DNA of 43,370 nucleotides from Candidatus Omnitrophota bacterium. Lineage in GTDB: Bacteria > Ratteibacteria > UBA8468 > B48-G9 > DTJG01. Both the position numbers and the translations under genes were made by a program. The stretch is from positions 1-43,370 of the forward strand of contig JAMDAS010000014.1 of NCBI GenBank assembly GCA_023484085.1. The letters run 5' to 3'. This document shows, piece by piece, positions 1 through 43,370 of the stretch; positions within the stretch are counted from its first letter, which is position 1; the number at the start of each line of letters is the position of its first letter. The notes beneath the pieces were generated by a model. The model was not told the origin of the DNA, searched no databases, and worked only from the letters and a program-made list of their open reading frames with translations.

Positions 1-127
1 ATAATTTACTGAGCTGAAGTAGGAAATAAGTTCTGGATTGCTCTTCTCTTCTTTGTAAAAACATTCTTTCAAACAAAGCCTCAAAGACAATCCAAACTTA
101 TTTCAAACACCGTTCACTGAGTATTTT
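1..127. repeat. Fold-back repeat family, copy 1 (cut by window edge)
   Basis: This is the first of three copies of an intergenic repeat. Positions 1-126 align without gaps to 13277-13402, with four visible differences, two of them in the last 113 bases. The body is an imperfect hairpin: 24-40 pairs with 88-103 with a one-base bulge, and CTTTGT (51-56) pairs with ACAAAG (73-78). The right end (about 112-127) matches the right terminal arm of the other copies; the left terminal arm lies outside the window. It ends 15 bases before the stop codon of the minus-strand ABC exporter, so it sits between that gene and whatever follows. It looks like a MITE or a conserved structured element. No coding potential is seen. 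Confidence 0.85.
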
Positions 128-142
128 CTGGCGTTTTATTTC

Positions 143-1954
143 TTACGGCCTATATTTTTTTACCTGGGAATATTGAAGGTCCCAAAGGTGTGCATACAGT
201 CCTTTTTTCATCAGAAGCTCATCATGGGTTCCTTCTTCCTCTATCCTGCCTTTTTTAAGTACAATAATTCTATCCAGTTCCTTCACCGTGGATAATCTAT
301 GGGCTATAAACATAACCGTCCTGCCTTTTATTACGTTATCAAGTGCCTGGTGAAGAAACTTCTCGGAATCCGCATCCAACGAAGCACTAATCTCATCAAG
401 AATTAAAATAGATGGCTCTTTCAGGATTGCCCTGGCAAGGCAGATTAACTGTTTTTGTCCGCCGGAAAGGGTTAGCCCTCTTTCCCCTATAACTGTTTCA
501 TATTTTTCAGGTAGATTTTCCACGAATTCTGAAACCCTGGTTATTTTTACGACGCTATCAAATTTTTCTTCACTTACGTCTTTTAATCCAAAAACAATAT
601 TGTTTTTTATCGTATCTGAAAACAGGAATGGTTCCTGGGTAACAAGCCCTATGTGGGACCTTAAACTTTGAAGCGTAAAGGTGCTTATTGGCTGACCATC
701 CAGCAGAATTTCTCCTTCCCGGAGTGAATAAAAACGAAGAAGAAGACCAGAAATTGTGCTTTTGCCTGCTCCCACATGCCCAACTATGCCTATCTTTTCC
801 CCTGCTTTTATTTTAAGGTTTAAATCATTGAGGACATTAACCTTTTCATACTCAAACCATACATGTAAAAATTCTATCTCTTTTTTTATGCCTTTAAATT
901 CCTCCTTCCCATCATCCTTTACGTCAGGGGTTTCTTCAAGAAGGTTATAAATCCTGGGAAATGCAGAACTTGACTGGTATATTGAAGCCGAAGAGGCAAG
1001 AATTGTTTTTATAGGATTAATCAGAGAACCAAGGCATGTAAGATATAAAAGAAGAAAACCGGGGGAAAAACTTCCTGTGAGCACCTTTTGTATACCTGCA
1101 AAAATAATAAAAGCCACCACGATTGTGGTAATAACCTCAGTAAAAGGGCTTACGGCCCCCACCCGTTTTATGACTGACATGGTAAGGCGGAATATCCCGT
1201 TGTTTTCATCAGCAAATTTTTTTATTATTCTTTTTTCCTGGTTATATGCTTTTATAACAGGCTGGGCATACATACTCTCGGAAATTACATTTCCGAGATT
1301 TGCATAATTGGTCTGTATCTGCCCTGTCAGCTTTCTCAGTTTTTTACCAATATTTATCACAGGGAAAACAATTGCAGGAAAAACAATTACTGCACCAAGA
1401 CTGAGTTTCCAGTCAATAAGAAATATCACCAGCAGATAAAACAGGGATTCTATGGATTTCATAAAAATAAGAGGAAATTCCCTGGAAAATATGCTATTGA
1501 TAAGATTTATGTCATATATCATTCTTGTGGTAATCTCACCTGTTCTTTTTTTACTGAAAAACCTCATTGAAAAAGACTGGATTTTTTCATAGATGTTCAG
1601 TCTTAAATCCCTGATGATTTCATTACTGAAATAATTGAGAAAGTAATTCTGGAGATAGTACATAAGCCCTTTTAAAAAAATAATACACACAAGAAAAAAA
1701 AGAACGTATCTCAGGAGAACAAGAGGTTGTAAAAAATTAAGCTGAGCCGTTAAAACCTGAAGGAAATGGAAGGAGGCAAGTCCTTTCGGAAGAACAATAC
1801 TGGTTTTGGCAAAAAGCCTGTCCATTAAAGGAACAATAGTGGTAAAAGATATACCCGCCGTTAAACTTGTCAGAATACTGGCAATAATACCATAAACAAG
1901 ATACTGGTAAGAGATTTTTGCATAGTTTTTTATTTTAAAATATTCTTTAAACAT
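143..1954 (-). CDS. msbA: MsbA-type lipid exporter, ABC transmembrane plus ATPase half-transporter
   Basis: This 603-residue protein has the usual length and layout of a homodimeric type IV ABC exporter. An N-terminal membrane domain (about residues 15-330, with hydrophobic stretches near 20-45, 85-105, 170-205 and 280-320) precedes an ATPase domain. The Walker A motif GHVGAGKST is near residue 392, the signature LSGGQ near 496, Walker B runs into ILILDE with the catalytic Glu near 521, and the H-loop His is near 552. Its start overlaps the end of lpxB by 8 bp. That neighbour makes lipid A-core flipping across the inner membrane the most likely role. Many multidrug exporters share this fold, so the substrate is an inference from context. 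It is the last gene of the long minus-strand run in this window. Confidence 0.8.
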   Translation of the reverse strand: MFKEYFKIKNYAKISYQYLVYGIIASILTSLTAGISFTTIVPLMDRLFAKTSIVLPKGLASFHFLQVLTAQLNFLQPLVLLRYVLFFLVCIIFLKGLMYYLQNYFLNYFSNEIIRDLRLNIYEKIQSFSMRFFSKKRTGEITTRMIYDINLINSIFSREFPLIFMKSIESLFYLLVIFLIDWKLSLGAVIVFPAIVFPVINIGKKLRKLTGQIQTNYANLGNVISESMYAQPVIKAYNQEKRIIKKFADENNGIFRLTMSVIKRVGAVSPFTEVITTIVVAFIIFAGIQKVLTGSFSPGFLLLYLTCLGSLINPIKTILASSASIYQSSSAFPRIYNLLEETPDVKDDGKEEFKGIKKEIEFLHVWFEYEKVNVLNDLNLKIKAGEKIGIVGHVGAGKSTISGLLLRFYSLREGEILLDGQPISTFTLQSLRSHIGLVTQEPFLFSDTIKNNIVFGLKDVSEEKFDSVVKITRVSEFVENLPEKYETVIGERGLTLSGGQKQLICLARAILKEPSILILDEISASLDADSEKFLHQALDNVIKGRTVMFIAHRLSTVKELDRIIVLKKGRIEEEGTHDELLMKKGLYAHLWDLQYSQVKKYRP

Positions 1955-3065
1955 TTTTCAGGATAAATTCGGCTGCTTTTTTGCTTACAGAAGGGTTCCC
2001 GCAGAGCTTTTTTGTTTCCCTGAATCCTTCTTTTTGTTTTTCTATTTCCTCTTTGTTGTCAAGTAATAGAATACATCTTTTCCGGATTTCCTCATAATGC
2101 ATATTTTGTAAAAACTCCGGGACAATTTGCCTACCACCGATAATATTTACAGGGCTTATATATGGCAATTTTATCATAAATCGTAAAATTAAATAATTGA
2201 CAACGTTCATCTTATAGAAAACAAGCATTGGTCTGTTGACAAGAGCAACCTCAAGGTTCATTGTCCCTGAAGCACAAAGACAAAGAGAGGATGCAGAAAC
2301 AAGTGCCTGGGAATTGCCTTCCCATACATGAAAAGAGGTTTTATGCTTCTCCTGGATGTCATCTATTATCTTTTTTATTTCTTTTGAAACTGAAGAAATT
2401 GCAAACTGGACGTCTGTTGAGACAGAACCCATACCAGATGCAATTTTTAAAAAAACAGGCAACAGATTTACAACCTCGGATTTTCTGCTTCCGGGGAAAA
2501 AACCAATGACTTTTTTTTCTTTTTTCAGTCCTGTTTTTGTCCAAAAATCCTCTTTAATATTTTGTTGTTCAATCAAGTCAACAACCGGATGTCCAAAATA
2601 AAAACAGGGGATACCTTCTTTTGAATACAAAGCATTTTCAAACGGGAATATTGTAATAACCGAAGAAAAATGTTTTTTTATTATTTTTATTCTTTTATAC
2701 TCATGCGCCCAGAGCTTGGGGGGAATATAATAGATTTTTTTCAGACCTGCAAGCCTTTGTGCAAGTTTAAGATTAAACCCGGGATTATCAATAAAAACAA
2801 CTAAATCAGGTTTTTCTGATTTTATTTTTTTTTCTGCTCTTTTTAGAAATCTTAAGAAAGGTATAATCCTTAAAAAAACTTCTGTAAATCCAATAAAACC
2901 TGAAGGCGGGTATTCTTCAATTATCTTTACTCCATGTTCCTCAAGGTTTTTCCCTGCAATACCAACCAGTTCTAATGAGGAACTGATTTTTTTTAATTCT
3001 TTAATAAGCAGTTTTGCATAGGAAAAACCCGAAATTTCACCACATACAATAGCAATCTTTTTCAT
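1947..3065 (-). CDS. lpxB: Lipid-A-disaccharide synthase
   Basis: LpxB (GT19) joins UDP-diacylglucosamine to lipid X to form the lipid A disaccharide on the inner face of the inner membrane. The 372-residue length is normal. The N-terminal glycine-rich motif reads GEISGFSYAK, where the family usually has GE(x)SGD, so an Asp is replaced by Phe. Other family blocks are visible: VVFIDNPGFNLKLA, YYIPPKLWAHE, TIFPFE, YFGHPVVD and, near residue 270, CASGTMNLEVAL. It overlaps the MsbA-like exporter by 8 bp and lies 21 bp after the GT39 gene. I see no good ribosome binding site, so translation may be coupled. Presence of lpxB implies an outer membrane with lipid A. Confidence 0.9.
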   Translation of the reverse strand: MKKIAIVCGEISGFSYAKLLIKELKKISSSLELVGIAGKNLEEHGVKIIEEYPPSGFIGFTEVFLRIIPFLRFLKRAEKKIKSEKPDLVVFIDNPGFNLKLAQRLAGLKKIYYIPPKLWAHEYKRIKIIKKHFSSVITIFPFENALYSKEGIPCFYFGHPVVDLIEQQNIKEDFWTKTGLKKEKKVIGFFPGSRKSEVVNLLPVFLKIASGMGSVSTDVQFAISSVSKEIKKIIDDIQEKHKTSFHVWEGNSQALVSASSLCLCASGTMNLEVALVNRPMLVFYKMNVVNYLILRFMIKLPYISPVNIIGGRQIVPEFLQNMHYEEIRKRCILLLDNKEEIEKQKEGFRETKKLCGNPSVSKKAAEFILKNV

Positions 3066-3086
3066 AATAGTAGGGTATTATATCAT

Positions 3087-4592
3087 TTAGAGGTGATATT
3101 TTTCCTTGAAGGGATTTCCGTAATGTGGTAAAAATTTCGGTACGGTATAATAATCTTCAAGAACTTTTTTAAGTATAAGGTTTTTATAACTCCTGAAGAT
3201 GAATTTTTTCCCGAGAACAAAATAAACAGTTGCTCCATCAATTTTTCTTGTCACAATCTTTACCTTCTTAAAAAATTGTCCATAAAATTTTTTATCCGGT
3301 TTTTCCGGACAGAATATTAAAAAATCCTTTCCATTGAATTCTGTAAAATCAGAGATTACGTCATCCTCACGCCCGCTTCTTGAAAGGCTTCCAAAAATCA
3401 CAAAATATCTCCTGTCATAATAAGACATAATTGAAGCTTCAGTATAGCCATGGGCTGCAAGTATATACTTAGAAGGGAATTTTTGTATTTCTTTACATAT
3501 TTCTCCCGGCGATTTAAACATTACCACATCGCTGTACCCGCTGCTTTCATTAAGATTTTTTAATATTTTTTTTAATGAAGTGATTGGAAGGAGGCATATT
3601 GTTGCAATAAGCAAAATCTGAAATCCGGCAAAGAAAACATTATATTTAAAACTATTTTTCAGCTGGTATGTTTCAAGGGTTATAATACACAGGAATAAAA
3701 ATGGAAGGAAAGAAATGGTCCAGTGTATGCCTACGCCGGTTTTGAAGGAAATGTAGAACAAAAAAGCAATCGGAATGACATACAGGAAAATAAAAAACAA
3801 AACCCTTTTTTCCTTAAAATCAAAGAACTTTTTTCCCTTTTTTATAATATAATACAATACCCAGGGGGTTATAAGATAAATCTGGTAGATAAAAAACATC
3901 AAAACATGTTTGGGTTTAAAAATAAAGTGCCTGTTCCTGTATATAAGATTAAATAACAGATTTATCCAGTCATGTGTATAATTCCAGTATGCATTAATAA
4001 AAATCAGAGGGAAAGAGGAAAGTACAAAAATCCAGAAATTTTTCCAGTTTTTTCTGTTGAACATGCAAAATACAAGCAATGCCAAAAAATATAAGACAGC
4101 AAAATATTTACATAAAAAAGCAAGTCCAAAGAAAATTCCTGACAGAATAAAGTATATGGTTTTTTCTCTTTTCATTCCATAAAAGAAAAAAATGCCTGAT
4201 AAAAAGGTAAAAAGCACCAGGGGAATGTCATTAACAAACACAACAGCAAGGATATTTAAAGGTGAAAGAAGAAAAACAGAAGAAATAAGAAATGCTTTTT
4301 CCCTGTCATACTCTTTTAAAAAGAAAAATATAATGATGCCTATAATAATGGTGCTGAAAACAGGGAAAAGTCTGTAGATAAAAACTGCAGGGGTATATCT
4401 GCCAAAGCCGGAAAATAAGTAAGCCAGCCACCATATCATAGGCGGGTGTTCATAATATCCCAGGGCAAGGTGGTATTTGCCCGTAATTATAAAATACGCC
4501 TCATCACCTGTCAGAGGAACAACAAGGGAAAGAAAAATTTTTATCAGTAAAATACCCGCAATCAAAAGAATAAATTTTTTATTTGACGCCAT
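3087..4592 (-). CDS. GT39-family membrane glycosyltransferase (PMT/ArnT-like)
   Basis: This 501-residue polytopic membrane protein has about ten to twelve hydrophobic segments in its first 350 residues and a soluble C-terminal tail. The first external loop carries GDEAYF near residue 29 and YEHPPMIWW near 46, the acidic loop signature of the dolichyl/undecaprenyl-phosphate-dependent GT39 and ArnT-like enzymes. Such proteins move a sugar from a polyprenyl-phosphate donor to a lipid or protein on the periplasmic side. It sits between rsmE (14-bp overlap) and lpxB, so modification of lipid A or another envelope glycolipid is a reasonable guess. The acceptor and sugar cannot be read from the sequence. 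Confidence 0.75.
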   Translation of the reverse strand: MASNKKFILLIAGILLIKIFLSLVVPLTGDEAYFIITGKYHLALGYYEHPPMIWWLAYLFSGFGRYTPAVFIYRLFPVFSTIIIGIIIFFFLKEYDREKAFLISSVFLLSPLNILAVVFVNDIPLVLFTFLSGIFFFYGMKREKTIYFILSGIFFGLAFLCKYFAVLYFLALLVFCMFNRKNWKNFWIFVLSSFPLIFINAYWNYTHDWINLLFNLIYRNRHFIFKPKHVLMFFIYQIYLITPWVLYYIIKKGKKFFDFKEKRVLFFIFLYVIPIAFLFYISFKTGVGIHWTISFLPFLFLCIITLETYQLKNSFKYNVFFAGFQILLIATICLLPITSLKKILKNLNESSGYSDVVMFKSPGEICKEIQKFPSKYILAAHGYTEASIMSYYDRRYFVIFGSLSRSGREDDVISDFTEFNGKDFLIFCPEKPDKKFYGQFFKKVKIVTRKIDGATVYFVLGKKFIFRSYKNLILKKVLEDYYTVPKFLPHYGNPFKEKYHL

Positions 4593-5316
4593 ATTGATAA
4601 AGAATTATACCAAGAGCAACAGTTGCAGCCGTCTCCACCCTTAAAACTCTTTTACCGAGGCTTACAATAAAAAAACCTGAATTCTTTGCGATTTCCGCTT
4701 CTTCCTGTGTAAATCCACCCTCGGGTCCAATAAAAATTTTTATTTTAAATCCTAGTACAGATTTTATATTTTTAAAAACGTCTTTAAGGGGATTTTCTGC
4801 CTGTTCCCAGAAAAAAATTGAATAGTCAGTTTTAACGTTTACAGCATCCTTAAAAGAAAGAGGCTCTATTATATCAGGAATTTCAGGTCTTCCGGAAACC
4901 TTACTGCCTTCAGATAAAATTTTCCTCCATCTTTTCATTTTATTTTCAATTTCTTTTTTTTTAATTTCAATAATACTTCTGGTGGTTTGGACAGGAACAA
5001 TCTGCTTTACTCCTATTTCTGCCGCTTTTTCAATTACCCTGTCAAAAATCCTGTTTTTTGTTAAAGAAAGACACAGGATTATTTCAAGACATGATTCCGT
5101 TTCAAAAGATTTTCTTTTCTCTTTTACCCGGGTTTCAATTATACTATTATGAATATTTTTTATTTCAAGGATATACTCCCATCCGCTCCCGTCAAAACCG
5201 GCAAATACGTCCCCGGGTACCAGCCTAAGAACGTTTTTAACGTAATGAAGTGTTTCACCTTTTATATATAAAAAATTTTCCTGTATTTTACATCCGGATA
5301 AATATACCCGTCTCAT
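4579..5316 (-). CDS. rsmE: 16S rRNA (uracil1498-N3)-methyltransferase
   Basis: RsmE is a SPOUT-class, SAM-dependent methyltransferase that modifies U1498 in the decoding region of 16S rRNA. The 245-residue length is typical. Diagnostic C-terminal motifs are IGPEGGFTQEE and LGKRVLRVETAA, which form the trefoil knot that binds SAM; the N-terminal PUA-like region contains HYVKNVLRL. The central KAAEIGVKQIVPVQTTRS block is also characteristic. It follows yggU with a single-base gap and overlaps the GT39 gene by 14 bp, so it is co-transcribed in the envelope/metabolism run without an obvious functional link. Confidence 0.93.
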   Translation of the reverse strand: MRRVYLSGCKIQENFLYIKGETLHYVKNVLRLVPGDVFAGFDGSGWEYILEIKNIHNSIIETRVKEKRKSFETESCLEIILCLSLTKNRIFDRVIEKAAEIGVKQIVPVQTTRSIIEIKKKEIENKMKRWRKILSEGSKVSGRPEIPDIIEPLSFKDAVNVKTDYSIFFWEQAENPLKDVFKNIKSVLGFKIKIFIGPEGGFTQEEAEIAKNSGFFIVSLGKRVLRVETAATVALGIILYQYGVK

Positions 5317-5317
5317 A

Positions 5318-5539
5318 TTATAAATTTATTGAAATGATTTTTCTTTTTGAAGAGTGTCCGGAAACTATTTCTATTTCTGAGGATGGAATTTTAAAATATT
5401 TAGCCAGGGCCTTGATAATTGCTTTGTTGGCTTTCCCGTCTTCAGGTTTTTCTTTTACGCGAATAATAAAACTATTTTCATATGTTTTTGTTATACCTTC
5501 AATCCTTGAAAGAGGTTTTGCATTCACAAAAATCTTCAT
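5318..5539 (-). CDS. yggU: DUF167/YggU family protein
   Basis: This small 73-residue protein belongs to the YggU/DUF167 family. It shows the family core VNAKPLSRIEG at the start, the block RVKEKPEDGKANKAIIKALAKYF, and EIVSGHSSKRKII near the end. The biochemical function of the family is not established. It lies 5 bp after ackA and 1 bp before rsmE, entirely inside the operon. Confidence 0.88.
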   Translation of the reverse strand: MKIFVNAKPLSRIEGITKTYENSFIIRVKEKPEDGKANKAIIKALAKYFKIPSSEIEIVSGHSSKRKIISINL

Positions 5540-5544
5540 TTTTT

Positions 5545-6759
5545 TTAATGTTCTCTTTTCAAAACAAACTGGTAGGTATCATAGGCAATTCTTAATTCTT
5601 CATCTGTAGGTATTACAAAAACTTTTACAGGAGAATTATTCCTGCTTATTTCTCTTTCTTTTGGTATAGTGGCATTATTTTTTTCTTCATCTAAAATTAT
5701 TCCAAAATTTTCCATGTTTTCCAGGGATTTTTTACGAACCAGGGGAACATTCTCACCTATGCCTGCAGTAAAAATAACAGCATCCGTTTTACCTAAAACC
5801 GCAAGATAAGCCCCGATGTATTTTTTCATGCGATAACAAAATACTTCCAGGGAAAGCATTGCTCTTTCATTCCCTTTTTTTATTTCCCTGGAGATATCAC
5901 GAAAATCATTGGAAATTCCTGACAAACCAAGAAGTCCGCTTTCCTTGTTAAGAAGATTATTTAATTGTTTAAAATCAAGGTTCATCTTTTCTGCAAGATA
6001 AAACATTATACCAGGGTCAATGTCACCACTGCGGGTTCCCATTATCAATCCCTCCAGAGGGGTAAATCCCATACTTGTATCAATGGAATGTCCATCTTTT
6101 ACGGCAGTAATACTACATCCATTCCCAAGGTGACAGGTAATAACATTTACCCGGTACTTATCTTTACCCATAAGTTCAGCCGACCGCCGGCTCACATAAC
6201 GATGAGAGGTTCCATGAAATCCATATCTTCTTATGGAAGAGTCCTTATAAAGGCAGTAGGGCAATCCATAAAGATATGCCACTGGTGGGATAGTGGTATG
6301 AAAGGCGGTATCAAAAGCGGCAACCTGGGTACTGCCTGAAAAAAGTTTACGGGAAGCCATTATACCCGCTAAATTATGAGGATTGTGAAGTGGAGCAAGA
6401 TTTTTATATTCTTCAATTTTTTTCAGGACCTCTTCTGTTATTATGACGCTCCTGTTAAATCCCTCGCCGCCATGGACTACACGATGGCCCACCCCTGTAA
6501 TTTCTTTTACGTTTTCAACTACGCCAAGGTTTTTATCCCTGAGATATTTTGAAATAATTTCCAATCCTTCTATGTGATTTTTAATAATAATGTTTACTTC
6601 AAATATTTTGCCCGGGACCTGATGTTTAATATGACTATTTTCTTCTCCAATTTTTTCCATCAGCCCTGACGCGAGAATGTTCTCTTCCGGCATCCGGAAG
6701 ACTTTATATTTGATGGATGAACTTCCGCAATTGATTACAAGTATTTTTTCACTTTGCAT
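5545..6759 (-). CDS. ackA: Acetate kinase
   Basis: AckA interconverts acetate plus ATP and acetyl phosphate plus ADP. The 404-residue length matches the family. The N-terminal phosphate-binding motif VINCGSSSIKYKV, GHRVVHGGEGF, the AFDTAFH block and the ATP-binding motif HLGNGCSI are all present, as is TAGIGENVP near residue 335. It overlaps the ACP gene by 11 bp and precedes yggU by 5 bp. With pta three genes upstream, the operon encodes the complete acetate-acetyl-CoA couple. In an anaerobe this could yield ATP by acetate formation; next to an alternative GlmU it could also supply acetyl-CoA. Confidence 0.95.
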   Translation of the reverse strand: MQSEKILVINCGSSSIKYKVFRMPEENILASGLMEKIGEENSHIKHQVPGKIFEVNIIIKNHIEGLEIISKYLRDKNLGVVENVKEITGVGHRVVHGGEGFNRSVIITEEVLKKIEEYKNLAPLHNPHNLAGIMASRKLFSGSTQVAAFDTAFHTTIPPVAYLYGLPYCLYKDSSIRRYGFHGTSHRYVSRRSAELMGKDKYRVNVITCHLGNGCSITAVKDGHSIDTSMGFTPLEGLIMGTRSGDIDPGIMFYLAEKMNLDFKQLNNLLNKESGLLGLSGISNDFRDISREIKKGNERAMLSLEVFCYRMKKYIGAYLAVLGKTDAVIFTAGIGENVPLVRKKSLENMENFGIILDEEKNNATIPKEREISRNNSPVKVFVIPTDEELRIAYDTYQFVLKREH

Positions 6760-6997
6760 CTACGTATTTTTTAATAAATTCTATTGCTTTTTCAACTGTT
6801 TTTATATTTAAAGCAGCGTCTTCTTCCATTGAAATGTCAAACTCACTTTCAAAGCCCGCCACTAATTCCAGGCTCTGGATACTTTCTGCACCCAGGTCCT
6901 CAACAAACCTGCTTCCCTGCTTAATTGTATCCTCAGGTACGTTCAAAACCTGTGATACCACTTTCTTTACTCTTTTTTCAATCTCCTGTATTTCCAT
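6749..6997 (-). CDS. Acyl carrier protein (stand-alone, non-canonical DSL site)
   Basis: This 82-residue acidic protein has the four-helix ACP pattern. The phosphopantetheine site reads EDLGAESIQSLEL, so the Ser near residue 40 follows Glu and precedes Ile, where housekeeping AcpP has Asp-Ser-Leu. The tail contains EDAALNIKTVEKAIEFI, as in AcpP. It is not beside fab genes; it lies between the alternative GlmU and ackA in a run that ends in lpxB and an MsbA-like exporter. It could be the main AcpP of the cell or a dedicated acyl donor for lipid A acylation. The sequence alone does not decide. Confidence 0.88.
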   Translation of the reverse strand: MEIQEIEKRVKKVVSQVLNVPEDTIKQGSRFVEDLGAESIQSLELVAGFESEFDISMEEDAALNIKTVEKAIEFIKKYVDAK

Positions 6998-7007
6998 TGT
7001 TTCTCCC

Positions 7008-8261
7008 TTATCTTTGAGTTTTTTTGATATATTTATTTCTTAATGACTGTGTCTGCTCATATATATACCTGATAATATTTTCCTCTTCCTGTAAAAGCTC
7101 TGTATTTCTCCGTGCCATTGCACGCCGGGCTGTTTCAAGCATTGTTTCAATACCAAAACCCTTCATATATTTTCCATTTATAAACCAGATAAAAGAAGGG
7201 AAAAATTTAGGTAGTATCCCACCAGCCGTGATGTTACACATTATTCCTGTCACTGTTCCTGTATTTAATAACACCCCAATACTGGTTTTGGTGTGGTCCC
7301 CAATAAAAGAACCCACCTTTAAATCACCCGTATCAACCAGGCTGTCATTCACATAAACACTCACGGTGGAATAATCATTTTTAAGGTCACTATTGGTGGT
7401 TAAAGCCCCAAGATTGACCCATTCACAGACATAGGCATGACCAATAAATCCATCATGATATTTGTTGCTATACCCATGGAAAATACTTTCCTCCACTTCA
7501 CCACCAATTCTACAGCATGGGCCAAAACTATTGCCTTCTCTGATATTGGCACCAGGCATAATATCTGTTGCTTCACCAATATAACATGGCCCTTTTATCC
7601 GGGTATAAGGGAAAATTTTTACTTTCCTGTCAATAAAGATTGAACCGTCATTTGTATCCAAAACCACAAAAGGATGAATTTCTGTCTCCCCTGCTACGTA
7701 CAATCTGTCTTCAGGCCCATAGACAACTGTGCTTGAAGATACCTTTCCTTCTATACCTTTTTTACTCTTATTGTTAAAGTCAATCTCAAGCATTTCAGAA
7801 TTATAATGCACCAAATTCCATGGATAATTGATAATTTTGGCTTGTATAGAAATGGCAGGAAGTGATTTTTGAATTTCAGCAAGAAAAGAATAAAGGTCAC
7901 CGTCCCAGAATTTATTTATGGTCTCTTTACGGATAACTGCATAAACAATATCCCCTTCTGACGTAAAGATTGCTTCTTCTTCCAGAGTCAGATTATCCGC
8001 CGGTTTTGCCAGCCAGCGGCCATTTACCAGGACTATATCTTCTGTCCAAAAATCTTTTTTATTAACAGGCTGCCGGTATTTTTTTTGAATCAGTGGAGCA
8101 AGATAATCTCGTATCCATAAACCAGTTTCCATACCGTGTATTTTAGGCAGAATTTTTTCAAGAAGATTAGTTGCTCCGCATTTCAGCTCAAAAACAGGTC
8201 TTAAATAAGTCAGTGGTGTTAAATCCATCCATTTCTCATCTTCATAAATCAGCGCTTTCAT
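7008..8261 (-). CDS. Alternative GlmU-type sugar-1-phosphate nucleotidyl/acetyltransferase
   Basis: This protein of about 417 residues resembles the alternative bacterial GlmU family. An N-terminal nucleotidyltransferase-like domain starts MKALIYEDEKWMDLTPLTYLRPVFELK. A left-handed beta-helix acyltransferase domain (about residues 190-370) shows hexapeptide repeats such as IKGPCYIGEATDIMPGANI. The open frame runs further upstream, but the ATG at 8259-8261 has an AAGGA ribosome site and avoids overlapping pta, so I chose it. Known relatives are predicted to make UDP-GlcNAc or similar UDP-sugars from the sugar 1-phosphate and acetyl-CoA. Its neighbours nagB, pta and ackA supply amino sugar and acetyl units, and glmM lies at 18609. 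The substrate is inferred. Confidence 0.8.
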   Translation of the reverse strand: MKALIYEDEKWMDLTPLTYLRPVFELKCGATNLLEKILPKIHGMETGLWIRDYLAPLIQKKYRQPVNKKDFWTEDIVLVNGRWLAKPADNLTLEEEAIFTSEGDIVYAVIRKETINKFWDGDLYSFLAEIQKSLPAISIQAKIINYPWNLVHYNSEMLEIDFNNKSKKGIEGKVSSSTVVYGPEDRLYVAGETEIHPFVVLDTNDGSIFIDRKVKIFPYTRIKGPCYIGEATDIMPGANIREGNSFGPCCRIGGEVEESIFHGYSNKYHDGFIGHAYVCEWVNLGALTTNSDLKNDYSTVSVYVNDSLVDTGDLKVGSFIGDHTKTSIGVLLNTGTVTGIMCNITAGGILPKFFPSFIWFINGKYMKGFGIETMLETARRAMARRNTELLQEEENIIRYIYEQTQSLRNKYIKKTQR

Positions 8262-8281
8262 TTTCTTATCCTTTCCAGGAG

Positions 8282-9253
8282 TCAAACCTGTAAAGAGGTT
8301 ATGGCAGAAACCCCTACGATGTCTTTTACTTTTGCCCCACGGGAAAGATCGCTTACAGGACATCTGAATCCCTGCAAAACAGGACCATAGGCTTCTGCTT
8401 TTGCCAAATACTGGGTTAATTTATACGCAATATTACCTGAATTCAAATCAGGAAATATAAGAATATTTGCTATTCCCGCTACAGAACCGGACTCTTTAAG
8501 TTTTTTTTCAGCCACCTGCTTTACAAGTGCTGTATCCGCCTGAAATTCTCCATCCAAATCTATTGTCGGGTCCTTACTCTTTGCCAATTGTACTGCCTGG
8601 GTTACCTTATCCACTAAAGGATGATTAGCACTGCCTTTGGTGGAAAAAGAAAGAAAAGCAACCTTGGGTTCCTCTCCAATAAGCTTTTTAAAACTCCGTG
8701 CCGTTGTAATACCAATTTCTGATAATTGTTTTACATCAGGGTCAATGTTTACGGCACAATCCGCATAAAATAAAATTTTGTTTTCCGGCAGAACCATAAT
8801 GAAAAAACTTGATGCAGTGGAAACGTCATCCTGGTACCCAATCGTAAGAGCAGCGGATTGAATTACGTTTGCAGTGGTATTAGAAGCCCCTGCCACCAAA
8901 CAGTCAGCCTTATTGGCGGATATTAGCATGCCTCCAAAGATTAGTTCACGGCAAAGGAGACGTTCAGCTATTGCCATTGATACGTTTTTACGTCTTGCCG
9001 CATAAAGTTCAGTCAGTTCATGAAAATAAGGAGAAGATTTGGGTTCTATAATTGAAATATTATCCGGGGATAGATTCAATTTTAGCAGATGCTCATGGAT
9101 TTTCTGTTTGTTGCCAAGTAAAATAGGATGCCCGATTTTTTCTTTTTCTATGAAGGCTGCTGCTTCTACAATTCTTTCATCGTTTCCTTCAGGAAAAACT
9201 ATTCGTCTATCCAGGGATTTTGCTTTTTCAAGAAATCTTTCTATAAGATTCAT
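8282..9253 (-). CDS. pta: Phosphate acetyltransferase
   Basis: Pta interconverts acetyl-CoA plus phosphate and acetyl phosphate plus CoA. The 323-residue length fits the short, single-domain Pta found in many anaerobes. Recognisable blocks are RIVFPEGNDERI at the N-terminus, KADCLVAGASNTTANVIQSA, ADCAVNIDPDVKQL, AFLSFSTKGSA and FPDLNSGNIAYKL. It overlaps nagB by 4 bp (ATGA) and is followed after 28 bases by the alternative GlmU gene start region. Together with ackA it completes the acetate/acetyl-CoA pathway in one transcript. Confidence 0.95.
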   Translation of the reverse strand: MNLIERFLEKAKSLDRRIVFPEGNDERIVEAAAFIEKEKIGHPILLGNKQKIHEHLLKLNLSPDNISIIEPKSSPYFHELTELYAARRKNVSMAIAERLLCRELIFGGMLISANKADCLVAGASNTTANVIQSAALTIGYQDDVSTASSFFIMVLPENKILFYADCAVNIDPDVKQLSEIGITTARSFKKLIGEEPKVAFLSFSTKGSANHPLVDKVTQAVQLAKSKDPTIDLDGEFQADTALVKQVAEKKLKESGSVAGIANILIFPDLNSGNIAYKLTQYLAKAEAYGPVLQGFRCPVSDLSRGAKVKDIVGVSAITSLQV

Positions 9254-10035
9254 AATGAAATAGCCATTTTTGCCAGCTGCTTTTCAACAAAGTTGTAATA
9301 TGAAATTCTTTTCAGTTCAGAAGCCGCCTCTTTATCCAAAAATACGGTTACCTTTGGATGAAGCTGAATAGAAGAGGCCGTAATCATACTTGTGACAGGC
9401 CCTTCCAGGGTCTGTGCTATAATTTTTGCTTTTTTTATTCCATTGGCTAATAATATTATTTCCTTTGTTTCAAGTACTGTACCTACACCCATAGTAATGG
9501 CTGCTTTAGGAACCTCGTCAACTGAGTTGAAAAATCGTGCATTATCTCCAATGGTCTGTTCATCAAGAATAACAAGATGTGTCCGGGAAGCAAGAGAAGT
9601 CCCTGGTTCATTAAAACCAATATGTCCATCTCCACCAATACCAATAACCTGTAAATCAATACCTCCGGTATTTTTAATCTTTTTTTCATAATCATTACAG
9701 AATTTATCAATATCTTTTGCAAGACCATCCGGCACATACGTATTTTTTTTATCAATATCAATATGATTGAACAGATTGACGTTCATAAAATAACGATAAC
9801 TCTGTAAATGGTCAGGACTTAGCCCGTAATATTCATCCAAATTAAATGTCCGGATTTTTTTAAAAGTGATTTCTTTGTTTTCACATATTTTTACAAGTTC
9901 TTTATAAAGGCCCAGGGGACTACTGCCCGTTGCCAAGCCCAAAATCAGGTTGGATTTATTTAAAATCCTGTTTTTAACGAGTTCTGCTGCAGATTTACTT
10001 ATTTCTTCATAATTATCCTTTATTATTACACGCAT
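9250..10035 (-). CDS. nagB: Glucosamine-6-phosphate deaminase/isomerase
   Basis: NagB interconverts glucosamine 6-phosphate and fructose 6-phosphate plus ammonia. The 261-residue protein carries the phosphate-loop LGLATGSSPLGLY, the FNLDEYYGL block with the catalytic Asp near 67, and IGIGGDGHIGFNEPG with Asp136 and His138. It is the first gene of the long minus-strand run and has a strong AGGAGG site ahead of the ATG. No nagA is visible beside it. In this operon it could either degrade amino sugar or, run backwards, feed GlcN-6-P to GlmM and the alternative GlmU; both are inferences. Confidence 0.94.
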   Translation of the reverse strand: MRVIIKDNYEEISKSAAELVKNRILNKSNLILGLATGSSPLGLYKELVKICENKEITFKKIRTFNLDEYYGLSPDHLQSYRYFMNVNLFNHIDIDKKNTYVPDGLAKDIDKFCNDYEKKIKNTGGIDLQVIGIGGDGHIGFNEPGTSLASRTHLVILDEQTIGDNARFFNSVDEVPKAAITMGVGTVLETKEIILLANGIKKAKIIAQTLEGPVTSMITASSIQLHPKVTVFLDKEAASELKRISYYNFVEKQLAKMAISL

Positions 10036-10094
10036 TTTTACCTCCTGTTTTTTTCCGTGTTTTTATGTTTTATAGATTTTAAAAAAAATTTCAA

Positions 10095-10122
10095 ATTATA
10101 CTATAATAACCCATAATAACCC
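10095..10122 (-). promoter_or_regulatory. nagB promoter region with 10-bp tandem repeat
   Basis: On the minus strand a TATAAT-like -10 (plus-strand 10097-10102) lies about 60 bases upstream of nagB. Directly upstream are two exact tandem copies of the 10-mer ATAATAACCC (plus strand, 10103-10112 and 10113-10122). Ten-base phasing puts both copies on one face of the helix, over the spacer and -35 zone, and no good -35 hexamer is seen. This suggests an activator or repressor site controlling the operon. No regulator is identified. Confidence 0.4.
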
Positions 10123-10311
10123 CAAAGTGCAAATTTTCAGTTTTGGGTTATATTCACTTTCCTGGAATTACATACTTTTGATAAATGTGGTATGAAGGGT
10201 AATAAGGAATAATGGAGAAACAGGCGGGTATAAACTCGGTACAGAATTCAAAAAATATCTCCTGGACTGGGAAAAAAGAATTATTTCATAACACCTGAGT
10301 TACAAATCCGG
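10123..10311. other. Intergenic region between HtrA-like gene and nagB
   Basis: About 190 bases with no supported gene. A short plus-strand reading frame (about 10236-10289) encodes a protein-like stretch, YKLGTEFKKYLLDWEKR, followed by a stop, but it has no usable start and could be a gene remnant or chance. I see no clear intrinsic terminator for the upstream HtrA-like gene. Confidence 0.35.
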
Positions 10312-11139
10312 TTATTTTTTAGTGGAGACAGACTTTATCTGTGCCTCAACCTTAAGGATATCATTTGCCGGAATAATTACAGGAATGGTTCCCAATGCCT
10401 CTGTTGAATTAAACAACATGGAACCCATAGTAGCCCCTTCACTTGATGACAGCCCCTTGCTTAAAAGAATTATACCTATTATTTTTCCATTTGATGCAAA
10501 AACAGGATTTCCAAGAACATCTCCAAAGGACTCATTGGCAAACTCTTCACTCTCAGGTATATAGGATAATCTTGGTTCCTTAATAATACCACTTATCCGT
10601 CCCGCAGAAATCAGGGGTGCCCAATTTGCCATTTTCCCTAATCTGCTTATAAAAAATATATTATCAAAAATTTCAGGATTGGCACTGTCAGAAAGGTGGA
10701 CATAAGTAATGGAAGAAGGCATTTTTTTTACAGGTTTAAGAAAAAGAAGGTCCTGGCCCGGGTCCCTGAGAAGAATATCAGCAGAAATTTCCTGCCCATC
10801 CGGGAATCTTATTTTTATACTAATTATTTTACTCTTAAGAGAAACATTAGAATTTGCACCCATAAACTGACTTAAAATCTGCGAAGGGTCAGAAGTGGTT
10901 AAAGAACAGACAATGATTCCATTTTTTGAAACAATAGTACCATTGGTCTGCATTTTGGATTCTATACTTCCTCCTTCTCTTCCTTTCATAACAGCCCTTT
11001 CCTGGAGAACAAATTTTACAGTAACCACACTGTCACGATAAGTCTGAAAAATTTTCCTGCCAATCCCATTTTCCTGTGCCTTTGCCAAGCATCCCCATAC
11101 GGCAAAAACTAAAAAAACCAGAACTGATTTTTTTATCAT
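10312..11139 (-). CDS. Catalytically degenerate HtrA/trypsin-like secreted protein
   Basis: This secreted protein of about 275 residues is an HtrA-type serine protease fold without its triad. The N-terminus MIKKSVLVFLVFAVWGCLAKA looks like a signal peptide; a Cys near residue 17 makes a lipoprotein possible. The open frame extends to a TTG at 11151, but the ATG at 11137-11139 has GGAGGGG just upstream and is preferred. Where HtrA has TNYHVV this protein has CSLTTS, and where HtrA has GNSGGP it has GDVLGNPV, so His and Ser are lost; the Asp block survives as GQDLLFLK. No PDZ domain is seen. It follows the active HtrA by 27 bases and may act as its regulatory or scaffold partner. Confidence 0.7.
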   Translation of the reverse strand: MIKKSVLVFLVFAVWGCLAKAQENGIGRKIFQTYRDSVVTVKFVLQERAVMKGREGGSIESKMQTNGTIVSKNGIIVCSLTTSDPSQILSQFMGANSNVSLKSKIISIKIRFPDGQEISADILLRDPGQDLLFLKPVKKMPSSITYVHLSDSANPEIFDNIFFISRLGKMANWAPLISAGRISGIIKEPRLSYIPESEEFANESFGDVLGNPVFASNGKIIGIILLSKGLSSSEGATMGSMLFNSTEALGTIPVIIPANDILKVEAQIKSVSTKK

Positions 11140-11166
11140 ATACCCCTCCAATTGTTAAGATTTTTT

Positions 11167-13209
11167 TCATGTTTTACTTGTTTCCCATGGTGGTATTATC
11201 TGGATAAAATGTGTATAAATATCTCTTTTTACTTTAAAAATGATCTCTTCACTTTTTTCTTTTTCTATTTTCTTCATCAATTTTTCAAAATCATTACAGT
11301 TTGAAATATTTGTCCTGTTTACCGCAATAATAATATCATCTACTGCAAGATGAGCAAGAGCTGCCCATCCACCTTCTCTAACCTCTGTGACAACAACCCC
11401 TTTTTTAATTTTTTTCTCAAGAGATTCAAGAGGGGTAAGATTTCTGACATTGAATTCCAGCTCTTTATCCTTATATTTTGGAGCCTCGTCTGGTTTTTCC
11501 GGAGAAGCAGAAAGTTTAATCTTTTTTATAAATGTTTCCTTACCTCTCATTATTGAAAAATCTACATTACCCCCGATATCAAAACCCTTTATCATTTCAT
11601 AAAAAACATTCTTATCGCTTTCTCTTCTTAAAGAAAGCACCTGGCCATTAATAGAGGTAATAAAATCCCCCACTTTTAACCCTGCTTTTTGTGCAGGACT
11701 TTCAGGATAAATCCTTGTAATTCTTACTCCATGAACGTTCTGAATCCCAAGAGATTTAAGAATTTGTTTTGTCAAAACCTGAACCTTAACCCCCAACCAT
11801 GCCTGTTTTGCCTCCTGTCCTATACCTACAGATGGCTGATGTCCAATATTAACTACTGTAATATATGAAGCCCCTTTTCTTTTAAAATTAACAAGAACAG
11901 GAATAGTTAGTTTCCTGGATTTTGTTATTTTAAGCATTTCTTTTGTCATGGAAATCAGCTGTTTAATGTTTTTTATGTTTACTCCATTAATCTTTACAAT
12001 GACATCCTGACTCTTTAGAGCAGGCTGTGCCTCATTACAGGGGCCTCCGGTAACAACAGAACCTACAAGTACCCCATTTGTTGCTTTTAAATTCTGCTCC
12101 TTGGATTGAATAAAAGAAATATCTGAGGCATCCATTCCCCAATTTGTCAGTTGATATGTTTTTTGTTTTGCAGATGGTCTTTCTATCGGAATAATTTCTA
12201 ATGTTTTTTCTTTTCCATCTCTTAATATAACAGCCTTTATTTTTTTATCAACCGGCAGTTTTGAAACAAATAAATTAAAACCAGGAACCTGGTTTAAATA
12301 TTTTACAGTTACACTTTTATCGTTCAGATTTAAAAGGATATCACCGGATTTAAACCCGGCTTTCCGGGCAGGAGAACCTTTTATTACTGTGCTTATAAGA
12401 ACCCCTTTATTTTCTGAAGATAGTTTTAAAAGGGGCTGGATTTCAAATCCAAGCCATGCGCGAACTATTTTCCCGTATTCAATAAGCTGGTCTGCCACAT
12501 ACATGGCAAGGTCAGACGGGATAGCGCCTGAAAGACCAAAACTAACTTCATTTATGCCTATAACATGTCCTTTTACGTTTACAAGGGGACCACCTGAATT
12601 TCCAGGATAAATAGGCGCATCATGTGTTATCCATTTTACAATTGAACCAACATTTTCTCCATTAAGGGTAAACTCATTAAATGGCCAGAAAAATGAAGGT
12701 ATTACAGCACCGGTATTACTTACAATGCCCATTGTTACTGACTGTGAAAAAGCATAAGGACTTCCAAGAGCAAATACAGTGTCTCCCACCTTTAATTTTG
12801 AAGAATTGCCCCATTCTGCATAAGAAAATTTTTCATTGCCATGGTTTTGCAGTTTTACAACAGCAATGTCTGCCAATGGATCTGCCCCAATCAATTTAGC
12901 CGGAACCTGTTTATTGTTATAAAGTGTACACATAATCCATATTGCCTTGCCAACCACATGGTAATTTGTAACAACATAACCTGTAGGGCTTATAATAACC
13001 CCGCTTCCAACAGCTTCTATTTTTTGTTCCCTTCCGTTTTGATGTTCCACAAGAACCACATGTATTTTCACAAGTGCAGGTTTCACTTTTGAAATAATTG
13101 AAGAAATCAGCTTCTGGTTTTTTGTCAAAGAACTATTTTGCGCTTTTGCAGAAAATATAAATGCGCCAACCAATAAAAATATACCCGCACAAATTTTAAT
13201 ATGTTTCAC
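11167..13209 (-). CDS. HtrA/DegP-type serine protease with four PDZ-like domains
   Basis: This 680-residue envelope protease has a signal peptide (about residues 1-23, ending AKA-Q) and a complete trypsin-like triad: His84 in VTNYHVV, Asp114 in LADIAVVK and Ser205 in YPGNSGGP. Four PDZ-like modules follow. The first begins AWLGFEIQPL (about 250), the second is degenerate (about 360-440, GVLVGSVVTGGP), the third begins AWLGVKVQVL (about 475), and the fourth contains GVVVTEVREGGWA (about 610). Typical DegP has two PDZ domains and about 450-500 residues, so this is long. The start is GTG with GGAGG upstream. The fold-back repeat copy 2 begins 18 bases upstream, so any promoter must lie in or beyond the repeat. 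Its likely role is periplasmic protein quality control. Confidence 0.87.
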   Translation of the reverse strand: MKHIKICAGIFLLVGAFIFSAKAQNSSLTKNQKLISSIISKVKPALVKIHVVLVEHQNGREQKIEAVGSGVIISPTGYVVTNYHVVGKAIWIMCTLYNNKQVPAKLIGADPLADIAVVKLQNHGNEKFSYAEWGNSSKLKVGDTVFALGSPYAFSQSVTMGIVSNTGAVIPSFFWPFNEFTLNGENVGSIVKWITHDAPIYPGNSGGPLVNVKGHVIGINEVSFGLSGAIPSDLAMYVADQLIEYGKIVRAWLGFEIQPLLKLSSENKGVLISTVIKGSPARKAGFKSGDILLNLNDKSVTVKYLNQVPGFNLFVSKLPVDKKIKAVILRDGKEKTLEIIPIERPSAKQKTYQLTNWGMDASDISFIQSKEQNLKATNGVLVGSVVTGGPCNEAQPALKSQDVIVKINGVNIKNIKQLISMTKEMLKITKSRKLTIPVLVNFKRKGASYITVVNIGHQPSVGIGQEAKQAWLGVKVQVLTKQILKSLGIQNVHGVRITRIYPESPAQKAGLKVGDFITSINGQVLSLRRESDKNVFYEMIKGFDIGGNVDFSIMRGKETFIKKIKLSASPEKPDEAPKYKDKELEFNVRNLTPLESLEKKIKKGVVVTEVREGGWAALAHLAVDDIIIAVNRTNISNCNDFEKLMKKIEKEKSEEIIFKVKRDIYTHFIQIIPPWETSKT

Positions 13210-13226
13210 TTTTCCTCCAATTTTTC

Positions 13227-13403
13227 GTAAATATTCACTAAGACAGTGTTTCCGCCTAAAAGATTGGCGGACAGGTATAATTTACCGGGCTGAAGCAGGA
13301 AATAAGTTCTGGATTGCTCTTTTCTTCTTTGTAAAAACATTCTTTCAAACAAAGCCTCAAAGACAATCCAAACTTATTTCAAACACCGTTCACTGAGTAT
13401 TTA
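13227..13403. repeat. Fold-back repeat family, copy 2
   Basis: This is the complete copy of the long subtype, about 177 bp. The terminal arms (GTAAATATTCACT at 13227 and its diverged complement ending at 13403) enclose the conserved hairpin body shared with copy 1. An extra short palindrome TCCGCC...GGCGGA (13251-13271) is absent from copy 3. The right end overlaps the 3' end of coaB and supplies its stop codon (13390-13392). The left end stops just before the ribosome binding site of the HtrA gene, so the repeat fills the whole gap between the two genes. Confidence 0.88.
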
Positions 13404-14040
13404 TTATTTGTTTTTGTTCAAACAAGTTTTCTATTCTTTTCAGTATTATACTGGACAATCTGATTTTTGTAAAACCTGTGCAATTCTCAATGGTTTTATC
13501 AGGAAAAAGTATGAAAACCCTGCTTTTTTTATCACCCTGGCCAAAATAAGAAACGTCATTTATAATTACCATATCCATGTTTTTTTCTTTCATCTTTTTC
13601 CACCCGTTTTCAAGAAGATGAGAACTTTCAAGGGCAAATCCTGCAACGAGCTGGTTTTCTTTTTTTATTTTTGTAATGTTTTTCAAAATATCAGGATTGG
13701 GAACAAGCTTCAGGTTCCAGGAAGACTTTTTTTTCAGTTTTTCAGAATGTTTTTTTTCCGGTCCCCAGTCACTTACGGCTGCACTCATTATCAGGGCATC
13801 ATTTAATGGAAAATTTTTCAGGACAGCATTAAACATATCCATGGCAGACAAAACTGATATAATTTTAACCCCTTCCGGACATTTCAGGTATGCAGGTCCT
13901 GAAATCAGCGTAACACTATGTCCTGAATCTTTTGCTTTTTTTGCAAGAATATAGCCTAATTTACCGGTTGCCGGGTTGCTTATAAATCTTACAGGGTCAA
14001 TGAACTCCCTTGTGGGTCCTGCAGTTATCAGTATTTTCAT
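13390..14040 (-). CDS. coaB: Phosphopantothenate-cysteine ligase, stand-alone CoaB
   Basis: CoaB joins cysteine to 4'-phosphopantothenate in coenzyme A synthesis. In most bacteria it is fused to CoaC; here only the CoaB domain (about 216 residues) is present, beginning MKILITAGPTREFIDPVRFISN with the nucleotide-binding motif NPATGKLG. The block AAVSDWGP and the AGFALE motif also fit. The frame extends to a TTG at 14052, but the ATG at 14038-14040 gives the natural N-terminus. The last few residues and stop codon are encoded by the end of repeat copy 2, suggesting the original C-terminus was replaced or extended. No CoaC is visible in the window. Confidence 0.85.
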   Translation of the reverse strand: MKILITAGPTREFIDPVRFISNPATGKLGYILAKKAKDSGHSVTLISGPAYLKCPEGVKIISVLSAMDMFNAVLKNFPLNDALIMSAAVSDWGPEKKHSEKLKKKSSWNLKLVPNPDILKNITKIKKENQLVAGFALESSHLLENGWKKMKEKNMDMVIINDVSYFGQGDKKSRVFILFPDKTIENCTGFTKIRLSSIILKRIENLFEQKQIINTQ

Positions 14041-14121
14041 AATTTTCACCAAAAATAAGAAAAAATCTACACCCGCGTGAATTATCTCTTCTCCACAGAC
14101 GAAGAATTCCCTGCGGTTAAT

Positions 14122-14526
14122 CTAAAATTTATTGAAGAATTTCAAAGGAGCGACTTTTTGTATCTTTTCAAAATCTTTATCAGTATGAAGCAAAAAAAGG
14201 TTGTTTTCTATCGCGGTTATGGCAATCAAACAATCAATAGTACTTCCAACGGTAATCCCTTTTTCCCTGCATTTATAAAATATCAAAGCAGCCTTTGCAA
14301 ATGACTCTTTTCCTGCCAACAAGTTATAGAATTTCTGGGTATCCAGATAACTTTTTACAATCCTGAATTCTTTTTCCGTCTTTACCCCTTGTAATATTTC
14401 CTGATAGATAAAGAAATTAATTCCGAAAAGAATATTGCTGTCAAGAACATACTGAAATTTGTCCGTCCCTTCATTTTTAATACCCCTGAAATACGAAATC
14501 AAAACAGAAGTGTCCACGAGTATCAT
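14122..14526 (-). CDS. vapC: PIN-domain ribonuclease toxin, VapC family
   Basis: This 134-residue PIN-domain protein has the acidic residues that bind the catalytic metal: Asp5 in VDTSVLI, Glu43 in YQEILQG, Asp98 in STIDCLIA and Asp116 in HTDKDF. VapC toxins cleave specific tRNAs or rRNA. The ATG follows the vapB stop codon with no gap, the usual antitoxin-toxin arrangement. The target RNA cannot be predicted. Confidence 0.9.
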   Translation of the reverse strand: MILVDTSVLISYFRGIKNEGTDKFQYVLDSNILFGINFFIYQEILQGVKTEKEFRIVKSYLDTQKFYNLLAGKESFAKAALIFYKCREKGITVGSTIDCLIAITAIENNLFLLHTDKDFEKIQKVAPLKFFNKF

Positions 14527-14727
14527 TTATAAACCCTTTCTCAAAGTTTTGTAATTATAATCTTCTCTAAAATGAATTTTCCCTTTAAGTTTACGTAAAT
14601 CCTTACGCTTATAGTTTTCCACAAAATCCTGTATCGCTTTGTTTATTAATGCTTTTTTGATTTTTATACCTGAGTATCTAATGGCTTCTTTCATAAGTCT
14701 ATCATCTAAAACAACGTTTGTTCTCAT
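14527..14727 (-). CDS. vapB: VapB-type antitoxin
   Basis: This 66-residue protein begins MRTNVVLDDRLMKEAIRYSG, the ribbon-helix-helix N-terminus of the VapB family, followed by a basic, probably disordered tail that would wrap VapC. AAGGAGGTG precedes the ATG with good spacing. It is the promoter-proximal gene of the pair, and inverted repeats lie over the promoter, as expected for self-repression. Confidence 0.85.
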   Translation of the reverse strand: MRTNVVLDDRLMKEAIRYSGIKIKKALINKAIQDFVENYKRKDLRKLKGKIHFREDYNYKTLRKGL

Positions 14728-14752
14728 TTACTATACACCTCCTTTTACACAT

Positions 14753-14795
14753 AGATTAACACATAATTGGTATTCCATCAATACCTTTGGGGTAT
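14753..14795 (-). promoter_or_regulatory. vapBC promoter with overlapping palindromes
   Basis: On the minus strand TTGATG and TAATCT are spaced by 17 bases (plus-strand 14776-14781 and 14753-14758). Two overlapping inverted repeats sit on the -35: GGTATT/AATACC at 14769-14785 and ATACC/GGTAT at 14781-14795. This is a typical layout for an operator bound by the VapBC complex. The regulatory role is inferred. Confidence 0.55.
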
Positions 14796-14813
14796 GATTA
14801 GTATTCATAGGTT

Positions 14814-16136
14814 TCATTTTGAGATTTTAAATAATTTCCATGGGAAAGAATCTATAAGAAGGTCTCCTAATCTTGATTCTCCTCCAACAAAAATGTATTG
14901 TGGATTTTCAAGTAGTAATTTTGGAACCACTAACGTTATTTCATTCCCATATGGGTTTTTTATATAGGTTATTCTGTCAGCTGGTACATAAATATTTTCA
15001 TTTCTTACGGATATAACTTTATGAATATTAACCTGTATACCAAGCTTGGGCATTATAGAAAACGGAATCCTGTCGTTATAACCAAAAAACTCTATTTTAA
15101 GGTTAAATATATCCTTAACAGGTTGTTCAAGTATTATCTTAAATATTATGGATTTGGGGTCCTGTGAAATTTTCAGGTGATAAATTTTAGTTCTTAAAAA
15201 GACTTCTTCTTTCCCGTTTAACACAGGAATTTTCATTTCTTCAAAAGATTCATTCCTCCTTGCAAAGGAAAGAATAAAACCCTTGTTGCCAATAAGCTCA
15301 GAGCGAAAACACATCAGTGCAGAGGCTTTTTTATCAATCTGCCCCGATGTAAAAAAAGACGAAAACCAATTTCCTGTTTTAAGAAGGTCTTTGGGAGGGA
15401 TTAAAGTAAGGTTTGGAGCAAATCTTCTTGGTTTGGGCCATACCAGCGGCCACTTATAATAGTGAACAAGATAAAAATAAACATCCGGGTGAATTTGATT
15501 TTTCATTTCAAGAAGAGCCGATAGAAGAAAATTGGAAATAGCCCTGTGGTCAGAATTTGTATCAACAGGATTTGTAATAAAAATCTTTGTTGGTTTAACC
15601 TTGTTCATGACTTTTACAAAATCAGAGATTATACTTTCTCCAACATAAGGACTACCATAGGATAAAGCCTGCGGATAAGGAACATGATTAATCTTTGTTA
15701 AAAAATCATAATAGGGTTTATTCTTATTCCAAAAGTGCAACCAGATAAGCATGGTTCCTGCATCAGGATACCCAAGAAAAATAAGATTCTTTTTGGGTAC
15801 TCCAAGAATTTTTTCTGCATTAATGGATTCTTTTCTCCTTAGCTCACCAATCTGTATATAATTATAGGGATGCAGTATTAATTTTCTTTCAAAAATCTTA
15901 AATTCAAGCCAATTATGGTCCCCATTTGTAAGAAACACAATATATACATGTCTTGTTTTGGCAAGCGCCTGCTGAATTATCCCGGCACAACCAAGAACTT
16001 CATCATCAGGATGTGGCGCGCATATTAAAACCCTGTCTTTACTTGTAAATACAGGTAAAGGGGCAATAATACCTGAATAAGAATTTCCAACAACCAAAGA
16101 CAAACCAAAAAATATAAAAAAAAGATACCTTTTCAT
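14814..16136 (-). CDS. Secreted PIG-L/LmbE-family deacetylase
   Basis: This protein of about 440 residues has an N-terminal signal sequence (KRYLFFIFFGLSLVVGNSYS) and a PIG-L domain. The zinc motif APHPDDEVLGCAGI lies near residue 41, and a further conserved block NPVDTNSDHRAI lies near 190. Members remove N-acetyl groups from GlcNAc-containing lipids or small molecules. The C-terminal 150 residues are not a domain I recognise, and this protein is longer than the usual 220-270 residues. The ATG at 16134-16136 is chosen over the TTG one codon upstream; no ribosome site is clear. Because it is exported, the substrate is probably envelope or extracellular polysaccharide. Confidence 0.8.
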   Translation of the reverse strand: MKRYLFFIFFGLSLVVGNSYSGIIAPLPVFTSKDRVLICAPHPDDEVLGCAGIIQQALAKTRHVYIVFLTNGDHNWLEFKIFERKLILHPYNYIQIGELRRKESINAEKILGVPKKNLIFLGYPDAGTMLIWLHFWNKNKPYYDFLTKINHVPYPQALSYGSPYVGESIISDFVKVMNKVKPTKIFITNPVDTNSDHRAISNFLLSALLEMKNQIHPDVYFYLVHYYKWPLVWPKPRRFAPNLTLIPPKDLLKTGNWFSSFFTSGQIDKKASALMCFRSELIGNKGFILSFARRNESFEEMKIPVLNGKEEVFLRTKIYHLKISQDPKSIIFKIILEQPVKDIFNLKIEFFGYNDRIPFSIMPKLGIQVNIHKVISVRNENIYVPADRITYIKNPYGNEITLVVPKLLLENPQYIFVGGESRLGDLLIDSFPWKLFKISK

Positions 16137-16187
16137 CAATTAAGCATAACACAGGACAACATCCCATCAAAATATCATCATAAAAAG

Positions 16188-16216
16188 TTGACATACAAAT
16201 GGAAAAAAAGTAAAGT
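16188..16216 (+). promoter_or_regulatory. Promoter of the M24/nfeD operon
   Basis: TTGACA (16188-16193) and TAAAGT (16211-16216) are separated by exactly 17 bases, upstream of an AGGAG site and the ATG at 16251. A TATAAT at 16230-16235 is too close to the ribosome site to be the likely -10. Confidence 0.6.
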
Positions 16217-16250
16217 AAATTCAGAATAATATAATACAAAAGGAGTACAA

Positions 16251-17339
16251 ATGCCAAAAGAGATTGAAATCAAGCATGATAGAATAAGAGATGTTTTAAA
16301 AAAAGAAAAAATTGATGCGGTTTTATTAAAACAGGTGTCAAACTTTTCATGGTTTACAGGCGGGGCAAAAAATTTTGTTGGGCTGAATTCAGAAATTGGC
16401 GCGAGTTCCATGGTTATAACACAGGATAAAATCTTTCTTCTTGCAAATAACATTGAGGCACCAAGGCTTTTAGATGAAGAAGTGTCAGGTATTGAGCCTG
16501 AAAAAATTATTCTTCCGTGGTATGAAGATGATGTACTTATAGAAGAAGCAAAAAAGATTGCGGGTCCAAAAATCGCAGCAGACAGCCCGATTGATGGATG
16601 TAAACACATAAACCTGAATCCTCTCCATTTTCCCTTAACACAGGAGGAGATTGAAAGATATAAAGAATTAGGGGCTGGAGCAGGAAAAATCGTTTCTGAC
16701 GCCTGTAAAAAAATCAGTCCCGGTATGGCAGAAATAGAAATAGCAGGCATGGTTTCCGATGCATTCTGGAGGGCAGACATAATTCCTGTAGTTATCCTGA
16801 TTGCTGCTGATGCCCGGATAGAAAAATACAGGCATCCCTTACCAACATCAAAAATTGTTAAAAACCATGTGATGCTCGTAGTGTGCGCAAGAAAATACGG
16901 GCTTATCGCCTCATTGACAAGACTGGTCAGTTTTGGAAAAATCCCTGATTTACTTGAACGAAAACACCAGGCAGTATGCAAGGTTGATTCTGTATTCATA
17001 TCAGAAAGCATCCCTGGTAATAAACTAAATGATGTATTTAAAAAATCTGTGGAATCCTATAGTGAAAACGGCTTTGAAAATGAATGGAAAATGCATCACC
17101 AGGGGGGGCCAACCGGTTATCAGGCAAGATATTACAGGGCAAATTTTAAAACTGAAGATATTGTTGAAGCCAACCAGGCTTATGCATGGAACCCTTCAAT
17201 TTCAGGAACAAAATCAGAAGATACAATTATAACAACCAGTTCTAACCCCGTAATAATAACCGAGGACCCAAAATGGCCCAAAAAAGAAATAGCAGTAAAT
17301 GGAAAAATCATTTTAAGACCGGATATACTTATAAGGTAA
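16251..17339 (+). CDS. M24 (Xaa-Pro peptidase-like) pseudoenzyme
   Basis: This 362-residue protein has the creatinase N-domain (residues about 8-120) and a C-terminal pita-bread fold of the M24 family. In active enzymes two Asp ligands sit in a block like LVDAGARYxGYxSDITR; here the equivalent MLVVCARKYGLIASLTRLV has lost both. The His region reads MHHQGGPTGY and the Glu block SEDTII is kept. It therefore probably lacks the dinuclear metal centre and is not a standard aminopeptidase. It may bind a ligand or have another activity. An AGGAG site precedes the ATG. The end overlaps nfeD by 67 bp. Confidence 0.75.
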   Translation: MPKEIEIKHDRIRDVLKKEKIDAVLLKQVSNFSWFTGGAKNFVGLNSEIGASSMVITQDKIFLLANNIEAPRLLDEEVSGIEPEKIILPWYEDDVLIEEAKKIAGPKIAADSPIDGCKHINLNPLHFPLTQEEIERYKELGAGAGKIVSDACKKISPGMAEIEIAGMVSDAFWRADIIPVVILIAADARIEKYRHPLPTSKIVKNHVMLVVCARKYGLIASLTRLVSFGKIPDLLERKHQAVCKVDSVFISESIPGNKLNDVFKKSVESYSENGFENEWKMHHQGGPTGYQARYYRANFKTEDIVEANQAYAWNPSISGTKSEDTIITTSSNPVIITEDPKWPKKEIAVNGKIILRPDILIR

Positions 17340-18631
17340 TTTTACTTTTTGTATTGTTCTCAGGGGTATGCCTTAAATCCTATGGGGCAATATCTTTACC
17401 TTCCACTCCCAAGGTTTATACTCTTTCCATAAACAGTACTATCAACCCATATGTGTCATATAAAATAGAAAATTCTATTGAATATGTCAAAAACCACAAT
17501 GGCCAGGCCCTTATCCTTTTAATAGATACGCCGGGGGGTCTTCTTGTTTCCATGCAAAAAATTGTAGAGTCTATATTAAACTCCCCTGTTCCTGTTATTG
17601 CTTATGTATATCCTCCCGGGGCCATGTGCGCATCAGCAGGAACGTTTATTGCTCTTTCCTGTAATTATATCGCAATGGCACCCGGAACAAATATTGGAGC
17701 TGCACATCCTGTTTCTCTTGGGACTCCAATGGGTAAAACTGAAAAAACCAAGATTCTTAATGCCATGGTAAGTTATATAAAAGCCATAGCCAAAGAAAGA
17801 GGAAAAAATGTGGTCTGGGCTGAAAATGCTGTCCGGAAAAGTATTGCAAGCAGTGATGAAACAGCATTGAAAGAACATGTTATAGATTTTATTGCCCCGA
17901 ACATGAACAGCCTTTTACATGACCTGAATGGTAAAAAAATACTATTAGCATCCGGTAAAACAGTTGTGCTTGATACAAAAAACGCAGAAGTAGAACAAAT
18001 CCCTTATACTTTTGGAGAAAAGCTTCTTGAGGTTGTTGGTAATCCTAACGTGGCTTCTATTCTACTTATTATTGGAATTATCGGCATTGTACTTGAATTC
18101 CTGCACCCCGGATTAGCATTACCCGGTATTGTAGGAACTATATCCCTTGTTTTGTCTTTTTATGCTTTCCAGGCTTTTAACCAGAGTTTTACAGGCGTAT
18201 TTTTCATCATTATTGGAGCAATAATGTTTATTATAGAGGTTTTTGCCCCAAGCCATGGGCTTTTTGCAATAGCAGGCACTATATGTTTAATGCTTGGCTC
18301 ATGGATGCTTTTTCATTCCCCGTCAAGCGAATTTCATATTTCTTTATTTGCCTTGATAAGGCTTTGGGTCTTTTTGTTTCTTTGTCTTGCAGGCATTTTT
18401 GTTTTTATCAGACGCACAAAAAAAAGGAAGGTTACAACAGGAAAAGAGGGAATGCCCGGGGAAACAGGCCATGTCCTTACTGAGCTTAATCCTGAAGGAA
18501 CTGTCCGTGTTCATGGTGAGGAATGGAATGCATATGCAGATACTCCTATATCAAAAGGGACAGAAATAAAAATAGTTAAGGTGGAAGATATGAAATTAAA
18601 GGTAGTCCCTATTGAAAAAGAGAATAAATAG
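17273..18631 (+). CDS. nfeD: Long NfeD protein with ClpP-class serine protease domain
   Basis: This 452-residue membrane protein has an N-terminal signal/anchor (about 22-38), a ClpP-like serine-lysine protease domain (about 45-230) and an NfeD membrane/OB-fold part (about 255-452). The protease region contains LLIDTPGGLLVSMQ and PPGAMCASAGTFIALSC, with the nucleophile Ser in ASAG. At least four transmembrane segments lie between 255 and 385, ending in a basic patch and a soluble OB fold. Partners of this family are usually stomatin/prohibitin proteins; none is visible here. The ATG at 17273 lies inside the M24 gene but has GAGGA upstream, and no later start would keep the signal sequence. 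Its end overlaps glmM tail-to-tail by 23 bp. Confidence 0.88.
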   Translation: MAQKRNSSKWKNHFKTGYTYKVILLFVLFSGVCLKSYGAISLPSTPKVYTLSINSTINPYVSYKIENSIEYVKNHNGQALILLIDTPGGLLVSMQKIVESILNSPVPVIAYVYPPGAMCASAGTFIALSCNYIAMAPGTNIGAAHPVSLGTPMGKTEKTKILNAMVSYIKAIAKERGKNVVWAENAVRKSIASSDETALKEHVIDFIAPNMNSLLHDLNGKKILLASGKTVVLDTKNAEVEQIPYTFGEKLLEVVGNPNVASILLIIGIIGIVLEFLHPGLALPGIVGTISLVLSFYAFQAFNQSFTGVFFIIIGAIMFIIEVFAPSHGLFAIAGTICLMLGSWMLFHSPSSEFHISLFALIRLWVFLFLCLAGIFVFIRRTKKRKVTTGKEGMPGETGHVLTELNPEGTVRVHGEEWNAYADTPISKGTEIKIVKVEDMKLKVVPIEKENK

Positions 18632-19955
18632 TATCTTTTATTCCCTGAATTTTTTCAAGAGATTTACCCTCAAAGAAAATCCTGATAACCGGTTCTGTTC
18701 CTGAAATTCGCAGTTGAAACCAAACCTCTGGAAAGGAAATTTTTAAACCATCTTCTTCAGAAATATATCCATCTTGAAATTTATTTTTGAGCTTTGTAAA
18801 AATTTTTTCTGCTTTTCCTGGTGAAACCTGTCTTTTTTCTTTTACGAAATGGTAAACAGGAAATTCATTTATACAGGCAGAAAGGGTTCTATTACCAGAA
18901 CTTAAACATTCCAGGGCAAGTCCTATGCCTATAAAACTGTCTCTTCCATAATGAAATTCCGGATAGATAATGCCTCCATTTCCCTCCCCTCCACAAGCCG
19001 CATCAACCTTTCTCATCCGTGTAGCCACGTACATTTCACCGACTTTTGTTCTATAAAGAGGCACTTCCATCTGCCTGCAAATATCATCCACAAGCATTGT
19101 TGTTGAAAGATTAACAACAACAGGCCCTTTTTTCCTTGTAGACAAAATATGCTTTATAAGAAAAGACACCCCGTATTCTTCACTTACCACATTACCTTTT
19201 TCATCCACCATTACAAGCCTGTCACAATCCGGGTCCTGGGCAAACCCTATATCCGCCTTTTCTTCGGATACTTTTTCTGCCAGCTCCCCTAAATTTTCTT
19301 TTGTTGGTTCTGGATTTCTTGAAAATATGCCGGGATGAGACTGGTTTATTGCAATTACATTGCATCCAAGTTTTTCAAGAAAATCTTTTGTCCATATTGC
19401 GCCAACTCCCTGGCATGGGTCTATAACCACTTTGAATTTCCTCTTTTTTATGGCAGACGTATCTATAAGTTTTAAAATAGCATCAAAATATTTATTTATT
19501 TCTTTTCCTGAACTGGTAAACACTCCCGGTAGTTGGCATACCTGCTTTTTTTTGTTGTTTCTTTGTTCATAGATTTTAATAAATTCTTTAAATTCTTCTT
19601 CATTAAGAAATGTACCTGTGGATGAAAAGAGTTTTATTCCGTTATACTGCCGGGGATTATGACTGGCGGTTATAACTGCCCCATTTAATCCCCCGGATTG
19701 TTCTATGATAAAACCTATTGCCGGAGTTGGAACAATACCCGTATCAATAACATTTTTACCTGTAGAGGTCAATCCTGCAGAAAAGGAAAGTTTTAAAGAA
19801 TCCCTGCTAAGTCTGGTATCTGTGCCAATTACAATGTTTTTTTCCGGACACCACAGCCCGAATGCGGTCCCGAATTCAAAAGCATCTTTTTCGCAAAGGG
19901 TTCTGCCATATTCACCTCTTATACCTGATGTGCTTATTATTAAATTCTTATTCAT
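18609..19955 (-). CDS. glmM: Phosphohexomutase, GlmM-like
   Basis: This 448-residue alpha-D-phosphohexomutase has the phosphoserine loop TASHNPRQYNGIK (Ser98), the metal loop DPDCDRLVMVD (about 236-246) and the sugar loop GGEGNGGIIYPEFHYGRD (about 318). The form of the sugar loop resembles the archaeal/ManB-like branch, so it may act on glucosamine, mannose or glucose phosphates. GlmM is favoured because an alternative GlmU and nagB are also encoded in the window. It overlaps truB by 4 bp and is the last gene of the rplU operon. Its 3' end overlaps nfeD on the opposite strand by 23 bp. Confidence 0.82.
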   Translation of the reverse strand: MNKNLIISTSGIRGEYGRTLCEKDAFEFGTAFGLWCPEKNIVIGTDTRLSRDSLKLSFSAGLTSTGKNVIDTGIVPTPAIGFIIEQSGGLNGAVITASHNPRQYNGIKLFSSTGTFLNEEEFKEFIKIYEQRNNKKKQVCQLPGVFTSSGKEINKYFDAILKLIDTSAIKKRKFKVVIDPCQGVGAIWTKDFLEKLGCNVIAINQSHPGIFSRNPEPTKENLGELAEKVSEEKADIGFAQDPDCDRLVMVDEKGNVVSEEYGVSFLIKHILSTRKKGPVVVNLSTTMLVDDICRQMEVPLYRTKVGEMYVATRMRKVDAACGGEGNGGIIYPEFHYGRDSFIGIGLALECLSSGNRTLSACINEFPVYHFVKEKRQVSPGKAEKIFTKLKNKFQDGYISEEDGLKISFPEVWFQLRISGTEPVIRIFFEGKSLEKIQGIKDTIYSLFQ

Positions 19956-20638
19956 TTTTGTCCAAAATTTTCATGCAAAAGACAACTTTCAAGAGAACGT
20001 TTTTTCAGTTCTTCCAGAGGAATACCATCCTCTACTTTAAAATTCCCAACCCGTGTTCTTAAAAGCTTTGATTGCGTTGCGCCACACCCAAGTTTTTCCC
20101 CTATATCCCTGCATAGTGCCCTCATATACGTTCCCCTGCCGCAAATAACGCGGATTGTTACATATGGAATTTCTATGTTTAATATTTCTATTTCTTTTAT
20201 GTTTATTTTCCTTGCTTCAAGTATAACAGGATTTCCTTTTCTGTATAAATTATAAAGTTTTTCCCCTTTTAATTTTAAGGCTGAAACTACCGGGGGAACC
20301 TGTTCTATATCACCTTTAAAACCCAGGATTGCTTTTTGTACGTCTTCAGTCGTAATCTTATCAACAGGACCTGTCCTGATAACGTTTCCATCAATGTCAT
20401 CTGTATCAGTACTCTTTCCCAGCTCCATTGTTGTAATATATTCCTTTTCCATCCCAAGAAAAAGATGTGCTCTTTTTGTCGCCCTGCCAATACAGATTAC
20501 CAGGACCCCTGATGCCAGGGGGTCCAAGGTCCCTGTATGACCAATCTTTTCTTTGGGATGAAAAGTTTTTTTTATAAATCGTATAACATCATATGACGTT
20601 ATACCCGATGGTTTGTTTATATTAATAAATCCTTCCAT
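19952..20638 (-). CDS. truB: tRNA pseudouridine(55) synthase
   Basis: TruB makes pseudouridine 55 in the T loop of tRNAs. The catalytic Asp39 lies in GHTGTLDPLASGVL, and the N-terminus GFININKPSGITSYD is characteristic. RVICGRGTYMRALCRDIG near residue 180 is also conserved. At 228 residues it lacks the C-terminal PUA-like region of longer homologues. It overlaps nrnA by 22 bp and glmM by 4 bp. Confidence 0.94.
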   Translation of the reverse strand: MEGFININKPSGITSYDVIRFIKKTFHPKEKIGHTGTLDPLASGVLVICIGRATKRAHLFLGMEKEYITTMELGKSTDTDDIDGNVIRTGPVDKITTEDVQKAILGFKGDIEQVPPVVSALKLKGEKLYNLYRKGNPVILEARKINIKEIEILNIEIPYVTIRVICGRGTYMRALCRDIGEKLGCGATQSKLLRTRVGNFKVEDGIPLEELKKRSLESCLLHENFGQK

Positions 20639-21600
20639 TTTTCTCTTATGAATTGAAGAATCAGGTGTTCTGCTTCATTTAATGAGGCATTATAAACAGA
20701 AAACCCTGAAGCATTCGGATGTCCCCCGCCACCAAAATTTTTGGCTATTTTATGAACGTTATACATAGACTTGCTTCTCATACTTATCTTGATTTCATTT
20801 TTCCTTTCCTTCATCAAAAATACCATTTCAGCTTCCTTTACAGGTCTTAATATATCTATCAGCCCTTCTGTATCCTCTTCATCTGTTTTTGTCTTTTTAT
20901 ACATATCTGCTGAAACTTTTGCCCATATAATTTTCAGGTCATTGTCAAGACTTATCGTATTTAAAATCAAGACAAGAAGTTTTATTATTTTTAAAGGCTG
21001 TTGGTAATATATTTTATTTGCAAGAGCCTGCGGGTCAATCCCATATTTTAAAAGCTCTTCAGCAACATAAAACGTCTTTTTCTTAATATTATAGAGAAAT
21101 GAACCGGTATCAAACGACAGAGAGGTGTAAAGACATTCAGCAATTTCCTTGTTTATTTTTCCTGCCTGTGCTATTAAAAAATAACACATCATCCCTACTG
21201 ATGACTGCCCGGGGTCAACCCAGTTTATGGTTCCAAACCGTCCATTTTCAAGATGGTGGTCTATGTTAACGACAACAGGTGTTTTTAAAATAATTCCTGA
21301 TATTGCCCCCATTCTTTCTGCATTACTGCAATCAAAAACAAGGGAAACTTCTGCCGGACCAGAATTATTCCTTTTAAACGTTTTAATGTCCAACGTTTCA
21401 TTAATCCCGGGAAGAAATCTGTATTTAGAAGGAATTCCGTTCTCATTAACTACAAAAACCTCTTTCCCCATTTGTTTTAAAAAATTCAGGAAAGCCATTT
21501 CACAACTGAGTCCATCACCATCAGGGAGCTGGTGTGTTGTGAGAATAAATCTGTTATGTTTTTTAATTACATCTATAATCTGTGCAATATGTTTCTTCAT
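20617..21600 (-). CDS. nrnA: DHH/DHHA1 phosphoesterase, NrnA-like
   Basis: This 327-residue protein has the DHH family metal motifs THQLPDGDG (Asp27, Asp29), the Asp near 90 in LVFDCSN, NIDHH (114-116) and the DHHA1 substrate motif GGGHPNASGF near 295. NrnA-type enzymes degrade short RNA (nanoRNA), pAp or c-di-AMP-derived dinucleotides. Placement next to truB is a common bacterial arrangement. It overlaps hflX by 38 bp; an earlier or later start is possible, as no strong ribosome site is seen. Confidence 0.88.
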   Translation of the reverse strand: MKKHIAQIIDVIKKHNRFILTTHQLPDGDGLSCEMAFLNFLKQMGKEVFVVNENGIPSKYRFLPGINETLDIKTFKRNNSGPAEVSLVFDCSNAERMGAISGIILKTPVVVNIDHHLENGRFGTINWVDPGQSSVGMMCYFLIAQAGKINKEIAECLYTSLSFDTGSFLYNIKKKTFYVAEELLKYGIDPQALANKIYYQQPLKIIKLLVLILNTISLDNDLKIIWAKVSADMYKKTKTDEEDTEGLIDILRPVKEAEMVFLMKERKNEIKISMRSKSMYNVHKIAKNFGGGGHPNASGFSVYNASLNEAEHLILQFIREKWKDLLI

Positions 21601-22738
21601 GTTTTTTTATTAAAAAAATATCTTCCTCATCTTTTTTATAAATTTCTTTATGTATTTGTTCCTTTAAAATGTCAATTTCATCACCCCTGACAGCAGAAAT
21701 AAACAAACCTTCCGGGTGTCTTTTTTTAAGAATAATCAATTCTTCGGAACCAAGAAGGTCTATTTTGTTAAATACTTCCATTCTCGGTTTATTTTCAAGA
21801 GCAAGCAAACGTATTACCTCATTAACAGTTTCCATCTGTTTTTCAATAAATAAACTTGTAGAATCAATAATTATCAGTAAAAGGTCAGCAAATTTCAATT
21901 CTTCAAGCGTTGCCTTAAATGCTGATATAAGATGATGGGGAAGATGTGCAAGAAGACCTACTGTGTCAGATACAAGAACATAGTGGTTATCACTTAAATA
22001 TACAAGTCTTGTAAGCGGGTCAAGGGTTGAAAACAGTCTATCGTCAGTCCAGGCATCCTGTTTATGAATAAGTTTATTAACAAGGGTGCTTTTCCCGACG
22101 TTTGTATATCCCACAAGGGCAGCCACAGGAAACCCCTTTCTTTCCCTGGATTCTCTTATAACCTTTCTATGCTTTTCAATCACCCTGAGCTTATCATTTA
22201 CCCATTTAATCCTTTCCCTGATACGTCTTCTCTGGATTTCAATTTTTTGTTCACCGGGGCCTCTTGTTCCTATTGTACCGCCAAGTCTTGAAAGGCCTGC
22301 CCCTGAACCTGCAAGCCGAGGGAGAATATACGTAAGATTAGCGAGCTCAACCTGTAGTTTACCTTCCATGGTATGCGCATGCCTGGCAAATATGGAAAGA
22401 ATAATACCCGTCCTGTCAAAAACCTTTACCCCCCACGCATCCTCAAGATTTCTTTGCTGGACCGGGCTGAGGTCTTTTTCAAAGAAAACAAAATCAAACC
22501 TTTCAGCAGTAAGATAATTTTTTATTTCCTCCACCCTGCCTCTTCCAATATACGTTGCAGGATTGATTTTAACGGGCGGGTTTAAAATCAGGGATTTGCT
22601 TGTTATACCAAGAGTTCCGGAGAGAGATTCAATCTCTTTTTTGTTTTCTTCCGTCAATAAGGAATCCTGCTGTTTAAAGATTATTACGACACCTGTTTTA
22701 CCATTGAAATTATCTGACAAAAAAGAAAGGGTATTCAT
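21563..22738 (-). CDS. hflX: GTPase HflX
   Basis: HflX is a ribosome-associated GTPase that splits stalled or heat-damaged 70S ribosomes. The 391-residue protein has the N-terminal HflX domain, the glycine-rich linker GSGAGLSRLGGTIGTRGPGE, and a GTPase domain with G1 ALVGYTNVGKSTL, G3 DTVGLL and G4 NKIDLL. The G3 motif lacks the Gly-Phe that follows in many homologues. It lies 2 bp after rplU, an unusual position; bacteria usually place rpmA there. Confidence 0.92.
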   Translation of the reverse strand: MNTLSFLSDNFNGKTGVVIIFKQQDSLLTEENKKEIESLSGTLGITSKSLILNPPVKINPATYIGRGRVEEIKNYLTAERFDFVFFEKDLSPVQQRNLEDAWGVKVFDRTGIILSIFARHAHTMEGKLQVELANLTYILPRLAGSGAGLSRLGGTIGTRGPGEQKIEIQRRRIRERIKWVNDKLRVIEKHRKVIRESRERKGFPVAALVGYTNVGKSTLVNKLIHKQDAWTDDRLFSTLDPLTRLVYLSDNHYVLVSDTVGLLAHLPHHLISAFKATLEELKFADLLLIIIDSTSLFIEKQMETVNEVIRLLALENKPRMEVFNKIDLLGSEELIILKKRHPEGLFISAVRGDEIDILKEQIHKEIYKKDEEDIFLIKKHEETYCTDYRCN

Positions 22739-22740
22739 TA

Positions 22741-23055
22741 TCAGCCTGGTAGTATCTGGGAAATTTTGAGAACGCTTATACTATCTCTATAGCCTATGCC
22801 TCTTTTATATCCGGTTTTGGGTTTTTTCTTGAAGGAATAAATCTTCTCCCCCTTTTTTTCATTGATAATTTCTGCAATTACCTTGCAATTTTTAAGCTCA
22901 TCCTTTTTTATAATCAGTCTGCCATCTTTTTCAAGGGCAATAACATCGTTAATTTCAATTTTTTCACCTTTTTTTTGCTGAATCTTATATACTTCAAGAA
23001 CGTCCCCTTCCTTTACGCTAAACTGTTTCCCGGAAATTGAAACAATACTATACAT
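22741..23055 (-). CDS. rplU: 50S ribosomal protein L21
   Basis: This 104-residue protein has the L21 features YSIVSISGKQFSVKEGDVLEV at the start and KIYSFKKKPKTGYKRGIGYRD near the C-terminus, which binds 23S rRNA. GGGGAGA precedes the ATG. The usual partner rpmA (L27) is absent and hflX follows directly. It is the first gene of the rplU-hflX-nrnA-truB-glmM operon. Confidence 0.92.
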   Translation of the reverse strand: MYSIVSISGKQFSVKEGDVLEVYKIQQKKGEKIEINDVIALEKDGRLIIKKDELKNCKVIAEIINEKKGEKIYSFKKKPKTGYKRGIGYRDSISVLKISQILPG

Positions 23056-23086
23056 ATTTTTATCTCCCCGTATACTATATTTTTAT

Positions 23087-23116
23087 ATTATATCAGATAT
23101 CAGATAAGAAAATCAA
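23087..23116 (-). promoter_or_regulatory. rplU operon promoter
   Basis: On the minus strand TTGATT (plus-strand 23111-23116) and TATAAT (23087-23092) are spaced by 18 bases, about 30 bases upstream of the rplU start. The -35 overlaps the stop codon of the upstream HD-GYP gene. The spacer carries a short tandem CTGATAT repeat. Confidence 0.55.
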
Positions 23117-24261
23117 TTATTTCTCATTGAACCGGTTAGTGGTTGTATAAATTCATTTAATTCTTCTGAATTCATCAGGTCTAAAGTTATATTAACTATT
23201 GTTTCATCAAATTGTTTCCCTGCATTTTTTATTAATTCTTTTTTTATCTGTTCCGGTGATAGGGCTTTTCTATAAGGCCTGTCTGAAATCATCGCCTCAA
23301 AAGCATCCGCTACGGTAAAAATCCGCGCTAAAACAGGAATTTGGGCACCTTTAAGTTTTGCCGGATAGCCATTGCCATTTATTTTTTCATGATGATATTT
23401 AACAAAAGATATATCCTTGATATATTCTTCTATCGGTGAGATTATGCGCGCACCATCAAGAGGATGTTTTTTAATGATTTCCCATTCATCCCTGTTTAAT
23501 GGACCAGGCTTGTTTAAAATAGAGTTATCAATATTAAATTTACCAATATCATGAAGAATTCCAAAATCTAAAATTATTTGAATCTTATCCTTGGGAAGTT
23601 TCATTTTTATGGCTATCTTCAAAGCTATTTTTTTAACTCTTTCTGAATGACTTTTCATATATTTATCTTTTTCTTCAAGTATGTTTATCAGGATTGTGGC
23701 AATATTGATATAAATCTGGTGTAGCTGATATTGCGCTGTCTGGTAAGAAAGAAATGTTGATAAAAAAGTACCAAGGATTGAAAAAAAATTCATCTCTTCT
23801 TTTATAAATTTTCTTTGTTCAGGATAATAGATGCTTAAAACACCAAATTTTTTCTCCCGGGTTAATAAAGGAATACAAACAAGAGAATTTATGTTTTCTT
23901 TTAATGCAAGTTCAGGAAATGCATATAAATGATTGGTTTTCAGATTTTCAGAGAAATAAATCTTACCTGTTTTAAAAACATAGCCTGCTATGCTTTCACC
24001 CACCCCTATGGCAGACTTCATTTTTCTATATTTCCGGCTTGTACCATAGCTTGTTAAAAGGAGAAGTTTTTTTATGGAAGTATCAAATAACCTTATGTTC
24101 CCGGCTTTTGCATCCATTAGATGGATAATCTCTTTTAAAGCAAAATTAAACAAAGGGATATATCCCTTTCTACTTTTTTGAATGGCATATTCTGAAATAT
24201 TATCAAGAACAAGAAGAAGTTCTGAAGAATGTAAATCCAAACCCTTATTAATTTTCTGCAT
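23113..24261 (-). CDS. GAF and HD-GYP domain protein, probable cyclic-di-GMP phosphodiesterase
   Basis: This 382-residue cytoplasmic protein has a GAF sensor domain (about 30-180) and an HD-GYP domain (about 190-375). The HD-GYP motifs are intact: HSERVKKIA near 205, LHDIGK near 237 and the HHEKINGNGYP signature near 290, followed by VADAFEAMISDRPYR. Such enzymes hydrolyse c-di-GMP. No GGDEF synthase is in the window. AAGGAG precedes the ATG with good spacing. It is probably expressed as a single gene. Confidence 0.9.
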   Translation of the reverse strand: MQKINKGLDLHSSELLLVLDNISEYAIQKSRKGYIPLFNFALKEIIHLMDAKAGNIRLFDTSIKKLLLLTSYGTSRKYRKMKSAIGVGESIAGYVFKTGKIYFSENLKTNHLYAFPELALKENINSLVCIPLLTREKKFGVLSIYYPEQRKFIKEEMNFFSILGTFLSTFLSYQTAQYQLHQIYINIATILINILEEKDKYMKSHSERVKKIALKIAIKMKLPKDKIQIILDFGILHDIGKFNIDNSILNKPGPLNRDEWEIIKKHPLDGARIISPIEEYIKDISFVKYHHEKINGNGYPAKLKGAQIPVLARIFTVADAFEAMISDRPYRKALSPEQIKKELIKNAGKQFDETIVNITLDLMNSEELNEFIQPLTGSMRNN

Positions 24262-24367
24262 TTATAATTTCTCCTTATAATATAAAAATTTTATAAATGT
24301 TATTTTACACAAATTTACCTGAATTACAAAAATATTTTTCAGAAAATTAAAAAAGGAGACGTCTCTA
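24262..24367. promoter_or_regulatory. Intergenic region upstream of the HD-GYP gene
   Basis: On the minus strand a TAAAAT hexamer with TTGTAA 16 bases upstream is a plausible but weak promoter for the HD-GYP gene. The palindrome GAGACGTCTC next to a T-run on the minus strand (about 24351-24366) lies just after the ferredoxin stop; it has almost no loop, so it is doubtful as a terminator. Confidence 0.3.
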
Positions 24368-25210
24368 TTACATCCATTCTTCTGAAATAATTTCACCCGA
24401 GATGCTCACAATGGTCTGTTTTATTGGTATTTTTCTTTTTGTGGAAGATACTGCCTGTTGTGCTAAATTTAAAAGCCCCATACAGCATGGGACTTCCATA
24501 ATTGCCACGGTTAATGTATTTATGTTAGCCTGGTCTACAAGAGCCGTGATTTTTTCTATATACTCTTCCTGTCCCTCATCAAGTTTTGGGCAGGCAACAG
24601 CAATGGATTTTCCTTTTAAGAAATCCTTATGAAAGTCACCTGCAGCATACGCAACACAATCCGCGCAAAGAAGAACGTCCGCATTTTTGAAATAGGGAGC
24701 GGAAGGAGAAATCAGGTGAAGCTGGACAGGCCACTGTTTAAGATGGGAATTTCTTTTTCCTGTTTCCCCTGTCTGTTCTTCCTGGTTTTTTCTCATATCC
24801 ATCATCTGCGCACCCGGACAGCCTGATGGATGCATCCCCTTATGCATCATTTTTTTATCTATTGGATTTCTCATGTTTTTCTCCTTTAAGAATGAAACTG
24901 CCTGGTTAAATAGTTCTTTTTCATTATGCCCGAGAAGATGTTCAAGATGGGCTTTTATAACATTTTCCCCCTGTTGGACAATATTACCCATAACTCTTCT
25001 TTCATCATACGGTTCTGCTTCTCTTTCTTCAATCTCTATTGCTCCCTGTGGACAATGTCCTATACAGGCACCAAGTCCATCACAAAAAAGGTCGCTTACA
25101 AGTCTTGCTTTATCGTCAATAATCTGTAAGGCTCCTTCAGGACAGTTTGGTATGCATAATCCGCATCCATTGCATTTTTCATGGTCAATCCTTATAACTT
25201 TTCTTTTCAC
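24368..25210 (-). CDS. Ferredoxin-domain Fe-S protein with conserved C-terminal domain
   Basis: This 280-residue protein begins with a dicluster ferredoxin domain. The first cluster has a full set, Cys13, 16, 19 and 23 (CNGCGLCIPNCP). The second is reduced, Cys43, 49 and 53 (CDGLGACIGHCP). A Met/His/Cys-containing linker (HKGMHPSGCPGAQM) leads to a C-terminal domain with LLCADCVAYA, AVACPKLDEGQEEY and EVPCCMGL, a set of cysteines also seen in homologues from anaerobes. The function is unknown; electron transfer or metal handling is likely. It starts with GTG after AGGAGG, overlapping the HD gene by 4 bp, and is the last gene of the Rrf2 operon. Confidence 0.8.
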   Translation of the reverse strand: MKRKVIRIDHEKCNGCGLCIPNCPEGALQIIDDKARLVSDLFCDGLGACIGHCPQGAIEIEEREAEPYDERRVMGNIVQQGENVIKAHLEHLLGHNEKELFNQAVSFLKEKNMRNPIDKKMMHKGMHPSGCPGAQMMDMRKNQEEQTGETGKRNSHLKQWPVQLHLISPSAPYFKNADVLLCADCVAYAAGDFHKDFLKGKSIAVACPKLDEGQEEYIEKITALVDQANINTLTVAIMEVPCCMGLLNLAQQAVSSTKRKIPIKQTIVSISGEIISEEWM

Positions 25211-25941
25211 TTTTCCTCCTGTACGTTGTAAATTTTTTTTGCCATCGCTTTACCCGTCTGTGTAAGAAAAATCTTATTAATCAATGCCTTTAATCTGTCT
25301 TTGTCTTTGATGTCTGCTTCCTCTTTCAGGTTAACAAGCCAGTCTGCATCATATAAAACCCTGAAATTGTCCGAATCAATTTTTCCCGGTGAATGGTGAT
25401 TGGCAATTATATTGCATATTTCATCAACGTCATCTTTTTTTAATCCTGCTTTCATGAGAATTTTTTTAGCAATATCCGGTCCTTCTTTCTCCTGGTATCT
25501 GCCTGCTGAAGAGCCATATTTTTCCTCTGCCGCCTTTATTCCCACATCATGCAGAATACTTGCAGGAATGACTATCTGCCAGTCAGCCTTTTCATTTTTT
25601 AATAATTCCTCTGCAAAACCAAGTACGTTTTTAGCATGGATTATTCTTTTTGTATCGCTCCCAAAATACTCTTCTAATTCCTTTACAAGTTTTTCTTTTA
25701 TCGTCAGTTCTTTATTTGCCATGTATGTATTATATGCCTGCTCTCCCACGCATTCTTTTCCGTACTTGCACCATTCAAGACAGGCTAAGTCCATTTCCCT
25801 GCGGATAATGTTTTTACACCCTGGACAGATGAGCTTGACTTCGTCCGTCCACATTTCCACCTCTGCCCCGCAGGAAGGACATTTTATCTCTTCCGGTTTT
25901 GGCTGTCTTAAGCCTGTACTGCCAGGACACTTGAAAGCCAT
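25207..25941 (-). CDS. HD-domain hydrolase with N-terminal zinc ribbon
   Basis: This 244-residue protein has an N-terminal treble-clef or zinc ribbon (Cys21, 24, 39, 42) with further cysteines at 54, 58 and 64, then an HD domain. HD motifs are His102 in HAKNVLGF, His131-Asp132 in LHDVGIK, His182-His183 in ANHHSPG and Asp198/Asp200 in LYDADWL. This suggests a phosphohydrolase on a nucleotide or similar compound. It overlaps the ferredoxin gene by 4 bp and follows the FmdE-like gene by 1 bp, with GGAGG before the ATG. The substrate is unknown. Confidence 0.8.
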   Translation of the reverse strand: MAFKCPGSTGLRQPKPEEIKCPSCGAEVEMWTDEVKLICPGCKNIIRREMDLACLEWCKYGKECVGEQAYNTYMANKELTIKEKLVKELEEYFGSDTKRIIHAKNVLGFAEELLKNEKADWQIVIPASILHDVGIKAAEEKYGSSAGRYQEKEGPDIAKKILMKAGLKKDDVDEICNIIANHHSPGKIDSDNFRVLYDADWLVNLKEEADIKDKDRLKALINKIFLTQTGKAMAKKIYNVQEEK

Positions 25942-25942
25942 T

Positions 25943-26599
25943 TTATTCCTCCATCTCTTCTGATTTTAACCATCTTTCAATTTTATTTTCTGTTAAAACG
26001 TTTTTCACCTTCTCAAGCCAGAGATTCTGAAATTCTTTTTTTTCCTCCCTGGTGGCTGCTTCCCATATAACTGCCTCCAAAAGCTCCCCAAGTCTTTTTC
26101 CACGTTCTGCAGAAAATGGAATTTCCCATGGTGAAAATTTAATCAGGACCGTCTTATTGTTGTCCACTCTTTTAAATTTAAAGCACATTGATTTAGAGTC
26201 AATTTTTTCAGTGCTGAATTTAAGCAGTCCCTTTCTTTTAAATTTAGGGCCTAAGCCCTTAAAACCTGTTTCCGGCGCACTACCGGTCAAAAAACCAAAT
26301 ACCTGTCCCATAACACCATAAACCCCTTCATCCGGTTCACCATAGACAGTAATAGAAATTTCACCTCTTACAGGTATTTTACCGGGATAAAGTTTTTCAA
26401 CAGCCTTTTGACAGCAGATATACGCACCCGCCACAGTGGGACATACATGTCCTGCCATTTTTATAACGTCAGTAAAGGCATAATTTAAAACCTCATCCTC
26501 ATTTTTAAAAGCACCCAGGATTTCTGCCAGAGGCTCACTGAACTTTATCGGTTTTACATCTTCAAGAAAATCCTGAAAATTATTATTTTCCCCACACAT
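25943..26599 (-). CDS. FmdE-family-like metal-binding protein
   Basis: This protein of about 218 residues resembles the FmdE family, named for a gene in the formylmethanofuran dehydrogenase operon but widespread in bacteria that lack that enzyme. The region MAGHVCPTVAGAYICCQKAVEKLYP (His51, Cys53, Cys62, Cys63) and GEPDEGVYGVMGQVFGFLTGSAPETGFKGL are the recognisable core. The frame extends to a GTG at 26617, but that lies in the ribosome site GAGGAGGAG; the ATG at 26597-26599 is preferred. There is no molybdenum or formylmethanofuran gene nearby. The role here is unknown, probably metal or redox related. Confidence 0.7.
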   Translation of the reverse strand: MCGENNNFQDFLEDVKPIKFSEPLAEILGAFKNEDEVLNYAFTDVIKMAGHVCPTVAGAYICCQKAVEKLYPGKIPVRGEISITVYGEPDEGVYGVMGQVFGFLTGSAPETGFKGLGPKFKRKGLLKFSTEKIDSKSMCFKFKRVDNNKTVLIKFSPWEIPFSAERGKRLGELLEAVIWEAATREEKKEFQNLWLEKVKNVLTENKIERWLKSEEMEE

Positions 26600-26613
26600 T
26601 GACTCCTCCTCTT

Positions 26614-26835
26614 TCACACCGCAATCACTTCTTTTACTTCCGGCACAGCTTCCTTAAGTGTTGCCTGTACTCCAAAAAGCATGGTCATCTGGGACATCGG
26701 ACAGCCTGCGCAATGGCCTGTAAGTCTTACTTTGACTATCCCGCCCTCTTCTATGTCAACCAATTCAATGTCTCCTCCATCTGCCTGTAAAGATGGTCTG
26801 ATAATGTCCAGTGCCTTTTCAACTTTTTCTTTCAT
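26614..26835 (-). CDS. nfuA: NifU C-terminal-domain Fe-S scaffold
   Basis: This 73-residue protein consists only of the NifU C-terminal (Nfu) domain. The CxxC motif is Cys42-Cys45 in GHCAGCPMSQMT, and RPSLQADGGDIELV precedes it. Nfu proteins carry a transient 4Fe-4S cluster to target proteins. It overlaps the Rrf2 gene by 4 bp and precedes the FmdE-like gene by 14 bp. A paralogue lies at 34191. Confidence 0.88.
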   Translation of the reverse strand: MKEKVEKALDIIRPSLQADGGDIELVDIEEGGIVKVRLTGHCAGCPMSQMTMLFGVQATLKEAVPEVKEVIAV

Positions 26836-27275
26836 AATGGTATTCCCTCCTTTTTCAATATTTTATTATTTTCTTCCGATAAAGAAGCTACGGAAATAGA
26901 CTTAAGTTGCGAGATTATATATTTTTCAAGTGTATCTATTTTGTTCTTTAAAGAACAATTATTAACATTATGACAAATATTCTTTTTAAATATACATTCA
27001 TTCAATTTTAAAGGTCCCTGAAATGTTGTTATCAAATCAGTCAAAAATATCTTTTCCGCGGGAACAGACAGGGTAAAACCTCCACCCTGTCCTTTATAGG
27101 ACTGGAGTATTCCTTTTTTGTTTAATGCCTGCATTATCTTCCTTAAAAAAGGACGGGGTATTTTCAATTCTTTCACAAGTTTATCAACAGATATTATTTC
27201 TTTTCCATTTATTGCCATAAAACATAAAGCCCTTACTGCGTAATCTGTATTCCGGGTAATAAGTTTTCCTTTCAT
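26832..27275 (-). CDS. Rrf2-family transcriptional regulator
   Basis: This 147-residue winged-helix protein has the Rrf2 N-terminus NTDYAVRALCFMA and the wing YKGQGGGFTLSVPAEKI. Three cysteines, Cys94, Cys101 and Cys107, match the Fe-S cluster ligands of IscR/NsrR/RsrR-type sensors in position (spacing x6 and x5). It is the first gene of the five-gene operon and probably controls it through the palindrome over its promoter, responding to Fe-S status, oxygen, NO or redox state. AGGAAGGG lies upstream of the ATG. Confidence 0.9.
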   Translation of the reverse strand: MKGKLITRNTDYAVRALCFMAINGKEIISVDKLVKELKIPRPFLRKIMQALNKKGILQSYKGQGGGFTLSVPAEKIFLTDLITTFQGPLKLNECIFKKNICHNVNNCSLKNKIDTLEKYIISQLKSISVASLSEENNKILKKEGIPL

Positions 27276-27313
27276 TTTTTTATTTCCCTTCCTGCGATTT
27301 TCATTATTATTTT

Positions 27314-27343
27314 AATGATACCTTATTTGTATCATTTTGTCAA
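27314..27343 (-). promoter_or_regulatory. Promoter and palindromic operator of the Rrf2 operon
   Basis: On the minus strand TTGACA (plus-strand 27338-27343) and TATCAT (27315-27320) are spaced by 17 bases, about 40 bases upstream of the Rrf2 start. An exact inverted repeat with 8-base arms, AATGATAC and GTATCATT separated by 7 bases (27314-27336), covers the -10 and the spacer. A dimeric regulator bound here would block RNA polymerase, which fits self-repression by the first gene. Confidence 0.72.
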
Positions 27344-27398
27344 GTGAAATAATTTCCAAACAACATTTGGATTGTGAATTATAAGGTCAGATTAAGTT

Positions 27399-29660
27399 TT
27401 AACAGCGGGAAAATCCGCAATTATAACACTTTGAACAACCTTCCTCGTAAGTAAGGATTTCTCCACAGTCAGGACAAATCCCTGTAATATTTTTTGGATT
27501 TTTTAATTTATCATCCAGGTATAAATATAAAGTTGGGGGGTCCCCCGGAAAATTCTTTTTTTGTTTTTTAGTTTGAAAATTTTTTATTGTTTCTTCAACC
27601 ACCCTGGCAATTGAATCTGCACATGAGAAACTTTTTATACCTTTTTGATAAGAAGGGGAGGGACAACGAATGTTCTTTAACTGCTCAACAATTGATTCTG
27701 CATTTACCCCTGAACGGAGACATAAAGAAGTGAGCCTGCCAATCGCCTCTAACTGGCTTGCCGCGCATCCCCCTGCTTTACCCATCTGGATAAATACTTC
27801 AAACGGTGAGCCATTTTTATCGCAGTTTACCGTTACGTAAAGATTACCGCAACCTGTAGTGACCTTTGTGGTGGTGCCCATAGTAATATCCGGCCTGGGC
27901 TTGGGCGTTATCTTCCCTTTTACAGATAAAGGCCCTGGTTCTTTACTTATGTTAAGAACCTGTTTTTCCCTGCTTTTATTGCGATAAATGGTCACACCCT
28001 TGCATTTTAGCTCATCAGCCAATAAAAATATCTTTCTGACATCATCTTTGGTGGCGGATTCAGGCAGATTAACTGTTTTGGAAACTGCATTATGCACATA
28101 TTTCTGAAATGCTGCCTGCATCCTGACATGCCACTCCGGCTCAATATCGTGTGCAGTAACAAATACCCTTTTTATATCCTGCGGAATTCCATCAATTTTT
28201 TGGACAGAACCACACTCCGTTATTTTCTCCATAAGTTCCCTTGTATAAAAATTCCTCTCTTTTGCCACTTCTTCAAAAACAGGGTCAATCTCTATCAATT
28301 TATCATTATCCATAACATTCCTGAAATATGAAAGAGCAAATATAGGCTCTATCCCTGATGAGCAAGGCCCGGCAATAATACTTATAGTTCCTGTAGGCGC
28401 AATAGTGGTCAGCGTTGAATTTCTTAATTTTAAGCCCTCTTTTTCATAAATACTGCCTGGATAAGCAGGAAACGTCCCTCTTAATTCCGCAAGATGCAGG
28501 GATTTATTTTTTGCTTCTTCTAAAATAAATCCCATGATTTTTTCCGCCAATTGTAATGCATCCTGTGAATTATAAGATATGTTTAGTTTAGTCAAAAGTG
28601 TTGCCCACCCCATAATACCAAGACCTATCTTCCTTGTCATCTTAGTCATTTTTTCAATCTGGGGAACAGGAAATTTATTTACATCTATAAGATTATCCAA
28701 AAAATGGACACTGTTATGAACAGTTTTCTGGAGCTTTTTCCAGTCAATCTGGTAAGAGCCCTGGAGTTTATGCACCATATTTGATAAATTAATAGAGCCC
28801 AAATCACAGCTTTCATAAGGTAAAAGAGGCTGTTCCCCGCATGGATTTGTTGATTCTATCTCTCCAAGACGAGGAGTGGGATTTGTCTTATTTATCCTGT
28901 CAATAAAAATAATGCCCGGGTCACCATTTTTATGTGCCTGGGAAGATATTAAATCAAATACCTTTTCAGCATCCATGGAATCCTTTACCTGCCCGGAGTG
29001 AGGGTCAATCAGATTATATTTTTCCCCTTTTTTCAGTTTATCAATAAATTCATCAGTAACAGATACAGATATGTTAAAGTTTGTAAGAACATCCGGATTA
29101 TCTTTGCATGTAATAAATTCCAGAATGTCCGGGTGGTCAACCCTTAATATACCCATATTTGCCCCTCTTCTGGTACCACCCTGCTTTATTGCCTCTGTAG
29201 CAGCATCATATACTTTCATAAAAGAAACAGGGCCTGACGCAATCCCTTTGGTGGTTTGGACAACTGAATTTTGAGGTCTCAGTTTGGAAAACGAAAAGCC
29301 GGTACCACCCCCGGATTTATGAATAATGGCTGTAATTTTAAGTGTTTCAAAAATCCCATCTATGGAGTCATCAACAGGCAAAGTAAAACATGCACTTAAC
29401 TGTCCTAATTCTTTCCCTGCATTCATCAGACATGGAGAGTTTGGCATAAATTCCAGGTTAGCCATCATTTCATAAAAAATTTCTTCTGTTTTTTTTATTT
29501 CAGATTCCGGATTATTGTATAGCCTGTCTGCAGAAGCAATTGTTCTTGCAACCCTGGAAAACAGCTCTTCCGGGGTTTCAATAATTTCTCCATTTTCATT
29601 TTTGGATAAATACCTTCTTTCAAGAACTTTTAAGGCATTTGGAAAAAGTTTAGTACTCAT
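27399..29660 (-). CDS. nrdJ: Adenosylcobalamin-dependent ribonucleotide reductase (class II)
   Basis: NrdJ reduces ribonucleotides to deoxyribonucleotides using adenosylcobalamin, so it works with or without oxygen. The 753-residue protein has the family blocks MPNSPCLMNAGKELGQLSAC, KSGGGTGFSFSKLRP, GTRRGANMGIL, STNPCGEQPLLPYESC and TIAPTGTISIIAG. The C-terminus has a TSCPD domain (GTTTKVTTGCGNLYVTVN) and a cysteine-rich tail, CPDCGEILTYEEGCSKCYNC, that probably shuttles electrons or binds zinc. AGGAG precedes the ATG. No cobalamin riboswitch is visible in the 130-base leader. Probably monocistronic. Confidence 0.95.
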   Translation of the reverse strand: MSTKLFPNALKVLERRYLSKNENGEIIETPEELFSRVARTIASADRLYNNPESEIKKTEEIFYEMMANLEFMPNSPCLMNAGKELGQLSACFTLPVDDSIDGIFETLKITAIIHKSGGGTGFSFSKLRPQNSVVQTTKGIASGPVSFMKVYDAATEAIKQGGTRRGANMGILRVDHPDILEFITCKDNPDVLTNFNISVSVTDEFIDKLKKGEKYNLIDPHSGQVKDSMDAEKVFDLISSQAHKNGDPGIIFIDRINKTNPTPRLGEIESTNPCGEQPLLPYESCDLGSINLSNMVHKLQGSYQIDWKKLQKTVHNSVHFLDNLIDVNKFPVPQIEKMTKMTRKIGLGIMGWATLLTKLNISYNSQDALQLAEKIMGFILEEAKNKSLHLAELRGTFPAYPGSIYEKEGLKLRNSTLTTIAPTGTISIIAGPCSSGIEPIFALSYFRNVMDNDKLIEIDPVFEEVAKERNFYTRELMEKITECGSVQKIDGIPQDIKRVFVTAHDIEPEWHVRMQAAFQKYVHNAVSKTVNLPESATKDDVRKIFLLADELKCKGVTIYRNKSREKQVLNISKEPGPLSVKGKITPKPRPDITMGTTTKVTTGCGNLYVTVNCDKNGSPFEVFIQMGKAGGCAASQLEAIGRLTSLCLRSGVNAESIVEQLKNIRCPSPSYQKGIKSFSCADSIARVVEETIKNFQTKKQKKNFPGDPPTLYLYLDDKLKNPKNITGICPDCGEILTYEEGCSKCYNCGFSRC

Positions 29661-29699
29661 TGTTTCTCCTGTTTTTAATATGTTTTTATAGTATTTAGG

Positions 29700-29742
29700 A
29701 CTAATTTAGTATCATTTTATCCATATTTTTATTTTTTGTCAA
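29700..29742 (-). promoter_or_regulatory. nrdJ promoter with small palindrome
   Basis: On the minus strand TTGACA (plus-strand 29737-29742) and TAAAAT (29714-29719) are spaced by exactly 17 bases. Just downstream of the -10 is the palindrome ACTAATTTAGT (29700-29710), a possible operator. It is shorter than a typical NrdR box, so the identity of any regulator is open. Confidence 0.65.
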
Positions 29743-29790
29743 GATACCGCATTGTGCCATAATAAATCTATCCGAAAGTGAACCAGTGCG

Positions 29791-30936
29791 TCAAATACCC
29801 AGTCCACCTGACCAGAGTTGCTCAAGGAAGATTTTCCATGGAAGAACCCTTATACCAGAGTATATCTTTCGCGGCTCATCTTCCAACGATACGATGAAGC
29901 TTCGGCGAACACTGTGTTCTTCTTTTAATGCAAAGAGACCGCGCAGATCTCCTTCATGCACGCGGCGGGACCCCTTTACTTCTATTGCAACATCAAGTTC
30001 CCCAAGGATAAAATCCACTTCCATCCCGGTACTGGTGCGCCAGTAACAGATATCAAGTTCCGGATTGCGATACGCCCGGTATGTTCTTATTTCATGTAAA
30101 ATATACTGCTCAAAGGATTTACCGAATTCAGGAGTGCCTATTGATGGGCGTCGCCGGGAAAGATAATTGGTAACACCAATGTCAAAAAGATAGAATTTTT
30201 CCGTTTCTATAAGTCTTCGGTTGTAAGTTTTTCGCCACGGTGGAAGTCTGAAACCAAGGAACGTGTCTTCGAGGATATGAAAATAACTGCGCACTGTTTT
30301 TGTACTCACACCTGATTCGCGTGCGACATTGGTGTAATTCAATAATTCACCGGAAGTCAACGCCGCAACCCGAAGAAATTCTGCAAATGCAGGAATGTTC
30401 TGGATAAGTGCTTCCGCCGCAATCTCTTCCTTAAGATAGTCCCCCACATAAGCACGTAAATCCTGTATCGGATCATCGGCGAGAAAATGCGGCGGAAGCA
30501 AACCGCTGACCATGACATCTTCCAAGTTGAAACCTTTTGTTTCGTACAGGGACAAAGGGCACATCGTAAAACGCCATGCCCGGCCGCCGAGCAGATTGGC
30601 ATGACTTCTCCGTAATTTGCGGGCACTAGACCCTGTCATGAGAAAAGACTGTTTCTTATTCTCAATCAGCCAGTGAACTTCATTAAGCAGATCCGGCACC
30701 ATCTGGATTTCATCTATCAGTATTATGTTTTTATGCTCTGCATACCGTTCACGGAGAAGAGCAGGTCTTGATGCGTATTCCGCGAATACGTCGCTTTTCA
30801 ACAAATCTATAACGGGCTTATCAGGAAAAGCATAATGCAGCCAGTAAGTCTTGCCTGTTTTCCGTGGGCCCCACAAGAAAGCCGATTTACCGGGTGGCAA
30901 ATGAATATCCAGTGCTCTTTTATTTATTTGCTTCAT
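29791..30936 (-). CDS. AAA-type ATPase with DUF4143/PD-(D/E)XK-like C-terminus
   Basis: This 381-residue protein belongs to the large AAA_14-DUF4143 family. Walker A is GPRKTGKT (23-30), Walker B IILIDEIQ (71-78), and a sensor-like MTGSSARKL follows near 110. After a winged-helix-like linker (about 195-230) the C-terminus has a nuclease-type pattern EVDFILG...IAIEVKGS (Glu306, Asp308, Glu319, Lys321). These proteins are common, often horizontally spread, and have no firmly established function. The gene is visibly richer in G and C than its neighbours, which supports recent acquisition. The -10 hexamer lies six bases before the ATG, so the mRNA should be leaderless. Confidence 0.85.
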   Translation of the reverse strand: MKQINKRALDIHLPPGKSAFLWGPRKTGKTYWLHYAFPDKPVIDLLKSDVFAEYASRPALLRERYAEHKNIILIDEIQMVPDLLNEVHWLIENKKQSFLMTGSSARKLRRSHANLLGGRAWRFTMCPLSLYETKGFNLEDVMVSGLLPPHFLADDPIQDLRAYVGDYLKEEIAAEALIQNIPAFAEFLRVAALTSGELLNYTNVARESGVSTKTVRSYFHILEDTFLGFRLPPWRKTYNRRLIETEKFYLFDIGVTNYLSRRRPSIGTPEFGKSFEQYILHEIRTYRAYRNPELDICYWRTSTGMEVDFILGELDVAIEVKGSRRVHEGDLRGLFALKEEHSVRRSFIVSLEDEPRKIYSGIRVLPWKIFLEQLWSGGLGI

Positions 30937-30942
30937 ATAGAT

Positions 30943-30970
30943 ATTTTATCCGAATAAAATATCTTGTCAA
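30943..30970 (-). promoter_or_regulatory. Promoter predicted to give a leaderless mRNA
   Basis: On the minus strand TTGACA (plus-strand 30965-30970) and TAAAAT (30943-30948) are spaced by 16 bases. Only six bases separate the -10 from the ATG at 30934-30936, so transcription should start at or next to the A of ATG. There is no room for a ribosome binding site. Confidence 0.62.
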
Positions 30971-31050
30971 GCACAATATGTGATTTATCCGAAATCCCGG
31001 CTGGAAAATTTGGATAAAATTCAAACCCCGTTATTTCAAAGAAGAATTTC

Positions 31051-31184
31051 AAGGGTGGCTAACGGGATTTGGCGCCCCTCGTTCCCGCTACACTCGGGGT
31101 CGGCCATTCGCTGAAGATTGCTCGTTCACTCACAATCTTCTTACTTCGCTCTATTCAAATCCCGTTCTTGGAAAAAACACAAAG
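31051..31184. repeat. Hairpin-rich element bounded by a duplicated tRNA-His 3' end
   Basis: Positions 31051-31070 repeat exactly the last bases of the tRNA-His gene and its 3' flank (31182-31201). Between them lie nested inverted repeats: AACGGGATTTG (31061-31071) with CAAATCCCGTT (31156-31166), GAAGATTG (31113-31120) with CAATCTTC (31133-31140), and CCCC (31075-31078) with GGGG (31096-31099). tRNA 3' ends are common integration sites, so this could be an att remnant; a multi-stem RNA or small mobile element is the alternative. No gene is supported in it. Confidence 0.6.
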
Positions 31185-31256
31185 GGTGGCTAACGGGATT
31201 TGAACCCGCTCCAAGAGAGCCACAGTCTCTCGTGCTGCCATTACACCATAGCCACC
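31185..31256 (-). tRNA. tRNA-His (anticodon GUG)
   Basis: The minus strand folds into a full cloverleaf. The acceptor stem is GTGGCTA/TAGCCAC, and a G at position -1 (31256) faces discriminator C73 (31185), the hallmark of tRNA-His. The anticodon arm AGAGA-CTGTGGC-TCTCT has U33 and anticodon GTG, and the T arm is GCGGG-TTCAAAT-CCCGT. The CCA end is not encoded. Its 3' 20 bases are duplicated downstream at 31051-31070. Confidence 0.93.
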
Positions 31257-31308
31257 ATCAACATTGTATTGTAATGTATTATTATACCATAAAATCCATA
31301 GATGGATT

Positions 31309-31731
31309 TTATGGCTTCAACGAAGTTCTTGAAAACCTTCTGAACACCTTCCTAATTGTCAGTTCCCCGGGACCTATAAAAATAAGGCTGAAAAATACAA
31401 TGCCATCCTCAATGGGCTGCGTTGCAAGAAGAAACTTATGGCTCTTTTGCAACACTGTAATAGTTGCCACTATCAGGTTAATTACAAGAAACGAGCAGAC
31501 AACGGGAAAATACATACCAAGAATAAGGAAAAGCCCTCCAAAGGTTTCAGCACAGGCAGACATAATACCCCAGAATAGAAATCCTCCGTGAATGCCGAAA
31601 TTACTTACTGCACTTCCCACAAACATCAAAATTTTCACGCCTCCAAAAAATTTGCTGAGGCCATGATACATAAACATGCCTCCAAGCCCGACCCGTAAAA
31701 CAAGTAATCCTTTATTACTCTTATCAGACAT
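31309..31731 (-). CDS. DoxX-family membrane protein
   Basis: This 140-residue protein has four hydrophobic helices and the DoxX N-terminus LLVLRVGLGGMFMYHGLSKFFGG, then GIMSACAETFGGLFLILGMYF. DoxX proteins are small inner-membrane proteins linked in some bacteria to sulfur oxidation or oxidative-stress complexes. No partner is encoded beside it. It is divergent from the UroD-like gene, with 145 bases between them. Confidence 0.85.
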   Translation of the reverse strand: MSDKSNKGLLVLRVGLGGMFMYHGLSKFFGGVKILMFVGSAVSNFGIHGGFLFWGIMSACAETFGGLFLILGMYFPVVCSFLVINLIVATITVLQKSHKFLLATQPIEDGIVFFSLIFIGPGELTIRKVFRRFSRTSLKP

Positions 31732-31813
31732 TTTCCACCCCCTCTGTTATACATTTTAATTGTGACATGTCTTTTTTTACGGGTAAGTTCCAGACAATGA
31801 TGTAAAAATTTTA

Positions 31814-31842
31814 TTGATATAGTTTGCTATGTAAGATATTAT
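31814..31842 (+). promoter_or_regulatory. Promoter of the UroD-like gene
   Basis: TTGATA (31814-31819) and TATTAT (31837-31842) are spaced by 17 bases, upstream of an AGGAG site and the ATG at 31877. Confidence 0.55.
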
Positions 31843-31876
31843 ATCATTCACATCCACAAACGGATAGGAGAAAAAT

Positions 31877-32881
31877 ATGCTTGAACAATATCAGAAAAAA
31901 ATGGATGAAATAGAAGCATGGTGGAAAAGAGAAAATGAAAAACCCTGTTTGAATCATGTAAAAAGAAAACCCGATATACCTATCAATAATATAAATGGGA
32001 ATGTTTTTTGGCCGCAGGAGAATAAAAATCCGGATATTGACGGTTTGGTAAATTACTGGTTTTCTGAAAGTGAAGCGAATGAATATTATGGGGTATCTTT
32101 ACCTTCTCTCCCCCATCTATATGGAAACAGAGGAACACCAATGACGGCTTCTTTTTATCTTGGTGGCAAGGTTGTTTTGGGACAGGATACCGTGTGGGTT
32201 GACCCGGTAATTGAAAAATGGGAAGATTTTAAGATTAAATTTAATGAAAACAATTATTGGTGGAAACAAAGCATAGCCCTTTTAAAAAAATCACTGGAAA
32301 AAACAAATGGGAAATACTTTGTATGGATGCCTGACCTTGGAGATGCATTAACCTGTTTTTCTCTGCTCAGGGGCACAGAAAAACTTCTATGGGATATTTT
32401 GGAAAATAAAGAAGCAATAATACAGGCAAGAGATAAATTTATAGATTTGTGGAAAAAATACCATAGTGAATGCTGGAATTTATATAAGGATTACTGCCCG
32501 GGGGATATGAGCTGGTTAACATGGGCGCCTGGTAAGACATACGCCTGCCAGTGTGATTTTTCAACAATGCTTTCCCCCTCTTTGTTCACTGAACTGGTTG
32601 TTCCTGAAATTGAAAAACTTGGAGAATACCTGGATTTTATAATATGGCACCTTGACGGGCCTGAGGAAATAAGACATCTTGAAATTCTTCTTGCTCTGCC
32701 TGAAATTAAGGCAATCCAGTGGGTCCCCGGGGCGGGTAAACCAACAGCGGTTAACTGGATACCTATGTTAAAAAGAATCCAGGAAAAAAACAAGGCATTG
32801 ATTGTTTATGCATCTGATGAAAAAGAAAGGGATATTTTGACGAATGAACTACAACCCAATGGATTAAGAATATGTTACTGA
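31877..32881 (+). CDS. Uroporphyrinogen decarboxylase-superfamily protein
   Basis: This 334-residue protein resembles the UroD/MtaA-like superfamily. Visible features are CQCDFSTMLSPSLFTELVVPEIEKL near 225, IWHLDGPEEIRHLEILLALPEIKAIQWVPGAG near 255-285, and the barrel-like hydrophobic spacing between. True UroD makes coproporphyrinogen, while MtaA-like members transfer methyl groups from corrinoids. The N-terminal arginine-rich loop of UroD is not evident, so a methyltransferase or an uncharacterised role is more likely. No corrinoid protein gene is nearby. The first copy of a 25-bp direct repeat begins inside its stop region. Confidence 0.7.
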   Translation: MLEQYQKKMDEIEAWWKRENEKPCLNHVKRKPDIPINNINGNVFWPQENKNPDIDGLVNYWFSESEANEYYGVSLPSLPHLYGNRGTPMTASFYLGGKVVLGQDTVWVDPVIEKWEDFKIKFNENNYWWKQSIALLKKSLEKTNGKYFVWMPDLGDALTCFSLLRGTEKLLWDILENKEAIIQARDKFIDLWKKYHSECWNLYKDYCPGDMSWLTWAPGKTYACQCDFSTMLSPSLFTELVVPEIEKLGEYLDFIIWHLDGPEEIRHLEILLALPEIKAIQWVPGAGKPTAVNWIPMLKRIQEKNKALIVYASDEKERDILTNELQPNGLRICY

Positions 32882-32902
32882 AAATTGCACAAATTAATCA
32901 AT
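32878..32902. repeat. 25-bp direct repeat, left copy
   Basis: These 25 bases (starting CTGAAAATTGCACAAATT) recur exactly at 34118-34142, 1,240 bases away. The left copy includes the stop codon of the UroD-like gene. The two copies frame a single DUF4143-type ATPase gene, as a target-site duplication or recombination scar would. Confidence 0.9.
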
Positions 32903-32975
32903 GGCATTTGAGAAGTGATGATATCAATAATTTTATGATTTGCATTTATTCCGAAAATATGTTAAGTATACTTAC

Positions 32976-34112
32976 ATGATAGAAAGACCTTTCTGGGTGC
33001 AGCTCATTGAAAAAGGATGGAAAGAAACACCAATCGTATGGCTTGCTGGCGTTAGACGTTCTGGTAAAACCACTTTAGCCAAAAGCTTTGGCTCAGACAA
33101 AATTCTTTATATCAACTGTGATTTGCCCGCCACAGCTGACAGAGTTTCTAATCCGGAATTTTTCTATCGCAACTGCGATAAACCAATTGTGGTTTTTGAT
33201 GAAGTGCATCAACTCAAGGACCCCAGTTTATTACTTAAAATTGGAGCCGATGTTTTTCCGGAAATTAAAATACTGGCCACAGGTTCTTCATCGCTTATTG
33301 CCAGCCATAAGTTCCGCGATACTTTGACTGGCCGCAAACGATTGGTACGTCTTACACCTGTTCTTTGGAATGAATTATCTGCTTTTCACAATACTGTCTT
33401 GATTAAACGATTATATCAAGGCGGTCTACCTGAAGCTTTACTTTCTGAATCCAAAAACACTGGTTTTTATAGGGAATGGATGGATTCACTCTTTGCCAGA
33501 GACATTCAAAAGCTTTTTGCGTTTCGCAATCCAGACAAGTTTAATGCGCTCTTTGAGTATGTTATGAAACAAAGTGGCGGATTGTTTGAAATTACCCGCG
33601 CGGCTGGAAATTTGGGCATCAGTAGAGCCACTGTGGAAAATCATGTATTGGCACTTGAGGTAACCAATACGATTTCGATATTGAGACCGTTTCATGGGGG
33701 CGGTAAAAAAGAATTAATAAAAACACCTAAAATATACGGATTTGACACAGGTTTTATAAGTTTCTGCCGAGGGTGGGATCCTTTAAGAACAGATGACTAT
33801 GGAATCTTATGGGAGCACATGGTTTTAGAGTATCTCCATGCTCATGTGCCTAATCTACGTATTCAATTTTGGCGAGATGCTTCCGGACGAGAAGTTGATT
33901 TTGTAATACCGCATAATCGGGATCGTATAGACGCGATTGAATGTAAATGGACGTCTGATTATTTTAACCCGGCCTCGCTTAAAGTTTTTAGAACGCACTA
34001 TTCACACGGACACAATTATCTTGTATGTCCAATAAATGAACCGGGGTATTTTAGAAAAATTGCCGGATTGGATATATGGATATGCAGCCCTAATGACTTA
34101 TTTAGGGAATAA
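32976..34112 (+). CDS. AAA-type ATPase with DUF4143/PD-(D/E)XK-like C-terminus, second copy
   Basis: This protein of about 378 residues is in the same broad family as the gene at 29791 but only distantly similar. Walker A is GVRRSGKT (25-32), Walker B IVVFDEVHQ (71-79), and ILATGSSSLIAS lies near 98. The C-terminus carries REVDFVIP...DAIECKW, the nuclease-like Glu/Asp...Glu-x-Lys pattern. The frame opens at a TTG at 32940, but the ATG at 32976 gives the normal N-terminus. No good ribosome site precedes it; a TATACT hexamer ends three bases before the ATG. It stands alone between two exact 25-bp direct repeats and is probably a horizontally acquired cassette. Confidence 0.83.
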   Translation: MIERPFWVQLIEKGWKETPIVWLAGVRRSGKTTLAKSFGSDKILYINCDLPATADRVSNPEFFYRNCDKPIVVFDEVHQLKDPSLLLKIGADVFPEIKILATGSSSLIASHKFRDTLTGRKRLVRLTPVLWNELSAFHNTVLIKRLYQGGLPEALLSESKNTGFYREWMDSLFARDIQKLFAFRNPDKFNALFEYVMKQSGGLFEITRAAGNLGISRATVENHVLALEVTNTISILRPFHGGGKKELIKTPKIYGFDTGFISFCRGWDPLRTDDYGILWEHMVLEYLHAHVPNLRIQFWRDASGREVDFVIPHNRDRIDAIECKWTSDYFNPASLKVFRTHYSHGHNYLVCPINEPGYFRKIAGLDIWICSPNDLFRE

Positions 34113-34117
34113 AAGTG

Positions 34118-34142
34118 CTGAAAATTGCACAAATTAATCAAT
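34118..34142. repeat. 25-bp direct repeat, right copy
   Basis: Exact copy of 32878-32902. It lies between the ATPase stop codon and the promoter of the nifU-larE-mnmA operon. Removing one copy and everything between would join the UroD-like gene directly to that promoter. Confidence 0.9.
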
Positions 34143-34154
34143 TTATGCAATTTA

Positions 34155-34163
34155 TGTTATAAT
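34155..34163 (+). promoter_or_regulatory. Extended -10 promoter of the nifU-larE-mnmA operon
   Basis: TATAAT at 34158-34163 is preceded by TG at 34155-34156, an extended -10. The -35 region has no good match. The ATG at 34191 follows a run of six G residues serving as ribosome site. Confidence 0.55.
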
Positions 34164-34190
34164 ATAGGAATAATTTACGTGGGGGGAAAT

Positions 34191-34439
34191 ATGACGCTCA
34201 GGGAAAAAGTGGAAGAGGCTTTAAAAGAGGTGAACTGTTTTCTCCAGATGGAAGGCGGAAACTGTGAAATAGTTGATGTCACAGATGATGGGATTGTAAA
34301 ACTAAAACTCCAGGGGTCATGCGAAGGATGTCCTTTTTCCGAGATAACGCTCAAGATGCAGGTGGAAAAAATCATTAAGGAAAGAGTCCCGGAGGTAAAA
34401 GAAGTCATAAATGTTGAAACCGTTGAAGAAAAAGTTTGA
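34191..34439 (+). CDS. NifU C-terminal-domain protein, second copy
   Basis: This 82-residue Nfu-domain protein has Cys44 and Cys47 in GSCEGCPFSEIT. The frame runs further upstream, but the ATG at 34191 has a GGGGGG site and matches the family N-terminus. It overlaps larE by 29 bp and opens a sulfur-transfer operon. It may carry an Fe-S cluster or persulfide for LarE or MnmA. It differs from the copy at 26614 and is not a recent duplicate. Confidence 0.83.
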   Translation: MTLREKVEEALKEVNCFLQMEGGNCEIVDVTDDGIVKLKLQGSCEGCPFSEITLKMQVEKIIKERVPEVKEVINVETVEEKV

Positions 34440-35220
34440 AATACTGGAAAAAATCATCAGGGAATTGAAAAAATCTGCTGTAGCATTTTCAGGCGGGGTT
34501 GACAGTTCATTCCTTCTAAAATATTCAATAGATGTCCTTGGCAGGGAAAATGTTGTGGCTGTTATTGAAAAAGGTGAGCTTTATCCTGAAGAGGAGACTC
34601 AATCCGCCATAAAATTGGCTGAAGAATTCCAGGTTAAATATTTCATAATTGAAGCAGACCAGATGAAGGATACGTATTTCACACAAAATCCCGTTGACAG
34701 ATGCTTCCATTGTAAAAAAGACCTTTTTGGAAACATAAAGAAGATTGTTCCTCCTGATTTTTGCATTGTTGACGGCTCTAATGCAGATGACGTAAAAGAC
34801 TTCAGACCCGGGGAAAAATCAAAAAAATTATTCAACGTCCGTTCCCCATTACAGGAGGCAGAGCTTACAAAAGATGACATAAGAAAAATCTCAAAGGAAA
34901 TGGGACTCCCTACATGGAATAAGCCGTCATTTGCCTGTTTTTCATCAAGAATACCCTACGGAAAAAAAATCACCAGGGAAAAACTATCAAGAATTGAAAA
35001 AGCAGAAAGATATTTGAAAAACAAGGGATTCTGGCAGGTCAGGGTAAGAGATTATGGAAAAACCTGCAGGATAGAGGTTCTTCCTGATGAATTTGCAAAA
35101 ATTTTAAAAGAAAGGGATGAGATTGTAAAAGAACTCAAAAAAACAGGATACCTGTACATAACCCTTGACCTTGCCGGCTATAGGACAGGAAGTATGAATG
35201 AGATCCTTGAAAATTTATGA
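34411..35220 (+). CDS. larE: LarE-type ATP-dependent sulfurtransferase
   Basis: LarE inserts sulfur into pyridinium dicarboxylate to build the nickel-pincer cofactor first found in lactate racemase. This 269-residue protein has the PP-loop SGGVDSS, RCFHCKKDLF, DGSNADD and PSFACFSSRIPYG. Cys176 matches the position of the sacrificial cysteine of the Lactobacillus enzyme (known from the family). No larB, larC or larA is visible in the window, so the cofactor pathway is not proven here; a different sulfur acceptor is possible. It overlaps nifU by 29 bp and mnmA by 4 bp (ATGA). Confidence 0.88.
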   Translation: MLKPLKKKFEILEKIIRELKKSAVAFSGGVDSSFLLKYSIDVLGRENVVAVIEKGELYPEEETQSAIKLAEEFQVKYFIIEADQMKDTYFTQNPVDRCFHCKKDLFGNIKKIVPPDFCIVDGSNADDVKDFRPGEKSKKLFNVRSPLQEAELTKDDIRKISKEMGLPTWNKPSFACFSSRIPYGKKITREKLSRIEKAERYLKNKGFWQVRVRDYGKTCRIEVLPDEFAKILKERDEIVKELKKTGYLYITLDLAGYRTGSMNEILENL

Positions 35221-36287
35221 AAAAACGGGTTATTGTTGCAATGAGCGGCGGTGTGGATTCTTCAGTTGCCGCTTATCTTTTAAGGGAGCAGGGATACGAC
35301 GTAATTGGCATAACACTGAAATTATGGGATTCTGATTGTGAAAAACAGGATGGATGCTGTGGATTTTCAGGAATCATAGATGCAAAAAAGGTTTCAAATA
35401 AGATAGGAATCAGACACTATGTCCTAAATGCAAAAAAAATTTTCAGGGAAAAAATAATAACATATTTTATTGACGGGTATCTAAAAGGACAAACCCCAAA
35501 TCCATGCGCATATTGTAATAATTTCATTAAATTTGATTATCTACTTGAAAAAGCAAAAGAGATTTCATCAAAATTTGTCGCAACAGGCCACTATGCCAAC
35601 ATATTTTTTGACCCGCATAAGCAAAGATACGTTTTAAAAAAAGGTATTGATGAACAAAAGGACCAGTCATATTTTCTTTCACTGTTAAACCAGAAGCAGC
35701 TTTCCTCTATAATCTTCCCTCTTGCCAATCTGACAAAAAGACAGGTAAGGGATATTGCCAAAAAAGTTTCTCTTCCTGTTGCAGAAAAACCACAGAGCCA
35801 GGAAATCTGTTTTATCCCGGATAATGATTACGTAAATTTTATAAAAAATTTTAAAGGGCTCCAATCCATACCTGGTCCTATAAAGGATTTAAAAGGAAAA
35901 AATATAGGAACACATAGTGGTTTAATCTCATATACTATAGGACAGAGAAAAGGTCTTGGAATTTCGTCCGAACATCCACTTTATGTAAAAAAGATAGTAC
36001 CACGGAAAAATACAATATATGTTGCAGATAAAGAGCGTATTTATCAAAAAACATTTTACGTGAACAGTCTTAATCCTGTTTTCTGGAAAGATTTTCCTGA
36101 AAGGTTCAGGTGCAACGTAAAAATAAGACATAAAAATCCTGAAAGCCCCTGTTACGGAAAGCTCGTTGAAGATAATAAGATAAAGGTTACCATGAAACAG
36201 CCGCAATGGGCGCCAACACCAGGCCAATTAGCTGTTTTTTATAGAAAAGATACTGTACTGGGCGCCGGAATAATAGAGAAGACCTGA
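35217..36287 (+). CDS. mnmA: tRNA-specific 2-thiouridylase
   Basis: MnmA thiolates U34 of tRNA-Lys, -Glu and -Gln. The 356-residue protein has the PP-loop MSGGVDSSVAAYLL, the catalytic cysteines Cys97 in GQTPNPCAYCN and Cys198 in PQSQEICFIPD, plus ATGHYA and KDQSYFL. It is the last gene of the sulfur-transfer operon and ends 9 bp before the convergent mfd gene. Confidence 0.94.
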   Translation: MKKRVIVAMSGGVDSSVAAYLLREQGYDVIGITLKLWDSDCEKQDGCCGFSGIIDAKKVSNKIGIRHYVLNAKKIFREKIITYFIDGYLKGQTPNPCAYCNNFIKFDYLLEKAKEISSKFVATGHYANIFFDPHKQRYVLKKGIDEQKDQSYFLSLLNQKQLSSIIFPLANLTKRQVRDIAKKVSLPVAEKPQSQEICFIPDNDYVNFIKNFKGLQSIPGPIKDLKGKNIGTHSGLISYTIGQRKGLGISSEHPLYVKKIVPRKNTIYVADKERIYQKTFYVNSLNPVFWKDFPERFRCNVKIRHKNPESPCYGKLVEDNKIKVTMKQPQWAPTPGQLAVFYRKDTVLGAGIIEKT

Positions 36288-36296
36288 TAAAAGAAT

Positions 36297-39254
36297 TTAT
36301 TGGTTTTTTATCTGGTTTAAAATAAGTTTTTTTGTTTCATTTGGTATTTTTCCAAATCTATCCCTGAGTTCTGTAATTAATTTCTGTGCTTGTGTCATGT
36401 TTTCAATTTCAGAAATTTCCCTGTATATGGAAAATCTGAGCCCGTCATCGGGAAGCCATTGCGGGTCAATAGCCCCTTTCATAAGGGATTTTTCAGAGGG
36501 CGGACGTATTTCCCGCCCTGTAAATCTTGCAGATACCTCTTTCCAGAACTGGCAGTAAAGATTAAATCCCACCTGATTTATAAATCCATGCTGTTTTTTC
36601 CCCAGTATGTCCCCTGCCCCCCTCTGATGTAAATCCATCATTGCCACCTTAAACCCGCTGCCGGGGTTTGTCAGCATACTTAAAGTTCCAAGCCTTTCCT
36701 TGACGTCTTTTACCGCATAAACATGAGGAGGGACAAGAAAATATGCATAAGCCCTGACCTTATACCTGCCAACCCTGCCCCGGAGCTGGTAAAGGTCTGA
36801 GAGTCCAAAAAGATGTGCATTATCAACAATAAGAGTGTTTGCATTCGGGACGTCAAGACCATTTTCTACGATTGATGTGGCAATAAGAATTTTTATTTTA
36901 TCTTTTGCAAAATCCTCCATAACACGGGATAGATTTCTTTCATCCATTCTTCCATGTGCAATTTCAGCAGGAATGCCCGGAAACATGGATTCAATGTTTT
37001 TTTTCACATTTTCAATGTCGTATATTCTATTATGGAGATAAAATATCTGTCCCCCTCTTTCAATTTCTTTTAATATTACTCTTCTTACCAGGTTTTTGTC
37101 ATATCTTCCGATATACGTAAAAACGGACATCCTGCCTGCCGGAGGGGTTTCAATAATGCTTAAATCCCTTATTCCTGAAAGTGAAAAATACAATGTTCTT
37201 GGAATGGGAGTGGCTGAAAGTGTAAGGACTTCTATGTCCTTAAATCTTTTTTTTATCTTTTCTTTATGAAGCACACCAAATTTTTGTTCTTCGTCAATTA
37301 TAAGAATCCCGGGATTTTTAAACTCTACGTCATCCTGTATGAGTCTGTGTGTTCCAATGACAATGTCAATTTTCCCTTCCTTTATTCTGCTTATAACCTC
37401 TTTTTGTTTTTTGGCAGAATAAAGCCTTGATAACATGTCAATTTCAACGGGCAGAGCCTGCATCCTTTCCCTGAACGTTCGTAAATGCTGCTGGGCAAGA
37501 ACTGTTGTGGGACACAATAAAGCAGCCTGTCTGTCCCCCCTGACGACTTTAAGTGCGGCTCTTATTGCCACCTCGGTTTTTCCATATCCTGAATCCCCGC
37601 ATAGCAGTCTGTCCATTATTTTATCGCTTTCAAGGTCTTTTTTTATTTCCTCCACGGCCTTTAACTGGTCAGCCGTTTCCTGGTAAGGAAATTCCTCTTC
37701 AAGCCTGACCTGAATTTCATCATCAACAGGATATTTAAATCCCCTGTTTTTTTTCCTTTCAGTATAAACGTTATAAAGTTCATCCGCCAAATTAAAAATT
37801 TCCCCTCTTACTTTTTCTCTTGCCTTAATCCATGACGTACTTTTTAGTTTACTCAAATTCGGATGGGCTCCTGAACCAATGTATTTTTGAATAAAATCTA
37901 TCTGGCTTAATGGAAGATAGAGCTTATCCCCGCCCGCATACTCAAGCGCAATCATTTCCTCTTTATGCCCATGTATCCTTTCTATCCCGATAAATCTCCC
38001 TATGCCTTCCTGGTAGTGAACTATGTAATCACCATTTTTAAGTTCCTGGTGCCTTGCGATGGGAACGCTTTCAAAAAAATAAGAGGACTGTTTCTGTTTT
38101 TTAAATCCGAGAACATGAGAGGCATTCAGGACAGTAACATTTGCAGATGGAAAAGTAAATGAGGTGCTGATATATCCGGGACAAAAATTCACTTTTCCTG
38201 TGTCTATCTCATGCTGTTGAAGTAAGTTTCTTACGTTTTCAACGTGGAGATTGTTTTCTTCAAAAACATATACGTTTTCATCTTCTCTTCTGTTCCATAA
38301 AAGCCTGTCATTGGAAATCCTGAATCCCGACGGTGTTTCTACAGGGAAAAAGAAAACCTTTCCCGAGAGACTTTTTTCATGTCTGTAATAAAGGGATGAT
38401 GCAGAAAGAGAAAAAACGTAAGAAACGTCAATGAAAATTTTTCTGAATTCCGGGTGTGCATTGTCAGCCATTTTTTCATATATCGTATAAAAATTATCCG
38501 GGTTAAACAAAAAAATGAATTCGGGGTCTAAAACATCCGTTAAGATGGACGTTTTTTCACCCTGAATAAAATCCTCGCTTAAAGGTAAAAGGTTATATTT
38601 TTTTATTTTTTCAGTGGAGGACTGGGAAAAAACATCAAAATATCGTATGGATGAGACAATGTCACCAAGAAATTCAATTCTTACGGGTCTGTCCTCATAA
38701 GGATAAAAATCCACTATACTTCCTCTTCTTGCAAATTCACCCGGGTTTTCCACCAGAGCCGCTTCTTCATAACCTGAAGAAAAAAGAAGTCTTATAAAAT
38801 CATCTCTTTTTAGCTTATAATTTGTATTTATACGAAGAAATGATTGTGGAAATCTTTCTTTTGATGGCAGGGGTATAGACAACGCAGGTATGTTGGTAAC
38901 AATAAGATTGTTTTTAGAGGATAATACAGAAAACATACTTTTTATTCTTAAGACCTCTTTTTCCTCAATTTTATTCTGCGGTGGAAGATGGGTTTCTCTT
39001 TCAGGAACGTACAGCAGATTTTTTGAAAAAGTCCTGATATTGGAAAACAACGTATCTGAATCTTCAGGAGACGAACATATAATAAGCATATTACCGGAAA
39101 GATTTTTAAAAAATGAGGAAATTATTATTGCGTGGAATGTTTCACTATCAGCCACAATGGAACATTTTTTACCTTCCAGCAAAGATTTAAAAAGAACCTT
39201 ATATTCTTGTGTTTCCTCTATAGCCTTTAAGAGCTCTTTATTTTCCAAGTTCAA
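36297..39254 (-). CDS. mfd: Transcription-repair coupling factor Mfd
   Basis: Mfd removes RNA polymerase stalled at DNA damage and recruits UvrA. The 985-residue protein has a UvrB-like N-terminal part (ERETHLPPQNKIEEKEVLRI), the RNA-polymerase-interacting domain (DYIVHYQEGIGRFIGIERI near 415), and a RecG-like helicase with CGDSGYGKTE, IIDEEQKFG, LSATPIPRT and VGRYKVRAYA. It is somewhat shorter than E. coli Mfd (about 1150). The assigned start is TTG, 17 bp inside the upstream GAF-ANTAR gene, with no clear ribosome site, so the exact start is uncertain and translation may be coupled. Confidence 0.93.
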   Translation of the reverse strand: MNLENKELLKAIEETQEYKVLFKSLLEGKKCSIVADSETFHAIIISSFFKNLSGNMLIICSSPEDSDTLFSNIRTFSKNLLYVPERETHLPPQNKIEEKEVLRIKSMFSVLSSKNNLIVTNIPALSIPLPSKERFPQSFLRINTNYKLKRDDFIRLLFSSGYEEAALVENPGEFARRGSIVDFYPYEDRPVRIEFLGDIVSSIRYFDVFSQSSTEKIKKYNLLPLSEDFIQGEKTSILTDVLDPEFIFLFNPDNFYTIYEKMADNAHPEFRKIFIDVSYVFSLSASSLYYRHEKSLSGKVFFFPVETPSGFRISNDRLLWNRREDENVYVFEENNLHVENVRNLLQQHEIDTGKVNFCPGYISTSFTFPSANVTVLNASHVLGFKKQKQSSYFFESVPIARHQELKNGDYIVHYQEGIGRFIGIERIHGHKEEMIALEYAGGDKLYLPLSQIDFIQKYIGSGAHPNLSKLKSTSWIKAREKVRGEIFNLADELYNVYTERKKNRGFKYPVDDEIQVRLEEEFPYQETADQLKAVEEIKKDLESDKIMDRLLCGDSGYGKTEVAIRAALKVVRGDRQAALLCPTTVLAQQHLRTFRERMQALPVEIDMLSRLYSAKKQKEVISRIKEGKIDIVIGTHRLIQDDVEFKNPGILIIDEEQKFGVLHKEKIKKRFKDIEVLTLSATPIPRTLYFSLSGIRDLSIIETPPAGRMSVFTYIGRYDKNLVRRVILKEIERGGQIFYLHNRIYDIENVKKNIESMFPGIPAEIAHGRMDERNLSRVMEDFAKDKIKILIATSIVENGLDVPNANTLIVDNAHLFGLSDLYQLRGRVGRYKVRAYAYFLVPPHVYAVKDVKERLGTLSMLTNPGSGFKVAMMDLHQRGAGDILGKKQHGFINQVGFNLYCQFWKEVSARFTGREIRPPSEKSLMKGAIDPQWLPDDGLRFSIYREISEIENMTQAQKLITELRDRFGKIPNETKKLILNQIKNQ

Positions 39255-40437
39255 GTGCCAAAATAATAGCTTCCGCCACCTCTTTCATGGATTTTCTTTT
39301 ATCCATTGCCTGCTTCTGGATAAACCTGTAAGATTCATCTTCAGACAGGTTTTTTGTTTTCATCAGAATACCTTTTGCCTTTTCCACGATTTTTCTTGTT
39401 TCCAGAGCCTCTTCAATGGCAATTTTTTCTTCCATAAGTTTTGTATTTTCAATGGCAATTGCAGATTGTGCCGCAACGGTTAAAAGGTGGTCTATCTCTT
39501 CTTCTGTAAAATTATGCGGATAGTCTGTATAGCTGTTAATCACTCCTATGGATTTTCCTTTAAGAATCATCGGGACAGCCAAAAGTGAAACAAGCCCTTC
39601 TTTTTTAGCTATTTCAGGATACTGATAAAGGGGTTCTTTTGTAACGTCAAGAATTATAACGGGTTTTTTATTCAGTAATGCCTTTCCACTTATACTTTCG
39701 CCAATTTTCAGGTTTGCCTTGTTAAGATATTCTGAAGAAAGGCTTTGGCTTGCTTTTATTTCCAGTTCATTCTTTTTTTCATCAAGGAGCATTATAGAAC
39801 ATATTTTTGAACCTGTAGCTTCTGCAGTAAGAGAAACAATAAGATTTAAAATCTCCTGCAGATATTTCCCTGAAATAATGGTTTTGCTTATCTGCCCGAT
39901 ATTTTCAAGCTTATGTGCTTTTTTTTCAAGGTCTTCATAGGACTGATATTTCTGGAAGAGTTTACCGGAAATGATACCCGCCTCTTTTATAAATTTTATT
40001 TCTTTATCCTGCCATTTATGGGACCTTCTTTTTTTCAAAGAAAGTACACCGAGTACTTCATTGTCTGTTTTAATGGGCGCTCCAATATAAGATTCATATT
40101 TATCCTCATTCAGTTTATCTATAGGCTTAAATCTCTCATCTTTATAGCAGTTTTTTTCAATACTCAGGACTTCTTCGTTTTTTGCTATCCATCCTGTGAG
40201 TCCTTCACTTGAGGGAAAACTTAATTTATCTATAAGTTGGGGGTATGGATTTTTTGAAGAAAAGAGTTTAAGAATGTTTTTTTCCTTATCCAGCAGGTAA
40301 ATATAGCCGCCATCTGCTTTCATAATTGAAGATATGATGGATATAATGGAATTTGCAAAGTTTTGTAGATTTTCACTTTCTATGTATGCAGAAAGTATTG
40401 TCTCCCAGAAACCATCTGTTTTTTTCTTTTCAGTCAT
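39238..40437 (-). CDS. GAF-GAF-ANTAR RNA-binding regulator
   Basis: This 399-residue protein has two GAF domains (about 15-165 and 180-335) joined by a short helix, then an ANTAR domain (about 340-395: ALETRKIVEKAKGILMKTKNLSEDESYRFIQKQAMDKRKSM). ANTAR domains bind paired RNA hairpins and prevent transcription termination. No signal sequence or kinase is seen; GAF domains probably bind a small ligand. It overlaps mfd by 17 bp. The start lacks a ribosome site, and a TAAAAT (40447-40452) lies nine bases upstream, so the mRNA may be nearly leaderless. Repeat copy 3 begins 22 bases upstream and would include any -35. Confidence 0.87.
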   Translation of the reverse strand: MTEKKKTDGFWETILSAYIESENLQNFANSIISIISSIMKADGGYIYLLDKEKNILKLFSSKNPYPQLIDKLSFPSSEGLTGWIAKNEEVLSIEKNCYKDERFKPIDKLNEDKYESYIGAPIKTDNEVLGVLSLKKRRSHKWQDKEIKFIKEAGIISGKLFQKYQSYEDLEKKAHKLENIGQISKTIISGKYLQEILNLIVSLTAEATGSKICSIMLLDEKKNELEIKASQSLSSEYLNKANLKIGESISGKALLNKKPVIILDVTKEPLYQYPEIAKKEGLVSLLAVPMILKGKSIGVINSYTDYPHNFTEEEIDHLLTVAAQSAIAIENTKLMEEKIAIEEALETRKIVEKAKGILMKTKNLSEDESYRFIQKQAMDKRKSMKEVAEAIILALELGK

Positions 40438-40458
40438 ATTTTTTGTATTTTATAAAAA

Positions 40459-40612
40459 TGTAAATATTCACTAAACAGTGTTAGTAATGGGCTAAGCTGA
40501 AGTAAAAAATAAGTTCCGGATTGCTCTTCTCTTCTTTGTAAAAACATTCTTTCAAACAAAGACTCAAAGACAATCCAAACTTATTTCAAACATCGTTGAC
40601 TGAGTATTTACA
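40459..40612. repeat. Fold-back repeat family, copy 3
   Basis: Shorter, complete copy (about 154 bp). The terminal inverted arms 40459-40482 and 40589-40612 match at 19 of 24 positions. The hairpin body matches copies 1 and 2 with a few substitutions (for example TTCCGG for TTCTGG) and lacks the TCCGCC palindrome of copy 2. It lies between the divergent GAF-ANTAR and AbiE genes. Confidence 0.88.
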
Positions 40613-40683
40613 TAAAAATAATATATTTTGTAGGTATTTTAGCATATTTTTATTTGATACAACAAAATGGTGTCCCATTATTC

Positions 40684-40712
40684 TTGACTACAAGATAAAA
40701 ATGAATTAAATT
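40684..40712 (+). promoter_or_regulatory. abiE promoter, predicted leaderless
   Basis: TTGACT (40684-40689) and TAAATT (40707-40712) are spaced by 17 bases. Only ten bases separate the -10 from the ATG at 40723, so the transcript would have about three untranslated bases and no ribosome site. Confidence 0.58.
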
Positions 40713-40722
40713 ATTTAGCAAT

Positions 40723-41322
40723 ATGGCTAAAGTTTTAAATTGGATTTCTGTGGAAAAAAAGATTGGGAATTCGGGACTTACTCTTTTTACGCCAATTGAT
40801 TTAAAACATATTCTTGATGTTTCAAAAATTTCCGTACAATTTTTTCTGACACGCTACACAAAGAAAGGGGCTATTATAAAGTTGCGACGGGGTTTATATA
40901 CATTATCCGGTAGTATCCCGTCAGAATTTGAGATTGCCAATGCTCTTATTCACCCTTCTTACATTTCACTTACTTTTGCTCTTGCATATTATCATATTAT
41001 TCCTGAAATGACCTATGTTGTTACTTCAATCACCACCCGTGCAACTTATAATTTTGAAATTCTGAATAGGGAATTTAGGTATCATAAAATAAAGAAGCCT
41101 GCTTTTACAGGATACATACCTGAGAAAATTGGCGGGAAAACAATACTCATTGCAGAAAAGGAGAAAGCTCTGGTGGATTATCTTTATTTTGTAAGCAGAA
41201 AAGTTTACACCGGCAATAGCAGATTGAATATTTCCTCACTCAGCAAAAAAAAGATATACCAATATGCGCAGTTATTTAATTCTACTAATCTGGAAGATAT
41301 GATAAAAGAACTCTATGCTTAA
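40723..41322 (+). CDS. abiEi: AbiEi-like antitoxin
   Basis: This 199-residue protein has the layout of AbiEi antitoxins. An N-terminal winged helix (residues about 10-60, FTPIDLKHILDVSKISVQFFLTRYTKKGAIIKLRRGLYTL) is followed by a C-terminal domain with HPSYISLTFALAYYHIIPE and AEKEKALVDYLYF. AbiEi represses its own promoter and neutralises AbiEii. It overlaps the toxin gene by 8 bp. Confidence 0.85.
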   Translation: MAKVLNWISVEKKIGNSGLTLFTPIDLKHILDVSKISVQFFLTRYTKKGAIIKLRRGLYTLSGSIPSEFEIANALIHPSYISLTFALAYYHIIPEMTYVVTSITTRATYNFEILNREFRYHKIKKPAFTGYIPEKIGGKTILIAEKEKALVDYLYFVSRKVYTGNSRLNISSLSKKKIYQYAQLFNSTNLEDMIKELYA

Positions 41323-42037
41323 CAGGGAAATAATAAAAAAATTAGCGTTACATTATCAGACCACTGAGGTAAACATAGTCAGGGAATACGTTCAGCACCT
41401 TTTTCTTTCTGCTTTTTACCAGGAACCTGATTCAGAAAAAGTTCTATTTAAGGGTGGAACCGCCCTACGGATTATTTTTCAAAGTCCCCGTTTTTCTGGA
41501 GATCTTGATTTTTCAGGATTTAGCGCTGATATTACTTTGATAGAGACTTTGGTGATTAATGCCATTGATAAAATCCATGACTTTGGGGTGGATATAGAAA
41601 TTTCTGAAAGCAAAAAAACTTCCGGGGGATATATTGGTATTTTTGATTTGATGAGTGCAGGTTATTGGACCCGTATAACCATGGAAGTTTCTCTAAGAAA
41701 AAGAAATGGAATCAAAGGTGAACCGATACTAATTACCAATGATTTCATTCCTTCTTATACAATAATAATGCTCCCTCAAAAAACATTGGTTTATGAAAAA
41801 TTGATGGCAGTAGTAAACCGCGCAAAACCACGGGATTATTTTGATCTGTACTTTTTACTCCGTAAAGGACTGGTTTCAGTTGAACAAAAAAAAATTCTTA
41901 AGGAAATTAAATTTCGTCTTGAGAATGAAACTTTATCACTTGAAAAAGAACTGCGTGATTTTCTTCCAACAAATCAACGTAAACTTATTCGTAATTTTCA
42001 AAAATTTCTGCTTATGGAAATTTCCCATTATAATTGA
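41315..42037 (+). CDS. abiEii: AbiEii-like nucleotidyltransferase toxin
   Basis: This 240-residue protein has the DNA-polymerase-beta-type nucleotidyltransferase motif FKGGTALRIIFQSPRFSGDLDFS (about 45-67) with the paired Asp residues, and the lower motif KPRDYFDLYFLL near 170. AbiEii toxins add nucleotides, in some cases to tRNA ends, and cause growth arrest or abortive infection. The gene overlaps abiEi by 8 bp. It is intact, so the pair is probably functional. Confidence 0.87.
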   Translation: MLNREIIKKLALHYQTTEVNIVREYVQHLFLSAFYQEPDSEKVLFKGGTALRIIFQSPRFSGDLDFSGFSADITLIETLVINAIDKIHDFGVDIEISESKKTSGGYIGIFDLMSAGYWTRITMEVSLRKRNGIKGEPILITNDFIPSYTIIMLPQKTLVYEKLMAVVNRAKPRDYFDLYFLLRKGLVSVEQKKILKEIKFRLENETLSLEKELRDFLPTNQRKLIRNFQKFLLMEISHYN

Positions 42038-42106
42038 AATCATCTGCTTTTTTTACACATAAATCTAATCTTAATTACTCAAGTCAATATTTTATAAAAA
42101 ACATTT

Positions 42107-42135
42107 TTGACAATTTATTTTATATGTGTTAAAAA
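42107..42135 (+). promoter_or_regulatory. Prepilin gene promoter
   Basis: TTGACA (42107-42112) and TAAAAA (42130-42135) are spaced by 17 bases. The transcript would have an approximately 150-base leader before the prepilin ATG at 42297. That leader contains several short starts with ribosome-like sites (42152, 42197, 42229). Confidence 0.55.
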
Positions 42136-42228
42136 ATAAGGTGAAGAGGAGATGAAAAACAGATAAAAAGCAGTGAAATTATAGAGGAAAAAACAAATGG
42201 CAGAGATGCCGAAAGGGAGGAACAAAAA

Positions 42229-42336
42229 ATGCGAAATGTAATGCAATGGAATGAAGTCCGCCAGTCCGCCAATCTTTTTGGAGGACGCCAATCCTTATGG
42301 CGGATAGAAAAAACAGAAAAGGTTTTACACTTATAG
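42229..42336 (+). CDS. Possible 35-residue leader ORF overlapping the prepilin start
   Basis: A GGGAGG site eight bases upstream of the ATG at 42229 opens a 35-codon frame ending at 42336, past the prepilin start in another frame. Its peptide ([19 protein letters not shown]...) resembles nothing I recognise. It could couple translation to the prepilin gene, or it could be the original N-terminus shifted out of frame. The ribosome site is better than that of the prepilin ORF itself, so it deserves listing despite doubt. Confidence 0.35.
42264..42302 (+). promoter_or_regulatory. Two consecutive hairpins at the prepilin start codon
   Basis: GTCCgCC...GGaGGAC (42264-42286) and CGCCA...TGGCG (42286-42302) form two adjacent hairpins. 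The second places the prepilin ATG (42297-42299) at its loop-stem boundary. The first resembles the TCCGCC...GGCGGA palindrome in repeat copy 2. They could control translation. Confidence 0.45.
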
Positions 42337-43145
42337 AGCTCCTGGTTGTCATTGCCATCATAGCGATTCTTGCAGCAATGTTACTACCAGCTCTGGCAAA
42401 GGCACGGGAAAAAGCAAGACAGGCAGTGGATATGGCAAATTTAAACCAGCTTGGGTTGGCAATGGCAATGTATCTGAATGACTACAATGGGTTTTATCCT
42501 GCATTTAATAGTTCTGGTGATTACTGGGGTAAGTGGGAGGTTTCTCAGGGGTACTCGGACCCGGGCAATTATGGGAATTGGTCGACATGGGTGCTATGGT
42601 TGTATCCATATGTAAAAAACTGGCATGTTTTCTATGACCCTGACTGGCTAAAATATGAAGACTTAACCGGTTCTAATACATTTATACACCCGCTATATCA
42701 GACTACTCAATATGGATATGATTATGAAGGAGGATATGGCTTCAATATGGGATTTGATAATAGTTTTCCAAATAACACCTATATAGGATTGAATAAAGTA
42801 TATATAACATCCCCTACGGTTTCAATTAATGAGAATCAGTTAACACATCCTGGAGAAACCCTGGAAATTGGAGAAACCGGACTGCCCTGGCAGTCTGTAT
42901 GGGGTGGCTCTGTTACATGGCAAGGTTATGGGTATGATTCACATTGGGTATACAGACATAATGGAGGGGCAGACCTGCTTTTCTGTGATGGTCACGTAAA
43001 GTGGTATAGCCAATCTGTTTTAGATAATAGTCAGTCTACTCTTCTAAGTTTTACTCCTACTTCGAATGATAATTCTAAATGGTATGGTTGGAATGGGTCC
43101 CAATATGACTGGCCATTTGCAACTAATCCTTCAGTAAGTTATTAA
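42297..43145 (+). CDS. Prepilin-like protein with H-X9-DG C-terminus
   Basis: This 282-residue protein starts with a prepilin leader: basic MADRKNRKG, cleavage before Phe10, then [24 protein letters not shown] with Glu14 at position +5. The rest is a Tyr/Trp/Gly/Asn-rich secreted domain. The C-terminus contains [17 protein letters not shown], the H-X9-DG signature of a prepilin-like family abundant in Planctomycetes, Lentisphaerae and related lineages. Such proteins occur in very many copies per genome in these groups; their exact role is unknown, perhaps pseudopilins. Export and processing by a prepilin peptidase are expected. The start codon lies in a hairpin. Confidence 0.9.
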
Positions 43146-43179
43146 AAGATTTTTATTCAACTAAAACTTGGGGGATAAA

Positions 43180-43370
43180 ATGAGAAAATTTTTAATAGTG
43201 GGGATAATGTTTGGTTTATTATATTCTGCGGGATATGTATTTAGCAGTAATATAAGCAGCCAGAAGAAGCCGGCAATACTTTTCATAGGTGGAGGAGCAA
43301 CAGGAAATACCCCATTTTATACTATTGCAAGGGAATTGGCCAAGGAAGGATTCACAATAAATTCAGGAGA
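43180..43370 (+). CDS. Secreted protein, N-terminal part only (cut by window end)
   Basis: An ATG at 43180, 34 bases after the prepilin stop and preceded by GGGGG, opens a frame that runs off the window. The 63 visible residues begin with a signal peptide (MRKFLIVGIMFGLLYSAGYVFS) and then read KKPAILFIGGGATGNTPFYTIARELAKEGFTINSG. The pattern of a hydrophobic strand, glycine loop and helix suggests a Rossmann-like or glutamine-amidotransferase-like secreted fold, but I cannot name it. It is likely co-transcribed with the prepilin gene. Confidence 0.7.
   Translation, partial: MRKFLIVGIMFGLLYSAGYVFSSNISSQKKPAILFIGGGATGNTPFYTIARELAKEGFTINSG

Follow-up and report, generated by a model that had tools for sequence, protein, structure and literature searches.

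The three repeats in the window (the whole 43,370-nucleotide stretch of DNA analyzed here) are most probably, at a rough probability of 0.93, copies of a non-autonomous MITE, whose ends would be recognized in trans by a transposase of the IS66 family and which was presumably mobilized in this way, judging from the sequence. In the proposed mechanism, an IS66-family DDE transposase would recognize the outer ends (left, GTAAATATTCACT...; right, GTAAATACTCAGTGAACGGTGT) and insert the element into AT-rich intergenic DNA, giving rise to 8-bp target duplications, and the interior would be a captured hairpin module, present also outside these ends. Thereby, an unrecognized repeat family from an uncultivated lineage of bacteria may be attributed to an IS66 element as its likely driver. 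The family, an IS66-linked MITE with modular interiors, is genuine, but MITEs are a kind already known; a literature search with partial coverage found no IS66-linked MITE.

Repeat family and its copies in the window

All three copies reported by the first-pass annotation were present, and their limits were refined as follows (coordinates, strand, feature):

1..128, + strand: MITE copy 1, right part only; 97% identity to copy 2 query 51-176
83..101, - strand: core 3' arm of copy 1 (ATAAGTTTGGATTGTCTTT)
107..128, - strand: right terminal inverted repeat of copy 1 (GAAAATACTCAGTGAACGGTGT)
13227..13404, + strand: MITE copy 2, complete, 178 bp; no counterpart at the orthologous site of the sister genome
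13227..13249, + strand: left terminal inverted repeat of copy 2 (GTAAATATTCACTAAGACAGTGT)
13251..13271, no strand: optional REP-like palindrome of copy 2 (TCCGCCTAAAAGATTGGCGGA)
13302..13321, + strand: core 5' arm of copy 2 (ATAAGTTCTGGATTGCTCTT)
13327..13332, + strand: 5' side of the inner stem of copy 2 (CTTTGT)
13349..13354, + strand: 3' side of the inner stem of copy 2 (ACAAAG); the stem holds the sole pair with a compensatory change
13359..13377, - strand: core 3' arm of copy 2, the exact 19-mer ATAAGTTTGGATTGTCTTT
13383..13404, - strand: right terminal inverted repeat of copy 2 (ATAAATACTCAGTGAACGGTGT)
40452..40459, no strand: left 8-bp target duplication of copy 3 (ATAAAAAT)
40460..40611, + strand: MITE copy 3, complete, 152 bp, lacking the palindrome module
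40460..40481, + strand: left terminal inverted repeat of copy 3
40566..40584, - strand: core 3' arm of copy 3
40590..40611, - strand: right terminal inverted repeat of copy 3
40612..40619, no strand: right 8-bp target duplication of copy 3 (ATAAAAAT)

Copy 1 lacks its left part because contig C9 begins at window base 1. The gapless alignment of copies 1 and 2 with four differences, described previously, corresponded to 96.8% identity over 126 bases, and the long stem and the inner CTTTGT/ACAAAG stem were both located; terminal inverted arms, given as 19 of 24 matches in copy 3, agreed at roughly 18-19 of 24 positions. The prediction of many copies in the genome was also borne out: the three repeats belong to one family with approximately 40 matches to the 177-bp copy 2 in the draft genome of the organism itself (906 kb; 62.6% complete), with E values down to 1e-89. 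Since, in addition, the end motif GTAAATAYTCASTRA, allowing one mismatch, occurred 69 times versus twice for a reversed control, the family is not due to chance. The complete copies in the window (152-178 bp) are too short for a transposase and contain no internal ORF of at least 90 amino acids. When the 177-bp element was searched in phages and plasmids, zero matches were obtained.

An empty site was found for copy 2: its two flanks lie 3 bases apart in the sister genome, and the window flanks of 13227-13404, when joined, gave an unbroken alignment with that genome at 79% identity. Copy 3 sits at a break in synteny with the sister, in which the gene on the left matches at 82% and the right side matches only repeat copies. 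An AbiEi-like/AbiEii toxin-antitoxin pair (window 40723-42037) directly adjoins copy 3 at this break.

Terminal inverted repeats, target duplications, and a probable IS66 partner

The ends of the MITEs consist of a terminal inverted repeat of roughly 22 bp, GTAAATAYTCASTGAACGGTGT. Flanking target duplications, suggested earlier as a sign of a MITE, were analyzed in 56 elements bounded by two facing ends, taken from the organism's own genome, the sister genome of the same genus (G001), and two members of the class (G032 and G028). A duplication of 8 bp was exact in 17 of the 56 elements and present with at most one mismatch in 24, versus a mean of 0.6 (maximum, 4) in shuffled-flank controls, and the peak was confined to length 8, with none at other lengths. 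In the window, copy 3 is flanked on both sides by the exact duplication ATAAAAAT, and copy 2 retains 5 of the 8 bases. In the sister genome and class members, the same ends enclose MITEs with different interiors. Five loci in the sister genome (L051-L055) are MITEs of 170-209 bp with the same ends and an interior of GGCACAGAGGCACTAAGGCAC repeats. Separately, L063 and L069 are intergenic 23-bp palindromes (e.g., GTAAATACTCAGTGAATATTTAC), consisting of little beyond both ends fused.

A search for the IS66 transposase family gave one match in the sister genome, adjoining a known end motif. This IS66 element (L116:1593-4079; 2487 bp) has the left end GTAAATATTCACTGAACCCCGT (5' of the genes) and right end GTAAATCCTCAGTCAACCCCGT, is flanked by the exact 8-bp duplication ATAGAAAC, and encodes an IS66 transposase of 587 amino acids, matching PF03050 (2e-48) and NF033517 (6.6e-77; 259 bits against a cut-off of 180), together with a DUF6788 protein of 111 amino acids. 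The tnpA-tnpB-tnpC layout is typical of the IS66 family, but not required; L116 does not have this classical three-gene layout, and carries only the DUF6788 and transposase genes. A locus in a genome of the same family (L120) has three ORFs of 130, 130, and 534 amino acids and GTAAGCG ends. The IS and MITEs share the left-end sequence GTAAATAT but differ at the right end, which is GTAAATCC in the former and GTAAATAC in the latter. Because the MITE ends match those of the sister IS at only 18 of 24 positions, this IS is a relative, not the exact parent. The first-pass annotation had called for a transposase with the same terminal arms; the element thus identified is of the IS66 type, has similar ends, and is intact in the sister species alone.

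The family search yielded no IS66 transposase from the 62.6%-complete assembly of the organism itself. Four copies in this genome (L042, L036, L044, and L065) retain 47-99 bp from the left end of the IS66 element, the best being 87% identical; an orphan DUF6788 ORF is 61% identical to that of the partner, with IS 5' DNA alongside at 72%; and another segment of IS 5' DNA (79% identity) lies behind an end motif. These findings indicate that the lineage carried the IS, of which the present assembly retains remnants only. In the genome collection, the sister contig itself was the only one with a close relative of the sister transposase, and inspection by eye of the ORFs adjacent to solitary end motifs in eleven further genomes from the class revealed no recognizable transposase. 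From the shared ends and duplications, we infer that an IS66 transposase of the L116 type, rather than another, moved the copies. In the organism's own genome, we infer that movement has either ceased or relies on an element located in unassembled sequence. The earlier proposal of a MITE with an absent transposase was, therefore, supported by the copy number, terminal inverted repeats, 8-bp duplications, empty site, and sister IS66 element. The end motif and the length of the target duplication may be used to annotate such repeats across the phylum.

Modules of the hairpin-containing interior

The hairpin core (arms ATAAGTTnTGGATTGCTCTT and AAAGACAATCCAAACTTAT) and the transposon ends, taken together as one element in the first-pass annotation, are separable modules. 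The 19-mer of the core 3' arm was found as an exact match at 41 sites in the organism's own genome and 9 in the sister genome; some cores lack the outer ends, and one (L029) is flipped inside them. The core loop is replaced by a GGCGGA palindrome in L168 (own genome) and L062 (sister genome), and carries a hairpin-rich insert of roughly 95 bp in L170, L174, and L178 (G000 contigs C17, C14, and C16, respectively). The 21-bp palindrome TCCGCC-N9-GGCGGA is optional, being missing in many copies, and recurs apart from the family in both genomes. Since the core occurs alone, flipped, and with swapped loops, and the palindrome is optional, the MITE family is a mosaic, in which hairpin modules can be exchanged between the same two ends.

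The insert of approximately 95 bp contains several nested hairpins (CACCACGACGCCTGTTTTTACCAAACAGGC...TGCACAGGTAGTGCCTGTTCTGTGCAT), and an apparent diverged form of it is carried by L057 in the sister genome. The long-loop core with this insert (the L170 copy) had no match in Rfam. Some cores (L163, L165, L176, and L138) are bounded by another outer inverted repeat, CTGAAATTCYGACATAAG, around which target duplications were found in none of 4 elements.

The core itself may be a nested MITE with the ends ATAAGTTnTGGATTG, moved by a second transposase, that hopped into the IS66-type MITEs; this reading, which adds to the main explanation, is possible, but we consider it unlikely. The numerous exact 19-mer sites in both genomes, the cores without outer ends, the single flipped core, and the proximity of some cores to the different repeat CTGAAATTCYGACATAAG are consistent with such an origin. 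However, solitary cores showed no target duplication by eye, a result shared by the CTGAAATTCYGACATAAG elements, a transposase with ATAAGTTnTGGATTG ends was not found, and the flip may equally be explained by recombination between the arms.

Orientation relative to genes and comparison with known systems

Between co-directional genes (L123-L160), the right end of the right-end copies pointed toward the upstream stop codon in 23 cases versus 2 in the reverse orientation (binomial p = 2e-5; ORF-based gene calls), such that these copies are antisense to the co-directional flanking genes, with the right end usually within approximately 25 bp of the upstream stop codon. In other genomes, the trend was 18 versus 5 (p = 0.01; cruder ORF calls) for elements with other interiors. 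Since the trend is independent of the interior, it is probably a property of the ends or of insertion. It is doubtful, but conceivable, that the copies are more than parasites, in which case the 23:2 bias would reflect selection for, or targeted insertion at, the 3' ends of genes, with the element acting in mRNA as a 3'-end or processing element; in a variant of this proposal, the core would be a second mobile element nested in the first. The bias is, in any case, a testable loose end.

The first-pass annotation also offered a conserved structured RNA as an alternative. A regulatory element, sRNA, or terminator spread throughout the genome, with its hairpin under selection, would account for the long fold-back with an inner stem and for copies located shortly after stop codons with a preference for one orientation; however, the same orientation trend is present in MITEs with other interiors. 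Among 29 aligned cores, 11 of the 16 arm pairs never vary and none of the 16 showed a double change, and, in favor of an RNA, one pair of the inner stem had a compensatory change from G-C to A-U in 10 of the 29 cores, giving 1 compensated pair among 21 stem pairs in total. The arms, almost invariant in both species, exhibit sequence conservation, not structural covariation. With only 1 of 21 pairs covarying, the compensatory-change test failed and a conserved RNA was not supported. The 8-bp target duplications, empty site, and several copies with the loop swapped for an unrelated sequence also argue against this reading, and Rfam, which found one tRNA and nothing else over the window, did not match the window copies; we consider a structured RNA very improbable. 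A terminator role for the core, judged from copies inspected by eye in which no T-run appeared to follow the stem, was rejected.

Spread as REP/RAYT-type palindromic repeats by a Y1 (IS200-like) transposase, to which the recurrence of the 21-bp palindrome elsewhere in both genomes might point, is the least probable reading, because many copies lack the palindrome and because target duplications of 8 bp and inverted repeats at both ends, as present in these elements, are features that Y1 elements are not known to make; disfavored for the whole element by the duplications, it could apply to the palindrome alone.

As an IS66-linked MITE, the window element resembles IS66 sequences of the DUF6788-bearing type (L116) in terminal inverted repeats beginning with GTAAAT and in the 8-bp target duplication, but is gene-less and about 150-180 bp long, whereas the IS66 elements are approximately 2.5 kb. 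In two captured Paracoccus IS66 elements, the inverted repeats are likewise imperfect, and 8 is the value given in what appears to be the target-repeat column of the table (PMC3281130). Among known MITEs, MITECca01 derives from ISCca4 (IS982) and retains parental left-end DNA (PMC9769881), and MITEPsy1 probably originated from ISPsy2 (PMC3189936). Similar to these two, the window family is short and gene-less with ends common to an IS, and, as in MITECca01, some copies in its own genome retain parental left-end DNA; it differs from both in its link to another IS family (IS66) and in an interior of interchangeable hairpin modules. TIMEs, Tn3-derived inverted-repeat miniature elements, are non-autonomous and yield mosaic elements (PMC4133298). 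TIMEs and the window family are both miniature, non-autonomous, and mosaic, but the former have Tn3-type ends and the latter IS66-type ends.

What the first reader, a model, noticed from the sequence alone, without database searches (positions are those of the whole stretch)
32878..34142. Single-gene ATPase cassette framed by an exact 25-bp direct repeat
The 25 bases at 32878-32902 recur exactly at 34118-34142, enclosing only a DUF4143-type ATPase gene. Removing the 1,240-bp unit leaves the UroD-like stop codon directly followed by the nifU-larE-mnmA promoter. This looks like a recent insertion with a long target duplication or homology-based capture. No transposase or integrase is inside, so how such genes move is open.
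Basis: partly seen in the sequence, partly recalled or inferred. Interest (0 to 1): 0.7.

Follow-up and report, generated by a model that had tools for sequence, protein, structure and literature searches.

The report
Transposase-free single-gene insertion, 25-bp duplication
A single foreign gene for an ATPase-nuclease, from a family suspected of phage defence, was inserted between two host genes and left a 25-base duplication of host sequence at its ends; it carries no transposase, so it is a good test case for how such genes jump alone.

Summary
Confirmed. The 25-bp repeat is exact, is the longest exact repeat in the window, and occurs only twice in the genome. It encloses one gene (32976-34112), an AAA_14 + DUF4143 ATPase-nuclease that PADLOC calls PDC-S01, a predicted but untested single-gene phage-defence family. 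The only same-genus genome held has an empty site: the same upstream gene (81% aa identity) is followed after 79 bp by nifU-larE-mnmA, with no ATPase. Removing the insert plus one repeat copy from the window leaves 69 bp there. The gene's nearest relatives (72-62%) are in other phyla; relatives in the window's own order and class fall in another clade. Relatives share only about 45 bp of promoter plus the ORF, so that is the mobile unit. Best reading: horizontal acquisition by insertion with target duplication, a mode published for restriction-modification genes. What drives it is unknown. A few other DUF4143 genes have flanking repeats of other sequences, but most do not; in one case the two copies look like 3' ends of two different genes. 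The excess over control genes is weak once matched for isolated genes. In another genus the same cassette (93-97% identical) sits at different loci without repeats.

The parts
32878..32902 (+). Left copy of the 25-bp direct repeat; starts one base before the upstream gene's stop codon (TGA 32879-32881) and joins native flank on its left
32903..34117 (+). Inserted DNA (1215 bp) absent from the empty site of the same-genus genome G001
32931..32975 (+). About 45 bp conserved in relatives from several phyla: promoter-like -35 TTGCAT (32940-32945) and -10 TAAGTA (32963-32968), then ATG; beyond -50 similarity is at chance level
   Evidence: -35/-10 assignment by eye
32976..34112 (+). ATPase-nuclease gene: AAA_14 + DUF4143, PADLOC PDC-S01, PD-(D/E)XK-like C-terminus (378 aa)
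34118..34142 (+). Right copy of the 25-bp direct repeat; starts 5 bp after the ATPase stop codon and joins the native nifU promoter on its right
31877..32881 (+).
34158..34163 (+). TATAAT, likely -10 of the nifU promoter; the right repeat copy covers its -35 region
   Evidence: by eye
34191..36287 (+). Downstream host operon: NifU-domain gene, larE-like gene, mnmA; same order in G001

Best explanation
A single-gene cassette (its own promoter plus a DUF4143/PDC-S01 ATPase-nuclease gene) was acquired from a distant bacterium and inserted between the upstream gene and the nifU-larE-mnmA operon. The insertion duplicated 25 bp of the host target, so that both the upstream stop codon and the nifU promoter stayed intact. 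Shown: the gene is foreign to the lineage, the related genome has an empty site, the repeat is exact and each copy joins native flank on its outer side. Inferred: the duplication arose by filling in a staggered or doubly nicked break into which the incoming DNA was joined, without transposase or terminal repeats ('insertion with long target duplication'). Guess: what makes the break is unknown; the cassette's own nuclease is one candidate, host repair acting on free DNA another. What keeps such genes is probably phage defence or selfish maintenance, also inferred.
For: Exact 25-bp repeat unique to this site. Empty site in the same-genus genome G001, 79 bp between the same genes against 69 bp in the window with the insert and one copy removed. 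No close ATPase copy in G001, best 30%. Nearest relatives in other phyla; the window gene lies in a 100/100 clade apart from copies of its own order and class. Only about 45 bp of promoter plus the ORF is shared among relatives. The two copies are identical although the same stretch is hardly alignable between the two genomes, so the duplication is younger than their split (inference). No transposase, integrase or end-to-end inverted repeat in the insert. The same family relocates as a 1.3-1.4 kb single-gene unit in another genus. Published precedent for R-M genes.
Against: The single 25-mer copy cannot be recognised in the diverged empty site of G001. Only one empty-site genome. Most DUF4143 genes have no flanking repeat, and the recently moved cassettes of G411/G416/G420 have none. 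The published duplications are longer (order of 100 bp). GC and GC3 of the gene are within the window's range.
Confidence: 0.66

Rival explanations
1. Homology-based capture: the incoming DNA already carried a stretch matching the target (as a circle, or a fragment from a donor with the gene at the same place), and homology-assisted recombination left the two copies.
For: At L198 both copies encode the 3' end of ccmB and differ only at first and third codon positions (0 of 12 at second, p = 0.008), as between two functional genes; L152 has two different sirtuin 3' ends. Homology-facilitated illegitimate recombination is known in transformable bacteria.
Against: In the window the repeat is exact, short (25 bp) and mostly non-coding; the close relatives of the ATPase show no shared flanks beyond the promoter, so no donor with this flank is known.
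Confidence: 0.15
2. The gene was present in the common ancestor and G001 lost it by recombination between the two repeats.
For: Deletion between direct repeats would leave the same empty-site structure; G001 is the only other genus member held.
Against: The two copies are identical while the same intergenic stretch is hardly alignable between the genomes; the gene's relatives are in other phyla; no matching copy in the family members G002-G009.
Confidence: 0.07
3. The cassette was moved by a transposase or integrase acting in trans that makes a 25-bp target duplication.
For: Clean duplication with native flanks outside; none of the enzyme need be inside the unit.
Against: No terminal inverted repeats and no shared cassette ends among relatives beyond promoter and ORF; flanking repeats at other loci differ in length.
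Confidence: 0.08
4. Assembly artefact of the metagenome: two unrelated sequences joined at a shared word.
For: The genome is a draft metagenome assembly and the gene's relatives are all foreign.
Against: A 25-bp word shared by chance at both ends is very unlikely; the 25-mer occurs nowhere else in the assembly; the gene's composition is within the window's range.
Confidence: 0.04

Closest known systems
PDC-S01 / DUF4143 (AAA_14) ATPases
   Same: Domain pair, PADLOC match, ATPase plus PD-(D/E)XK-like domain, wide horizontal spread
   Different: Nothing in the protein; what is added here is a mapped insertion with junctions and an empty site
Insertion with long target duplication (Nobusato et al. 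2000, restriction-modification genes of Helicobacter pylori; read through PMC1643837, PMC3031569, PMC3874152)
   Same: Presence/absence between related genomes, insert flanked by a direct repeat of target DNA, no transposase, nuclease-bearing defence-type cargo
   Different: One gene instead of an R-M complex; duplication 25 bp instead of the order of 100 bp; the empty-site genome is about 80% identical, not a strain
Homology-facilitated illegitimate recombination (discussed in PMC2884548)
   Same: Foreign DNA joined to a chromosome with homology on one side; could explain gene-end duplications at L198, L152, L129
   Different: The window locus has an exact short duplication and no donor-like homologous flank

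Membership tests
PDC-S01 / DUF4143 ATPases | AAA_14 and DUF4143 domains over the curated cut-offs | tested here: met
   79 and 110 bits
PDC-S01 / DUF4143 ATPases | PADLOC PDC-S01 model | tested here: met
   PDLC04789, E 9.8e-53 over residues 2-351
PDC-S01 / DUF4143 ATPases | ATPase fold plus PD-(D/E)XK fold | tested here: inconclusive
   Model pLDDT 87; matches to RuvB/STAND ATPases and to McrBC and Can2/Cdn1 chains, but low overall TM-scores; D309, E323 invariant, K325 nearly
PDC-S01 / DUF4143 ATPases | Anti-phage activity | not testable with these tools
   The paper read reports validation pending for most PDCs
Insertion with long target duplication | Insert present in one and absent from a related genome at the same site | tested here: met
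   G001 empty site
Insertion with long target duplication | Direct repeat longer than usual transposon duplications, native flank outside both copies | tested here: met
   25 bp exact; shorter than the published order of 100 bp
Insertion with long target duplication | Exactly one copy of the repeat at the empty site | tested here: inconclusive
   Spacing fits one copy (79 against 69 bp) but the sequence of G001 is too diverged
Insertion sequence / transposon | Transposase inside and terminal inverted repeats | tested here: not met
   One ORF, AAA_14 + DUF4143; no inverted repeat joins the ends
Integrase-driven island | Integrase gene and tRNA or other fixed attachment site | tested here: not met
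   No integrase in the insert; the site is a protein-gene 3' end
Integron gene cassette | attC site next to the gene and an integron integrase | not tested
   attC folding not scanned; only 5 bp lie between stop codon and right repeat

The most novel reading that the evidence does not exclude
DUF4143/PDC-S01 genes are autonomous one-gene mobile elements: the ATPase-nuclease itself cuts the target with a wide stagger and drives insertion of its own promoter-gene unit, leaving target duplications of variable length and no terminal repeats.
Probability: 0.1. Interest if true: 0.88.

Novelty: new member of a known kind. Interest (0 to 1): 0.48.

Why it matters
PDC-S01 is described as the fourth most common defence family across prokaryotes (PMC12988326), and how such lone genes spread without transposases is open. 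This locus gives a clean insertion with both junctions and an empty site, and another genus (G411, G416, G420) gives recent relocations of a single-gene unit, so the break-and-join step and the role of the encoded nuclease can be tested.

Tried and rejected
Family-wide rule of flanking repeats: 14/177 DUF4143 genes against 7/524 controls (p = 6e-5) shrinks to 8/117 against 5/222 (p = 0.04) when only genes with at least 100 bp free on both sides are compared, and disappears at the strictest cut-off without the window and L277; several hits are dispersed or low-complexity repeats (L277, L210, L246). Not claimed. Twelve plasmid DUF4143 loci showed no convincing repeat. A conserved palindromic operator is visible by eye in some relatives (L076, L044) but weak in the window's clade, not claimed. 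Dispersed repeat: the 25-mer is nowhere else in the genome nor in viral contigs. Phage carriage: only 7 distant phage records and two IMG/VR contigs at 43%. Papers naming DUF4143: one, not about mobility as far as its abstract shows. Empty-site test for L240 in its genus was blurred by rearranged flanks and repeats. More empty sites for the window locus: nifU does not follow the homologous upstream gene in the other family and order loci held. Another L233/L241 difference (1.4 kb next to a DUF4143 gene) is two other genes, not a DUF4143 insertion.

Full report
OBSERVATION. The 25 bases CTGAAAATTGCACAAATTAATCAAT stand exactly at 32878-32902 and 34118-34142. Dinucleotide shuffles of the window never gave a match, even with three mismatches allowed. 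It is the longest exact direct repeat within 5 kb in the window; the next, 21 bp, is a piece of a tRNA gene. The whole assembly (906 kb, 27 contigs, 62.6% complete) holds no further copy. Between the copies lies one gene with AAA_14 and DUF4143 domains.

ANATOMY. The left copy starts one base before the stop codon of the upstream gene (TGA 32879-32881). The right copy starts 5 bp after the ATPase stop codon and runs into the -35 region of the nifU promoter, whose TATAAT is at 34158-34163 (by eye). So the duplicated stretch is what is needed to keep both neighbours intact. The insert itself is 32903-34117 (1215 bp). No inverted-repeat pair joining its two ends was listed. The upstream gene has no Pfam match even at E 10 and no PDB sequence match, so the label UroD-like is not confirmed. 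The right-hand genes are a NifU-domain protein, a larE-like protein (by order and NAD_synthase match) and mnmA.

EMPTY SITE. One same-genus genome is held (G001). Its contig C69 has the upstream gene (81% aa), then 79 bp, then nifU, larE and mnmA (83, 77, 78% aa) in the same order, without the ATPase. With the insert and one repeat copy left out, 69 bp remain between the same genes in the window and the two genomes align end to end. G001 has no close copy of the ATPase anywhere (best 30%). The intergenic sequence of G001 is too diverged to show the 25-mer. That divergence is also an argument: the two window copies are identical although the same stretch has changed beyond easy alignment between the genomes, so the duplication is younger than their split (inference).

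ORIGIN. The nearest relatives of the protein are 72% (a deltaproteobacterial MAG), 68% (Nitrospirae), 66% (Chloroflexi), then other Deltaproteobacteria, Actinomycetota, Elusimicrobia and Riflebacteria. In a maximum-likelihood tree the window gene lies in a 100/100 clade with these; the copies from its own order (G012, G027) and class (G033) lie in another well-supported clade. Of the DUF4143 genes of this genome, two have 73-75% counterparts in G001, as expected for shared genes; this one, the second one in the window and those of L039 and L040 have only 20-33% matches among the nine G001 copies compared.

MOBILE UNIT. Upstream of the ATG, 12 sequences from several phyla share about 45 bp with a promoter-like layout (TTGACA, 16-18 bp, -10, then ATG within a few bases); beyond -50 similarity is at chance level, about 0.25. 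Downstream nothing is shared. So the unit that moves is promoter plus ORF. Independent support comes from another genus: the same DUF4143 gene is 97% identical over 1298 bp in G411 and G416, and 93% over 1380 bp in G416 and G420, with flanks that are not alike. These cassettes have no flanking repeat, so a duplication is not obligatory or is lost. One of these loci (L232) carries a run of N near its left edge, so that edge is less certain.

OTHER DUF4143 GENES WITH REPEATS. With a fixed test (best local match between 200 bp upstream and 200 bp downstream, against shuffles), some other loci stand out, each with its own sequence: L064 (Nitrospirae, 76 columns, 58 identical; the right copy includes the start of a DUF6079 gene), L198 (87 bp, 75 identical; both copies encode the 3' end of a ccmB-like gene), L152 (32 bp; sirtuin 3' end), L129 (36 bp; 3' end of a Trm112-like gene, named by eye). 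The names ccmB, sirtuin and Trm112 are my reading of the sequences and were not run against a family library. At L198 the 12 differences fall at first and third codon positions only, as between two functional genes, which fits capture through a homologous flank rather than a drifting duplicate. Over all loci, 14/177 DUF4143 genes against 7/524 control genes pass 15 units above the null (p = 6e-5). Restricted to genes with 100 bp free space on both sides it is 8/117 against 5/222 (p = 0.04); without the window and one repeat-rich locus it is 5/113 against 4/215 (p = 0.16). I therefore do not claim a family-wide rule. The other DUF4143 genes of this genome show no such repeats, nor, convincingly, did twelve plasmid copies.

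FUNCTION. PADLOC assigns the protein to PDC-S01 (E 1e-52), a predicted single-gene phage-defence family described as an ATPase fused to a PD-(D/E)XK domain, fourth commonest in prokaryotes, with several transfers between domains; for most PDCs experimental validation is pending (PMC12988326). An AlphaFold model from 22 relatives has mean pLDDT 87; structural matches are RuvB-like and STAND ATPases and, among PD-(D/E)XK proteins (my knowledge), McrBC and Can2/Cdn1 chains, with low overall TM-scores. D309, E323 and C324 are invariant and K325 nearly so.

MECHANISM AND PRECEDENT. The pattern matches 'insertion with long target duplication', described for restriction-modification genes from H. pylori strain comparisons (Nobusato et al. 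2000, read here through PMC1643837, PMC3031569 and PMC3874152; Furuta et al. 2010 was not held). The present case extends it to a lone ATPase-nuclease gene, with a shorter duplication. What makes the staggered break is not established. That the encoded nuclease does it is attractive and testable, but nothing here shows it.

LIMITS. One empty-site genome, about 80% identical; draft metagenome assembly without reads; no closer relative; the control for repeats is approximate; the first repeat cut-offs were chosen after seeing the first sample.

Noticed in passing
window 31051-31071 and 31182-31202: A 21-bp exact repeat: the 3' end of tRNA-His (31184-31255, minus) is repeated 131 bp away; G001 also carries repeated pieces there. 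It looks like an attachment-site scar of an integrated element.
   Followed up: partly
window 29791-30936 (minus): A second DUF4143 gene, 2 kb away, with the highest GC of the window's genes (45.5% against 36% for the window) and no close counterpart among the G001 copies compared; no flanking repeat.
   Followed up: partly
L230-L245 (G411, G416, G420): A genus with up to 23 listed DUF4143 matches per genome in which near-identical cassettes (93-97%) sit at different loci; the best material for catching moves.
   Followed up: partly
L244:4851-6230 and L245:4757-6135: The shared unit carries four to five tandem copies of an about 20-bp element (ACTTTAGAATTTTACCTATG-like) upstream of the gene, like iterons or operator sites.
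   Followed up: no
L064, L111, L142, L149, L161, L039: DUF4143 genes of different subfamilies stand close together in tandem pairs at several loci.
   Followed up: no
L198:5767-5854 and 7138-7225: A second copy of the 3' end of a ccmB-like gene lies on the far side of a DUF4143 gene and differs only at first and third codon positions, as if taken from another organism's gene.
   Followed up: partly
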